In this document: in pieces, positions 1-64,000 of the stretch
Layout of the letters: every line of letters begins with the position of its first letter
How positions within the stretch are numbered: position 1 is the stretch's first letter
Source: Apostichopus japonicus
Taxonomy: Eukaryota; Echinodermata; Holothuroidea; Aspidochirotida; Stichopodidae
Length of the DNA: 64,000 nucleotides
NCBI RefSeq assembly: GCF_037975245.1
Contig: NC_092569.1
Span: 36,002,168 to 36,066,167 of the forward strand
Direction of reading: 5' to 3'
Made by a program: the position numbers and the translations under genes
Notes under the pieces: model-generated
Databases searched by the model: none
Seen by the model: only the letters and a program-made list of their open reading frames with translations
What the model was told of the DNA's origin: nothing

Positions 1-1019
1 CGTCATGCCTGATTGCAGTCTTTAGTTAATGATGATATTTAATGATGGTATGTTGTTTGGGGCTCTGTGATCCCGCTTCGTTATATGTTACACAGTTAAA
101 GTCTGCGTACTATCCATTTTAATTATGTGGTAGTATAGACCTACATTTGATAACATTTCCACGCGACAGAGCCTCGATATTTCTCTAAATGTTCAGTTTT
201 GTAATACTGTTTACTGCTAAATTATGAGATTTTCAATTAGACTAATATTATTACTGGTATACTTATAACACTCATTGATACAAACTATTCAAGTACTACA
301 GACAACTAGCCAATTTGCCATATATTCAGTACAATTGCTGTGTGTGATAACCTCATTCAAAATCTGTTGACATGTTTCGAAAAGCTCTTTCGTTAGTCCA
401 AGATATACACAAATATATATATTGACAAATCTTGAGAAACTTACTAAATGCATGCAAGCTATGTCGTAGATTGTTGCTCTCATCAAAATGTATTATTTTA
501 GCCCATACTTTAAGTTAACCCCTAGGCCTAATTACAAGCCCATTTGAACAATGTGATGTTCCTCTTCTGCAAGAAGAAAACAATAGAATACTTCAAAAAT
601 CGCCTTAGCTACAAACCTATGTTTAGTGTCATTGAAATGAGGGTTTTAGCAACAAAGAAATAACATAACAGAAAATTAAGCAGTCACCCCCTTTACATCA
701 TCTATGTTCCTTTAAAAGCTCATGTATATGCATAAATTAAACTAGAATTAAATAAGACTTGTAAAATGGCCAATGTTTGTTGGATTGTGATGGGATGTGA
801 AGCTATTTTCTTATTTATAATACGGTACCTATTAGAGTGATTAGAACAATCTTTTTTCATAGGTGTACGTAGATCTTTTAACAAGCATCATTGGTGGTCA
901 TAGATGACTAAACAGTATTTACAGTTGACGACAGATCAACTGGAACGGAACAAAATATGTTCATTTCATTGTATAATCATCGAGCTGTTATAGCAACTAA
1001 AAAAATACAGGGAAGGAGA

Positions 1020-1142
1020 CACTATTGTAGTCAACTAATTCAAACTATTCTATGAATCTACTTTAACATACGACGGACGCAAAAACTCTTTCCGAACTTT
1101 TATAGACTGGATATAGATATATAAATATATATAAGTTACAAA
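1020..1142 (+). promoter_or_regulatory. Conserved leader upstream of transporter copy 1
   Basis: The bases just before the start codon, including a TATA-like A/T run that ends about 20 bases upstream of the ATG, are nearly identical in all three units (about 6830-6946 and 11270-11388). The A/T run is too close to the ATG to serve as a TATA box for an mRNA containing that ATG, unless transcription starts elsewhere. It may instead be part of a 5' untranslated exon. Promoter function is inferred only from position and conservation. Confidence 0.3.
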
Positions 1143-2195
1143 ATGGAGAACGAGAGGAAGCCATTACGTAAAAACTTGAAAGGAATGATAATGAAAGTTC
1201 TTGAACAGTGCTCAAGTTTTGCAGGATGTTTCTATTCTGTGATGTCATCACTAGCATTCACTTCTGCGGACATGTTTGCATTTACAGCAGGAAAGTTGAC
1301 CGACTCAATTCATTTCCTTCTTTGGGATTCGATATGTTTGCTTTGCTTGAGTGTTATGATCGTAATCATTAAAAGACCAACTCTACCGACGTCAATCAAG
1401 GAGGTAGCGCTCCTTCTCGCAACCGGTTTCCTTCAAGGTGCTGGAAGTTTTGTCCTGGTCTGGGCACTGACAATTAGTCGACCAGGGGATGTCGTTTCCC
1501 TCTTTTTTACGCTTCCAACATTTGTCTTGATACTCAATTTTGTTATCTACCGACAGATTCAAGTACTGTCCATTTTATATGCTGTGATATCGTTTACAGG
1601 TGTTATATTTATTGTGCAACCATCATTTCTTTTTCATGAAGTTGACAACAAATTTGCCATTAGTGATATCGCGATAGGACTTGCTATAGCGAGTGCTTGC
1701 TTCTACGCTGGTTGTGCTATTTGCTCTGAGAAATTGCAGGGTGAATTTAAAACAAGTAGCATACTTGTTGTTGTCTCAACAACTTGTCATTTATTCTTAT
1801 TTGCATTTATTCTTAGCCTAGTATACGAGAGGCTAGTTCTCCCAGGCAGCAAAGAACTTGTTCTGTTGGTTATCTGTAACGGGTGCACTATATATTTGGC
1901 CACACTGTTCTTTTTTGTTGCTATTTCATTCGAGAAACCTTTCATAGTGACAATTATTTTAACATCCGAAGTATTTTTCACATTTATATCTCAACATTTT
2001 TTACTTGGAGTAGAGACCGGCGTGTTTTCTTGCGTTGGGGGCACTTTGATTGTTATAGCATGCACTGGAATTGCTTTAACAACGAGGAAACAAAGAAATG
2101 ACAGCGAAGCAGATAGTACTAATGATGATGATGATGATGCCGGTGGTGGTGGTGGGGATAATGATGATGATGAAATCCCGCTTCTTGGAAGTTAA
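1143..2195 (+). CDS. SLC35G-like drug/metabolite transporter family protein, copy 1
   Basis: Single-exon, 350 aa. The protein is very hydrophobic and predicts about ten membrane helices, the layout of the EamA/drug-metabolite transporter fold. Similarity to SLC35G1-type proteins is visible in the middle, for example ISRPGDVVSLFFTLPTF and FTGVIFIVQPSFLF. The basic N-terminus (ERKPLRKNLKG) precedes helix 1. After the last helix comes a cytosolic-type tail with a run of Asp, then Gly, then Asp, encoded by GAT and GGT triplet runs, and ending DDEIPLLGS. That end fits an acidic dileucine sorting signal (D/E-x-x-x-L-L/I), so an endosomal or lysosomal location is plausible. Substrate is unknown. An intronless reading frame in an intron-rich region could reflect an ancient retrocopy. 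The family call is firm; the subfamily is less so. Confidence 0.85.
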   Translation: MENERKPLRKNLKGMIMKVLEQCSSFAGCFYSVMSSLAFTSADMFAFTAGKLTDSIHFLLWDSICLLCLSVMIVIIKRPTLPTSIKEVALLLATGFLQGAGSFVLVWALTISRPGDVVSLFFTLPTFVLILNFVIYRQIQVLSILYAVISFTGVIFIVQPSFLFHEVDNKFAISDIAIGLAIASACFYAGCAICSEKLQGEFKTSSILVVVSTTCHLFLFAFILSLVYERLVLPGSKELVLLVICNGCTIYLATLFFFVAISFEKPFIVTIILTSEVFFTFISQHFLLGVETGVFSCVGGTLIVIACTGIALTTRKQRNDSEADSTNDDDDDAGGGGGDNDDDEIPLLGS

Positions 2196-3129
2196 AGGCT
2201 ATACTTCTGAGATTTCTCACAAACCTGGGTGTGTCACCGGCTAGCTTCACCGTTCGGGTACTACGTATGTTGCTGTTGTGTTTGTTCAGGTGAAGGAAGG
2301 GTTGAATAGAAACTTTGCTTAAAACCTCCAATCGCCGCATGCTCATTCTCCTCACCACGGGTGGGGTAACCGAGCCTCAACTCGGTCAATTAGAGTAGTA
2401 CTCTAATTGACTCTAATGTATGTTCAATTAACAATGCAAAATGATAACTTACAACAGAAAACATTCGTACGATGATATGGATAATCAAAATAAAAGAGAG
2501 TGGAATGTTTATAACGATTATAGAGAATATCGTTGAAAGAATTCGTAATATTAAAAAAAACAGTTTTTCCTTCGCTGCTTTAGGACAATTTATCTTAAAC
2601 AGCACGAAACTTGACACGCCCTGTCTTCTTATCAGCAAATAATCCTGTGGAATTCATTAGGGCTATATAGTTATATTGTGTCTTTGTGTAGTGATGTTTA
2701 TTACGTATACATATGTGACTAATTCATTATCGGCTGTTATGTAAATTGCACTTTTTATAAAAATGAATATCAATATGTTTATTTTTTGAAAACGGTTGTT
2801 GAAAATGTGTTGTAAGCCCATACCCCCCAACCATCCTTGATTATGCATGTGTACTGCCGCCCCCCCCCCCCCTTCACAACCATGTTTGATTATGCATATG
2901 TACAGTACTGCGAATGATACGGTCGGTATTTTACGTAGTACGTTCTGTGATTTCTATTGACACTCTAATTGTCTTTTTCTTGGCGAATAACGTATTCCTC
3001 CAATTCCGTTAGCAATTGCAAATGTAACCATGACACGTATTGTGTGTCGTGCAGTATATCTCATTATGTTGCGGATGTGGCAAATGCTACATGGTGGCGC
3101 AGCATGGACTATGCTGTATGTGAATAAAC

Positions 3130-4540
3130 TGTGTCAAAACTACTCCTGTGCCCAAAATTTGCAGCCCTGCTTCAGTAAATGATTATCGCCCAATTGATAT
3201 ATCAAGCATAGGGTTCAATTGTATGTAAAAGTTATTACTTTCGTATGTCACACAATCCATTGATGAACATGGTGATCCAAATCAGTTTGCGTACAGAAAA
3301 GGTATCTCGTGCACTGATGCAATCCTCACCCTTGTCCATGGCATAGTGTCTGGGCTAAACTGTAAACAGACGACAATATCTAAAGTCCTATTTCTGGACT
3401 TTTCAAGTGCATTTAATACAGTCCTGCCCAATCGTCTACTAAATGACCTGTGTAACTTCATCGATGAGCCATGGCTCATTCATTGGCTTAGGGATTTCAT
3501 GCAGGGATGGTCGAGACAAGTTAAACTAGACAAAGGCTATACAACAACTTCTGAAATCAGAGTAGGAGTTCCACAAGGTGGCCCTCTATCAGCCCTATTG
3601 TTTACTATTTATACAGATTGCATTCGCTCTAATACTAATTGCTCAGTAATTAAATATGCTGATGACACTGTTTTATCGTGCAATATCACCAAAGGCTCCC
3701 ACCAGCAAAATCAGCATGAGTATCAGGATTTTATCACTAGTATAGTTAGCACTTGCGACCAGAAGAACCTACTTCTCAACAAAAAGAAGTGTAAGGAAAT
3801 GGTTTTCGAAAACGTCAATATTAAGCACAGGGGTTTAATCGAGAAGAGAGACGAGAGGACAATTATTCACAATACATCCGTTGAACGTACTTCCAGTACA
3901 ATGTATCTAGGAGTCTGCATTGACAACAAGCTGACGTTTTCAAATCATATTTCGAAGGTATTAGCCAAGGTGTATCACATTGTCGCCACACTCATGTATA
4001 TTGCTCCTCACTTTCCTGTCCATATACGGGAAAGGGTGTTTGAGGCCTCTATCTTGCCAAATATAATATATGCTGTCCCGGTCTGGTATCACTTTGTCCA
4101 AATAAAAGATAAGAAAAGATTATTAAGTTTCCTGAGATACTGTGAGAGAATCTTTGGATTAAATCATAACCTACTTAAAGATAAAGTTAATACGGCTGCT
4201 AGGAAGGAATTTGAGAGGCTACTAAATAACATCCAAAGAAATGAAGGACACCCACTCCATTGTGCAATAAACTCTCTGTGCAATAAGACAAACTACAATT
4301 TGAGGAATGCTGCAATAACTCCCAGATTCAGGATTGAACTTTATAGGAATTCTTTTGTTTATAGGGCGTCCATGTTCATACAGCATGGTGCTCTAGAACC
4401 ATTGTTGTGATTTTGTTTTTCAGTGTTTTGTCTAGTATTTACTATTTTATATCTTTATCATAATTTTATTTATTTTCCTATTTATAAATTTTTAATGATT
4501 TATACTGGAAATAAAGAATTGAAATTGAAATTGAAATTGA
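3130..4540 (+). mobile_element. 5'-truncated CR1/L2-like non-LTR retrotransposon inside unit 1
   Basis: The insert interrupts unit 1 but is absent at the matching point of unit 2 (after 8889). It is flanked by a 7-bp target duplication, AATAAAC at 3123-3129 and 4541-4547. The 3' end has an AATAAA (about 4509-4514) followed by short TTGAAA repeats, the type of tail used by CR1/L2-like elements instead of poly-A. The 5' end is truncated within the reverse transcriptase region. Absence from the sister units dates the insertion after the tandem duplication, unless it was lost by gene conversion. Confidence 0.85.
3136..4410 (+). pseudogene. Reverse transcriptase fragment of the CR1/L2-like element
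   Basis: The translation carries reverse transcriptase landmarks in order: NDYRPI, DPNQFAYRKG, LDFSSAFNT, GVPQGGPLSALLF and the catalytic YADDT. The frame is open from about 3136 to 4410 except for one in-frame TAA at 3226-3228, between NDYRPI and NQFAYRKG. The N-terminal part of ORF2, including the endonuclease, is missing through 5' truncation. With the stop and the truncation this is a dead copy. The CR1/L2/Rex1 branch is the best fit from the motifs and tail; the exact clade was not determined. Confidence 0.85.
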
Positions 4541-4639
4541 AATAAACGAACTGTCTATTATATCTATGATATCCATTAATAATTTAAGATTCTCAGTGAA
4601 AATTGAATTTGTTTTTCTATATACTCAACACGATACAAT

Positions 4640-5095
4640 GGACACGATGATTTCGGAATGCCATATATATCAAAAAAGTCCAAAACAATATAAGCATGTC
4701 CAAAAATAACATGAGCATGTCCAAAATAATATGAGAGTGTCGAAAAATTATATGAACATGTCGAATTGACCTGCTATTTTTCATATTTGTAGTGAACGTT
4801 TTGGCTTTTGAAGTCACGTCATTTGTTGCAAAATGTCCAGAACAATATAAGCATGTCCAAAATAGTATAAGCATTTCCAAATTTATATAAACATGTACGA
4901 ACTAATATAACTATGTCCAAAAATAATATGAGCATTTCCAAAATAATAATTAGCGTGTCAAAATGTATATGAATATGTCAAATGTAACTGCTAACTTCAA
5001 CTTTGTAATGAACATTTAGGCGTTTGAAGTTACGCCACATATATAACAATATAACATATATCGAACTTTCTATTTTGGTGTGCTGAAAACAAATA
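4640..5095. repeat. A/T-rich 'TGTCC' interspersed repeat, unit 1 copy
   Basis: Irregular tandem repeats of about 20-24 bp with the core ATGTCCAAAATAATATGAGC. They are interrupted by two related end-like segments that finish in TTTGAAGT(C/T)ACG. Homologous blocks lie at about 9000-9460 and 13460-13860. The pattern resembles subterminal repeats of a non-autonomous DNA element. No coding capacity is visible. Confidence 0.6.
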
Positions 5096-5308
5096 CAGCA
5101 TATCAAGCGAAAAGTAACACGATGTACAGTTCATCCATTACCTTCTTAATGTATGTGTAAATATTTTAATGATATGTCGGTCGAGAACGATTTTATTTTC
5201 GAGATAATATAATTAGTTGAGTTCAGGTGTTTGGTAGCGTGAGTGGTCGACCGGCCCCAAGATGCTGTGACTATCAGTGAGTTACCACAAACCGGCAAGG
5301 TGTCGAAC

Positions 5309-5342
5309 CACTGACCTCTAATGTTGGTGTTAGAGGTCAGTG
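5309..5342. repeat. Perfect 13-bp stem hairpin, unit 1
   Basis: CACTGACCTCTAA (5309-5321) and its exact reverse complement (5330-5342) are separated by an 8-base loop. The hairpin recurs unchanged in unit 2 at 9712-9745. It is absent from unit 3, which breaks off just before it. It could be a structured end of a repeat or of a transcript. Confidence 0.6.
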
Positions 5343-6946
5343 TGTCCAACACGCGGTTGTCTTGTATCTCTCTTGTGACTGCCATCTGAATAATGTTATG
5401 TGTTTATTATTAATGTCTTTTGTCTCTAATACCTCCTTGGAGGATATATAGAGAAAAATAAACTAAAACTGCACCACTGATCTGTAGTTGACGGCTTCTT
5501 TCCACTTTTTCGTCTTGAAATTTAGTTAAACGGTGAGAGTGAAGATTAATCGTAGGATACCCCTAGCCTAGGTTTACTCTTTATAATCCTGGGCTAGTGT
5601 CATATTTCATTCTTGTTAAAGTCTCAATACGTGTTTCCTGATGAATTTCGGAAAACAAGCTTCCGAAGCAGACTCAATGTTTCTTATTCTAAATGCACTC
5701 TGACCAGGTGGGTTTAATGGAGAAAGCTGTCGCAATCGATAGAAAGAAATCTATTATCTGTTGCCCTTATGGCGCAAACGATTTACCGTAACATCACTGC
5801 GACCGCCCATTCCAGCATGTTTATTACACAAATGTAACCTACATATACTCGTTTTGTCCACTTTTTTACCCAATTTCGAAATATGTTACACAGTTAAAGT
5901 TTGCGTACTATCCGTTTTAATTATGTGGTAGTATAGACCTACATTTCATAACATGTCCACGCGACAGAGCCTCGATATTTCTCTAAATTGTCAGTTTTGT
6001 AATACTGTTTGCTGCTTAATTATGAGATTTTCAATTAGACTAATATTATTACTGGTATACTTGTAACACTCATTGATACAAACTATTCAAGTACTACAGA
6101 CAACTAGCCAATTTGCCATATATTCAGTACAATTGCTGTGTGTGATCATCTCATTCAAAATCTGTTGACATGTTTCGAAAAGCTCTTTCGTTAGTCCAAG
6201 ATATACACATTTCATTTTTTTTTGTGACAAATCTTGAGAAACTCACTAAATGCATGCAAGCTATGGCGTAGAGTGTTGCGCTCATCAAAATGTATTATTT
6301 TAGCCCTTACTTTAAGTTAACCCCTAGACCTAATTACAAGCCCATTTGAACAATGTGATGTTCCTCTTCTCAAAGAAGAAGACAATAAAATACTTCAAAA
6401 ATCGCCTTAGGCTACAAACCTATGTTCAGTGTCCTTGAAATGAAGGTTTTAGCAACAAAGAAATAACATAGCAGAAAATTAAGCAGTCACCCCCTTTACA
6501 TCATCTATGTTCCTTTAAAAGCTCATGTATATGCATAAATTAAACTAGAATTAAATAAGACTTGTAAAATGGTCAATCTTTGTTGGATTGTGATGGGATT
6601 TGAAGCTATTTTCTATTTTATAATACGGTACCTATTAGAGTGATTAGAACAATCTTTTTTTCATAGGTGTACGTAGATCTTTTAACACGCATCATTGGTG
6701 GTCATAGATGACTAAACAGTATTTACAGTTGACGACAGATCAACTGCAACGGAAGAAACTCTGTTCATTTCATGTTATAATCATCGAGGTGTTAGCAACT
6801 AAGTAAATACAGGGAAGGAGACACCATTGTAGTAGACTAATTCAAAATATTCTATGAATCTACTTTTACATACGACGGACGCAAAAACTCTTTCCGAACT
6901 TTTATAGACTGGATATAGATATATAAATATATATATAGGTTACAAA

Positions 6947-8005
6947 ATGGAGAACGAGAGGAAGCCATTACGTAAAAACTTGAAAGGAATGATAATGAAA
7001 GTTCTTGAACAGTGTTCAAGTTTTGCAGGATGTTTCTTTTCTGTGATATCATCACTAGCATTCACTTCTGCGGACATGTTTGCATTTACAGCAGGAAAGT
7101 TGACCGACTCAATTCATTTCCTTCTTTGGGATTCGATATGTTTGCTTTGCTTGAGTGTTATGATCGTAATCATTAAAAGACCAACTCTACCGACGTCAAT
7201 CAAGGAGGTAGCGCTCCTTCTCGCAACCGGTTTTCTTCAAGGTGCTGGAAGTTTTGTCCTGGTCTGGGCACTGACAATTAGTCGACCAGGGGATGTCGTT
7301 TCCCTCTTTTTTACGCTTCCAACATTTGTCTTGATACTCAATTTTGTTATTTACCGACAGATTCAAGTACTGTCCATTTTATATGCTGTGATATCGTTTA
7401 CAGGTGTTATATTTATTGTGCAACCATCGTTTCTTTTTCATGAAGTTGACAACAAATTTGCCATTAGTGATATCGCGATAGGACTTGCTATAGCGAGTGC
7501 TTGCTTCTACGCTGGTTGTGCTATTTGCTCTGAGAAATTGCAGGGTGAATTTAAAACAAGTAGCATACTTGTTGTTGTCTCAACAACTTGTCATTTATTC
7601 TTATTTGCATTTATTCTTAGCCTAGTATACGAGAGGCTAGTTCTCCCAGGCAGCAAAGAACTTGTTCTGTTGGTTATCTGCAACGGGTGCGCTATATATT
7701 TGGCCGCACTGTTCTTTTTTGTTGCTATTTCATTCGAGAAACCTTTCATAGTGACAATTATTTTAACATCCGAAGTATTTTTCACATTTATATCTCAACA
7801 TTTTTTACTTGGAGTAGAGACCGACGTGTTTTCTTGCGTTGGAGGCACTTTGATTGTTATAGCATGCACTGGAATTGCTTTAACAACGAGGACACAAAGA
7901 ACTGACAACGAAGAAGATGATACTAATGATGATGATGATGATGATGCCGGTGGTGGTGGTGGGGATGATGATGATGATGATGGAATCCCGCTTCTTGGGA
8001 GTTAA
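6947..8005 (+). CDS. SLC35G-like drug/metabolite transporter family protein, copy 2
   Basis: Single exon, 352 aa, about ten predicted membrane helices. Across roughly the first 325 residues it differs from copy 1 at only about five positions (for example FFSVISS for FYSVMSS, and GCAIYLAALF for GCTIYLATLF). The acidic C-terminal tail differs more, through changes in the GAT and GGT triplet counts and substitutions before them. The tail ends DDDGIPLLGS, keeping the D-x-x-x-L-L pattern of an acidic dileucine signal. The frame is intact, which together with the clustering of changes in the tail suggests the membrane core is still constrained. Function as in copy 1; substrate unknown. Confidence 0.85.
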   Translation: MENERKPLRKNLKGMIMKVLEQCSSFAGCFFSVISSLAFTSADMFAFTAGKLTDSIHFLLWDSICLLCLSVMIVIIKRPTLPTSIKEVALLLATGFLQGAGSFVLVWALTISRPGDVVSLFFTLPTFVLILNFVIYRQIQVLSILYAVISFTGVIFIVQPSFLFHEVDNKFAISDIAIGLAIASACFYAGCAICSEKLQGEFKTSSILVVVSTTCHLFLFAFILSLVYERLVLPGSKELVLLVICNGCAIYLAALFFFVAISFEKPFIVTIILTSEVFFTFISQHFLLGVETDVFSCVGGTLIVIACTGIALTTRTQRTDNEEDDTNDDDDDDAGGGGGDDDDDDGIPLLGS

Positions 8006-8999
8006 AGGCTGTACTTTTGAGATTTCTCACAAAACTGGGTGTGTCACCGGCTAGCTTCACCGTTCGGGTACTACTTATGTTGTTGTTGTGTTTGTTCAGA
8101 TGAAGGAAGGGTTGAATATAAACTTTGCTTTAAACCTCCAATCGCCGCATGCTTATTCTCCTCACCACGGGTGGGGTAACCGAGCCTCAACTCGGTCAAT
8201 TAGAGTAGTACTCTAATTGACTATATTATATGTTCAGTTAACATTCGTACGATGATATGGATAATCAAAATAAAAGAGAGTGGAATTTTTATAACGAATA
8301 AAGAGAATAAATCGTTGAAAGAATTCATAATATAACAACAAAGTTTTTCCTTCGCTGTTTTTGGACAATGTAACTTAAACAGCACGAAACTTGACACGCC
8401 CTGTCTTCTTATCAGCATATAATCCTGTGGAATTCATTCGGACTATATGGTTATACTATGCCTTTGTGTAGTGATGTTTATTACGTATACATATGTGACT
8501 AATTCTTTATCGGCTGTTATGTTAATTACTTTTTTATAAATATGATTATGAATATGTTTATTGTTTGAAAACGGTTGTTGAAAATGTGGTGTAAGACCAT
8601 ACCCCCCCAACCATCCTTGATTATGCATATGTACTGCCCCCCCCCCCCGCCACAACCACCCTTGATTATGCATATGTACTGCATATGATACGGTCGGTAT
8701 TTTACGTAGTACGTTCTGTGATTTCTATTGACACTCAATTCCCTTTTATTGGTGAATAACGACGTATTCCTCCAATTCCGTTAGCAATGAAAATGTAACC
8801 ATGACACGTATTGCGTGTCGTGCAGTATATCTCATTATGTTGCGGATGTGGCAAATGCTACATGGTGGCGCAGCATGGACTATACTGTATGTGAATAAAC
8901 GAACGTTGATATCTATTAAAAAATAAGATTCTCAGTGAAAATTGAATTTGTTTTTCTATATACTCAACACGATACACTGGACACGAAGATTACGGAATG

Positions 9000-9460
9000 C
9001 CATATATATATATATATAAAAAAGTCCAAAACAATATAAGCTTGTCCAAAAATAACATGAGCATGTCCAAAATAATATGGAGAGTGCCGAAATATTATAT
9101 GAACATGTCGAATTGAACTGCTATTTTTCATATTTGTAGTGAACGTTTTGGCTTTTGAAGTCACGTCAGTTGTTGCAAAATGTCCAGAACAATATAAGCA
9201 TGTCCAAAATAATATAAACATTTTTAAATTTATATAAACATGTCCGAACTATTATAAGTATTTCCAAAAATAATATGAGCATTTCCAAATTTATATAAAC
9301 ATGTACGAACTAATACAACTATGTCCAAAAATAATATGAGCATTTCCAAAATAATAATTAGCGTGTCAAAACTGTATATGAATATGTCGAATGTAACTGC
9401 TAACTTCAACTTTGTAATGAACATTTAGGCGTTTGAAGTTACGCCATATATATAATAATA
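9000..9460. repeat. A/T-rich 'TGTCC' interspersed repeat, unit 2 copy
   Basis: Counterpart of the block at 4640-5095, with extra repeats of the 20-24 bp motif around 9240-9300. The segment at about 9108-9190 is the closest match to the inverted arm found in unit 3. Confidence 0.6.
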
Positions 9461-11388
9461 TAACATATATCGAACTTTCTATTTTGGTGTGCTGAAAACA
9501 AATACAGCATATCAAGCGAAAAGTAACACGATGTACAGTTCATCCATTACCTTCTTAATGTGTGTGTTAAAATTTTAATATGTCGGTCGAGAACGATTTT
9601 ATTTTCGAGATAATATTAGTTGAGTTCAGTTGTTTGGTAGCGCGAGTGGTCGACCGGCCCCAAGGTGCTGTGACTATCAGTGAGTTACCACGAACCGGCA
9701 AGGTGTCGAACCACTGACCTCTAATGTTGGTGTTAGAGGTCAGTGTGTCCAACACGCGGTTGTCTTGTATCTCTCTTGTGACTGCCATCTGAATAATGTT
9801 ATGTGTTAATTATTATGTTTGTTATGTTGTTATGTTATTATTATATTATTATGTTAATTATTAATGTTTTTTTGTCTCTAATACCTCCTTGGAGGATATA
9901 TAGAGAAAAATAAACTAAAACTGCACCACTGATCTGTAGTTGACGGCTTCTTTCCACTTTTTCGTCTTGAAATTTAGTTAAACGGTGAGAGTGAAGATTA
10001 ATCGTAGGATACCCCTTGCCTAGGTTTACTCTTTATAATCCTGGGCTAGTGTCATATTTCATTCTTGTTAAAGTCTCAATACGTGTTTCCTGATGAATTT
10101 CGGAAAACAAACTTCCGAAGCAGACTCAATGTTTCTTATTCTAAATGCACTCTGACCAGGTGGGTTTAATGGAGAAAGCTGTCGCAATCGATAGAAAGAA
10201 ATCTATTTTCTGTTGCCCTTATGGCGCAAACGATTTACCGTAACATCACTGCGACCGCCCATTCCAGCATGTTTTTTACACAAATGTAACCTACATATAC
10301 TCGTATTGTCCACTTTTTTTACCCAATTTCGAAATATGTTACACAGTTAAAGTCTGCGTACTATCCGTTTTAATTATGTGGTAGTATAGACCTACATTTC
10401 ATAACATGTCCACGCGACAGAGCCTCGATATTTCTCTAAATTTTCAGTTTTGTAATACTGTTTGCTGCTAAATTATGAGATTTTCAATTAGACTAATATT
10501 ATTACTGGTATACTTGTAACACTCATTGATACAAACTATTCAAGTACTACAGACAACTAGCCAATTTGCCATATATTCAGTACAATTGCTGTGTGTGATC
10601 ATCTCATTCAAAATCTGTTGACATGTTTCGAAAAGCTCTTTCGTTAGTCCAAGATATACACATTTCATTTTTTTTTGTGACAAATCTTGAGAAACTCACT
10701 AAATGCATGCAAGCTATGGCGTAGAGTGTTGCGCTCATCAAAATGTCTTATTTTAGCCCTTACTTTAAGTTAACCCCTAGACCTAATTACAAGCCCATTT
10801 GAACAATGTGATGTTCCTCTTCTCAAAGAAGAAGACCATTAAATACTTCAAAAATCGCCTTAGGCTACAAACCTATGTTCAGTGTCCTTGAAATGAAGGT
10901 TTTAGCAACAAAGAAATAACATAACAGAAAATTAAGCAGTCACCCCTTTACATCATCTATGTTCCTTTAAAAGCTCATGTATATGCATAAATTAAACTAG
11001 AATTAAATACGACTTGTAAAATGATCAATCTTTGTTGGATTGTGATGGGATTTAAAGCTATTTTCTAATTTATAATACGGTACCTATTAGAGTGATTAGA
11101 ACAATCTTTTTCATAGGTGTTCGTAGATCTTTAAACATGCATCATTGGTGGTCATAGATGACTAAACATTATCTACAGTTGACGACAGATCAACTGGAAC
11201 GGAACAATCTCTGTTCATTTCATTGTATAATCATCGAGCTGTTATAGCAACTAAAACAATACAGGGAAGGAGACACTATTGTAGTCAACTATTTCAAAAT
11301 ATTCTATGAATCTACTTTAACATACGACGGACGCAAAAATTCTTTCCGAACTTTTATAGACTGGATAAAGATATATATAAGTTACAAA

Positions 11389-12444
11389 ATGGAGAACGAA
11401 AGGAAGCCATTACGTAAAAACTTGAAAGGAATGATAAAGAAAGTTCTTGAACAGTGTTCAAGTTTTGCAGGATGTTTATACTCTGTGATGTCATCACTAG
11501 CATTCACTTCTGCGGACATGTTTGCATTTACAGCAGGAAAGTTGACCGACTCAGTTCATTTCCTTCTTTGGGATTCAATATGTTTGCTTTGCTTGAGTGT
11601 TATGATTGTAATCATTAAAAGACCAACTCTACCGACGTCAATCAAGGAGGTAGCGCTCCTTCTCGCAACCGGTTTTCTTCAAGGTGCTGGAAGTTTTGTC
11701 CTGGTCTGGGCACTGACAATTAGTCGACCAGGGGATGTCGTTTCCCTCTTTTTTACGCTTCCAACATTTGTCTTGATACTCAATTTTGTTATTTACCGAC
11801 AGATTCAAGTACTGTCCATTTTATATGCTGTGATATCGTTTACAGGTGTTATATTTATTGTGCAACCATCGTTTCTTTTTCATGAAGTTGACAACAAATT
11901 TGCCATTAGTGATATCGCGATAGGACTTGCTATAGCGAGTGCTTGCTTCTACGCTGGTTGTGCTATTTGCTCTGAGAAATTGCAGGGTGAATTTAAAACA
12001 AGTAGCATACTTGTCGTTGTCTCAACAACTTGTCATTTATTCTTATTTGCATTTATTCTTAGCCTAGTATACGAGAGGCTAGTTCTCCCAGGCAGCAAAG
12101 AACTTGTTCTGTTGGTTATCTGTAACGGGTGCACTATATATTTGGCCGAAGTGTTCTTTGTTGTTGCTATTTCATTCGAGAAACCTTTCATAGTGACAAT
12201 TATTTTAACATCCCAAGTATTTTTCACATTTATATCTCAACATTTTATACTTGGAGTAGAGACCGACGTGTTTTCCTGCTTTGGAGGCACTTTGATTGTT
12301 ATAGCATGCACTGGAATTGCTTTAACAACGAGGAAACAAAGAACTGACAACGAAGAAGACCATACTAATGATGATGATGATGATGATGCCGGTGGTGGTG
12401 GTGGGGATGATGATGATGATGGAATCCCGCTTCTTGGTAGTTAA
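11389..12444 (+). CDS. SLC35G-like drug/metabolite transporter family protein, copy 3
   Basis: Single exon, 351 aa, same predicted ten-helix architecture and intact frame. It is close to copies 1 and 2 but carries its own cluster of substitutions in the last third: YLAEVFFVVA, LTSQVFF, QHFILGVE and SCFGG. The E and Q changes lie within or beside predicted helices and could affect substrate handling. The tail again has the Asp/Gly/Asp triplet-repeat region and ends with a dileucine-type IPLLGS. Either all three copies work and are diverging, or this one is under relaxed constraint; the sequence alone does not decide. Confidence 0.85.
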   Translation: MENERKPLRKNLKGMIKKVLEQCSSFAGCLYSVMSSLAFTSADMFAFTAGKLTDSVHFLLWDSICLLCLSVMIVIIKRPTLPTSIKEVALLLATGFLQGAGSFVLVWALTISRPGDVVSLFFTLPTFVLILNFVIYRQIQVLSILYAVISFTGVIFIVQPSFLFHEVDNKFAISDIAIGLAIASACFYAGCAICSEKLQGEFKTSSILVVVSTTCHLFLFAFILSLVYERLVLPGSKELVLLVICNGCTIYLAEVFFVVAISFEKPFIVTIILTSQVFFTFISQHFILGVETDVFSCFGGTLIVIACTGIALTTRKQRTDNEEDHTNDDDDDDAGGGGGDDDDDGIPLLGS

Positions 12445-13340
12445 AGGCTGTACTTTTGAGATTTCTCACAAAACTGGGTGTGTCACCGGCTAGCTTCACC
12501 GTTCGGGTACTACTTATGTTGTTGTTGTGTTTGTTCAGATGAAGGAAGGGTTGAATATAAACTTTGCTTAAAACCTCAAATCGCCGCATGCTCATTCTCC
12601 TCACCACGGGTGGGGTAACCGATCCTCAACTCGGTAAATTAGAGTAGTACTCTAGTTGACTATATTATATGTTCAGTTAACATTGCAAAATGATAACTTG
12701 CAGCAGAAAACATTCTTACGATGATATGGATAATCAAAATAAAAGAGAGTGGAATGTTTATAACGATGTAAGAGAATATCGTTGAAAGAATTCATCATAA
12801 ATAAAAAAATAAAAAAATTGTCCTTCGCTGTTTTTGGACAATGTATCTGATGCAGAAAGAAACTTGACACGCCCTGTCTTCTTATCAGCATATAATCCTG
12901 TGGAATTCATTACGGCTATATGGTTATACCTTGCCTTTGTGCAGTGATGTTTATTACGTATACATATATGACTAATTCATTATCGGCTGTTATGTAAATT
13001 ACTTTTTTATATAAATATGAATATAAATATGTTTATTGTTTGAAAAACAACCACCCTTGATTATGCACATGTACTGCCGCCCCCCCCCCCCCCCTCACAA
13101 CCATCCTTGATTATGCATATGTACAGTTCTGCGAATGATACGGTCGGTATTTTACGTAGTACGTTCTGTGATTTCTATTGACACTCAATTCTCTTTTTCT
13201 TGGTGAATAACATATTCCTCCAATTCCGTTAGCAATGAAAATGTAACCATGACACGTATTGTGTGTCGTGCAGTATATCTCATTATGTTTCGGATGTGGC
13301 TGATGCTACATGGTGGTGCAGCATGGACTATACTGTATGT

Positions 13341-13644
13341 TCTGGACATTTTGCAACAACTGACGTGACTTCAAAAGCCAAAACGTTCACTACAAATATG
13401 AAAAATAGCAGTTCAATTCGACATTTTCCAACACGATACACTGGACACGATGATTACGGAATGCCATATATATCAAAAAAGTCCAAAACAATATAAGCAT
13501 GTCCAAAAATAACATGAGCATGTCCAAAATAATATGGAGAGTGCCGAAATATTATATGAACATGTCGAATTGAACTGCTATTTTTCATATTTGTAGTGAA
13601 CGTTTTGGCGTTTGAAGTCACGACTCTTGTTGCAAATGTCCAGA
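13341..13644. repeat. Large inverted repeat in unit 3
   Basis: About 81 bases at 13341-13421 are the reverse complement of 13564-13644, with a spacer of about 142 bases. The left arm has replaced or been inserted into sequence that in units 1 and 2 reads straight through. The left arm matches the version in unit 2 (GTCACGTCAGTTGTTGCAAA) better than the right arm of its own unit. This suggests template switching or gene conversion from a sister unit. Confidence 0.75.
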
Positions 13645-14228
13645 ACAATATAAAGCAAGTCCAAAAATAATATGAGCATTTCCAAATTTATATAAACATG
13701 TACGAACTAATATAACTATGTCCAAAAATAATATGAGCATTTCCAAAATAATAATTAGCGTGTCAAAAATGTATATGAATATGTCGAATGTAACTGCTAA
13801 CTTCAACTTTGTAATGAACATTTAGGCGTTTGAAGTTACGCCATATATATAATAATATAACATATATCGAACTTTCTACTTTGGTGTGCTGAAAACAAAT
13901 ACAGCATATCAAGCGAAAAGTAACACGATGTACAGTTCATCCATTACCTTCTTAATGTATGTGTTAAAATTTTAATGATATGTCGGTCGAGAACGATTTT
14001 ATTTTCGAGATAATATTAGTTGAGTTCAGTTGTTTGGTAGCGCGAGTGGTCGACCGGCCCCAAGGTGCTGTGACTATCAGTGAGTTACCACGAACCGGCA
14101 GCGTTTTTTTTCCCAGGACGAACGTTGGTTCCAGGTTTTTCAGGAATTTACAAATTCGTTTGAAATCAGAGTTAGGGATTAGAAATTGGGTTAGGGATCC
14201 AGATTCTACGAAAATGAAGGATTGTCTA

Positions 14229-15169
14229 CGGAGAGCCAAACGTTCCATAAATGTCGAAAAAGAAAGTGAATTGTCCAAGTTAATATATACATGTCCAATT
14301 CGATATCAACATGTTACAATTCCATATGAATGTCATAGGTCTTATTTTTTTTTAAGACGTTCACGTTGATGCAAATTTATCCTCTACCATAGCCCAGACA
14401 ACAACCTCAAAGAGCCCATGGCCCACACGTGATTTAATAATGTGCAAAGACAAAAGGATAATTCCTGTAGTTGCATTGGACCCTTTATACATTGGAGAAA
14501 CCAAAAAATACCATCTACGACTTTTATCTGTACCGGGCCCCAGGCAACAGCCATAAAGGGCCCATGGCCCACACATTATTTGATTATGTTAACAAAAAGC
14601 AGGATAATTCTTTTAGAGGTGTTGGCCCTATTGGACATTGCGGTATCCAAAAATACCAACGACATCATTTTTTAACTGTAACGGGGCCCATGCAGCAACC
14701 TCAAAGGCCCAATTGCCCACACAGGAATTAATCATGTGAAAATAGAAAAAGGGCTCAAAAATTGTACTAAGGCGTCAACGTGATCCCTGTGGCTTGAATA
14801 TTTTATTTCCTTCTCTCAACATGCTGACACAAGTTTTGGACATTCTCATATAAATCTCGACATATATATACAGTTTTGGGCATTAATGAAACGATGGCGC
14901 GCGCCGATGTGCCAAAAATATAGCATGACGTCAATATTGTATCTAGCAAGCAATGTTGACATGACCAATGTAGTAGTGGCATGCTGTTACAAGTTTTCGA
15001 CATGCTGATGTTGAATTTTACATGTTGATAGACGTAATGACATATTGGTATTTTGTTTCGACATGTTCATATGGAATTGTAACATGTTGATATCGAATTG
15101 GACATATATATATATTAACTTGGACATTTCACTTTCTTTTTCGACATTTATGGAACGTTTGGCTCTCCG
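14229..15169. mobile_element. Foldback element with about 105-bp inverted ends
   Basis: The left arm (14229-14334) and right arm (15060-15169) are inverted copies. Both start at the outside with CGGAGAGCCAAACGTTCCAT and run on through TGTCC-type subterminal motifs. The arms are shared end to end and the flanks are unrelated. No target duplication is clear. The loop has no transposase frame. It holds about 2.5 copies of a degenerate 140-150 bp repeat keyed by CCCATGGCCCACAC (about 14416, 14567) and CCCAATTGCCCACAC (14707). It is probably a non-autonomous DNA transposon. Confidence 0.65.
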
Positions 15170-16129
15170 AAATGGTGGTAAAATCATATATAATGCTTCA
15201 TATGTAATCAGGTAACAAGTGGCATGCTTGCAGAGCTAGTGCTGGTGAGCTTTTTTTAACTAAATACAGAATGCAGTGCTGAATTTGAGATTGAATGTGA
15301 TGCTATCTTCCGATTGTTGTTGTCGAGTAACCAAACCGTAGTCCAGTTTTGCGAAATAATCCCTGGTTTCCGTGATACAGATTAAGTTATACAGTAGTTC
15401 TGAAAATCTACACTGTAACTTGTAAGGTAAACATAAAAAAGAATGAAACTTTAAGCTTTTTGCCTTGGTTTTTCGTATCGTTCACAACTTATGTGAACTT
15501 AAGACGGTACTAACAAAGTTAGGCTACAGACTACAGTTGTAATTGTATACGTGCCGTTATGCACAGCCAAACCGTATATAGGACTTGGAAAGTAGGACTA
15601 GGAGACTAACATTACGAGTAGTAAGGCTAGCCTAAAAATAATGTAGCCTAAAAAGTTAGACTAGGCATCGGTAGTAAGTAAGCTACTGTAGGACAATGCA
15701 GAATACACCTACTGTAGCCTACTGATACTGTACAGTGTTAGAATTGGGGAGTAGGATTGGCTAGCTGATGTAAATAACAAATCTTGTGTACGGAAAACTT
15801 CAAGAAAAAGTTAGGATTAAAAAAATATGGTAAGTGACAAGGTTTCTATGCCATAGTTTCATTGTCTTTCTCACTACATTATTCTATTTCTCATCTTTTT
15901 TTGTATCACCAAGTAATATTAGCAATGTCATCATCAATTTTGTATTTGTGTGCAATTTGTAAAATTTTATCAGTATCAAATACTTGTGGATACATTATGA
16001 AGACTGCATAGACCTACTGTAAGCACTTATTGATTTATTGTGTATGTTATACAGTGCATACAGTACTGCATATAGTTACACTAGTGATAAACACTGTAGT
16101 TGTTGTGTTTGAAAGTCAGGTTTTAACTT

Positions 16130-16740
16130 CTCAAAACGTGTTTGCTGAGTTCCGAAGTAGATTCAATGATTCTTATTCTAGATGCACTCTGACCAGGTGA
16201 GCTTAAAGGATGTAAAGACTCGCGCACAAAGAAACTCATGCTGGTAATCTGACCTAGTTTTGAATGAGGTGTAACAGAAGTGTTAGACACCACCATCGAT
16301 CCCAGAAAATACACACACAGCTTGCTACCGTCGGTAATTAGACACAAGTGTATGTACAGTCAATACATAAAGCTATGGTTAATACCCACAACACAGTGTA
16401 CATAGCAGCGAAGGACATCTCAGGTCTAGATAAAAGATAACAAGGTATCACGTTTCATTACTGTCTGCATTTTGTAGCGACAAGAAGAAAACTTCACTTG
16501 CAAGCAATGGAAAGTAAACTTTTTCAGAGCGCGACACGCGGTTTGGGGTGAGTCTTCAATGCCTTTAATGGAGAAAAGCTCTTGCAATCCAAAGAAATTC
16601 ATTTTCAGTTGCCCTTATGGCGTGAACGATTTATCGTAAAAATGAGGACTGCCTATATATAGCAGCATGTTCATTATACAAATGTAACCACTAACCTACA
16701 TACTCATATCCACCATTTTGACCCAATTCCATGGAGGAAA
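16130..16740 (+). repeat. Diverged remnant of the duplication-unit closing segment
   Basis: Two stretches (about 16135-16205 and 16555-16735) match the end segment of units 1 and 2 (about 5640-5880 and 10085-10330). Shared strings include TTCTTATTCTA, ATGCACTCTGACCAGGTG, TTGCCCTTATGGCG and ACAAATGTAACC. Identity is clearly lower than between the units, and about 350 unrelated bases separate the two stretches. It is either the original flank of the locus or the end of an older, mostly lost fourth unit. Confidence 0.65.
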
Positions 16741-19404
16741 AGTCTTAAAACACTGTTTATTCATGGCAACGTAGGGAAATCACACAAATTTGCAAACTAC
16801 GTCGGTAAGAAAGAAAGATACTTTTCAAGAGAAGGGACCTAACACAGGCTAGCCATGAAAGTGGAAGTAAGTCTAGCCTAACAGTCGTAAACAAAACAGA
16901 GAGATTTGATTGTTGATGATGTTGGGTGGGGCTTGCAAATTTTGATTGCTGGATTGTTCAACCAATCAGAATTAGTGTATACAACAAACTTCAATGCATT
17001 TACCAAGTTAGGGATAATTTTACCTTGCTGACCTTACCAGATAATATGGACTTAAAACATTGAACAGAATAAATATAAAAACCTCATGTAGTCATTTTGG
17101 TGAAATCGGATCAAACCATCAATGGCACTGACGATAGAACATTATAAGCCAACATAAAAAAATCCAGGGAAATTCCAGGGATGTTAGGAACCTACTGACA
17201 GGGCATAAGCTACATGTATATGTGGAACTTACCTTGCTAGGCTTAGTACTTGTAGCCTATAGTTTTAGCATATGAAAGCTGCGCACATTTATGGCTGTCA
17301 TTCCCCTAGATAAATGCGCATTGGTATTCTGGGCTGGTGGTTATTACACAATTAATGGCATTCACTGTGATTGGGTAGTTGTTTGCTATTGGTCACGCAT
17401 GGTGACTGGGAGTTTATTGTGTATTATTCTTTATTTATATACAGAGATAACTTTCGGAATTGCGCTGGGAAGCATGTACTTTGGGGACAGAAGTAAAGAA
17501 AATATACGAATAACGGTTGTTTAGGTTATTTAGGGTTGTATTGTTTTGTTATTTTGAAAATTGTGTACAATTATAAATACTGTAGACAGTTTTTTATAAA
17601 GATTATCTCCCGTAGCAGGTTTGGTACATAGGGCAACCATTTCTTTAATGTTTACTCTGGTAATAAAACAAGCCTTCCCCTTTTTTTTCTTTTGTGTTCA
17701 TTAAATTAATCACCAGCCCTGGCAACAAGTTCACTGGCTACTGAATATGCAAAGTGACCAACATGTAACTGTACAGTATGAAATAGCAGTGACCAGTGGC
17801 AAGGTTTTTTTAATGATAATTCAGGGTGTTGCCATCTCTTGATTGGGCAGATTGGTTACTACCGTGTACTACTGTGTTGTTGTGAAGGTTGTGCCTGTTA
17901 GCCAAATTTATTAGCAGAGCACCCCTACCTGCCAAACAGTGAAGAGTTTCAGACCCACTTTTTGTAGTTTATCACTTTTTACTGTATCGAAACTTAGAAA
18001 GTTTATTTGTGAATCGTAGATAGCAGAATCCTATTTTAATAATTAGTCCAGCTCTTAGCTATAATATCCTATAAAATAAGCAATAATCTTTGTCTGGAGG
18101 CCAGCTTCACCATTATCAATATTCGTACCACCTTTGAAGAAACTCTCCTGCCAACTATCATAATATTTGAAGGAAACCAGAAGTGTTTTATTTACGTTTC
18201 TACCAAGCGGAACAGTCACCTACAGTAACTATTTAATTATTATTTTTTTTGCCAGAGGAGAATATTGATTTAATATTGCTGTATATTGTGTGGAGAAGGA
18301 ATCCACAGCCAGCAACAGAAATGACCATCCAAAATGAAACATGACCAAGAAACATATTCAACTTATTATTTCAAACAGAACTATTTTTGTATTATTCTAA
18401 GTTTTCATTGGAGACGCCCCAACAGTAAGACATTTTATTTAAATGTTAATTTCTATCTGTTATCGAAAGACCTTTAATAGTAAATTTAGCCCTAATTAAA
18501 TTATTTAAATTGACTCAAGTATCAAATATAGCTCTCCGACTTCCTGCACTTTGTTGTACAGTGTTATTTATTTTATCTCTCTGTCTCCTAGATAATGCTG
18601 GGAAGTCATTAGACTTCCTCAGCATTAGGATTTCTATTGACCAAATGCTAGTAAGAAACTAACATACCCTCAGTGATTGATTTCTCTTACTGTACATCAT
18701 TTATATTTGATAAATTTAAAATAATCTTTATTGGTCTTAATATGCAGTTTTGGTGATGTGAATCAATGCAATATACAGTATTCTCTTTCATGAGTGAGCT
18801 ACAATATAAGCGATGTTACAAATGGATGCAAAGTAAATCAGGGACTTCACAACCATGTTCGTAAAGTTTAAAATTTGGGAAGGTTAAGTTTATCTTAAAA
18901 TGTTACTTTCTTTTAACATTTAATTCAGCTATAAGTGAATACAGCCTAACAGGTAGGTAACTTTATAGTTCTTTTTGAGCATAAATTACAGGCTAAACAA
19001 ATCACCTTCAAGCATTGTTCATATCACATGATTGCAAAATGATATTTTATAGTGGATTCTTGGGAAAGTTAAATTTATGCAGTTTCAAGGGGCGATGACA
19101 AACCTTGTTCATGTCGACTGTCGAGACTTGAACGTAACAAGGCTTAACCAGCTCTCAGGTATGTATAGACATGAATCGATATCTAGAAATGTTATTATTT
19201 CTCCATCTGCAGCAACTTGCTTAATATTCATCTGTTGTTTAGCTAACTGAAAAGCAATATATCCTTTCTAACTTTACTGTTAGGGAAGATAGAAAACTTG
19301 TATATAAACTGTAATAACAAATTCTTTTATTCTCCTTTGTCCAACTATTAATCATTGGATTTTCTTAACACTCTTACTAAGTTTCAAAATCAGTGGTACG
19401 ATGC
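16741..19404. other. Interval without recognisable genes
   Basis: A/T-rich sequence with frequent stops in all frames and no family similarity that I recognise. The only clear local structure is a hairpin at about 18594-18627, where AATGCTGGGAAGTC is followed by its near-perfect inverse after a 4-base loop with one bulged base. Confidence 0.5.
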
Positions 19405-21366
19405 TCACAGCACAAAATCTGTCTCATCACAAGAAACAGACCTCTCATCAGCTTTGGAATTCTCATCATTAATCTCATCTAAGTTGCTAGCATTTTCCTC
19501 TGCAACCTCTTCTTCTTTCGTAATTTTTTTCTCTTTTTTTCAAGTTCTAAATCGAAATTTCCATTTTGTTTCTTCCTCTGAATCTCTTTGGAATTCTCAA
19601 CATCGCTCTTGGGTCTTGGTTTTGAACTGGTGTAACTGCAAGGTACCTCACCCTTTGGATACAACACTGAAGGTCTTCCAACATTTCCTTAAATACAGAA
19701 AGAGACAGAATTGAGACCATTTGAAGTTAACATACTCATGTGGCCATGACAAACACACCATGGAATTTAAAAACAAAATAATGATCCAATTTAATAACAA
19801 AAATCTGCCTTCATATGCAATCAATCTGACTTTTCATTATTTGCTACAAGCAGAAAGAGTCTGTGCAACAGTGATGGTGTGTGTGTGTTTGCACTGTATG
19901 TGACACCCTTGTTTTTTAAACTCATAATTAACATGTCAGTTGAAGTTTGTATTTGACATTCAATGTAGATCACTAGATCCCCCTTAATACATACAAGGAC
20001 ACTATTGAAACCAGTGGCTGTCAAAGGTCATTTGAGGTAAAAGTCTGAAAACATGATAAATACTGTACTATAACTCTCAAAGATTATAGATGATTCCTTT
20101 TTGTGGAGAGCAAAATCCCAAAGAGCCAAACGTCAAGAGAGGTCAAAATTCAGAAATCTTCAAACACAATAACTATCCAAGTGAATTTGGACGAACTTCA
20201 ATACGTTCTGTATCCAAAATAGTGCCAACAAAGAAACCGATTGAAATTGTGATTAAAGATCATTTGAGGTTAACAGAGGTCAAGGTCTGAAGAAGATAAT
20301 TGCACACAAAATCAAGTTCATGCTGGAGACAGTATACTGTACATGTAGTAGAATACCTTTGGTTGGTGGAGGTGAAAAGTCATTTGGAGTGTACAGATCA
20401 TCAAAGTCTCAACATTTTATAATCCTGACAATTCCAAAGGGTAAAATGCATTACTGCGAGAACACCCAATGCTGATCACTGCCAGTCAATGACTGTTTGG
20501 TCAACAACACACTATAAGAAATATTTATGCAGTGTTAACGTTCATTTGCAATATGGCAAAGAAATCACTCGACCAATTAGCTCTCTGGTTGTTTACTTTG
20601 TCTTGAATGTTTAAGGTACATAACAATGTGAAAAGTTGATGTACAGTTCATCATGTTCAGTGACACATATCCAGGTCACTTGCAGTACACTGCTTAGACA
20701 GTTATATGTCAAATCTACTTTTATACCTTTAACCATGCAAGAACATATACTGTACACACTGTTGAGACTCAAATTGCTTTACAGTATGTCTCATGAGGAC
20801 TGTAACAGTCCATGAAGCTACCAGGTTTAATTCTAAGGTATTTAATTGACAATGCCAACTTGTGGTCTGAAATTAACCATTTACAGTGCTAAACTAAAAT
20901 TAATGTATTCAAACTTAAAGTAACTTACATTACTTAAATCAGAATGGACTGTCTTACCTTGAACCATTTCAATCTTTAGGCTATGTCTGCTAACGATCCC
21001 AAACACCCAACTCTTTCCAGGTAAATTATTAGGAAATGGATTAAATCTAGTAGCAACATTTATAAGGGCCTGCGCTTTATTTCTCAGATCTGTGGTCGTA
21101 CAAGGGTTTCCAGACCTGGCCCTTTCTATAATCCAATCCACCAGTTTTTCTTCTTCATTTTTAGTCAGTACTGTTTTAGCTCCAATGGCACAATCCATGC
21201 AACTTCTTTCACGAACCTTGTCAGTCAATGTAGTCCGAGGAACCTTATAAAACATTGCAGCTTTTGATATTGATGCTCCTTCCTCTTGTACCATTTTGAG
21301 AGCTTTTGCTAAGTTTTCTAGTAGGTATCTTCTTCTCACACCTGGTTTTTGTCCGTGGTTCACCAT
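19405..21366 (-). CDS. Pipsqueak/CENP-B-type helix-turn-helix protein, transposase-derived, probably frameshifted
   Basis: Two exons by phase and junction: 21366-20958, then 19687-19405. The donor is CAAG|GTAAGA and the acceptor is TTTAAG|G. One base left by exon 1 plus two from exon 2 make a Gly codon. Exon 1 encodes a pipsqueak-type helix-turn-helix (about residues 12-51, with SISKAAMFYKVPRTTLTDKV) and then a CENP-B/Tc5-type DNA-binding segment (about 68-135, with PGKSWVFGIVSRHS), as in Tigger/pogo/jerky proteins. Exon 2 has GRPSVLYPKGEVPC, a Lys-rich stretch and an acidic tail ending DETDFVL and stop. Exon 2 needs one extra A in the seven-A run (forward T run 19524-19530); as written, the frame ends early at 19479. 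There is no DDE catalytic domain. An AG acceptor lies just upstream of the ATG, so a 5' untranslated exon is likely. Either a host gene with a sequencing error or a fresh pseudogene. Confidence 0.6.
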
Positions 21367-22222
21367 TTTTATCTGAAAATTGAGAGATAATTTTTATTTA
21401 ACAATCTATCTATTGAAGGGACTGAGTATCTGCTACCAAATCCCTCTTGAAAATTGTTAAGTATAAGTCACCACCTCTGCACCTCATGAAAATTTTAATT
21501 TCTGTATAGCTGTATTGCTTTTATTTAAAAGACACTTAATTAAACTCCTTAATGCTTCAGAGATGATGACATCAGCTCCTCAGTGAAGGTATAAATGTTA
21601 ATATTAATTATTTAATTTCATTAATCCAAAGAATTTCTTTGGAATTTTATGTAAAATAGAGAGCACCCTTGGATGATAACCATTTGTCCATGAAAAATTT
21701 GTAATGTACTATGTCACTTTATACCCAGGTTATTCTTTCTAAACCTTTCTAATTGTACTTTTTATATCACAAGTTTTAAACAAAGGGTACCATCTGATGT
21801 CACACAATTGAATTTCAGATGCATTCCACTCTTTAAAGTACTATAGAGGGGTATAAGAGTCGATACACTGTCTTCAAATATATAATTTAGTTGGTTAAAT
21901 AAATTGAATGAGTTTAGGTTGATTGTTTATTCAAAAAAACAATTCTGATTGTTGATCTAAATGAACGATTTTGCGGGCCTAAGTAGTGTGAAGCGAAGCA
22001 ATATACAGTGCATATAGGCCTACAGTGTACCCACAATATGTGCTCTTTCTGTCATACCAAAGTGCTTTAAGTGCCATCGGAGTAACATGGCGGAATGGCT
22101 CTTTTTCTATGGCGGAAAGAGCACATTTTCTATGGCGGAATGTACCGATGGCGGAATGACACGCCCGCCAGCACAAAAGACCTAGGTAGCAGTAGTAGTA
22201 CTAGTACTTCTCTGTTGGCTTA
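21367..22222. other. Interval upstream of the helix-turn-helix gene
   Basis: No coding feature recognised. Four copies of ATGGCGGAA lie within 22087-22156. The core ATGGCGG matches the YY1 binding motif, and such clusters occur near promoters in animals. This could be the promoter of the minus-strand gene; the link is position only. Confidence 0.35.
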
Positions 22223-22685
22223 CCAGTCAAAACGTCCCTTTAACAAAACGTCCCCGTACCAAAACGTCCCCGCTTTTGGTCAAAACGTCCCCGTCTATCA
22301 CATTCATTCAGAGTTGTGAATATATATTAATTTTAAGTTACAATTTGGCTAAGTATTTCGGCATGCAAGTTGGATTACAGGCGCTAAATAAATCGTGAAG
22401 GACTACAACGTTTAATTATATATAAAAAGAATTATACAAGAGGAATTAAAAACGAATTTGGATGCGTTTACTATACAATATATATATATATCTATATATA
22501 GGGAAAATTTTCCACAAAACATCCACACTTGCATTCCAACTGATTATAAAAGCGGGGATTTTTTGACTCACGGGGACGATTTGACACACGGGGACGATTT
22601 GACTGCGGGGAGGTTTTGGTAAAAAGCGGGGACGTTTTGGTCTTAAAAAAGCGGGGACGTTTTGGTAAAGGGACGTTTTGACTGG
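22223..22685. mobile_element. 463-bp foldback element with GTCCCC-type repeats
   Basis: The ends are perfect 20-bp inverted repeats, CCAGTCAAAACGTCCCTTTA at 22223 and its reverse complement ending at 22685. Inside each end are several more AAAACGTCCCCG motifs in opposing orientation, so the whole element can fold back. The centre is A/T-rich with a TA run near 22480-22500. There is no coding region. It is a miniature inverted-repeat transposable element; superfamily not determined and no clear target duplication seen. Confidence 0.8.
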
Positions 22686-23264
22686 ATACCCTCTGTTGTA
22701 CTGACATTAAACCGGATAGGGCCTAGGCCTAAGTCGATGGTTCGTACAGTAAATTGTAGCACACAACGTTAAGTTCGTAAGCGGCACCGACTTGAAAGCA
22801 TTCTGTTCTTATTCTGAACATGTTTAACAAAGTATTGTTTCATAATAACCTGTGACTTGTGTAAAGAAAATGGAGATATTCCAGTTGTTTCATGAAATCC
22901 AGTTGCTTATTGTTACTCTACTGCAGCCTACTGGAATTTGGAGAGCAAGTCATGACGCTTACAATGAATCTTTGTGAATAGTGTAAATACATACAGTACT
23001 GTAGGTACTGGTTTAGCGAAGGTTGTTTGATGTTATCATAACTAGATATGTAGAATACGCCATCCAAGCAATCTGCTAGACAATCACGATCGAAATTGAA
23101 TACATCTGCCCGAAGTTCGCGTGAAAACCATTAAAGGGATATTCAACACTGTTTATTGAAAACCCCATCTAAGTATTGTAAAGAAAACCAGTCTCTTATA
23201 AAACCCAATTTTCATGATGCCATCATTCACACTACTGTTACATTCTTCCTTTTACAATACACTA

Positions 23265-23618
23265 CAGGGGCGTCGGAAGCTATTTGGGATTGGTACGGCA
23301 GATGAGAATGTGGCCATCTATCATAATTATCGGGGGGCGTTTGGTAGGTCAAACTACGCTACGCGCCACCATGGTTGGCGCGTAGCGTAATGGAGATAGT
23401 TTTGAAAAAAAATGCCTCCCAGATTGCAGGAAATGGCACTTCCCGAGCTTGAAAACAAGACCCCTGCCATGCCAGAGTAGTCACATTTAGCCTACTTGCT
23501 TGTTTCATTTTGGTTCTTTATTTTTTGCCATTTTTTTTCTTAGTCCTACTTTTTTTTTTGCGCCGTGAATATTGGTCCGGCATTCGTCGGACCTGCCGTA
23601 CCGGCTCCGACGCCCCTG
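23265..23618. mobile_element. 354-bp foldback element with CAGGGGCG ends
   Basis: The left end CAGGGGCGTCGGAAGC and the right end GGCTCCGACGCCCCTG are inverted repeats. A 5-bp duplication, CACTA, flanks both sides. The interior contains a near-perfect palindrome, CGCTACGCGCCA and TGGCGCGTAGCG around a short loop (about 23353-23383). It also contains a segment found in opposite orientation in the element at 24546-26491. Non-autonomous, with no coding region. Confidence 0.75.
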
Positions 23619-23667
23619 CACTATGAACATCCCTTTAAAGTGGGCTTTCCATTGCTCAACTTCTACC

Positions 23668-23770
23668 AAAGTGCTGTGGTCGAGTCGGGATAAAAGCGGT
23701 GGCTTTTGAAGCAATGAGGCTTAGCAATCAAGACATTACAGGTTCGATACCGGCCGGATCATAGTAAAGT
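23668..23770 (+). repeat. tRNA-Ser-derived SINE head
   Basis: The sequence GTGCTGTGGTCGAGTCGGGA looks like the tRNA D-arm and A box. It is followed by an anticodon-like CTTTTGAAGC (anticodon TGA, serine type) and a B box AGGTTCGATACC. The acceptor arms do not pair and unrelated sequence follows, so this is a SINE head or tRNA pseudogene and not a working tRNA. Confidence 0.55.
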
Positions 23771-24211
23771 GGGTTTTTCTTCCAAATGCAATCTACGGTT
23801 TCCCGTCTCATTCTTTCTAACTTGGAAAAGATTCCAAATTTGAGTTAAAGTGTTGAATTGGAAGCCACCCGACATGTAAGTTGTAATCATACAACCAGTT
23901 AACTAGCAAAAAGTGTATAGATGGACATGTATGTGCATGGTGTTTCAAGAAAATTTTGGAGATGCCAGTATGTGCTTCATGGTGGCGATACCAACCATAA
24001 ATAGGAACACCCAGAGAAGCATCTCCCTTCACCTGTCATAAGTTCCTTTTTGAAGTGTGGTACACCAGACCGCCATAATGCGAGTAATCGATTCGTAGTA
24101 CAGTACACTGATTAAAACTGATGAATTCTCTCTGTTTATCATTTATACGTATATCATTGATTGAAATATGTGGGATTGCTTTTCAGATTTGTTACAGACC
24201 AGGGCCCAAGA

Positions 24212-27200
24212 ATGGAAGTTGAGGTCAAAGTTGAAGTCCTGGATGACGAAGATTATTTATCGACACAAATGTTAGAAAGGCAAGGTGAGCAGACACCATT
24301 CTAAAAGCAAAAAGAAAAATACTGGCCTCACCGTAGGGTGGGGGGGGGGGTCATGAAAGTGTGACCTCTTGTGACTTAACTAACAAAGTGCCCTTTTGTT
24401 GAGAAACTTTTAAAAAAAATTGTACCATCAAATATGTCTTGTGTCATGCACAGATGACTTATTATGTCACAACGAATTTTCTACCAGTTTTTTTTTTTTT
24501 GATTTTCCTCTCGAATCAAAGTCACATGACCTATGATTAGTATAGCAGGTGCGTATCCAGGGGGGGGCGTTGGGGGCGCGCGCCCCCCGGGTAAGAAAAA
24601 GAGGAGAGAAAAAAAGAGAAGAAAAAAGGGAAAAGGAGGGGGAAAAAGAAAAGGAGGAGAGAAAGGAAGGGAAAAGAAGAAGAAAAAGGAGAGAAAAGGG
24701 AGAAAGGGAGGGAGTAGAAGATAGCCAAGACTTCGGGAAGAGAAAGAGGAACAGTCATAGTTAAAGCGCTGATCCCTATTATATACACAGGGTAGCCAGT
24801 GACAGATCAAGGATTACGGAGGGGGTGTGCGCCTCACCCTACCCCTTACACCAACAACTCCATTTTGACGTTTTTTTCCCTCTCTCACTAATGTATCTAT
24901 ATAAATACTATATATGGTCTATCATAACGCGTGTGTGTATGGACGCCTTAAACAATTGTACAATTGTGCTATATGGAACCAACTGTGGCTGGTCTTGAAC
25001 TCGACGGGGTCGTCGGGAACATGACGCATTTCGGGAAGGGGGCGACCGCCCCCCCCCCCCGAGCAATTTCTCTTTATGACATCGCTAGTAATTTCAAAAT
25101 AGACAATGCTTAGGTGCAACTTACAAGGCCTGGGAAGTGTCATTTCCAGCGATCTGGAAGGCATTTTCGGCCAAAATTTTTCATGTACGCTTCGCGCCAA
25201 CTCATGGTGGCGCTTCGCTTAGATAGTTTGCATACAGGCTTCGCCCCTCCCTTGGCAATTACTCGCTACACGCCTGTTCGAATTTGTAAAGCAAAGAGCA
25301 GATATAACATCATATCAGTGAGCATTGAAATGACTGTTCCACGATGAACAGCCTCAAAAACTGTCTATGTGTGTAGTCGAAGGCGTAGCCCAATTAGATT
25401 TGGGGCTGTAACGACTTGCCCGAAAAAAAAGCCAAAATTTTTCGCGCGCCAAGCGCGCGTTCAACATATCGATGCCAATATCATATAAGCAAGCATCGGT
25501 CATTACATTGCATGGCATCGTGTACCGCACGGTCCGTGAAAGTAGCACAGTATATCGCAGGATGCTAATGTAAACAACCAAATGTCTTATGTAGATGGAG
25601 AAAAACCATACAGATCCATTTATGTCAAACTCTCTTTTACAGTAGTAATGTCGACCAATCTTAGAACTTTATTTTAATTACCAAGGAGATCATTTTTAAG
25701 CTTTTCATTGCTATTTATTTTTCTCTCAGTAGGTGCCCGAAAAAAATGGGGAAAAAATTGGTTGCGGGGCGGGGGGTGGGGGTTGCAGCCACGCCTCCAA
25801 CGGGACCTACGCCTATGTGTGTAGTGTTCGGTTTCGATATACCTGATATCGGAAATATCTGCTATTTTTCATTTCCTTCAACGAAGTTTTATAATAGCCA
25901 TACTAAGAGGTTTTAATATTTCTACACCAATAAATTAACTGTGTCTGAATTTTCCAAAATTTCCTCACCAACATTCTTCATCATACTTTCCTCTACTCGT
26001 GCAATTTGTACCTGTCTATTAGGGGTTCCAGGAGGTTTTTCCCTATTGGTTGTCCATAGATTGAATTTGTGCAACATTATGGGTATGTTTTGAAGTGATT
26101 TTTATTCACGAGAAATGTGAATTTTCAAATTCTCAACAAATAATGGGCTTAAAACCTTGAAAAGTGGGGCTTTCGGATATTGTGGGCCGTGACGTAGAAT
26201 CGCCTACAAAAGCAATGATCCATAGGACATGCAATGAGGTCGAACATGATGTGTGACTGGTGACAATCTTCAAAAAGGTTATGGATGGAAAAAAATTGAG
26301 AAATACTTGGTTCTCAGGCAAAAGTGTACATCTGGTTGGTCATTTTCAAGCCCGAGAAGTGTCATTTCCGGTGATCTGGGGGGTATCAAAACCAGAAATT
26401 TTCTTGTACGCTCCGCGCCAACCGATGGTGGCGCTCCGCTTAGATAGTAATTCGCGCCCCCCGGGTTAGAAAATCCTGGATACGCGCCTGTATAGAGTAC
26501 TGCAACCCTGGTAACTGTCTAACCTAATGTTACCGTGGTTACCAATCCTTCATTCGCTCTGTTTTGCAATGTATCAGGATTTTGCAAAATAAAATTAAAT
26601 AGTGTTTAATATCCATTCAACCAACTTAACCAGCTTTGTTGTCTTTCCATGATCCAATTGACTATGTTAAAAGCTGTCCATTAACATTGTGGCAAACATG
26701 GAATGTATTAACTTATTTCAATGCATAAAAGTGCAGTATATTTCTCTTTCTCCTTTCTAGAGATGTCATTATCTGAGATAGACAATATGGACAAAAGAAA
26801 ATGCCAAAACTTTGTGAACATTGAAACGGTCACCTCCAGAGTGAATGGACGAAAGGAGATTTTTATCAAAGAAGATGGGCATACTGAAGACCATGACCAT
26901 AAACTTGAGGTTTACGATACTAAAGACGAGGGAACGAAGGGATCAGATTGGATGGGTACAGGAGTGTCTAGCGAGTTTATTGAAGTAGCACATAGTAATG
27001 ATATCACAGATAACATTCCAGTGCTACATCACGGGGAAGAGGAGCAGGAGGCGGGAGAGGAGGAGGATGGAGGCTCGGATGATGGATGGGAGGTACAGTC
27101 AGATGATGATGATGATGTTAACAGCGAAATTGTCAGAGCAGCCATGGAAGACCACAGAGAAGATTCTAAAGGCAATCCAGATATTTACAAGTGTAGAGTT

Positions 27201-28031
27201 TGCGGGGAGGACTTTGCTTTTCTAGCACAGAAGACCAATCATGAGAAGATACATGTGAGAGATAAACCATTTCGATGTCGGAAATGTCCCAAGGCGTACA
27301 CCGTACCCGAACGGCTCCGAGCACACGAACTGATCCATGAGGGGATTTCCCTTTATACATGTAATGTATGTAACAAGATGTGTATATCCAAGAAAAATCT
27401 GAAAACCCACATGACTTTACATACGGGAGAGAAACCGTTTGTTTGTCGCTTCTGTGGGAAGACATTTCGCTTGAATCACCATTTACAATTGCACGAAAAC
27501 ATCCACAACGGGATAAAGCCGTATAGTTGCAAGACTTGTACCAAGTCGTTTATTTCCACGAGCAGTCTCAGAGCCCACGAAACTGTCCATCAGAGCGAGA
27601 GAGCATACCTTTGTGGAATTTGTGGCATCTCGTTCAAACGCCCTCATCAGTTAAAGAGGCACGAAAAGGGGCATTCTGGTGAACGGCCTTTCAAGTGCAC
27701 CTACTGCGAGAAAAGCTTCACACGTGCCTACCATCAAAGATGTCACGAGAAGGTACATACAGGTCAAGGCCTCTTGGAGTGTAACTATTGTGATAAAACA
27801 TTCTGTAGCAGAGAGAGGATAGAGAGACATGAGAAAATACACACAGGAGAAAAACCTTTCAAGTGCCACTTTTGTGACAAAAAGTTCATTCAAGAATCAC
27901 AGCGAAAAAGCCACGAGAAGACGCACAAGAATACAAATATATATGTTTGCACGGTGTGTTCTACTGAATTTAAGCGAAGCCGTTCCTTAGATAAGCATAT
28001 GAGAACTCATAACGCTACAGAGCAGCACTAA
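24212..28031 (+). CDS. C2H2 zinc-finger protein with ten fingers
   Basis: Two coding exons: 24212-24284 and 26761-28031. The first exon follows an acceptor (TTTTCAG at 24180-24186), starts MEVEVKVEVLDDEDYLS and ends CAAG|GTGAGC. The second begins after TTTCTAG. The phase fits: G plus AG gives Glu. The product is 447 aa. The N-terminal third is acidic, with an Asp/Glu-rich patch (EEEQEAGEEEDGG ... SDDDDD). Ten C2H2 fingers follow in tandem, joined in several places by TGEKPF-type linkers (HTGEKPFVC, HTGEKPFKC). The cysteine and histidine pairs look intact in all ten. This is the form of a sequence-specific nuclear DNA-binding regulator; no KRAB, BTB or other named effector domain is visible. 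Target unknown. Any 5' untranslated exon was not located. The 2.5 kb intron hosts a mobile element. Confidence 0.88.
24546..26491. mobile_element. 1.9-kb terminal-inverted-repeat element in the zinc-finger gene intron
   Basis: The left end CAGGTGCGTATCCAGG (24546) and the right end CCTGGATACGCGCCTG (ending about 26491) are inverted repeats. TATAG duplicates flank both sides. The interior contains a polypurine block, a poly-C run and two direct copies of a segment keyed by GAAGTGTCATTTCC followed by CGCGCCAAC and GGTGGCGC (about 25135-25235 and 26360-26450). A third inverted copy is at 23390-23475. No transposase frame is visible. The interior may contain nested insertions. Confidence 0.65.
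24595..24713 (+). repeat. Polypurine tract of about 120 bases
   Basis: The plus strand is almost purely A and G over about 120 bases. A pure purine/pyrimidine strand bias of this length can form triplex (H-DNA) structures. It lies in the intron of the zinc-finger gene, inside the inverted-repeat element. Confidence 0.8.
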
Positions 28032-29170
28032 TGAATATACGTACTACGCATGTATGTCCGTCACAACCGTTTTAGTGTGTGTTGCTTAGAGTTGGATAAC
28101 TTGTTAAACACAGATAGTCATGTTTGTAAGGATATATCCGAAGGATAAATGTTTCCATGAACAAAAGAAAGACTGCCTTCGCAAATCTCATTGAGTAGAA
28201 CGTCCCCTGTGTATATTTTTGCAAGGGATAATGTGGATAATGGAGATTAGTAACATTAATTTTCTGTTCATACTTAATTCATTGTATAGATTAACATCTT
28301 CCAATTGAAGACAATGAGACCCGGATTTGCATAACTTAGGAATGGAGAGTTGTAGTTACAAGGAATTTCTGATGACCGGCAATATGAAGCTTATATTGAA
28401 GAGAAAAATATTCCACACTGCTAGTTGAAAACCCGTCTCCATATCATGCCCCTAACTCGAGTTATGGTTGATTGAATGTGATCTATTTTTGACTTGCCAA
28501 CCTTTTATCTCCAGTTTATCTCCCATTTTGTTTTATTTTTCTATATTTTTTATGGAGCCAACATGTGGCGTTACCAGACTTTTCGCATGTTTAAATTTAG
28601 GACCATTACTGGTGACCCTTTGAGTGCTCAATTCATATCTCAGAGTCTAGCGACTGACCGCCCGTATACCCACAACTTGGCTTCATCGTTAAGTGTATAT
28701 GGACGCGCTGTAAAGTAAGCATATTGTCAAAAACATAGATTTAATGCAGCGACGAAGGGGCTAGATGCTTGAAATCTACCGAAATTGAAGCCATCCTGTC
28801 ATTTTTGCCTCATAGTAGAAACATCTTATATGCACTATGAGGTACATTGTCACTGCAAGGAATTTAGGATATGCCGGAAAGATTCTCCGTCCATTTATTT
28901 CCTTCATTGGTATATCTTGTTAGGAACACTACTAGGTTCCTTTCATTAAATTCAAATTAACATGTAAATGGTGCCTGATGTCTCGTTTATAACCCGACGG
29001 TTGCTTCCATCTTTTATCTGATACAATTCTTTCCCGACTGAATGTAAGCAATTACCGGACTAATTGCTTCACCTCCGACTGACGATAAGTGAGGGCGCCC
29101 CAGTGCCCACTCTAATCCCCACCCAGCCCTCTCAGTGTAACCCCTCGATCGTGATGTAGAGTTTAGGACC

Positions 29171-29202
<32 letters not shown>

Positions 29203-31296
29203 GTTCGTTAACATGCAAGCAGTCACAAAGGTTCCCCGAATGTTTCCGCCCAGTCCAAAGTTTGGTAACACATTCTCTATAGCATTTCAAATTTTTTAAT
29301 GACAGAACACACTCTTCCGTCCAATATTTTGCCTTCACGGCTGCCCACCCTCCCGGCATATAGAAGTTCTTTGTTTCGTTCTGGGTTAGGACCCACAAAT
29401 CCCTTTAGGATACGTATAGGAGACGGTATCAGACGGTACCCAGAACAGCACCCCTTTAATTATAAACTACTTCATTCGCATCCGTCCAATATTTTGCCTT
29501 CTGCGGGAACCCTCCCGTGGCCTAGTGTCCCCTTCTTTGATGTGATAACTTCCAATTTATTCAGTAACTTTACACAAAGGAAATGTAAAAAACCTTCGTC
29601 CTCCTGAGACTAATTTAATTAGTAAAAGTAGAAACTGGAATAAACTGAAAATGTTGATCGTAACCACGCAAACACCGGTTTCCATTTCGATAAGTGCAGG
29701 TAGGCTTTGTTAATTTCTCATCTATTCATGCAACGGGTTCAGAATCTTCTGAACAGTAGAGAGGGGTTGGGTGGGGGCGGAGAGTTAAGATCATCAGTGG
29801 GACTTGTGGACCCTTCTAACATTTGCCTTTTCTAGGACGTTTGTAATATAGTGGACCAAATGGGAGATTAAAATTACGATATCATAGGTAATTTCCCAAT
29901 TTCTATGTCGTAAATTTGGCTTTTAAGTCGGAAATTTATTTCGCAATTTCAAGTTGTTTACATTTTTATGTCCAAATGTCGGGGTATTTATTGTCTCCAT
30001 ATCGTAACGTTTATCTTGAAATTTCCACGGATTTTGAGGTATAACTAAAATTGACAGCTATATCATTGCCTGCCATTCTTTTTGCTAATGCCTAGGATCC
30101 AATTGATTGATCCAAAAACAATGGAGTGCTTCTCTGTGTAGAAAATAGGTGAAAACATTAGAATCTCCTGGTTACCCTCCCACAACTCCTCTCCCAACCC
30201 ACCCCTTCCCGTCCCCTTCCGCCACTTCGGGGCTTTTACCGACGCACGAGTGACCAGTGAACCTGTGCTCTTCCAACGGTAGCTATATGATAGTTTTTAA
30301 ACAGCGCCGTAGCAATATTGCATCATCGATTCTGTGTACGAAACACATGCTTCCGAGTAGTTACGGACATCTGTGTGATATTAAATACCATCGAAAATTT
30401 CACAGACTCAATATACGTATAGGGTTAGTATCAATATTTGCCTCATCTTTATCATGAATTGAACCCTGAAGGAAAATAGGCTACTCTAGATTTAGAGGTA
30501 TGTCGGTTTGCACCCTGTCGTTACACTACAGTCTACAGTATGTTACTTAGGCTAATGTAGTGAAGGCTCAGTCAACTTGCATACCAATTGCACTACATAG
30601 TATCCACTCATTGTGTAGGATAGGCTATGTCGTGAAACTAGTAATTAAGGAACCGTTGAACAAAGAATATGAGTTAAAAGCATTTCTTCGGTCAAGCCTA
30701 CAGTATGCCACTGTGGTACTATATAAAATGTCATTGCTTAAGTCATCATATACATATTTACAGTATGATGGAGTTAATAACCCCAGGCAATTTTTTTTAC
30801 AGCGAATTTTGTTTGCTTGGCTTATGAATTTCGTTTGCTTGTCTTTAATATGAATTTCGTTTAGGCCACCTTAACATGTTTTGTATTAACTATTATACAC
30901 AAGAGAATTAAGCCTAGGCAAAGGCGAAATAAAGAAATAGACCTAGCCTACAGATCTCACATGTTTCATGTGCCATCCCGCAACCATTTTTTCAGTTGCA
31001 AAATGCTCTTTTCAAACATGATTTGAAGTCTTGGGAACATTTTCTGAGGAAATCACACTATACTTAACTTAGTAAGCTGTTTTTTTTTTTTTCAGGTTCC
31101 CACAAATGTTTTGATCATATTGTTTCACAGTAGGCTTATAGTTAGTCAGTGTGCAATGTCTAATGACTAACTTAATGGGAAAGCCTTACTAATTGATCTC
31201 AATTGCTCATACTGTACATCTAACTACTTGACGATAAGAATAGACCAGTGAGCAAACTGTGATGTACTTAAGTTACAGTAATAGTATACAAACAAA
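28032..31296. other. Intergenic interval between the zinc-finger gene and EIF2S1
   Basis: Includes the untranslated end of the zinc-finger gene. Visible structures are a TG dinucleotide run at about 29173-29201 and a diverged direct duplication at about 29316-29400 and 29477-29560, both with TCCGTCCAATATTTTGCCTT and then a CCCTCCCG motif. A G-rich stretch at 29753-29785 has a loosely complementary C-rich stretch at 30180-30220. No gene recognised. Confidence 0.5.
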
Positions 31297-31535
31297 GTGG
31301 CCATTTTTATGACTAGTCGTAACAATAATTTCCGGTTACGCATGCGCAGTTGCTTTAACGTGGCTATTTTTACGACCAGGAGTACTATTTTTACGACCAG
31401 GAGTAACAATTATTTCCGGTTAGGGTTACCCCTGCTACATGCGCAGTTGCTTCATTTACTTTACTGCGCATGAATTCGCGATGTCGTAAGAATAGTTTAT
31501 AAATAATTGTTACGACTGGTCGTAAGAATAGCCAC
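31297..31535. mobile_element. Foldback element at the EIF2S1 promoter, with NRF1-like sites
   Basis: The ends are imperfect inverted repeats of about 38 bp: GTGGCCATTTTTATGACTAG on the left, and on the right the reverse complement GTGGCTATTCTTACGACCAG. Internal TTTTTACGACCAGGAGTA repeats are also present. Inside are two copies of CATGCGCAGTTGC (about 31339 and 31439) and an opposed TGCGCATG (about 31462). These resemble the NRF1 site common in housekeeping promoters. The element ends only 162 bases before the EIF2S1 start codon, so it may overlap or supply the promoter. Regulatory role is inferred. Confidence 0.55.
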
Positions 31536-31697
31536 GGCCTACTGTAATACAAATGTTCCATTAAGCAGATCGGAATAATGGGCTATTGCAACTCGACTTT
31601 ATCAATCTTTTTGATACCTTTACCAGTGTGTACAATTCTTTTCAATTTCTGCTTCCAGTTAGACTTAAACTTAGCTACTGATTTGGTTCATGTCAAG

Positions 31698-34600
31698 ATG
31701 CCGTTGTTTTGCCGATTCTACGAGGAAAGATTCCCTGAGATTGAAGATGTCGTCATGGTTAATGTTTCGTCCATCGCTGACATGGGAGCTTATGTTCATT
31801 TATTGGAATACAACAGCATAGAGGGCATGATACTGCTTAGCGAACTGTCCAGACGTCGTATCCGATCCATAAACAAATTAATCCGTGTCGGACGTAATGA
31901 ATGTGTTGTGGTCATCAGAGTAGATAAAGATAAAGGTAAGTTTTCTAATTTTGTGAAAGCTTATTAGCCATGTTTATGAAGGCTATGTAACAATAAAGCT
32001 ACTACATACAAAGACACAATTTAAGATAACAAAGACCCTTGCCTAATAACCAAACAATGATTCAATACTTACGTAGGACACTCCAAGATACTTACAAGTT
32101 TGATATTTGGTCTAGTTTTTCCCAAGGGTTAGAAAGTCAACATCAGCTCATTTGAAACCCTAACCATATGATGATCTTCGATGAACATCAGCTTATACCA
32201 ATCCCCCCTTTTGATGAGTCTTCAAGGCATGTGTGTAATTATTGCTCCCATTCCTGCTCCCAGGAGCGCCAGTTTACATCCCCATCCACTGGACGAGAGT
32301 GTACCAGCAATTCTGAATGGGTAAAGAACGTGGTGATTTAAAGTATATTAACTATGAATGAAGACACACTTTAATTTGAATAATTCGTCACCGTGTTGCA
32401 TTCACATTAGCAGGTTGAGTTCCAAGCAAAGCAGATGAATGTGTTCTCCTACTTGACTATTAAGTTACAAGTGCATAATTACACCCAAGTAAGGACACGA
32501 CAAAGAGAATATGGTTTCTGGGGAGGATTGAACCCAGAATGTAATAATTGTGGGACGGACACTTTAACTGCTACAACACCTGCACCTTCTTTTTTATCTT
32601 TGCCTCGCTGCAAAATTTGGTTTTGACAACAATTTACTGTCATTCTTTCTGTCCGTTGTGTACATTTTTATAAGTTTGCGCAATACAGCATTTGATTTGC
32701 TTAAAAAATCCCTTACCCTAGTTCAACCATGGAGGTAAAAACAGACCTCCATGGTTCAACTGAAGACCTGGTTAATATTTGAATGAACTCTAACCCATGA
32801 ACAAATTCTCAACAGTATGAATCTGACAATATTTATCAGTCTCCTTAATACAGAACATTTACAAGTTAAGTAATGTTTGGTATGCCTTCATCTAGATATA
32901 TATAACATGATCAAATGTTTCCCCCTATTTGTCAATGTTCTTCATGTGAACTTTGACATTATTCTCATCTTTCCAATTCCCAATTGTCCATTCCTGTTAT
33001 ATTTATGAGTAATTTAACTTATTTAATTGAAATTAACTTTATTCTATTATATGACTCATTAATTTTTCAAAATAAAGCACCCGTAGAGCTATAAGTTATT
33101 GGTTATCTTTCCTGCAAGGTTATCTACTGTACATACAGTAGCACAGTCGATCAGTGAAGTAAATAATTATGTAATTAGGACTGAGCTCGTTACTGTAATT
33201 AAAGTGGTTGCCAGTATTCAGAAGCGAGATTTCAATTTATTTCTACAGGTTACATTGATTTGTCCAAGAGGAGAGTCTCAACAGAAGAAATTGCCAAATG
33301 TGAAGAAAAATTTGCAAAGGCTAAAGCTGTGAGTAGCTAGAACTAAGATTAAACATGAAATAATGATGATAATAATAAGGTCCACCCAGAAGGCAGTTAC
33401 TTAACTTACTTCACAATGCTAAGCAGTTACATGTGCATATTGGAGAAGCTGAATGGTTTATAACTCAAGGTTGGGTGGCTATCCAGATTTACAGTCTTAG
33501 CTCAAATTTAGTCAATTTTTTTTTATACAATTAACTACCCAATTTCAGATGCAAAAATTGGGAACTTCTCCTGAATGAAAACGTCATTTTAATTAACAGG
33601 CCAGGGCTGGAATCCACAGGTTTCATTGGTTCTAATGCGCCATAGTCTTCATCCACTTGACCACAGCAAAGAACCTTAACAATGACAGTAGCTTAAATAA
33701 ATGGTCTTACCTATGTCTTACAGGTCCACTAAGTTTAAGCAATGCATTACTTGCCAGTTTTTACTACCAAGGGTATATGGATTACTTTCCATTAAATTGT
33801 TTTTATGTATGTCACTTTCATCTTCATCAAATGCTAATGAAATGCATAAAATGCTAATTTTCCATATGATGCTCTGGAGATGAACATTGAGGCTCAAATT
33901 GTGTGTCTTCTATACTGGTCAATCACTGTAATCCTTCCCCTTACAACAACAAAAAAAGAAGACACAATTTGCAATGAAAGCGCCTAGTATTGTATTGCTC
34001 ACAACTTAGCACCTACAATGTGATAAAAAGGGTTCAGTGCAAATAACACAAGTAATGGATTTTCCAGAAGAGAATTTGCACATTCTTTTCTTTTCAGTCT
34101 TAACTCTTATTACAGCCTGATTTTTTAGCCACATATGACCTCCGCAGCTTGACAGTTTGGTTAAAATTGGCTAAATTTTCAATTCATGGTCTCCTCAGGT
34201 TAACAGTATCCTGAGGCACGTAGGAGAGCTGCTGGGATATGAATCAGATGAACAGCTAGAAGAACTCTATCAAAAAACGGCCTGGTACTTTGATAGGAAA
34301 AATGGTCGCCCTGGCTATGGGGCATATGAAGCATTCAAACTGTGTGTACAGTAAGTCAAAATGATACTTAAGTAGGGCAGGGGAGTGAACTGTACCAGCT
34401 GTGTGTGCCCAACTGGAAACGTTGTGACATCAAACATAGCTATAATAATGGAACCTCAATCCAAGCACGGCCACAGTAGACTGACATTGTATGTGTGCTT
34501 CACAAAGTAGGACTGGTCAAGATTTAGGGAGGTACAAGTGGTGTTTTCAGTATAACTGTCTTGTTTCCACAAATGTAACCAATCACAACAAAACAGTTTT

Positions 34601-36152
34601 TGTTTGAAAAACCTAAACGAACATTGGTTGGAAAAGAAAATAGTGGTTCATTATACTTGGATTATTTGTACAGGTCTTGAGAATTATCAAAAACTAGGTC
34701 ATGTCAGTGGCATGGAAGTCGGACAGTGTGTTAGGCTGGTGTAACATTAAACCTTGAGTGGCTTCTTGTTATAGTTAATGGACAGTAAAAATGCCAGCTA
34801 ATTCTTCAATAATATTAACAGACCTTGTCTTGTTCAGTTCTGTGACTTTACTGCTTTACAGAAGCAGAATTGACCAGTATTATCAACAAGGTTTTGTCCT
34901 AAGAACTGTTCTCTCTCTATTCAACAGTGTTGTATTTTGTATAAAGTATGAAATAAATTGTACAAGAATACATGTAAACATGTCAACACATATTATCATA
35001 TTAATATTAAAGGTATATTCAGTTGTAGAATTGTGTTTGCCATTAATCTTTATGCTAACATTATCAATGACCTGGTAACGTAGTAAGTGACTTCCTCGAG
35101 AAGGTCGATGCGCTTGACATGTAAGTTAATTCTCGATCACAAATGCGGAGATTGAAATTGATGTTTTCTCATTTTCAGGGAACCTTCAGTTTTAGAAGAG
35201 TGTGGACTGGATGAGAGGACAAGAGATGTCTTGCTAGATAAGATCCAGTTTAAGCTAACACCACAGGCTGTCAAGATTAGATCAGGTTTGAATCTCTTTC
35301 ACATAATGTATTTTTCATTAATACTGATCACCTTAGATATTGTAGTACTTAACATGTTTACAACTGGTTTGTATTGTCTTTAATTGATCCATCAAAATAG
35401 TGACGTGTCTTGTTTTTGACTGACCAGTGTTAATTATTAATATCTTTAGATATTATTTTGAAATGTTTCTTACTGTTCTGTAAAATTGCAATATTAATCT
35501 CTTCAAATATCCCAGGGTCATGAATTTTGTTTACTGCTCTGTAATTTCATTATTTATATCTTCTGATATTTAAGACAATGTTTCTTACATTACTGTGGTA
35601 ACACTATTGATCACATCAGATTTCTTGGGTCCTTGTTGTTTACTGTTCTGCAATATCAGTATTGATCACTTCAGATATGTTGGGTTCATGTTTTTTTCTC
35701 CAGATCTTTAGCAGGTCACCTGTTCTGATATTTTATTACAATGTTTCCTACTGTTTTGTAATATCACTATTGATCACTTCAGATATCTCAGAGGCATGGT
35801 TTTCTTATTGAATTATAATTTTGTTATTGATATCTCCTGATATTGCAAGGCAATATTTCTTACTGAACTGTTGGTAGCACTATTGATCACATCAGATTTC
35901 TTGGGTTATTGTTGTTTACTGTTTTGTATATCACTATTGATCACTTCAGATATTGAGGTGTCCTGTTACGGATATGATGGTATTGATGCTGTTAAAAATG
36001 CACTGATGGAGGGCCTCAGCTTATCTGATGAAGAAATGCCAATCAAGGTACTGTAAGCTTAATTGTTGACAGTGTTTTCAGCTTCCTCAAATATATTAAG
36101 GTCCCATGAAACTGAAAACATCATTAAATAACATCATACATCAATAACATCA

Positions 36153-36230
<78 letters not shown>

Positions 36231-37577
36231 GATTCATCTAATAGCACCAATTCAATATGTTTGTGTTTATTTTTTTTTTACTTATTACAGATTCATCTAA
36301 TTGCAGCACCTCAATATGTTTGTGTTTAATTTCTATTTATTTTTTGTCAGATCCATCTAATAGCACCACCTCAATTTGTTTGTCTTTATTTTTGTTTATT
36401 TTTTCAGATTCATCTAAAGCACCACCTCAATATATTTGTATTTATTTTTATTTATTTTTTCAGATCCATCAAATAGCACCACCTCAATATATTTGTGTTA
36501 ATTTTTTCAGGTTCATCTAATACCACCTACTCAATATGTTTGTGTTTTATTTTATTTTATTATTTTTATTCAGATCCATCTAAAAGCACCACCTCAATAT
36601 GTTTGTGTTTATTTGTGTTTATTTACTCAGATCCATCTAATAGCACCACCTCAATATGTTTGTGTTTATTTGTGTTTATTTACTCAGATCCATCTAATAG
36701 CACCACCTCAATATATTTGTGTTTATTTACTAAGATCCATCTAATAGCACCAACTCAATATGTTTGTGTTTATTTGTGTTTATTTATTCAGATCCATCTA
36801 ATAGCACCATCTCAATATGTTTGTGTTTTATTTTATTTATTTTTATTAAGATCCATCTAATAGCACCACCTCAATATGTCGTGACCACACAAACCTTGGA
36901 TAGAGTGGAAGGGTTGGCCAAGTTAAACCAGGCCATAGAGAAGATCCGAGATGCGATAGAGAATTCCAATGGAACGTATAATGTCATCATGGCAGTAAGT
37001 AGCACATAAGTAGCACATTATAAATAGTCTACCCATATGCATACTATTAGCCACCCACTGAGCGTACCAGTTGATGATGGCTTATCAGAACCGTACCTCC
37101 CAGGAATCTCTTGACCTCTAAATTTTGTATAATGGAGTTCAAAATCAGATCGACAGGGAAGGTTTAGTTTAGTGAATCGGAGGGATTAGCTGCTTTGGGT
37201 CGTGTTTATTTCTTCTATTTCTGGACAGGTTTTCTAGATTTGTTTGGGTTGTATGTCGGGTGATCTTTGACGCTGGTGCTGTGGGGATTACGATACAGAA
37301 GAGAGAACATGTTTTGTGTACCAGAGTTGCTCCCAACCACAGAGCTCTCCCGATATCCAACACTGTCGCTGTAACAGTTGCTACTACTACCTGTGAGCTA
37401 ACACCAAAGATGAGGAATCATTATCAAACATTTTGTCTTCTTCTTCTTTATCAATCCCAGCCAAAGGTTGTAACAGACACAGATGAAGCTGAACTAGCCA
37501 GACATCTGACGGAGCTTGAGAAACAGAACATGGAGGTCGATGGAGACAACGATGCAGACGACCTCGGAGAACAGTGA
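31698..37577 (+). CDS. EIF2S1: Eukaryotic translation initiation factor 2 subunit alpha
   Basis: Seven coding exons: 31698-31935, 33249-33328, 34199-34350, 35179-35285, 35950-36047, 36851-36994 and 37461-37577. They total 936 bases and give a 311 aa protein, against about 315 in vertebrates. All junctions are GT-AG and all phases fit. eIF2alpha is the regulatory subunit of the eIF2 GTPase that brings initiator tRNA to the ribosome. The N-terminal S1-type RNA-binding domain (about residues 15-90) contains [12 protein letters not shown]. Its second serine, residue 51 counting Met, is the site phosphorylated by stress kinases to shut down initiation. The helical middle and the C-terminal domain follow ([23 protein letters not shown]), with an acidic end. 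Introns 4 and 5 hold tandem repeats built from the acceptor of the following exon. Exon 6's own acceptor (TTTTATTAAG) is weaker than most decoys. An AATAAA lies at 38213. Confidence 0.96.
32475..32595 (-). repeat. tRNA-derived SINE fragment in EIF2S1 intron 1
   Basis: Read on the minus strand, it has an A-box-like TGTAGCAGTTAAAGTG and a B-box GGGTTCAATCC at about the spacing of a tRNA promoter. Non-tRNA sequence follows. There is no cloverleaf acceptor pairing, so this is a SINE fragment and not a tRNA gene. Confidence 0.5.
32719..32761. repeat. Hairpin in EIF2S1 intron 1
   Basis: CAACCATGGAGGT and its inverse ACCTCCATGGTT flank a short loop, with outer bases also largely pairing (AGTT / AACT). 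It is an isolated intronic palindrome of unknown role. Confidence 0.5.
35430..35955 (+). repeat. Tandem repeat of the exon 5 acceptor in EIF2S1 intron 4
   Basis: Diverged repeats of about 50-60 bases end at the true exon 5 start (35950). The core is the acceptor region TATTGATCACTTCAG followed by the first exon bases ATAT. Near-exact acceptor copies end around 35667 and 35780. Looser ones (GATCACATCAG and similar) lie near 35615 and 35893, with further decayed copies back to about 35440. Larger blocks of about 277 bases also repeat (from about 35590 and 35868). Confidence 0.75.
36156..36229. repeat. TA dinucleotide microsatellite
   Basis: Uninterrupted alternating TA of about 74 bases in EIF2S1 intron 5, directly upstream of the splice-junction minisatellite. 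Confidence 0.95.
36227..36879 (+). repeat. Splice-acceptor minisatellite in EIF2S1 intron 5, 12 units
   Basis: Twelve units spaced 47-63 bases apart. Each consists of a T-rich tract, CAG (or AAG), then a copy of the first ~28 bases of exon 6 (ATCCATCTAATAGCACCACC and onward to CAATATGT). Unit starts, counted at the base after AG, are 36232, 36291, 36351, 36408, 36464, 36511, 36574, 36631, 36688, 36735, 36792 and 36851. The last is the real exon 6. Nine of the eleven decoys carry a CAG after a pyrimidine-rich stretch, so they look like usable acceptors. Copies 8 to 9 stay in frame, but most spacings do not, and use of unit 11 puts a stop at the real exon start. Confidence 0.95.
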
Positions 37578-38799
37578 AGTGAATATGAAGAGTCAGGTGA
37601 CAAACCTGGCAACATTGATTTATACATTAGTCAGTGGAGAATCCATTGCTATGGACAATTGGTGACCTTTGACCCATTTGGAGCTTGTTTTGTGTTAAAG
37701 TGGATAATACAAATGATTCCACCTACAGTAGTTCATGAGACATCATTTACAGAGCATTTAGACTAGTTGATGAACTGTTGGGTACTATTTTATAAGGCAT
37801 CTGGCAATTCTAAGGCTAAGAGTCCATGTGTGTACTGTATGCTAGTCATAACCTGTTTGTGTTTATGGTTATTACACTAACATTGTGCAACGTTATGTTT
37901 GTATCTTGGTTGTAAACATCATAAGTATTTTCCCTCAGTTATACTTTGAAGACATCAAAGTAATTACTATTTTCTGCTATTATACTTGTTTGACTGTCAA
38001 ACTTGAAGCAAGGACACGTCCTCTCTCTCTCATAAACAGTCAGTAACCATCAATGCCCTCAACAATTATTTGTGAAATGAACTTTTTGGATACTTGGAAC
38101 GAGTGCTGCTTTCTGAAATGATGTTTCAACCAAAATACTGACCAGATTACAGAACTTATCTTCAAGTCATTAGTGCAGAAAAGTATATTCATTGTCTGTA
38201 AATCATCAGCACAATAAATCAATTAGTTTCTATACTTAAAACAGAGAGCCAACTCCCAGAGATCATCATTAACATTAACATTATCACAGAGGTTATCATT
38301 AACATTATCACAGACATGAATGTGTTTGGCATTGTTACTCTACTCTAGATTACATAGGGTTGGATGTAAACCATTAACCTAAGGTTTGGGATGATCTTTC
38401 TGTTCTTTGATATTTCTGTCTTTAATTAGTCATGCCTGTAAAGTTAAAGGAGTATTCCATCACAAGTATTGCCTCTCATCAACTCATGAGGGTCTCAAAT
38501 TTATAAATCTGCCGCTAGGTTAGTTGGTTTACATTTTAATTGTCATCAAATGCTTCAATAGTTCTTCTGTTGTTTTTGTATTTACGATTCCCTTAAAACC
38601 TTTCATAACTTTTTTGTTCTTAATAACGTAGTTGTTGATACTACTTTAAATACACAAGATAAAAGTATCTTTTAATCTGTCAACTTTAGCTACAACTTTG
38701 GAAGTAATAAATATATCCAAAGTGAGAAACATGACTGTATTTATGATCTCTATCTCTTTAAAAGTCTTTAATGTCAGTGGATTGTATTGTCATCCATAT
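37578..38799 (+). other. 3' flank and probable 3' UTR of EIF2S1
   Basis: No coding feature. It contains a direct repeat of ATTAACATTATCACAGA (about 38271-38315) and an AATAAA at 38213-38218. Confidence 0.5.
38213..38218 (+). terminator. Candidate polyadenylation signal for EIF2S1
   Basis: Canonical AATAAA 636 bases after the stop codon. It is a plausible end of the mRNA, but other ends cannot be ruled out. Confidence 0.4.
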
Positions 38800-39735
38800 T
38801 GCTGTCCATTTTGTTATGGATGCCTGTATGCACCTTCAGTATCAAACCGATTGCCTGTCCATTTTGTGATGGATGCCTGTATGCACCTTAAGTATCAAAC
38901 CAATTTGCTTTTAATTTTGTGATGGATGCTTGTATGCACCTTGAGTATCAATCCGAATTGCTGTTCATTTTGTGATGGATGCCTGTATGCACCTTCTGTA
39001 TCATACCGATTTCCTGTCCATTTTGTGATGGATGCCTGTATGCACCTTCTGTATCAAACCGATTTCCTGTCCATTTTGTGATGGATGCCTGTATGCACCT
39101 TAAATATCAAACCAATTTGCTTTTAATTTTGTGATGGATGCTTGTATGCACCTTGAGTATCAATCCGAATTGCTGTTCATTTTGTGATGGATGCCTGTAT
39201 GCACCTTCTGTATCATACCGATTTCCTGTCCATTTTGTGATGGATGCCTGTATGCACCTTCTGTATCGTACCGATTTCCTGTCCATTTTGTGATGGATGC
39301 CTGTATGCACCTTAAGTATCAAACCAATTTGCTTTTAATTTTGTGATGGATGCTTGTATGCACCTTGAGTATCAATCCGAATTGCTGTTCATTTTGTGAT
39401 GGATGCCTGTATGCACCTTCTGTATCATACCAATTGATGTCCATTTTTTGATGGATGCCTGTATGCACCTTCAGTATCATACCAATTGATGTCCATTTTG
39501 TGATGGATGCCTGTATGCACTCTCAGTATCAAACCAATTTGATGTTCATTTTGTGATGGATGCCTATATGCACCTTCAATATCAAACCGATTTCCTGTCC
39601 ATTTTGTGATGGATGCCTGTATGCACCTTAAGTACAAACCAATTTGATGTCCATTTTGTGATGGCTGTCTGTATGCACCCTCAGTATCAAACCAATTTGC
39701 TGTCCATTTTGTGATGGATGACAGTATGCGCCTTC
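38800..39735. repeat. Minisatellite of about 56-bp units, about 17 copies
   Basis: Each unit contains GATGGATGCCTGTATGCACC followed by a variable AGTATCAAACC segment and CCATTTTGT. A three- to four-unit block keyed by TTTGCTTTTAATTTTGTGAT recurs at about 38907, 39117 and 39327, giving a higher-order period near 210 bases. It lies between the convergent EIF2S1 and RTN4IP1-like genes. It shows no match to an exon edge, unlike the intronic arrays. Confidence 0.9.
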
Positions 39736-40842
39736 AGCTGAAGGATTCTTCATCAATGAAATACAGCATCAAGAAAGCTGGTCGATACGGAGGTGTCCCT
39801 CAACATTTCCAAAGTGAATATCTTGGTGTATTTATTGGGTAAAATAAGGCTGTGTTTTCCCCGCTTTTATGTAGGCCTACCTTTACCCTGACTCCTTACT
39901 CCAATAATACAATATCACGATAGCTGGTTTCATCAAGTATCATTCATCATTTGCAGTTGAACAAGTTATAGCATATTCAAGAACAATTTGTTAAATTTAT
40001 CCTTTGTTCTTCCTTACGGCTGTTAATAAAGTAACCCCGCCATGTCATATGTATAGAGGTACTTCATATGAAGTAGCAAGAAGTACGATTAGTTTTATGG
40101 AACTTTGGATAAGTTGCTATTAATGTTTGTTAACCATGCGTAATACAATAATAACAGAAATCAAGCAAACGTTTGAGATTCGGATATTTTATTGGATTTG
40201 GAGAGTGAATTGCATCATGAGAAGTGGAACTGAGTACCATAGTGTCAGCTTAGATGAAAAGTTCTATCATAATTTGAAACAAGTCTAAAATATGGGAGTT
40301 TGTGAGGCTGATTAGTGGAATTTAAGTTTAAATAGTAAATAGAAGCTAACTACAACAGCACTAAGGTTTACCCTACCCCGCCCCCCCCCCCCCCATTACA
40401 TGCTTTTAAGATCTTTCTGAAGGGGTTAATAACAGTTGAGTTGATATAAATAACTAACACCAAATATTACTTGATAGTCGTGAGTTTCGACATTATCATT
40501 CGACTCCTTTTTTGTAAAAAATACAAATTGGAAGACTTTCTACTAAATTTCAAGTTGGACGTACCATCCGTTGCTAAGGTTACAAAAAAATCCAAAGGTG
40601 CTTGATTATCTAGCCTTGTCTGGTAGATTGAGAAATCGCAATCTCATTCTTGGTTATATCGTCAAGTTTGGTAAACTCAGTGAAAAACATGGTAACCAAA
40701 TTACAGACAAAACACCTTACTTTTCTTATTCATAAGGATGGATAACATTTTGTAACCTAACTATATGAAACATTTCCCATTGGTCTCTTGTATATTCCCG
40801 AATTGGTCTCTTGTATTTGCGTAATAACAACTGTGGGTCTCT
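39736..40842. other. Interval between the minisatellite and the RTN4IP1-like gene end
   Basis: No gene recognised. A TTTATT at about 40186 (AATAAA on the minus strand) could end the minus-strand transcript. A poly-C run lies at about 40379-40394. Confidence 0.4.
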
Positions 40843-43800
40843 TCAGTGATCATAATCAGGTATAGTGACCACCATCTTACCCCGGGCGTGACCCTGTTTG
40901 ACCCGATTGAGGGCGTCGTTAGCGTCTAGCATGTCATAGGTGGTATCGATGCAGGCTCTAATCTGAAAAAGTAGAAACGACAGAGGGATTATACCAATTT
41001 ATGTAATGAATAAATATTATCTGGTCCAAAGCAAATTGGGGGATGAAAAGAAGTTAAACCGGAATGTCAAACCCATCCCTTACTGTACTGTTCAGACTAG
41101 TTGTGCAATCCCCCCCCCCCCCCTGTATCAACTGACAGTTTTCGAAAGCACAACCGGATCAAGACAACCATTTTTACAATTCATAAGTCCTTCCGGACGT
41201 TTTATCTGCGTGGCGAACTTCTTGCATCTTGTGGTATCTGGTAATTGTTGCCTTCAAAATGATGAAACATTACGTCATGGACTGGGGCGGACTGGGGCAT
41301 GAATTTTTACCAGCTGAGGGATCCATCAGGCAGGAGCTTGCAACAGCGATCGACGCACAATAGGCACTTTGTACAAGAGTAGAACTTTCCCAACCAGGAG
41401 AAACCAGGCGCCTCGTAACCTGCGGTGGACCGGTCCAGAGCCAGTAAGCCGGAAGGCCAAACCGCCCGGTCATCCATTTACTTGAGAACGTAATGACTAT
41501 ACAATATTATTCTTTACCACATACCTTGCCTTCCTGTACCAGTTCGGCGATCTCACCTAGTCTTGCTCCACTTTGTTCATGGAACGAATGAACAAATAGT
41601 TTTCCATAGAACAATTTCTGTAAAGAAATAAACTACTCTTGTAAAAGCATTAGCATTTTTCGACAAAATTATCAAATTTCCATTAGTTTCGGAAGGTTGG
41701 GAACCAAATTGATAGCCCATAATCGGAATGGCATCTCGGTGATTTAAAAATTCTCCTAAAACATCTCCTGAAATTCCACGAGGGGTGGAGGAGCCGGTGG
41801 AACAGGGGATAACACCCCCCCCCGCCCACCACCACCACACCCATCCCCTATATTTTGTAAAACCTCAAAAGGATCACATTCATAGCTTAGTAAGTTCCCC
41901 AATTGTTAAACATTTGAAATAATATTAAAAAGTGTCTTTTTTGTTATTTAAAATGTGCACTGTTGTTGAAAACTTAAGCATAAAGTAATTAACAAGTGCC
42001 ATTTGTTGCGTTATTTTAAACAAGTAATTTTAAAGGGCCATTTGAATTCAACATATTTATCCCTGAACAAAAATGGCTAAAATCGTCACAGCAGATAGTA
42101 AATAGTTGTGCACATGCGGTGTTAGGGGAGTTTATGCTTGTTGAGTGTGATTTTTTCACTCAATACTTTACAACCGGCTGCACAATGCGTCGACCGAACA
42201 CGACTCGACTCAACTGGACAGCCGTAACACCGTTTTCAATAGTCCTCAATGCATGTATGGCCATAGTTTAATCTATCTCATTTGAAAGGAATCCCTTTAC
42301 CAATGGACAAAAGAAAATAGTTTGTTGCTAAAGCAAGTATCCGCTTTTAGAACCGCATTGTTCTTCGTATAGTGAAATAACTTATATAACCATATTTTCA
42401 GGCCTAATGAGGGTAAGGGTGGGGATCGGGGTGAGCGGGGGACAACGCTGGGGTTTGTTTGGTGGTCCGTGAAATATGGAGGGGTCGGGGAAATACGGGG
42501 TACATGAAGAGTGTGAATTCTTCCCCCAGAGCCCGACCATGGCTCACGACGCCTCTACATATTTATCAAAGATGTCGGTTGTGACATCTATCAATATAGG
42601 CTACCAGCAAAATATTTCGTAGCCCGGAACAATGTATTACAACAATTATCACTAATGATTTGGTGGTTTCTTTCTCTGTACCTGAGGAATCTTAATCTTG
42701 ATCTTATCGACAAGATTGACCACGGAACCAATGATGAAACCAAAGCGATCCAAGTTTCGCATAACAGGTGTAACTATGGTTACCACCGCACCGCCAGACC
42801 GGCAAACCGCCAAACAGGAACGGTATGTATCATTTCCGCCTCTCGTACAGAAGACGTAGTCAAATCTGGAATTAAGATTTAACAAAATCATTTTTTTTTT
42901 AATGTGCATGGAGATTGACTAAAACTCATTTTCTAAAATTGTTAGCGTAAAATATTTAGTTAGTGGTCCTGCATTTCCTTCTTTGCAATTACCCAAAATT
43001 ATTAAGTAAACAGGTTTACAAATCCCCATACTTACTTGGATCAATACAACAACAAAACACTATTTGTTGATGATGATCTTCTCCAGCTAATAAGATTAGA
43101 GGCTTTTAGCTGTTTCCCTACAAGGAAACAGAAGCAACTTCTCGTTGAAACGACTGGTATTGAGACCTGGTTCTGATGTGTCGGCCATGTTTTAACCCAA
43201 AGCTTTCCGCCGTTTAGCTGGCCAAGCATTATACTGCACAGTGGTCAAACTAAGAAGACAAGGCCTGTTGTGTAAACACATGTCGGGTCTTGCAATAAGA
43301 ATTTGAAGTAATTGTACGGAATCTTACATGGCGGAATCTAAGCAGAATTTTGTGTCCTTCAAATTATATTCTAGGACTAATGATGCAACAAGACCACGTG
43401 GTATCAACAGAAATGCATATGCAAAGTATGTTACAACAGTGATGTAATAATAGACTCCTATCACCATTGACTTACTATAAACAAAAGAAAAGTCATGTGA
43501 AAGTGCATTGTTTCCATGGCGGCCTAAAATACCCCGACATAGTAAACGAGCAAGAATGAATTAATACGATCGTTTCTCGTGGCTATCAAAATGTTTTTCC
43601 CAAAAACTATAGTTTTTGTTGAGCGTTAATGAAACAATATGTCAATCATATGTGATTGACATATTGTTTCGCTCAACAGCTCATCAAAATACGTGCAATA
43701 ACCGAACTCGTCACACTTTTACACTTGTTTCAGGCCATGGCTAATATACAGTATTGCATCTCAAAAAGTTTGCCTAAGATATATCTTTTTATGTACCTTT

Positions 43801-46800
43801 CTTTGCCTTCCATAGCAGAAACCAAAGATTCCTTTTTGTAATCGATGACGTCATCCGCTCCTAGTGATCGAACCATTTCGAACCCATCGGCGCTGCATGT
43901 GGTTGTCACGTGACATTCCCACGCTTTCAAGAGTTGAATAACAAAACTTCCAATACCACCAGTGCCAGCTAAAACCAGGACCCTGTGATTAAATTAGACA
44001 GATCTGGAATTGAAGAGAGGTCACTCGGAGTATTCCCAACCAAGTAAAATACGTTAGTAAATCGCATTTATTTAAAACATCCTCATTTCTTAATTGAACA
44101 GTTCTGCAATTTATTTGTGGGCTTTAGCAATAGGCACGCGGTTTTGTTTTTGTAACTATACTGTTGGCATTATATCCGGGTCTACTAGAAAACTCATTTC
44201 ACAACACCTTAACAAATGGTTATGGAACAATATAGGAGAAATTTGTATACGGCGCCTTATTCCGTATACAAAATTGTGACATCACATAAGTATAAGCTAG
44301 GCGCTGCTTGTAGGACTAGTCGTCTGGCCTGGATTAATGAAGGCATTGTTAATCCTGAGAATGTAATTGGTACTAAAGAGGGATAAAAGCAAACACAGTT
44401 TGCTCCTTTAAATTTAAGCAAAATGCATAAAAATTTGCCTGACGAGAGGGGTCATGAGCTAAAGCCCCTGGCTCGGGACATTGCATAGTAGAAATATGGG
44501 AGGAACAATAAGTTAGTCTCATTTTCATATTATATTTAATGAAGAGTGAAGATATTTTGTGACATATTTCCCCCGGGTCCGACGTGGCTGTCGACGCCAC
44601 TGTGTATCCTGCAGTAACCCGTTTGGTTACTGCATGCCCTTACATTTTAAAATACACATTTACCGTTTGCCTTTAGCCGAGGATGGGTTTACTCCAGCTT
44701 TTTGAAGCGCCGGATATGAAGTGTTGATGACGTAAGGAAGTGAAGCAGATTGTGTATGAGTCATGTTTTTAGGCTTTAAGCTGACGTCACGTTCAGACGT
44801 CAAGAAATACTGAGCAAGTGTTCCGGCAGGGTGGAAGAGCATGACACTCGTCCAAACCTGAAGAAAAAAGTCCAGGACAGGATTATGTAAACAGGTAAGA
44901 GAATAATGCCTTATATTACATGATGGGCTTGGAATGAGGTTGTACTAGGCCTGAACTGGGGCTGGAGTATGCATTGTTATATAATATCGGCTGGTGCTGG
45001 ATTGATGGCCAGAGACTGAGAATGGAATGTGCCGAGATCAGGCAGGGATTGAGTTTGACTGTGATCGGAATGGGCTGTGATTGGGCTGAGACTGGAATTA
45101 GTGGAGCAGGGGCAGGAATGGAATTTGGCTTGAGGCTGAATTGATACTGAAATGGGATCATGTGGGTCTGATATAGATTGGGGATTTATTAGACCTAGTG
45201 TCCAATGTTAACTGGATAACAATGGGTACTGAGGATAAAGGTGGTAAAACGGTATCCTTGCCCCACTAATGTCCCACTAATTCCCCCACCACAACTCTCT
45301 CTGTCTCTCTTCCAGGGCTCACAATATAAGATTGATTTGAATTCTAGATATTAATTATTGAAAGATGTATAAGCAAAACCGATCCCACACAATATAAGGT
45401 CACTTCCAGTTTCAAACTTTACATAGACAATTAAATTATTTCCTCGAATAGAGGCTAATGTAGCCATGGCAACGCATCATTATTGTATCTATAAGATCAG
45501 GAAGACTGACCTCATCTCCTGGTTTGAAGTTCATCACGAGTTCACCAACCTCTTCCACCACTCCTGAACAGTCTCGGCCAATGACGAAAGGAAATTCGTT
45601 AGAAAACTGAAATGAAAGCATTTCAGATTATTATAGGCACATTCCCCACTATAATCCCTGACAGATGAACATACAGTACAGACGGTTGTATGAGGATGGT
45701 CACACATAATGGATTTACGGATAATCCGCTGTTAGTGACCCAGTCAGGTATCATGCGATGGGGCGAGACTAATTTAAAGAGAGGGTCGCCCCCTGGTTTT
45801 GTACTGGTGGTGCTAAGATGTTAAGTCACCCCAGGGGAGGGGTCTAAGAGGAAGAATGACAGTAAGAAACCTCTCTCTTTGATTTTATTTTGTCAAATGG
45901 TGGGCGGCGCGTAAATCCAAAATGGTGCTTTATTTTGCATTTTTGGAAACAATGTTGAAGAATCTTCGACTGTTCAGTCTACATGTAACCAATATAGAAC
46001 TAGTATTGTTCGATACAGTTGACAAAAGCCTACAGTGGAATAACGATCTTCCTTACGGGGTTTCGAACCTCTGGACATACAATCAGCGTCCATGGTCTAG
46101 TTGGTTAGGGTGTTCGCAAAAGAAAGCGGGAGGCCCGGGTTCGAATCCCGGTAGAGGCTAAAATTTTTCACTGTTCTGGGTTTTCTATCTCATTAGAATT
46201 TCAAAGATGTGCTGTCTGCCAGTGGTTGGTGGGCTTAGCACTTCCCATTTTTCTAGGGTTAAAGCCCCCCCCCCCCACCCTCCAGCACACACAAACAACA
46301 GAGAGGATACGTGGTTGCTTCCCTGCTTGTATCTCATGGTACAAATAACAGTCCACTGTCGTCGGAGACGACACGGAAACACCATATTGCTCTTTTATCT
46401 GCACGATGAAGAGGCGGATGTTAATCGGGTCGGGGGGGGGGGAGAGGGGAGGGTATTAATGTATTGGGTAATAAACATTCTGGTTTATCATGTGTAATTT
46501 GTTTAGAATAAATTAGCCCTACATGAAATACTGTGAAAATATCATGTTGTGTCTCCCTTCCTCAAAGTTGACTCGCCCAAAGACCGGCGTGACTTACCCC
46601 AAGTTTCGTCCTGATATGTTCTAGCATGTTGCGTCCATAGCCTTCTTTGACACGGTAGTCTATGGGGTTAAGCGATGCTGCCTTCACGCGTATCAGTACA
46701 TCCGTTGCCTTGGTTACACGTGGTCTAGCTATAGTACCTATCTCCATTGGATGAGTGCCATAGCTCTTCACTAATATCGCCTTCATCTTCTTCGTGTCCG

Positions 46801-47596
46801 AAAATAAAATGGCGGGCTCCACTTGTTTATTCGTTGATTTGAGCAGACGATATGATACAATGACAGCACAAGCTGCTACCGCGAGCTTTATGTGTGTTTT
46901 TGTGACTGTTTAAAAAAAAATATGAAAGTGCCAACGATTAGGCCGTTGTTTCTCTCGTTAATCTTTTATTCAGCAGCAACGTCAAGAAATGGACTATAAC
47001 ATGTAAACTCGTTCATTAGTGAGACAATTAAATCCCATTACACATCCCTTGTAGTTAACGCTAAACGACATATGTGTTGCATGGTCGACCTTACAGCACT
47101 GTTTCATATATCACAATATTACAGTAACTTCTGTATAGAGTGTATGTTATAAGTTTTTAACCAAACACATTGCAATGCTCGAATGGCCGGTAAGCAGTTC
47201 ATATTATTAGGCTACCTTCATTTATATTGATAAGGCTTTTACTGAGAGCATAATGCAAATAATACCATCTGGTAGAATTATATGTGCAGTAACTACTTGG
47301 ATGAAGCAGATCTTCTCAGAATAGCGAGACATCAAACTATAACAAGTCAAGCAGTCAATTATTGTATAGGCCTAACAAGGATTATCAATGATAAACCGGG
47401 CTTATCAAACGATACCGCGGTTTTAATTTACTTATCAACCTCAGAATTCCCGTTTTATATTCTGCGATCTTTGTCATCTATACGCACCTGTTCCCATAGT
47501 AACCTCAAAACCTTTATCTGGTGTTAAAAGTGTTGCTGCTGTTGCCACAAACATGAATGCTGATACAAAACACATTTTGCTTCCTTCTACCGCCAT
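40843..47596 (-). CDS. RTN4IP1: RTN4IP1-like zinc-type alcohol dehydrogenase/quinone oxidoreductase family protein
   Basis: Eight coding exons on the minus strand: 47596-47488, 46905-46598, 45606-45511, 44857-44664, 43982-43797, 42865-42682, 41617-41525 and 40962-40843. They total 1290 bases and give 429 aa. All junctions are GT-AG with matching phases. The family is NAD(P)H-dependent medium-chain reductases; the vertebrate relative is mitochondrial. Landmarks in order: KAASLNPIDYRVKEGYGRNM, IGRDCSGVVEEVG, FKPGDEV, ASLPYV, the nucleotide-binding VLVLAGTGGIGSFVIQLLKA, LGADDVIDYK, TIVTP, and a C-terminal VKQGHARGKMVV. Odd points: the N-terminus has two hydrophobic stretches (FVSAFMFVATAATLL and IKLAVAACAVIVSYRLL) instead of an obvious mitochondrial presequence, and the usual FDxxLDNVGG motif is altered to FDYVFCTRGG. 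A diverged paralogue is possible. The start ATG sits in ATGGCGG. Confidence 0.85.
43601..43677. repeat. Adjacent palindrome and hairpin in an RTN4IP1-like intron
   Basis: AAAACTATAGTTTT is a perfect palindrome (around 43601-43618). It is followed at once by a hairpin, GAAACAATATGTCAATCA with its exact inverse TGATTGACATATTGTTTC around a TATG loop. An outer GTTGAGCG / CGCTCAAC pairing flanks this, with five unpaired bases on the left side. It lies about 120 bases beyond the exon 5 donor. Confidence 0.8.
44920..45180. repeat. Degenerate GGGCTGA-type simple repeat in an intron
   Basis: Weakly periodic motifs of the type GACTGGAAT and GGGCTG recur through this intron segment of the RTN4IP1-like gene. 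Old and decayed; no function inferred. Confidence 0.4.
45985..46185 (+). repeat. tRNA-related SINE, copy A
   Basis: The sequence around AGAACTAGTATTGTTCGATA, then CAGCGTCCATGGTCTAGTTG (A-box-like) and GGTTCGAATCCCGG (B box), recurs inverted at about 49955-50215. Acceptor-stem pairing is absent: the 3' TAGAGGC has no partner. It is therefore a SINE in intron 2 of the minus-strand gene. Confidence 0.65.
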
Positions 47597-49178
47597 TTTT
47601 TAAGACAGAGCTGGACCGTCGTGCTATCTAGAATGATGACATTGATATAATGAAAATGAAAATAAAAAATGAAAATCCATTATTTGTCAGTGAACAGCGG
47701 GTGAATACTAAATAGAGCAACAACTTCATCGGTTACAATCATTACGGAGGCGTTCATTTTTAAAATCACGTTTCATGTGTATTTCCATTCATTAGGCTCC
47801 ACATTTTTATTGCACTTACACATTTCCGTTGTTTGCTATCTAGCGATACTAATTTCAAGAGATATTCATATATGTCAATAGCCTATATTGTAGTTGAATC
47901 CTTAGTAATATTGTAGTGCAGAACCCTTCATATCAATATGTGTAGATGATCAGTAAGGTCAATTGAAGCTACCGTAGAATAAAGCATTATGCAGTATCCT
48001 AGCATCCCTCGATTGGTTTCGGCTATATTGTAAGTCGTGGCCCCATTAACTAATTGCCATTATATGCAAATTAACACAATGCATAACTCGTTGCTACATA
48101 ACTAACTGGCAGGCGTTGTTGATCAAGACAACAGTTTTCACAAAGGAAACATATCTTATGCTGGCATCATAAAATTAAATTATGTTCATTTGGGAAGACG
48201 GTCCCTGAAAGTTGCCATCTGTATGTCATAAACCAGGTGGCATTAGACACTGGTAGAAGGTTTACTGCAATGTTAAAAAGTGCAGCAAAGCTGCAAAAGT
48301 TCAGCTGAACTTCTTACTAAGAAATATATTTTGATTGGCAATATTTCTGAGCATTTCATTCATTTATTTGTGAGAAAAATGTAAGACAATATCAGGCGGG
48401 ATAACGGTGTCATTTTCTTTCCTCCTATCCCCTTTTCCTTCCCTTATGCTCCTGCTTAGCAGACAGAGTTTGATACAATGTTAGAAAGTTGTAAGTACTT
48501 GGTTTGGAAACGAAACATAAGGATAAGTGTTTTATTTATTGAAATAAACAATGATAAAAGTTTGTAATAAATTTGAAAAGTCTAAAGTACGCTGTAATTA
48601 CTGCTAAGTTGTTTTCTCGAATACTTAAATGAAGAGCTGCCTTTTTAGTATCTTTAAACCAGAATGGAAAACTGTATTGAGGTTTGATGGATGATTTCAT
48701 CTTAACAGGATATAAGCCAATGTTATCCTTATAAGATGAAAAGGTTATGTTCATATGATTTCTACAGATACTGTTGACCCCCGATGAAATTTGACCAGTC
48801 ACAAAATGTATCCATTTATACTCAAAATGACACCTCACGGAAGTAGGACATTTTTCATTGTTACATTTCCTTAGCTAAAGTGGTAACAACGTTGGACTTT
48901 ATAAGCCTTAAATTAATATCAAGGCGTTTGTCCAACTCAGAATGAATAACCTACATGTTTCCGTTCTTGAGATAAGGTACTATGTATATATAAGGTTTTC
49001 ACTGTTTTATCCCGTTGACTACATATGACTTTTGACCTCCAATAACATCAATAAGGGTCCTTATCTATAGGCAACCACATGCCAAGTATAAGAGTTGCAT
49101 ATGATACACGTTAGAGATATAGGTGGTACAAAAAGGCAGCACACATACAAAAACATATACAGACTCAAACACGTCATC
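47597..49178. other. Interval upstream of the RTN4IP1-like gene
   Basis: No recognisable coding feature. The region just above 47596 should hold the promoter of the minus-strand gene. A 100-codon open frame on the minus strand at 48536-48838 has no family resemblance that I can see. Confidence 0.45.
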
Positions 49179-49937
49179 ATGAGTTCATCGGTTGGATCGT
49201 CGTTGAATCTATACTATAGCGAACCTATTTTAAAGAAAATTGAAGATATGAAGAACTAACTTCCCAGTACAGCCATCATCGGTACGTTCGACGCCACTTC
49301 TCTTTACACTAATATCCCTCATGCTGAAGGTATCGCAGCTACCTGTGCAACCCTGTCCAAGAAGGTCCACCCATCTCTGACATCAAAGTTCTCATGCAAC
49401 ATGTTCTCACCCCAAAACCAACTTCACGTTCATGGACAAGCATTACCTTCAAAGACACGGGACTACGAGGATGGCGCCTTCCTTTGCTTGCCTGTTTATG
49501 TCTAGCTAGAACGGATGCTCCGTCGCAGCGCCCTACCGTCCTCTTATATGGTGGCGCTACATTGATATCATCCTTCTTCGTTTGGACCAGTGATGAAGAA
49601 AGCCTTTTCACCTTCATTAATCACATCAATTCCTTACACAGCACCATTAAATTCACCTCTGATTACTCTCACCAACAGGTTAACTTCCTCGATGTGACTG
49701 TTCGCAAGGAACACGGTTCTCTCTCTACAGACTTATACACCAAGCCCACAGACACACACCAGTATCTACATTCTTCTAGCTGCCATCCCCGGGCCACCAC
49801 TGCAAGTCTGGAATTACCCGCAGTCAAGCACTTCGTCTTCGTCGTGTTTGCTCTAAAAATTCCTCTCTCATTCGTCATACAGATGTTTTAATAAAACACC
49901 TTATTGTCAATGGCCATAGTGCCAGAAGAAATGCATG
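49179..49937 (+). pseudogene. Penelope-like element reverse transcriptase relic
   Basis: Across frame changes the translation gives GTFDATSLYTNIPHAEGI, then MDKHYLQ, RMAPSFACLFM, FFVWTSDEES, INSLHSTIKFTSDYS, VNFLDVTV, LYTKPTDTHQYLHSSSCHPR and finally a frame-shifted SGITRSQALRLRR. This order is typical of Penelope-like reverse transcriptases. A stop precedes the TSLYTNIP motif, and at least two frame changes plus an internal loss (the segment around the catalytic aspartates is deleted or scrambled) show it is dead. No GIY-YIG endonuclease portion was seen. Confidence 0.82.
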
Positions 49938-49954
49938 AAGCCATTCAGAGAGTC

Positions 49955-50215
49955 CGCTCCCTATCCAGGTCTTCTACATTGGTAGTGAAGGTCAAAATGG
50001 GATGAGATTGCGACGACAAGCTCCCTCTGGTTGTTACTTTCCACCCAAATCTTCCTCCTCTTCATATACATATATATATAGTTATATGCGGACACACTAA
50101 CCACTAGGCTATGGACGCTGATTGTATGTCCAAAGCTTCGAAACCGGTAAGGAAGGTCGCAATTCCACTGTAGGCGTTTGTCACCTGTATCGAACAATAC
50201 TAGTTCTGTTTTGGT
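49955..50215 (-). repeat. tRNA-related SINE, copy B
   Basis: Inverted relative of the repeat at 45985-46185, sharing TATCGAACAATACTAGTTCT and the segment around CTAACCACTAGGCTATGGACGCTGATTG. It abuts the Penelope-like relic on its left. The A-box side is better preserved here than in copy A. Confidence 0.65.
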
Positions 50216-52488
50216 GACATAGTTGCCTTACTCTAGAGATCAAACATGATTTTAACCAACTCGAAGTCATTTGTGATTCCTAAAAGCCGGATCTCGTAAG
50301 TTATACTTTGAACAGACTTTTCTTAATGAAATGGAGGTAAACGACAAAGGCGAATTAATATATATAATTGAAATCGTAAGGAGTTGAAAAATCCAGAACA
50401 GTTATATCTATATATACATATATATGCATGTGTACTTTACTAATAAGCAGAAAAAAATAACCTACCTGTAGTATGCTAATATAATACAATATTCGGTTGA
50501 TGTCGAGGTTTTGTTCAACGAGTTACCAAAATTTATATGTTGCTTTGATGCAGCTGAAGTATAAATGAAGTGGAAAACTTTACACACAAACCATTTATGT
50601 GTATGCTAAAACAGTTTATGCATGTTAAATGCTCGTTTTTCTTGTATATCTGATTCTAGATTTTATCACAGATGGTCGCTCTAATATTTTAACACCTACA
50701 CAAGTGTAAAACAAATTACACGATATGAGCCATAAAACAAGTGGGGAATGTAAACACCTATGTTTGCTTGCACGCCATATTGCAATGCGGTGCTGGTAAC
50801 AGTGAGTTTAAAGAAATATTTCATATGGATAGTCTGCATTAATATTAATCTAAACTAATTGCTTTCGTAAATTCTCATACCCAACTGAGCCTAACGCCAG
50901 ATGCGGGACTGTTATTGTACATGACTGAACTTAACTCTAGGAGGCCAGACTGCTATGCACGTGACTAAACATAACGACCGTGGCCGCGACTGCTTTTGAA
51001 TCGAACTGAAGCTAACACCATAAAATGGGACTGTTTGTTGCATCTACATGAATGAGCCTATCACCAGAAGAGGAAATGTTTTTGCACCTTAATTCATGAT
51101 TTGTATACCAGACTTTAAGACCGATCACAGAAACGGACCACGCCCTCTATTTTAGCGTATTTTTTGTTCAAATTTATCTATCATTAAAGTTAATAAGTCA
51201 ATTTGAAGCTTTCAGCGGAAGCGAGTTATTTATATATAAACATATCTTCTATAGGGACATATGGTAAACTATGTGTACGTTTGGGTGTCTATACCCGTAT
51301 ATCGAAATGTGAGGGTATAGAAATGAATTAATTTTTCTCAAATTGGCAAGTAAGTTGAACTTTCGAGTAAAATAAATAAGCTAGTTATATAGGTGTTTTC
51401 AAATATATAATAATGGTCTTCCAGTGCAACTCATTATACCGTTACGTAATATTACAAACAAGTTGAAAATCATTTCAAATATTTGACTTTAATATGAGTT
51501 CAAATTCGATTAACTTTGTATTTGGGACTAATAGAAATTATGATGGAATTATTGAATAAATATTTCTAATTGATTCTCTCAAAATCAGCTCCAATTTTTC
51601 TAGCAGTTCCCGTGTGGTCATACACATGAAAGACTAGACGTTTGATAAAGTTTAATGTTTGATAAACTCTATCTTGTGAAAATGTGACATTTGCAATAAT
51701 CGAGAAATTCTGATGTTCGAGTAATTGGAGAGGTTTGCACTTACAACATTAAACGTCAGGCCAACTTACTTTTACACAACCTTATAAGTTAATATGCGAA
51801 CAAACATTTTCCCAAATTATCAGAATTACACATTGGTTATTTGAACCAGTTTGCCATATGTCACGTGATTTAAAATCCAACAGATTGTGCTCATGGTTAC
51901 CACTTTCATTTTTTAAAGTTTATTTTTGGTTTCCACATCATTTTTTTGTTACCAAAATCAAATCTAAACATCTCAACTGATCCACTCTGAGCCCCAGTCC
52001 CATTTTCATCGAGACTGTAACCGTATGATCATGATGTTACGTCATTATGTGTGTCACATATTATTTGGAAAGGGGATAAATACTGGACATGGTCAGGCTA
52101 AAGGCCGAGAACTATACTTGAGATAAAATGTGATAATTAATTAGAATTACTAACAATGATATATCTGGAAAATAGGAACTTATATTGACTTATTTTAGAC
52201 TGTAGACGAACATACGTATATTGTACCTAGTGTATGCAAACAGCGAGATTCTACAACAGTTACGTCATCAATACACTTTGACATTCTTGCTTACGTCATG
52301 TTTATACCGCAGTTTAAAAGTGCCATCAAGATAAGAAAATCGTTACCCTAATCAGTGGACATTAAAGAAATTAAAGAAATAAGCAAAAATAATGAATTGT
52401 TTAGTTGTGTTATTTCTAAATTTCACCAATTTCTGAAGAAAATGATTAGATGAAACTTTTAAAGTCAACTTTATTAGCGATATCTGCG
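50216..52488. other. A/T-rich interval without recognisable genes
   Basis: No family similarity or convincing open frame on either strand. Short TA-rich stretches occur near 50060-50080 and 50405-50425. Confidence 0.5.
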
Positions 52489-52700
52489 TTAGTCCTTATG
52501 TGGCGACATGCGAGATCCCCACATATATAGGACTTGTGAATATTGTCGGTATTGGCGGTCATTATGTGGCAGTGTTAGGATCGCATGATAGGTAAAATGT
52601 TCTTGGTCATTATGTGGAGGTGCTATTAGTGCCACATAAGGACTTAAACGGTTCTTGGTCATTATGTGGCGATAACTTTGTGTTCACATAATGACTTAGG
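52489..52700. mobile_element. Short foldback repeat with CATTATGTGG motifs
   Basis: Several copies of TTGGTCATTATGTGG lie in one orientation. Inverted copies occur near 52635 (GCCACATAAGGACTTA) and 52684 (TTCACATAATGACTTAGG). The left edge (TTAGTCCTTATGTGGC) and the right edge are inverted relatives. It looks like a small non-autonomous element or its remains. Confidence 0.5.
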
Positions 52701-54035
52701 TTTACATAATTTTTAATGCATTTTCGTCGTTCCATAGTCATGTTCCGGCAATGGTTACCTCTGCAGGCGGACGTGTACTACTCTCATTGTGGTGCGATAC
52801 CTCAGTGTAACGCAGTGGTATAATCTCTAGCAAATAACGTATGTACGAGTATGGTTACAATGATTAATACTCTCCGCCTGTTATTCTTCTTTTCATTATT
52901 CTGCTGGTAGGTTTTCGTGGATAATCTGTTTGCCTTTTATCTCTGTTGGGTGTTATATACAATGCTGCAGTTTACATTATAACGTTACTTTACTCTCACC
53001 GTGTCGATTCGGTTTTCAGTCATAGTCTGTCCATCTCACAGCTTATGGTGTAATTACTGCTGGTGGGTACGTAAGGCATTACACGTATGTTATAGCTCAC
53101 TGTAATGCAACAGATGAACAACGTATTGTGTGCCAAACAAGATACTCTTTCTTCTGTTGCTCAGTACCGACTTTAACGCAAATGCTTGTTGTTAGACTAT
53201 CACACCTGAAGCTATTTAGTCTGAAAAAGGTTTCTATTTCGGGATAACATCAATCTTCTGATCCCGTCGACAAATTGATATCGACTTTTCACACTGTAAC
53301 GAATTATTTTTCTTACTACAGGAACAGTTCAATCGGAGAATATACCTTTTTAACACATTTCTTGGACTAAGTGAAAGTTTTGTGTATACATCACTAAATC
53401 TCATAAGTATTGTTCCCAGATATGCTAGCAAGTCAAATAACGTACGAACACCCATATTTAAACTTCGACATGGCATTTCAGCACTGTCAGGCCTCAAAAC
53501 TGTTTACCTTCCTTTTGGGTGGGTGGGGGGGGGGCACCCCAATGTCTTCGAATAGTTGCGTGACAGTCCTTTCAGAAAAATAGCTTTGAAGACTTTTAGC
53601 ACTTCTTAGCACGATAATATTTGAAGCCAATATCGACGACCAACTAGAACATAAACTAATTGGGAATCAGTTGCACGTAAACTGTACGGCTATTGGGGAG
53701 AGGTATGCACCCCGCCCTTTCCACCCCCCCCCCCACACACACTGAACGTAGATATTAACACAACTTTAGGTTTAGACCTAATTATAGATAGACCCAACGT
53801 GTAGCCTAAATATGCACCAATTCACTTCGTTCTCGAAGAACCTCAGTGACACGCCCTCTCCCTTTTGAAATCATCAATCCGGCCCTGGTTACACCACATA
53901 AATGCTAGCGACTGCCGCGAACCAATGTGAAATTTGTAACCAATCCGTGGGCCGTAACACCTAGGTTAAATATGTACATATATATTCCCGTGCAAAAAAT
54001 AGAAGTATTAAACGAACGTGGCATCATCGGGACCT
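52701..54035. other. Interval without recognisable genes
   Basis: No coding feature recognised. Poly-G and poly-C runs occur near 53518-53535 and 53720-53745. Confidence 0.45.
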
Positions 54036-54043
54036 GTAACACC

Positions 54044-55241
54044 CAGGGACGTCGCTAGAGGGGGGGTGTGTGGGGGTGTCTCACCCCCCCAATCTTGGTA
54101 AAAATTACGATAGTTGGAAAATTTGAGTGCGACAGTCGGAATTTCCGACTGTCGGAATTTCCGACTGTCGCCAGCTTCAATTCGGAATTTCCGACTGTCG
54201 CACTCTAATTTTTCTGACTGTCGCACTTTTATTTTCATATGTTCTTGTAATTTGTGAGTGACATAAAATTTTCGATCAAAATTGACCTTTAATCAGTCAT
54301 ATTTACCACGTTTACTCGTCACATTGAGAAATTGTATCTCGCGATCCTTATACTCCACCATACAAAACTTCGTACGATTTTGAATACTCTAAAAAAAAAT
54401 ACAACGTTCGCCAGCTTCAATTCGGATAATTTATGTATTAATTTTGCTATTGGGTGGGTCGACCCTGTTCGCTTGCTTCAAGTAAGTTCAGGATATACAG
54501 GGACGTAGCCAGGGGGAGCAGGGGAGCGACTGCTCCCCCCTTTCAGTGTCGAAAAATATGTTTAAAAACTGTTGTTATTACACTGCTAATACACGGCGAT
54601 AACGATATTTGTTTTTAGGCCACTGCACATCTGGCTGTCTTACAAAATATGAAAGTTTATATTGTCCATCAGTTAAGTTCGTCAAATGTATTTCTGATAT
54701 ATTATGTAAAAGAACATGTAAAAGAATTCAAACAGGAAAACAAAATCTGCTGATAATATGATATCATATGATAATGATGAAACTGGCAACAAATTGCACC
54801 AGATCGCATCTAAGGACCTTCAATTGTTCAAAAATATCTCAAAGGGGAGGGGGACACCCCCTCCCCTTAGACCCCTCCCCCATAACAATCGCAAAATGTG
54901 TTCCCTCTTTCAAACTCCTGGCTACGTCGTTGGGATATATATTGTCTCTATGGTATACAATTAAAACGCCAATGCTAATCTATGGAAGCTTAAAAGTGCC
55001 ATCAACATAAGCAAAAACTTTGCCCCATAAGGTACAAATGTATCGAAAAAAGTTCGGAACATAAGTGCATTCGCGAAAGATGGGGTGTCTGACTGAAACT
55101 GACCGTATCGTTGACGATTAGTGCGGGGGTGGGGGGGGGGGGTACAAGGCAGCAGTCGGAATTTTCTGGCTCCAAAACCCATCCAGTTGGAATTTCAGCC
55201 ACTACACCCCCCCCAATCATCAGGCCTTAGCTACGTCCCTG
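54044..55241. mobile_element. hAT-like non-autonomous transposon, 1.2 kb
   Basis: The ends start CAGGGACGT on both sides: left CAGGGACGTCGCTAG, right the reverse complement of TAGCTACGTCCCTG. They are flanked by a perfect 8-bp duplication GTAACACC at 54036-54043 and 55242-55249. An 8-bp duplication with CAGGG-type ends is the signature of the hAT superfamily. The interior has related opposed ends (54500 GGGACGTAGCCAGG, about 54919 CCTGGCTACGTCG), suggesting a nested relative. No transposase frame. Confidence 0.82.
54128..54230. repeat. Cluster of GTCGGAATTTCCGAC palindromes
   Basis: CGACAGTCGGAATTTCCGAC and related pieces occur three to four times in about 100 bases. Each is palindromic, and the block as a whole is flanked by GAGTGCGACAGT / ACTGTCGCACTC inverted edges. 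It lies inside the hAT-like element. CAGCTTCAATTCGG also recurs at about 54413. Confidence 0.75.
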
Positions 55242-57953
55242 GTAACACCGTGTGAGAAATTACTGACTTGAAAGCCTTTATGATATATTTCATTCTAATC
55301 AACCAATCACCTATATTGACAGAGAAACTGAGAGTCATCGCCCTCATATATATCGCCACGTGTCTATGAAAGCACCGTAGCCGGCAGAACTTTTTTAGGG
55401 GGCGCATGCACAATTGTGCTTCCAAGTATAAAATTCTATGACGAAATTTAATTCGGCATTGTGCAATGCTGCCCTCTATTTTGGACGGCATCTTATGACT
55501 TTTGTTTAAAATCTGTGACACCATCTTGTATTTAGAAAACGGGCACTCTTCTTATGGTGTTCGAAAGAGGCCCTTCAAAAAGCCCAAAATATTGTAGCCT
55601 GTTCTAGGTATTTATATTTGCAGAGATTTTCAAATATGTACACCTTTTTGTTAAGACACTAATGTAGCAAACACAACTAAGTATTTTGAGGTTATGTGTT
55701 TGTGCACCTTTCCATATTGCACTTCAAATATTACCAGATATTTTAAACAGAGAGAAGAACAATATAGGGATTTAGAAAAACACAGAGGTACAAATAGGGT
55801 TTATCACATTTATTTCATCAAATCTCAAGATATTCTACAGTAATTCAAGAATCTGTGAAAACCTCAAGCCAGTAAGGCTTAAGGCATAACCCAATTTTCT
55901 TTTGCAAAGGGTAAACTACAAGGTCTTGCTAGGCTTGGAGAAACAGGGAATGGGCTACCTTCCATCTTCAGAGGTGAGTTGGGGGAGTGGGGGAAGGAGG
56001 AGGAACAAAACTTCTTCTCTCAATCTGCCACATGAGCATATCCTTTTAAATTGAATATTCATGAAACATGAATGTGTAACCACTCAAATTCAATGGTAAC
56101 ATTGGTTTAGTAATCCATTGTTTCAGTGGTGTTGAGTCACTTTGGCAGATTTGAACAAATGCTTTAAAGATTATGAAATCAGTTTTGAGTTATTCCACAA
56201 GAAGTCTATAACTTACTCACAAGAAATGGGGTTTGTTAATGAATAGAAATACTACAGAGATAGAACTGTATAGATATAATCATGTCCTTGTAGAAAACAA
56301 TTTACTGGTAACATGACATCTGGAGTGTGAATCCTGATAGTTTAATATTCAGTAAACCTGAAAGGAGAGCAATTCTAGTAAATAAGAGAGATCTGTAAAA
56401 CACTGAATGCATCTAAAAGACACTTTGTTACAATCTTCACAGCTGAATATATATGTCTCTCCATTTTTCCTGACGTGTTTGGAAACTTTGGAAACATTCA
56501 AGCCATGTTTATAGCCGATTGAATAATTTATGCAGGCCTCTTACGTTAATTGATGTACTTTGCATTTTCTTTTAATATTGATAAGTCAATGCGAACAGAT
56601 GTGTCTAGACACAATGTGATTTGATCTTTATGCAAGGTTAAATAAATAATGAACACTGGGTAAACTCTTCGTTCAGTTCCTTCATTGCAGACCTAACGTT
56701 TGCAGAACTAACGTTTGTCCAGTACCAATTAAATACTTCATTTCATAATGGGATCAATACTTTCATACTTTAATTTGATGTCACATAAACTATTGTCATG
56801 TCAAACATCATCAATATTGGCCACAAATTTTAGTCCATAAATATTTCTAACACTTTGCAAAAGTATCTTTCTGGGTGCTTCTGACCATCAAAATTATCCA
56901 CAAATATTGAGAGGTCTTCAATGAGAGACTTTTTGCCTCCTCTCTGAGGTCATGTGATAGGTCATGTGATAGTGAGTGGTGAAGTGACAAGCTTGTTAAA
57001 ACATTCACAATGAGTGACCTTTATTTGATTTCCTTCTATATCTGCTGCCAATACTGATGATCATTGTTACCAGAAGACAATCCTTGCCATGAACTTTGGA
57101 GTATAAATATATTAAACTTACTGTAGGCATCTGGCAACAAGGTAAATTCAGTTTGTAGGAAGTCAATACAGATGCTAATGTGAAGATAAGGGATGAAAGA
57201 TACAATAACTATAAGAGAGGGAGGGAGAGAGAGGGAGGGGTGGGAAGATGTAACTATAACTAAATCATAGAATTGGAAAGAAAGTGAGGTAAAACTACCA
57301 AGTGTACAACACCTGATGGAATGCGAACATTTTAAAATTCACAATTAGCACACAACATCAACCTCGTCAGCAGTGATATTACAGTGAATAAAACACTTGG
57401 ACAATATTTAAAATGCTTATATTTTTAAAAGCTTTAAGTGTCTTGGGGGTTTATTGCTATAAAATGTAAGTTTACTGTATTTTTCAGTTAAGGTGAACAC
57501 ATGATACTAGTATAAATCTGATGAATTCACATAATGACAACAGCTTTGGTACTTGCTGTAAACTCATTTTTGTGACTCAACACCACGACGATGCTCATGA
57601 AAGTAGCTGCCTATGGGATTAACATATGACAACAAACAAACTGTATTGCTTTGGTGGATTTAGAAATACCCTCTGAGGGAAATTTAACATTTAACAATTA
57701 ATCAAATTTTGAAATACATTTCAATAATAATAATACTGTTAAAAAAGTTTACAAAACGTACAAATAAAGCGAATCAGATATGAGATCAATATAAAATGTT
57801 TGGAAGGGATGCATTAAAAGAGAGATTGTCGTAGTTGTTATTAAACTATCATTACTGAAATTCTTCTCTGTTATTAAAATTTACGACTACTGTTGCTGGG
57901 TCAGATCAGTTCTGCGAGGGGAGTTGACTAACATGCGATGTTCACAGAAGGAT
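55242..57953. other. 3' flank of the laminin-type gene
   Basis: No coding feature. Part of it must be the 3' untranslated region of the minus-strand gene. Minus-strand AATAAA candidates (forward TTTATT) occur at several places, for example near 57021 and 55807, so the transcript end is not resolved. A G/A-rich GAGGGAGGGAGAG run lies near 57217-57242. Confidence 0.4.
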
Positions 57954-60900
57954 TCAGTTGGCAGGGCAGGATCGTAGATCAACCTCTCCAACTCGTCTCT
58001 TGTTTACTACCGGTTCAGACTTGCCGTTAATGACGATGTTTCTGATACAACCACCGAAGGATTCGTTCTCCAAAATGCCATCGTGAACTTCACCATCTGA
58101 AGCAGAAATAAGTTGAAATTGTAACACTGGTGATGTGAATGGACTTAGCATTTAGTAATCATATAACAACTAGCAAGAAAGGATTCCTGATTTACAGGGA
58201 AGCATATAAATTCTCTAGGTTATAACAAGAAGCAGCCAGTTGATCAAATACTAATACCACTCTATACTGTCCTTCAGAGCGTATGGACAGAATTAACAGT
58301 TCCTAACCTTTTTCTGATAGGAAACTGATATTCATACTGCTCATTCTGTCAGTTCGAGTGCTTTGAGGCCGGACATGAAAATACAGCTCAGAATAAACTT
58401 GTCCAAACTATGCATGAAGTTATCATCTGATTATGTGGCTTTCCCTATCACTTACTTAGCCAGTTCAGAATGGATTAATGACTCACCAGGAACACCACGA
58501 AAGTATAAGGGATTAATGACTCACCAGGAACACCACCAAAGTATAAGGGATTAATGACTCACAAGGAACACCACCAAAGTATAAGGGATCAATGACTCAC
58601 CAGGAACACCACTAAAGTATAAGGGATTAATGACTCACCAGGAACACCACCAAAGTATAAGGGATTAATGACTCACCAGGAACACCACCAAAGTATAAGG
58701 GATTAATGACTCACCAGGAACACCACCAAAGTATAAGGGATCAATGACTCACCAGGAACACCACCAAAGTATAAGGGATTAATGACTCACCAGGAACACC
58801 ACCAAAGTATAAGGGATTAATGACTCACCAGGAACACCAACAAGGTATAAGGGATTAATGACTCACCAGGAACACCAACAAAGTATAAGGGATCAATGAC
58901 TCACCAGGAACACCACCAAAGTATAAGGGATCAATGACTCACCAGGAACACTACCAAAGTATAAGGGATTAATGACTCACCAGGAACACCAACAAAGTAT
59001 AAGGGATCAATGACTCACCAGGAACACCAACAAAGAATAAGGGATCAATGACTCACCAGGAACACCACCAAAGTATAAGGGATTAATGACTCACCAGGAA
59101 CACCAACAAAGTATAAGGGATTAATGACTCACCAGGAACACCACCAAAGAATAAGGTATCAATGACTCACCAGGAACACCACCAAAGAATAAGGGATCAA
59201 TGACTCACCAGGAACACAACCAAAGTAAAAGGGATCAATGACTCACCAGGAACACCACCAAAGTATAAGGGATTAATGACTCACCAGGAACACCACCAAA
59301 GAATAAGGGATTAATGACTCACCAGGAACACCACCAAAGAATAAGGGATTAATGACTCACCAGGAACACCACCAAAGTATAAGGGATTAATGACTCACCA
59401 GGAACACCACCAAAGTATAAGGGATCAATGACTCACCAGGAACACCACCAAAGTATAAGGGATCAATGACTCACCAGGAACACCACCAAAGTATAAGGGA
59501 TTAATGACTCACCAGGAACACCACCAAAGTATAAGGGATCAATGACTCACCAGGAACACCACCAAAGTATAAGGGATTAATGACTCACCAGGAACACCAC
59601 CAAAGTATAAGGGATCAATGACTCACCAGGAACACCACCAAAGTATAAGGGATCAATGACTCACCAGGAACACCACCAAAGAATAAGGGATCAATGACTC
59701 ACCAGGAACACCACCAAAGAATAAGGGATCAATGACTCACCAGGAACACCACCAAAGTATAAGGGATTAATGACTCACCAGGAACACCACCAAAGTATAA
59801 GGGATCAATGACTCACCAGGAACACTACCAAAGTATAAGGGATTAATGACTCACCAGGAACACCACCAAAGTATAAGGGATCAATGACTCACCAGGAACA
59901 CCACCAAAGTATAAGGGATCAATGACTCACCAGGAACACCACCAAAGTATAAGGGATTAATGACTCACCAGGAACACCACCAAAGTATAAGGGATTAATG
60001 ACTCACCAGGAACACCACCAAAGTATAAGGGATCAATGACTCACCAGGAACACCACCAAAGTATAAGGGATTAATGACTCACCAGGAACACCACCAAAGA
60101 ATAAGGGATCAATGACTCACCAGGAACACCACCAAAGAATAAGGGATCAATGACTCACCAGGAACACAACCAAAGTAAAAGGGATCAATGACTCACCAGG
60201 AACACCACCAAAGTATAAGGGATTAATGACTCACCAGGAACACCACCAAAGAATAAGGGATTAATGACTCACCAGGAATACCACCAAAGTATAAGGGATT
60301 AATGACTCACCAGGAACACCACCAAAGTATAAGGGATCAATGACTCACCAGGAACACCACCAAAGTATAAGGGATTAATGACTCACCAGGAACACCACCA
60401 AAGTATAAGGGATCAATGACTCACCAGGAACACTACCAAAGTATAAGGGATTAATGACTCACCAGGAACACCACCAAAGTATAAGGGATCAATGACTCAC
60501 CAGGAACACCACCAAAGTATAAGGGATCAATGACTCACCAGGAACACCACCAAAGAATAAGGGATCAATGACTCACCAGGAACACCACCAAAGAATAAGG
60601 GATCAATGACTCACCAGTAACACCACCAAAGTATAAGGGATTAATGACTCACCAGGAACACCACCAAAGTATAAGGGATCAATGACTCACCAGGAACACT
60701 ACCAAAGTATAAGGGATTAATGACTCACCAGGAACACCACCAAAGTATAAGGGATCAATGACTCACCAGGAACACCACCAAAGTATAAGGGATCAATGAC
60801 TCACCAGGAACACCACCAAAGTATAAGGGATTAATGACTCACCAGGAACACCACCAAAGTATAAGGGATTAATGACTCACCAGGAACACCACCAAAGTAT

Positions 60901-63132
60901 AAGGGATCAATGACTCACCAGGAACACCACCAAAGTATAAGGGATTAATGACTCACCAGGAACACCACCAAAGTATAATGGATCATTGGTGTTGGTTTCA
61001 GTCTGTGCTGGATTATCGCTGACCCCTAGTATGCCTTCCTCACCGTCCACTGTTATAGAGGCTTCAAAACGATCTTTGACCACTGCAAAAGAACAGTGAT
61101 GACAAAGATGGCCCTTTGTGTTACACTTTTAAAGTCACAAATTTGAAATTTTTTTATGCTTGTTTCTTCTGTCAATACTTCATATGTAATATTATTTATT
61201 ATATTCTGTATTGGTATAGCATCATCGCATGGTGGTGCTAATGGTATAGCATGGTGGTGCTAATATAATGGTATAGCATGGTGAAGCTAATATAATGGTA
61301 TAGCATGATGAAGCTAATGTAATGGTATAGCATGGTGAGGCTATTGTAATGGTTTAGCATGGTGAAGCCAATATAATGGTATAGCATGGTGAAGCTAATA
61401 TAATGGTATAGCATGGTGAAGCTAATATAATGGTACAGCATGGTGAAGCTAATGTAATGGTATAGCATGGTGAAGCTAATATAATGGCATAGCATGGTGA
61501 AGCTAATGTAATGGTATAGTATGGTGAAGCTAATGTAATGGTATAGCATGGTGTAACTACTGTGCTCATAACTAGCTATTAAAAGTCAGTGGGCTTTGAC
61601 AAACAACAGCAAAATGGAATCTGCTATGCTATGCCACCACCAAACAAAGCTAGTGAAATTAAGGGTAGTTACAAAATATGTTAATGCTATATCACTGCAA
61701 AAACAGCTTGTAAAATTTATAATAAAGCTACAAAATACTTGATGCTATGCCATAACACAGCAATATATGTATGTTCTATGTAATTGATCAAACAAAGCTA
61801 GAGAGATTAAACAAAAATCTACAACTTACTGTAAATAGTTATAACTTTGGCCAAAGTTGAGCTAGTGAAATTTAGCATATAGCTACGAGGTATCTACTAT
61901 GCTATGTTGCTGGCCATAGCTGAGCTAGACAAATATAGCATATAGCTACAAAACACCTTGTATGCTATGAATTTAGCATACAGCTATGAAATATCTTCTA
62001 TGGTATGTCACTGGTCAAAGCTGAGCTAGTCAAATATAGCATATAGCTACAAAATACCTTGTATGCTATGAATTTAGCATACAGCTATGAATTATCTTCT
62101 ATGCTATGTCGCTAGCCATAGCTGAGCAAGACAAATATAGCATATAGTTACAAAATACCTTGTATGCTATGAATTTAGCATACAGCTATGAAATATCTTC
62201 TATGGTATGTCACTGGCCATAGCTGAGCTAGTCAAATATAGCATACAGCTACAAAATACCTTGTATGCTATGAATTTAGCATACAGCTATGATAGATCTT
62301 CTATGGTATGTCACTGGTCAAAGCTGAGCTAGTCAAATATAGCATATAGCTACAAAATACCTTGTATGCTATGAATTTAGCATGCCGCTATGAATTATCT
62401 TCTATGCTATGTCGCTAGCCATAGCTGAGCTATACATATATAGCCTATAGCTGTAAGGTACCTCATATAGTATGCTTGTGTCTATACACAATCTACTGGT
62501 CTTTCACATACCTTCTATGCTATGCCATTGGCCATTGCACAAGCTGAACTCCCCATTTGGAGGAATGTAAGAGGCCATGAACTCCCCTCCTCCATTCTGT
62601 ACACTCAAGAACAGCTGTCAGAATACAAATAAAATAAATCACGGATGAAACATTTAACAATCCTCATTTTTCATGATCAGTTTGTTCACACAAACGTTTT
62701 TATCAAGTGCTTCCCTACTGCATCCAACTTTTTTGTCTCTTACTTCAATTTGGTGGATGTAGTTAACCATCAAGGGCCAATGAAATGGCTTCAACAAAAA
62801 TCTTTCCAATTCCCAAATTTCCATTGTTACATTCAAAACGGTTCAAGTAAAGTCTGTTCCACAACAATATATTCTAATGGTGTACATAATTATCACATCA
62901 CAAACACTTTCAGACTATTTTTAAATAGCTGGATGGATGGGGAGGGGAACATTGAGAGTCATGAGTGGGGGACTACAAGTGTTGAAGAACCAGATGGCTA
63001 CCTGTCCGTCTCTTAATTCCAAGGCCAAAAAGTCCATGTTTGGTTTCTGGATGGAGAAGATGGTTCCACTGCTCTTCCTGGGCTTGATGTCAAAGGTCAT
63101 TGTCAACTCGATACCAACAGAGAATTCATCGC
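57954..63132 (-). CDS. Laminin subunit alpha-like protein, C-terminal LG domain (partial gene)
   Basis: Last four exons on the minus strand: 63132-63002, 62614-62512, 61082-60957 and 58096-57954, all GT-AG with matching phase. Together they encode about 157 aa, one laminin G-like domain at the C-terminus. Signs of the family: ELTMTFDIKPRKSSGTIFSI, LELRDGQ, LCNGQWHSI, DPLYFGGVP, and a final ESFGGCIRNIVINGK ... DLRSCPAN followed by stop, with the two cysteines that close an LG domain. In laminin alpha chains the terminal LG modules bind cell-surface receptors in the basement membrane. The rest of the gene lies beyond 64000. Other LG proteins (perlecan, agrin) remain possible; the CPAN end favours laminin alpha. 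Two of the three introns contain arrays made from exon ends. Confidence 0.8.
58472..60978 (-). repeat. Splice-donor minisatellite, about 66 units of 38 bp
   Basis: On the minus strand each unit reads TTATACTTTGGTGGTGTTCC, TG, then GTGAGTCATTRATCCC. The first 22 bases are the last 22 bases of the exon at 61082-60957, and the rest is its donor and the first intron bases. The unit nearest the exon is the true junction. The other ~65 fill most of the last intron and keep the GTGAGT donor almost without exception. Variants (T/C at one site, GTATAAG/GAATAAG, AACACTACC, AACACAACC) show higher-order copying. Confidence 0.97.
61205..61560. repeat. Minisatellite of about 27-bp units, about 13 copies
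   Basis: Unit close to GGTATAGCATGGTGAAGCTA followed by ATATAAT. It lies in the intron upstream of the exon at 61082-60957. No resemblance to either neighbouring exon edge was found. Confidence 0.9.
61860..62545 (-). repeat. Tandem repeat derived from an exon end, with mutated donors
   Basis: Units of about 100 bases contain TCTTCTATGCTATGTCGCTA / GCCATAGCTGAGC, matching the exon end and donor at 62512 (forward ACCTTCTATGCTATGCCATT followed by GGCCATTGCACAAGCTGA). Copies sit near 61890, 61990, 62090, 62190, 62290 and 62393; the true exon end is last. At the position of the true donor GT the copies have AT, so they no longer form donors. A second half-unit (ACCTTGTATGCTATGAATTT) also looks derived from the same edge and keeps GT. 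Confidence 0.75.
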
Positions 63133-64000
63133 CTAAGAAAATAAAGAAAAGATTCATTTGTGAGATATGCAATTTGAAACAGATTTCTAAAGTGAAATGG
63201 ATTGTGGGATATCCGATTGGTAAGCTGAAAGGAGTGCTGCCTCTGTTTAGTAAAATCTTTACTCATCTGAACCTGTGTCCTCTGGGCCTTGAGCTTTAGA
63301 TCAGAAGGATTCAATACCAACAATTATAACACTGCATACTAATATACTTTCATCTTCACTATAGCACTAACAGATGTGTACTCTAAGATCTGTGTACCAA
63401 CTAAATACAACATATTTTGTAACTGTTACGAAAAAAAGAATCTATCGATCCATGATTTTCAGTCTTACCGAAATGTGTTCAGAATTTTCTTGCCATTTTG
63501 TATGACCATCAATACAGTCTACTCCGTGAGGCAAATAAACGTGATTTTAAAATCAAAATCAGATACACGGTAGATCCCTCATGAAGCTTTAATTTTAATC
63601 AGTTAACACCTGACACTACTAATCAGCAGATATGAGTGAGCCAGGCAGAGGGTTTGGACTTTGAACCAGCTGGTACCCTTAAGACATAAGTGAAGCACTA
63701 AAGAGCAAGAGGCCACCTGTTCAATAAATTAGCGGTGGTTTTAACACAACCAATATCTGCGGACCATCACTGGTACGCAGATGACAGAGGGAAACTCTTC
63801 AGCGAATGAGACATGGGTATTAGACATTTAAATTAACCGACAATGATGTAACAAGATTTCATTGGCTGGTGATGCCCAGAGTTATGCCATATATGTAAAG
63901 ACAGAAAACCTAAAGTTCAAACGCTTAATAACATTAAACATATTGCAGCATTCGCTAAGTTTTCAAGGCATTTCAAAAATATTGTTCACAGCATTTTCTT
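63133..64000. other. Intron or upstream sequence of the laminin-type gene
   Basis: The exon starting at 63132 needs one base from an upstream exon. I did not find that exon in the remaining 870 bases, so it probably lies outside the window. Confidence 0.45.

Follow-up and report, generated by a model that had tools for sequence, protein, structure and literature searches.

Tandem repeats built from splice junctions in four introns of an EIF2S1 gene and a laminin alpha type gene are examples of mirage-type minisatellites, probably of ordinary origin

In this study, we asked whether four introns of two genes carry tandem repeats copied from their own splice junctions, and whether such arrays call for a special mechanism or for nothing beyond ordinary tandem duplication. 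The window, that is, the whole stretch of 64,000 nucleotides that was analysed, has a GC content of 37.6% by base counts, and its gene content is that of an animal. Three spliced genes were rebuilt by locating and joining exon edges, which gave 16 introns and 32 junctions:

31698..37577, plus strand: EIF2S1 gene, seven coding exons, 311 amino acids; the joined exons form a single open frame (Pfam EIF_2_alpha and S1; PDB eIF2 subunit 1)
47598-40843, minus strand: zinc-type dehydrogenase gene, which we take to be RTN4IP1 and call RTN4IP1-like; dehydrogenase domains by Pfam
57954..63132, minus strand: laminin alpha type gene, 3' end comprising the last four coding exons and the terminal LG domain; open frame up to the stop (Pfam Laminin_G)
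63132-63002, 62614-62512, 61082-60957 and 58096-57954, minus strand: the last four coding exons of the laminin gene

The best PDB matches of the laminin exons were laminin alpha-1 and alpha-2, and exon 1 of the RTN4IP1-like gene has an uncertain placement without homology support. For EIF2S1, scanning bacterial and archaeal genome contigs for stray relatives yielded 26 pattern matches, of which none was confirmed. Elsewhere in the window, three near-identical single-exon open reading frames (ORFs) of EamA-type transporters lie in tandem on the plus strand (1125-2192, 6908-8002 and 11248-12441; Pfam EamA was tested on the first and third); the surrounding segments, about 2.4 to 2.8 kb long, are 94-97% identical, and a related 20 bp minisatellite comes after each. 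The reverse transcriptase ORF of a retroelement (3229-4407, plus strand; Pfam RVT_1) sits between the first and second of them. Other ORFs include one with Psq and Tc5-type DNA-binding domains (20884-21393, minus strand), probably a transposase remnant, and a C2H2 zinc finger ORF of 439 residues (26712-28028, plus strand). In addition, a repeat pair in opposite orientation (45983-46118 and 50087-50220, 87.5% identical) may be a tRNA-derived SINE; its first copy overlaps the single Rfam match in the window, a tRNA-like stretch at 46086-46159, and ARAGORN found no tRNA genes in the window.

For each junction, a probe of 25 exon and 25 intron bases was aligned to the rest of its own intron and compared with 200 shuffles in two-base blocks. 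Four of the 32 junctions recurred in their own intron, with P at the floor of 1/201 each: the acceptors of EIF2S1 intron 4 (z = 15.1) and intron 5 (z = 20.2), and the donors of laminin intron 2 (z = 8.1) and intron 3 (z = 26.1). All four are the junctions named in an earlier note on this DNA, so that its claims of arrays copied from the own splice junction in four introns of two genes, and of both acceptors (two, in EIF2S1) and donors (two, in laminin) being affected, were confirmed. The other 28 junctions, including all 14 of the RTN4IP1-like gene, showed no recurrence in their own intron by this shuffle test (z at most 2.5). Uncorrected P values of 0.075 or lower appeared at four of them (EIF2S1 intron 3 acceptor, 0.02; laminin intron 2 acceptor, 0.045; laminin intron 1 donor, 0.07, and acceptor, 0.075), which is unremarkable among 28 tests. 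A 50-base probe slid along every intron, with a score limit of 36 chosen after the junction shuffle test, detected internal repeats in the same four introns and none in the other 12; both designs are blind to repeats lying within one probe. Beside the donor of EIF2S1 intron 6, two copies of AAGTAGCACAT directly follow the GT (36995-37020); they contain no exon bases, are below the length needed to pass, and may represent a very recent duplication next to a junction.

The repeats in and around these four introns are as follows:

35430..35955, plus strand: junction array 1, EIF2S1 intron 4 (35286-35949); unit spacing of about 56 bp, ending with the real acceptor (AG at 35948-35949)
36156..36227, plus strand: (AT)36 microsatellite directly before array 2 (TRF)
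36227..36879, plus strand: junction array 2, EIF2S1 intron 5 (36048-36850); unit of about 57 bp, real site AAG at 36848-36850
61869..62533, minus strand: junction array 3, donor of the laminin exon ending at 62512 (intron 2); unit of about 101 bp with two junction-like cores
61239-61553, minus strand: 27 bp array in the same laminin intron 2, touching no junction (TRF and sliding probe)
58472..60985, minus strand: junction array 4, donor of the laminin exon ending at 60957 (intron 3); 66 units of exactly 38 bp, the first being the real donor

In array 1, nine units, the real acceptor included, match TATTGATCACTTCAG followed across the junction by ATAT with at most 4 mismatches of 19, and three further places with 7 mismatches are at chance level; TRF at its default threshold did not list this array. 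Its exon share is ATAT(T) only, 4-5 bases. The next 19 exon bases showed no homology to the units (P = 0.72), and a wider exon share for this intron was dropped, homology ending after those five bases. AG is kept in five of the eight inner units and lost in three. Array 2, for which TRF also gives periods of 47, 104 and 224, repeats the acceptor together with 29 exon bases 12 times, T-rich tracts separating the copies and the real site closing the series; the copy at 36406, which has a deleted base, is counted among the 12. All 11 inner copies keep AG, in 10 cases as CAG against AAG at the real site. A separate 53 bp minisatellite (38798-39737; 17.8 copies, higher-order period 212 bp) lies some 1.2 kb beyond the EIF2S1 stop codon and touches no known junction.

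In array 3, the real donor is separated from the clean array by a degenerate unit, and 12 intronic copies could be read, with GT at the donor position in six and AT in six; these counts exclude a weak copy at 61642, which has 15 of 33 mismatches. Likeness to the exon spans approximately its last 22 bases: none of 5000 shuffles was as good over the last 12, the next 10 gave P values of 0.006 and 0.027 in the two unit classes, and the 10 before those gave 0.095 and 0.65, all with an upward lean, since the units had been picked by their likeness to the junction. The same intron holds a small repeat cluster at 61692-61771 that touches no junction. The unit of array 4 carries 22 exon bases, and its first donor falls on the last base of the exon. 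GT is present in 66 of 66 units and the nonamer CTG/GTGAGT (slash, junction) in 65, so that 64 of the 65 inner donors are identical to the real one over nine bases. The units fall into 15 distinct types, with 47% type agreement at a shift of 23 units against at most 28% at the other shifts from 1 to 39, and this period points to block duplication by past unequal exchange.

The earlier description of a unit that spans the exon-intron boundary is clear for arrays 2, 3 and 4 (29, about 22 and 22 exon bases), but the unit of array 1 is nearly all intronic. The array units are also mutually unrelated: only one of 30 comparisons, in which 15 pairs that also took in two non-junction arrays were compared on both strands, reached P = 0.01. 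This agrees with the note's proposal of repeated independent births, the four arrays being separate. The idea of a shared mobile element behind them was dropped because of the same unrelatedness.

The direction of copying can be read from the exon parts. That of array 2 encodes a conserved 10-residue stretch aligning with INLIAPPRYV of eIF2 subunit 1 (PDB), and those of the laminin arrays encode NDPLYFGG and LCNGQWHS, against NDPIYVGG and LCDGKWHT of laminin alpha-1 (PDB). Because these parts are conserved in known proteins, the exon came first and the intron copies are derived in arrays 2, 3 and 4; the exon share of array 1 is too small to tell. With exons joined, the reading frames of the EIF2S1 and laminin genes are intact, and this conserved frame suggests that RNA splicing uses the exon-side copy. 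When a tandem duplication crosses a junction, one of the copies stays attached to the body of the exon, and splicing there keeps the mRNA unchanged. The real junction does stand at the end of every array, as had been reported, but this arrangement gives no clue to a special mechanism, because geometry and purifying selection alone would leave a terminal real junction.

On this evidence, we consider that the arrays are in all probability mirage-type minisatellites, a kind known from amphioxus genes, which arose by ordinary tandem duplication and expansion and have been tolerated. As to the mutational route, we infer that a short tandem duplication would happen to span an exon-intron boundary, and would then expand and be homogenised via slippage, unequal exchange or gene conversion. 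The copy touching the exon body would stay the working splice site, remaining in use because the mRNA is then unchanged, and the remaining copies would become intron. In array 4, the exon bases CAATGATCC, immediately preceding the first unit, match CATTGATCC at the intron end of the unit in 8 of 9 positions; slippage between these short direct repeats may have primed the first duplication, a suggestion that concerns one array and was noticed afterwards. The argument fails for array 2, in which the shared partial copy is far too long for a primer. Under exon definition the shortest exon wins, and the exon-side site is favoured among equal sites. Exon definition would probably explain why decoys of the same local sequence are tolerated by the dozen. 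Against the neutral reading, local sequence alone would favour the inner CAG copies over the real AAG in EIF2S1 intron 5. A purely random origin may also be incomplete, because four of five arrays touch junctions, above the expectation of uniform seeding.

That excess was estimated with a model in which the first unit is seeded anywhere touching an intron, and junction contact means at least 4 exon and at least 4 intron bases. Four of the five arrays in the 16 introns touched a junction, the 27 bp array being the one failure, where 1.2 would be expected with introns collapsed to one unit and 0.58 with introns of 777 bp, the mean of the 12 array-free introns (median 755 bp). The corresponding P values were 0.009 and 0.0006, and they became 0.02 and 0.004 without EIF2S1 intron 4 (three of four). 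Counting the cluster at 61692-61771 as a sixth array, with an assumed unit length of 40, raised them to 0.016 and 0.0014, or to 0.038 and 0.009 if intron 4 is dropped too. All of these values rest on assumed pre-expansion intron lengths, and they flatter the excess because the window was chosen for the very pattern noticed there. The excess over uniform seeding is therefore moderate, post hoc and suggestive, and is no proof of a junction-specific mutator.

Such a mutator, acting through R-loop ends, exon-edge nucleosomes, pausing or RNA-templated repair, would raise the rate of tandem duplication at splice junctions. It would account for the seeding excess and for the finding that all four repeat-bearing introns have an array at a junction while 12 of the 16 introns have none at the limit used, and several amphioxus genes show junction repeats in the available portions of the literature (PMC3087553, PMC3902484). 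However, the sample is small and picked after the fact, the seeding P values weaken with the sixth array, and not one junction of the RTN4IP1-like gene is repeated. Moreover, conserved exon bases keep one unit readable, so that old junction arrays are easier to spot than others. We therefore think a junction-linked mutator unlikely as the source of these arrays.

Selection for decoy splice sites, which the earlier note had also offered, would mean that the copies are kept for tuning splicing, for instance by directing part of the transcripts into decay. The predicted effects of the inner sites are at first sight in keeping with it. An early stop is predicted at 37 of the 38 modelled inner positions; 29 of the 38 have a proper AG or GT, and 28 of these 29 lead to an early stop. 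In EIF2S1 intron 5, this holds for 10 of 10 modelled inner acceptors (the eleventh was left out of the tally), and in intron 4 for eight of nine modelled positions, three of the nine being without AG. The exception is the nearest inner acceptor of intron 4, with AG at 35894, which would add 35896-35949, that is, 54 bases encoding 18 mostly hydrophobic residues in frame and no stop. In laminin intron 2, all 12 modelled positions give an early stop, six of them without GT. In laminin intron 3, seven extension lengths were modelled of 65 possible; six are predicted to stop 47 bases into the intron, and the one-unit extension gives a frame shift with a stop after 161 codons instead of 166. The fully kept AG of array 2, mostly in the CAG form, and the almost uniform donor nonamer of array 4 point in the same direction. 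Nevertheless, conservation of the decoy donors in array 4 does not significantly exceed that of the remaining unit: whereas 12 of all 38 positions vary, the donor hexamer shows variation at 0 of 6 (P = 0.083) and the nonamer at 1 of 9 (P = 0.13). The loss of AG from three of eight inner copies in EIF2S1 intron 4 and of GT from six of 12 in array 3 also speaks against selection, and we judge this explanation quite improbable. An assembly artefact that inflates short local duplications is scarcely credible, for although one amphioxus mirage seems to be misassembled in the draft genome, according to the available part of its description (PMC3087553), the units here carry ordered variants with the 23-unit period, the divergence differs among arrays (TRF matches of 96%, 90% and 80% for arrays 4, 3 and 2), and the reading frames of both genes are intact.

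Apart from the ordinary origin that we prefer, a broader reading would have minisatellites truly originate at splice junctions in some animal lineages besides amphioxus, with seeding linked to the junction and the exon-side copy picked by position alone; we hold this to be doubtful. If true, the donor array with its 66 copies would let the choice of the spliceosome among equal donors be tested in a natural setting. Since nearly all inner donors of array 4 match the real one over nine bases, local sequence cannot explain which site is used, and nature has here set up a clean experiment on how splice sites are chosen. Should the excess hold across the genome, splice junctions would be hotspots of mutation that bear on intron gain and alternative exons, as has already been proposed for amphioxus globins in the available part of that report (PMC3087553).

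Finally, the earlier note had supposed that no class of this kind was described. This does not stand: as far as the available portions of the two amphioxus reports go, the "mirage" minisatellites match our arrays in anatomy, unit-length range and both site types (PMC3087553, PMC3902484). According to these portions, mirages occur in Adh3, the globins BflGb6 and BflGb9, troponin C and PGBD5 (PMC3087553, PMC3902484), with units of 10-72 bp in Adh3 and 150-160 bp in the globins (PMC3087553), and with repeats of 60 and 108 bp at splice sites in lancelet PGBD5, where troponin C is cited (PMC3902484). They affect donor and acceptor ends, many but not all of the repeats carry AG or GT, and splicing is said to be regular (PMC3087553, PMC3902484). 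Among the matches listed by title and abstract, a scope that left subscription literature mostly outside, this class was not met with under any other name, the papers cited here apart; "Mirage" in a spider genome paper denotes a class of transposon, a different sense of the word.

Two other systems are related in part. In human genes within segmental duplications, tandem repeats at exon-intron boundaries are reported to have modified introns in 27 cases (PMC2812944). They resemble our arrays in minisatellite expansion across these boundaries, whereas the available portion of that report credits them with giving rise to novel introns and to alternative splicing (PMC2812944), and the exon structure here appears unchanged. 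Tandem genomic duplication has been treated as an intron source, and it and dual-specific splice sites likewise involve duplicated segments that bear splice sites, as described in the available parts of the two studies (PMC10809524, PMC3443670); unlike in those cases, an existing junction has here been copied into its own intron, and no new intron results.

The amphioxus mirages remain the closest parallel. As in their available descriptions, tandem units here span an exon-intron boundary, clearly in three arrays and by 4-5 exon bases in EIF2S1 intron 4, and are found at both donors and acceptors, two of each; the authentic junction is retained, the array lies on the intron side and the frame is intact at the level of DNA. 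If the host is not a lancelet, the known range of the class widens; if it is one, two genes are added to the list. In copy number the two differ, with 66 units in array 4 against 6 and 3 in the two BflGb6 haplotypes given in the available portion of that report (PMC3087553). The arrays described here are real, well-formed examples of a described kind, and one of them is unusually long and uniform.
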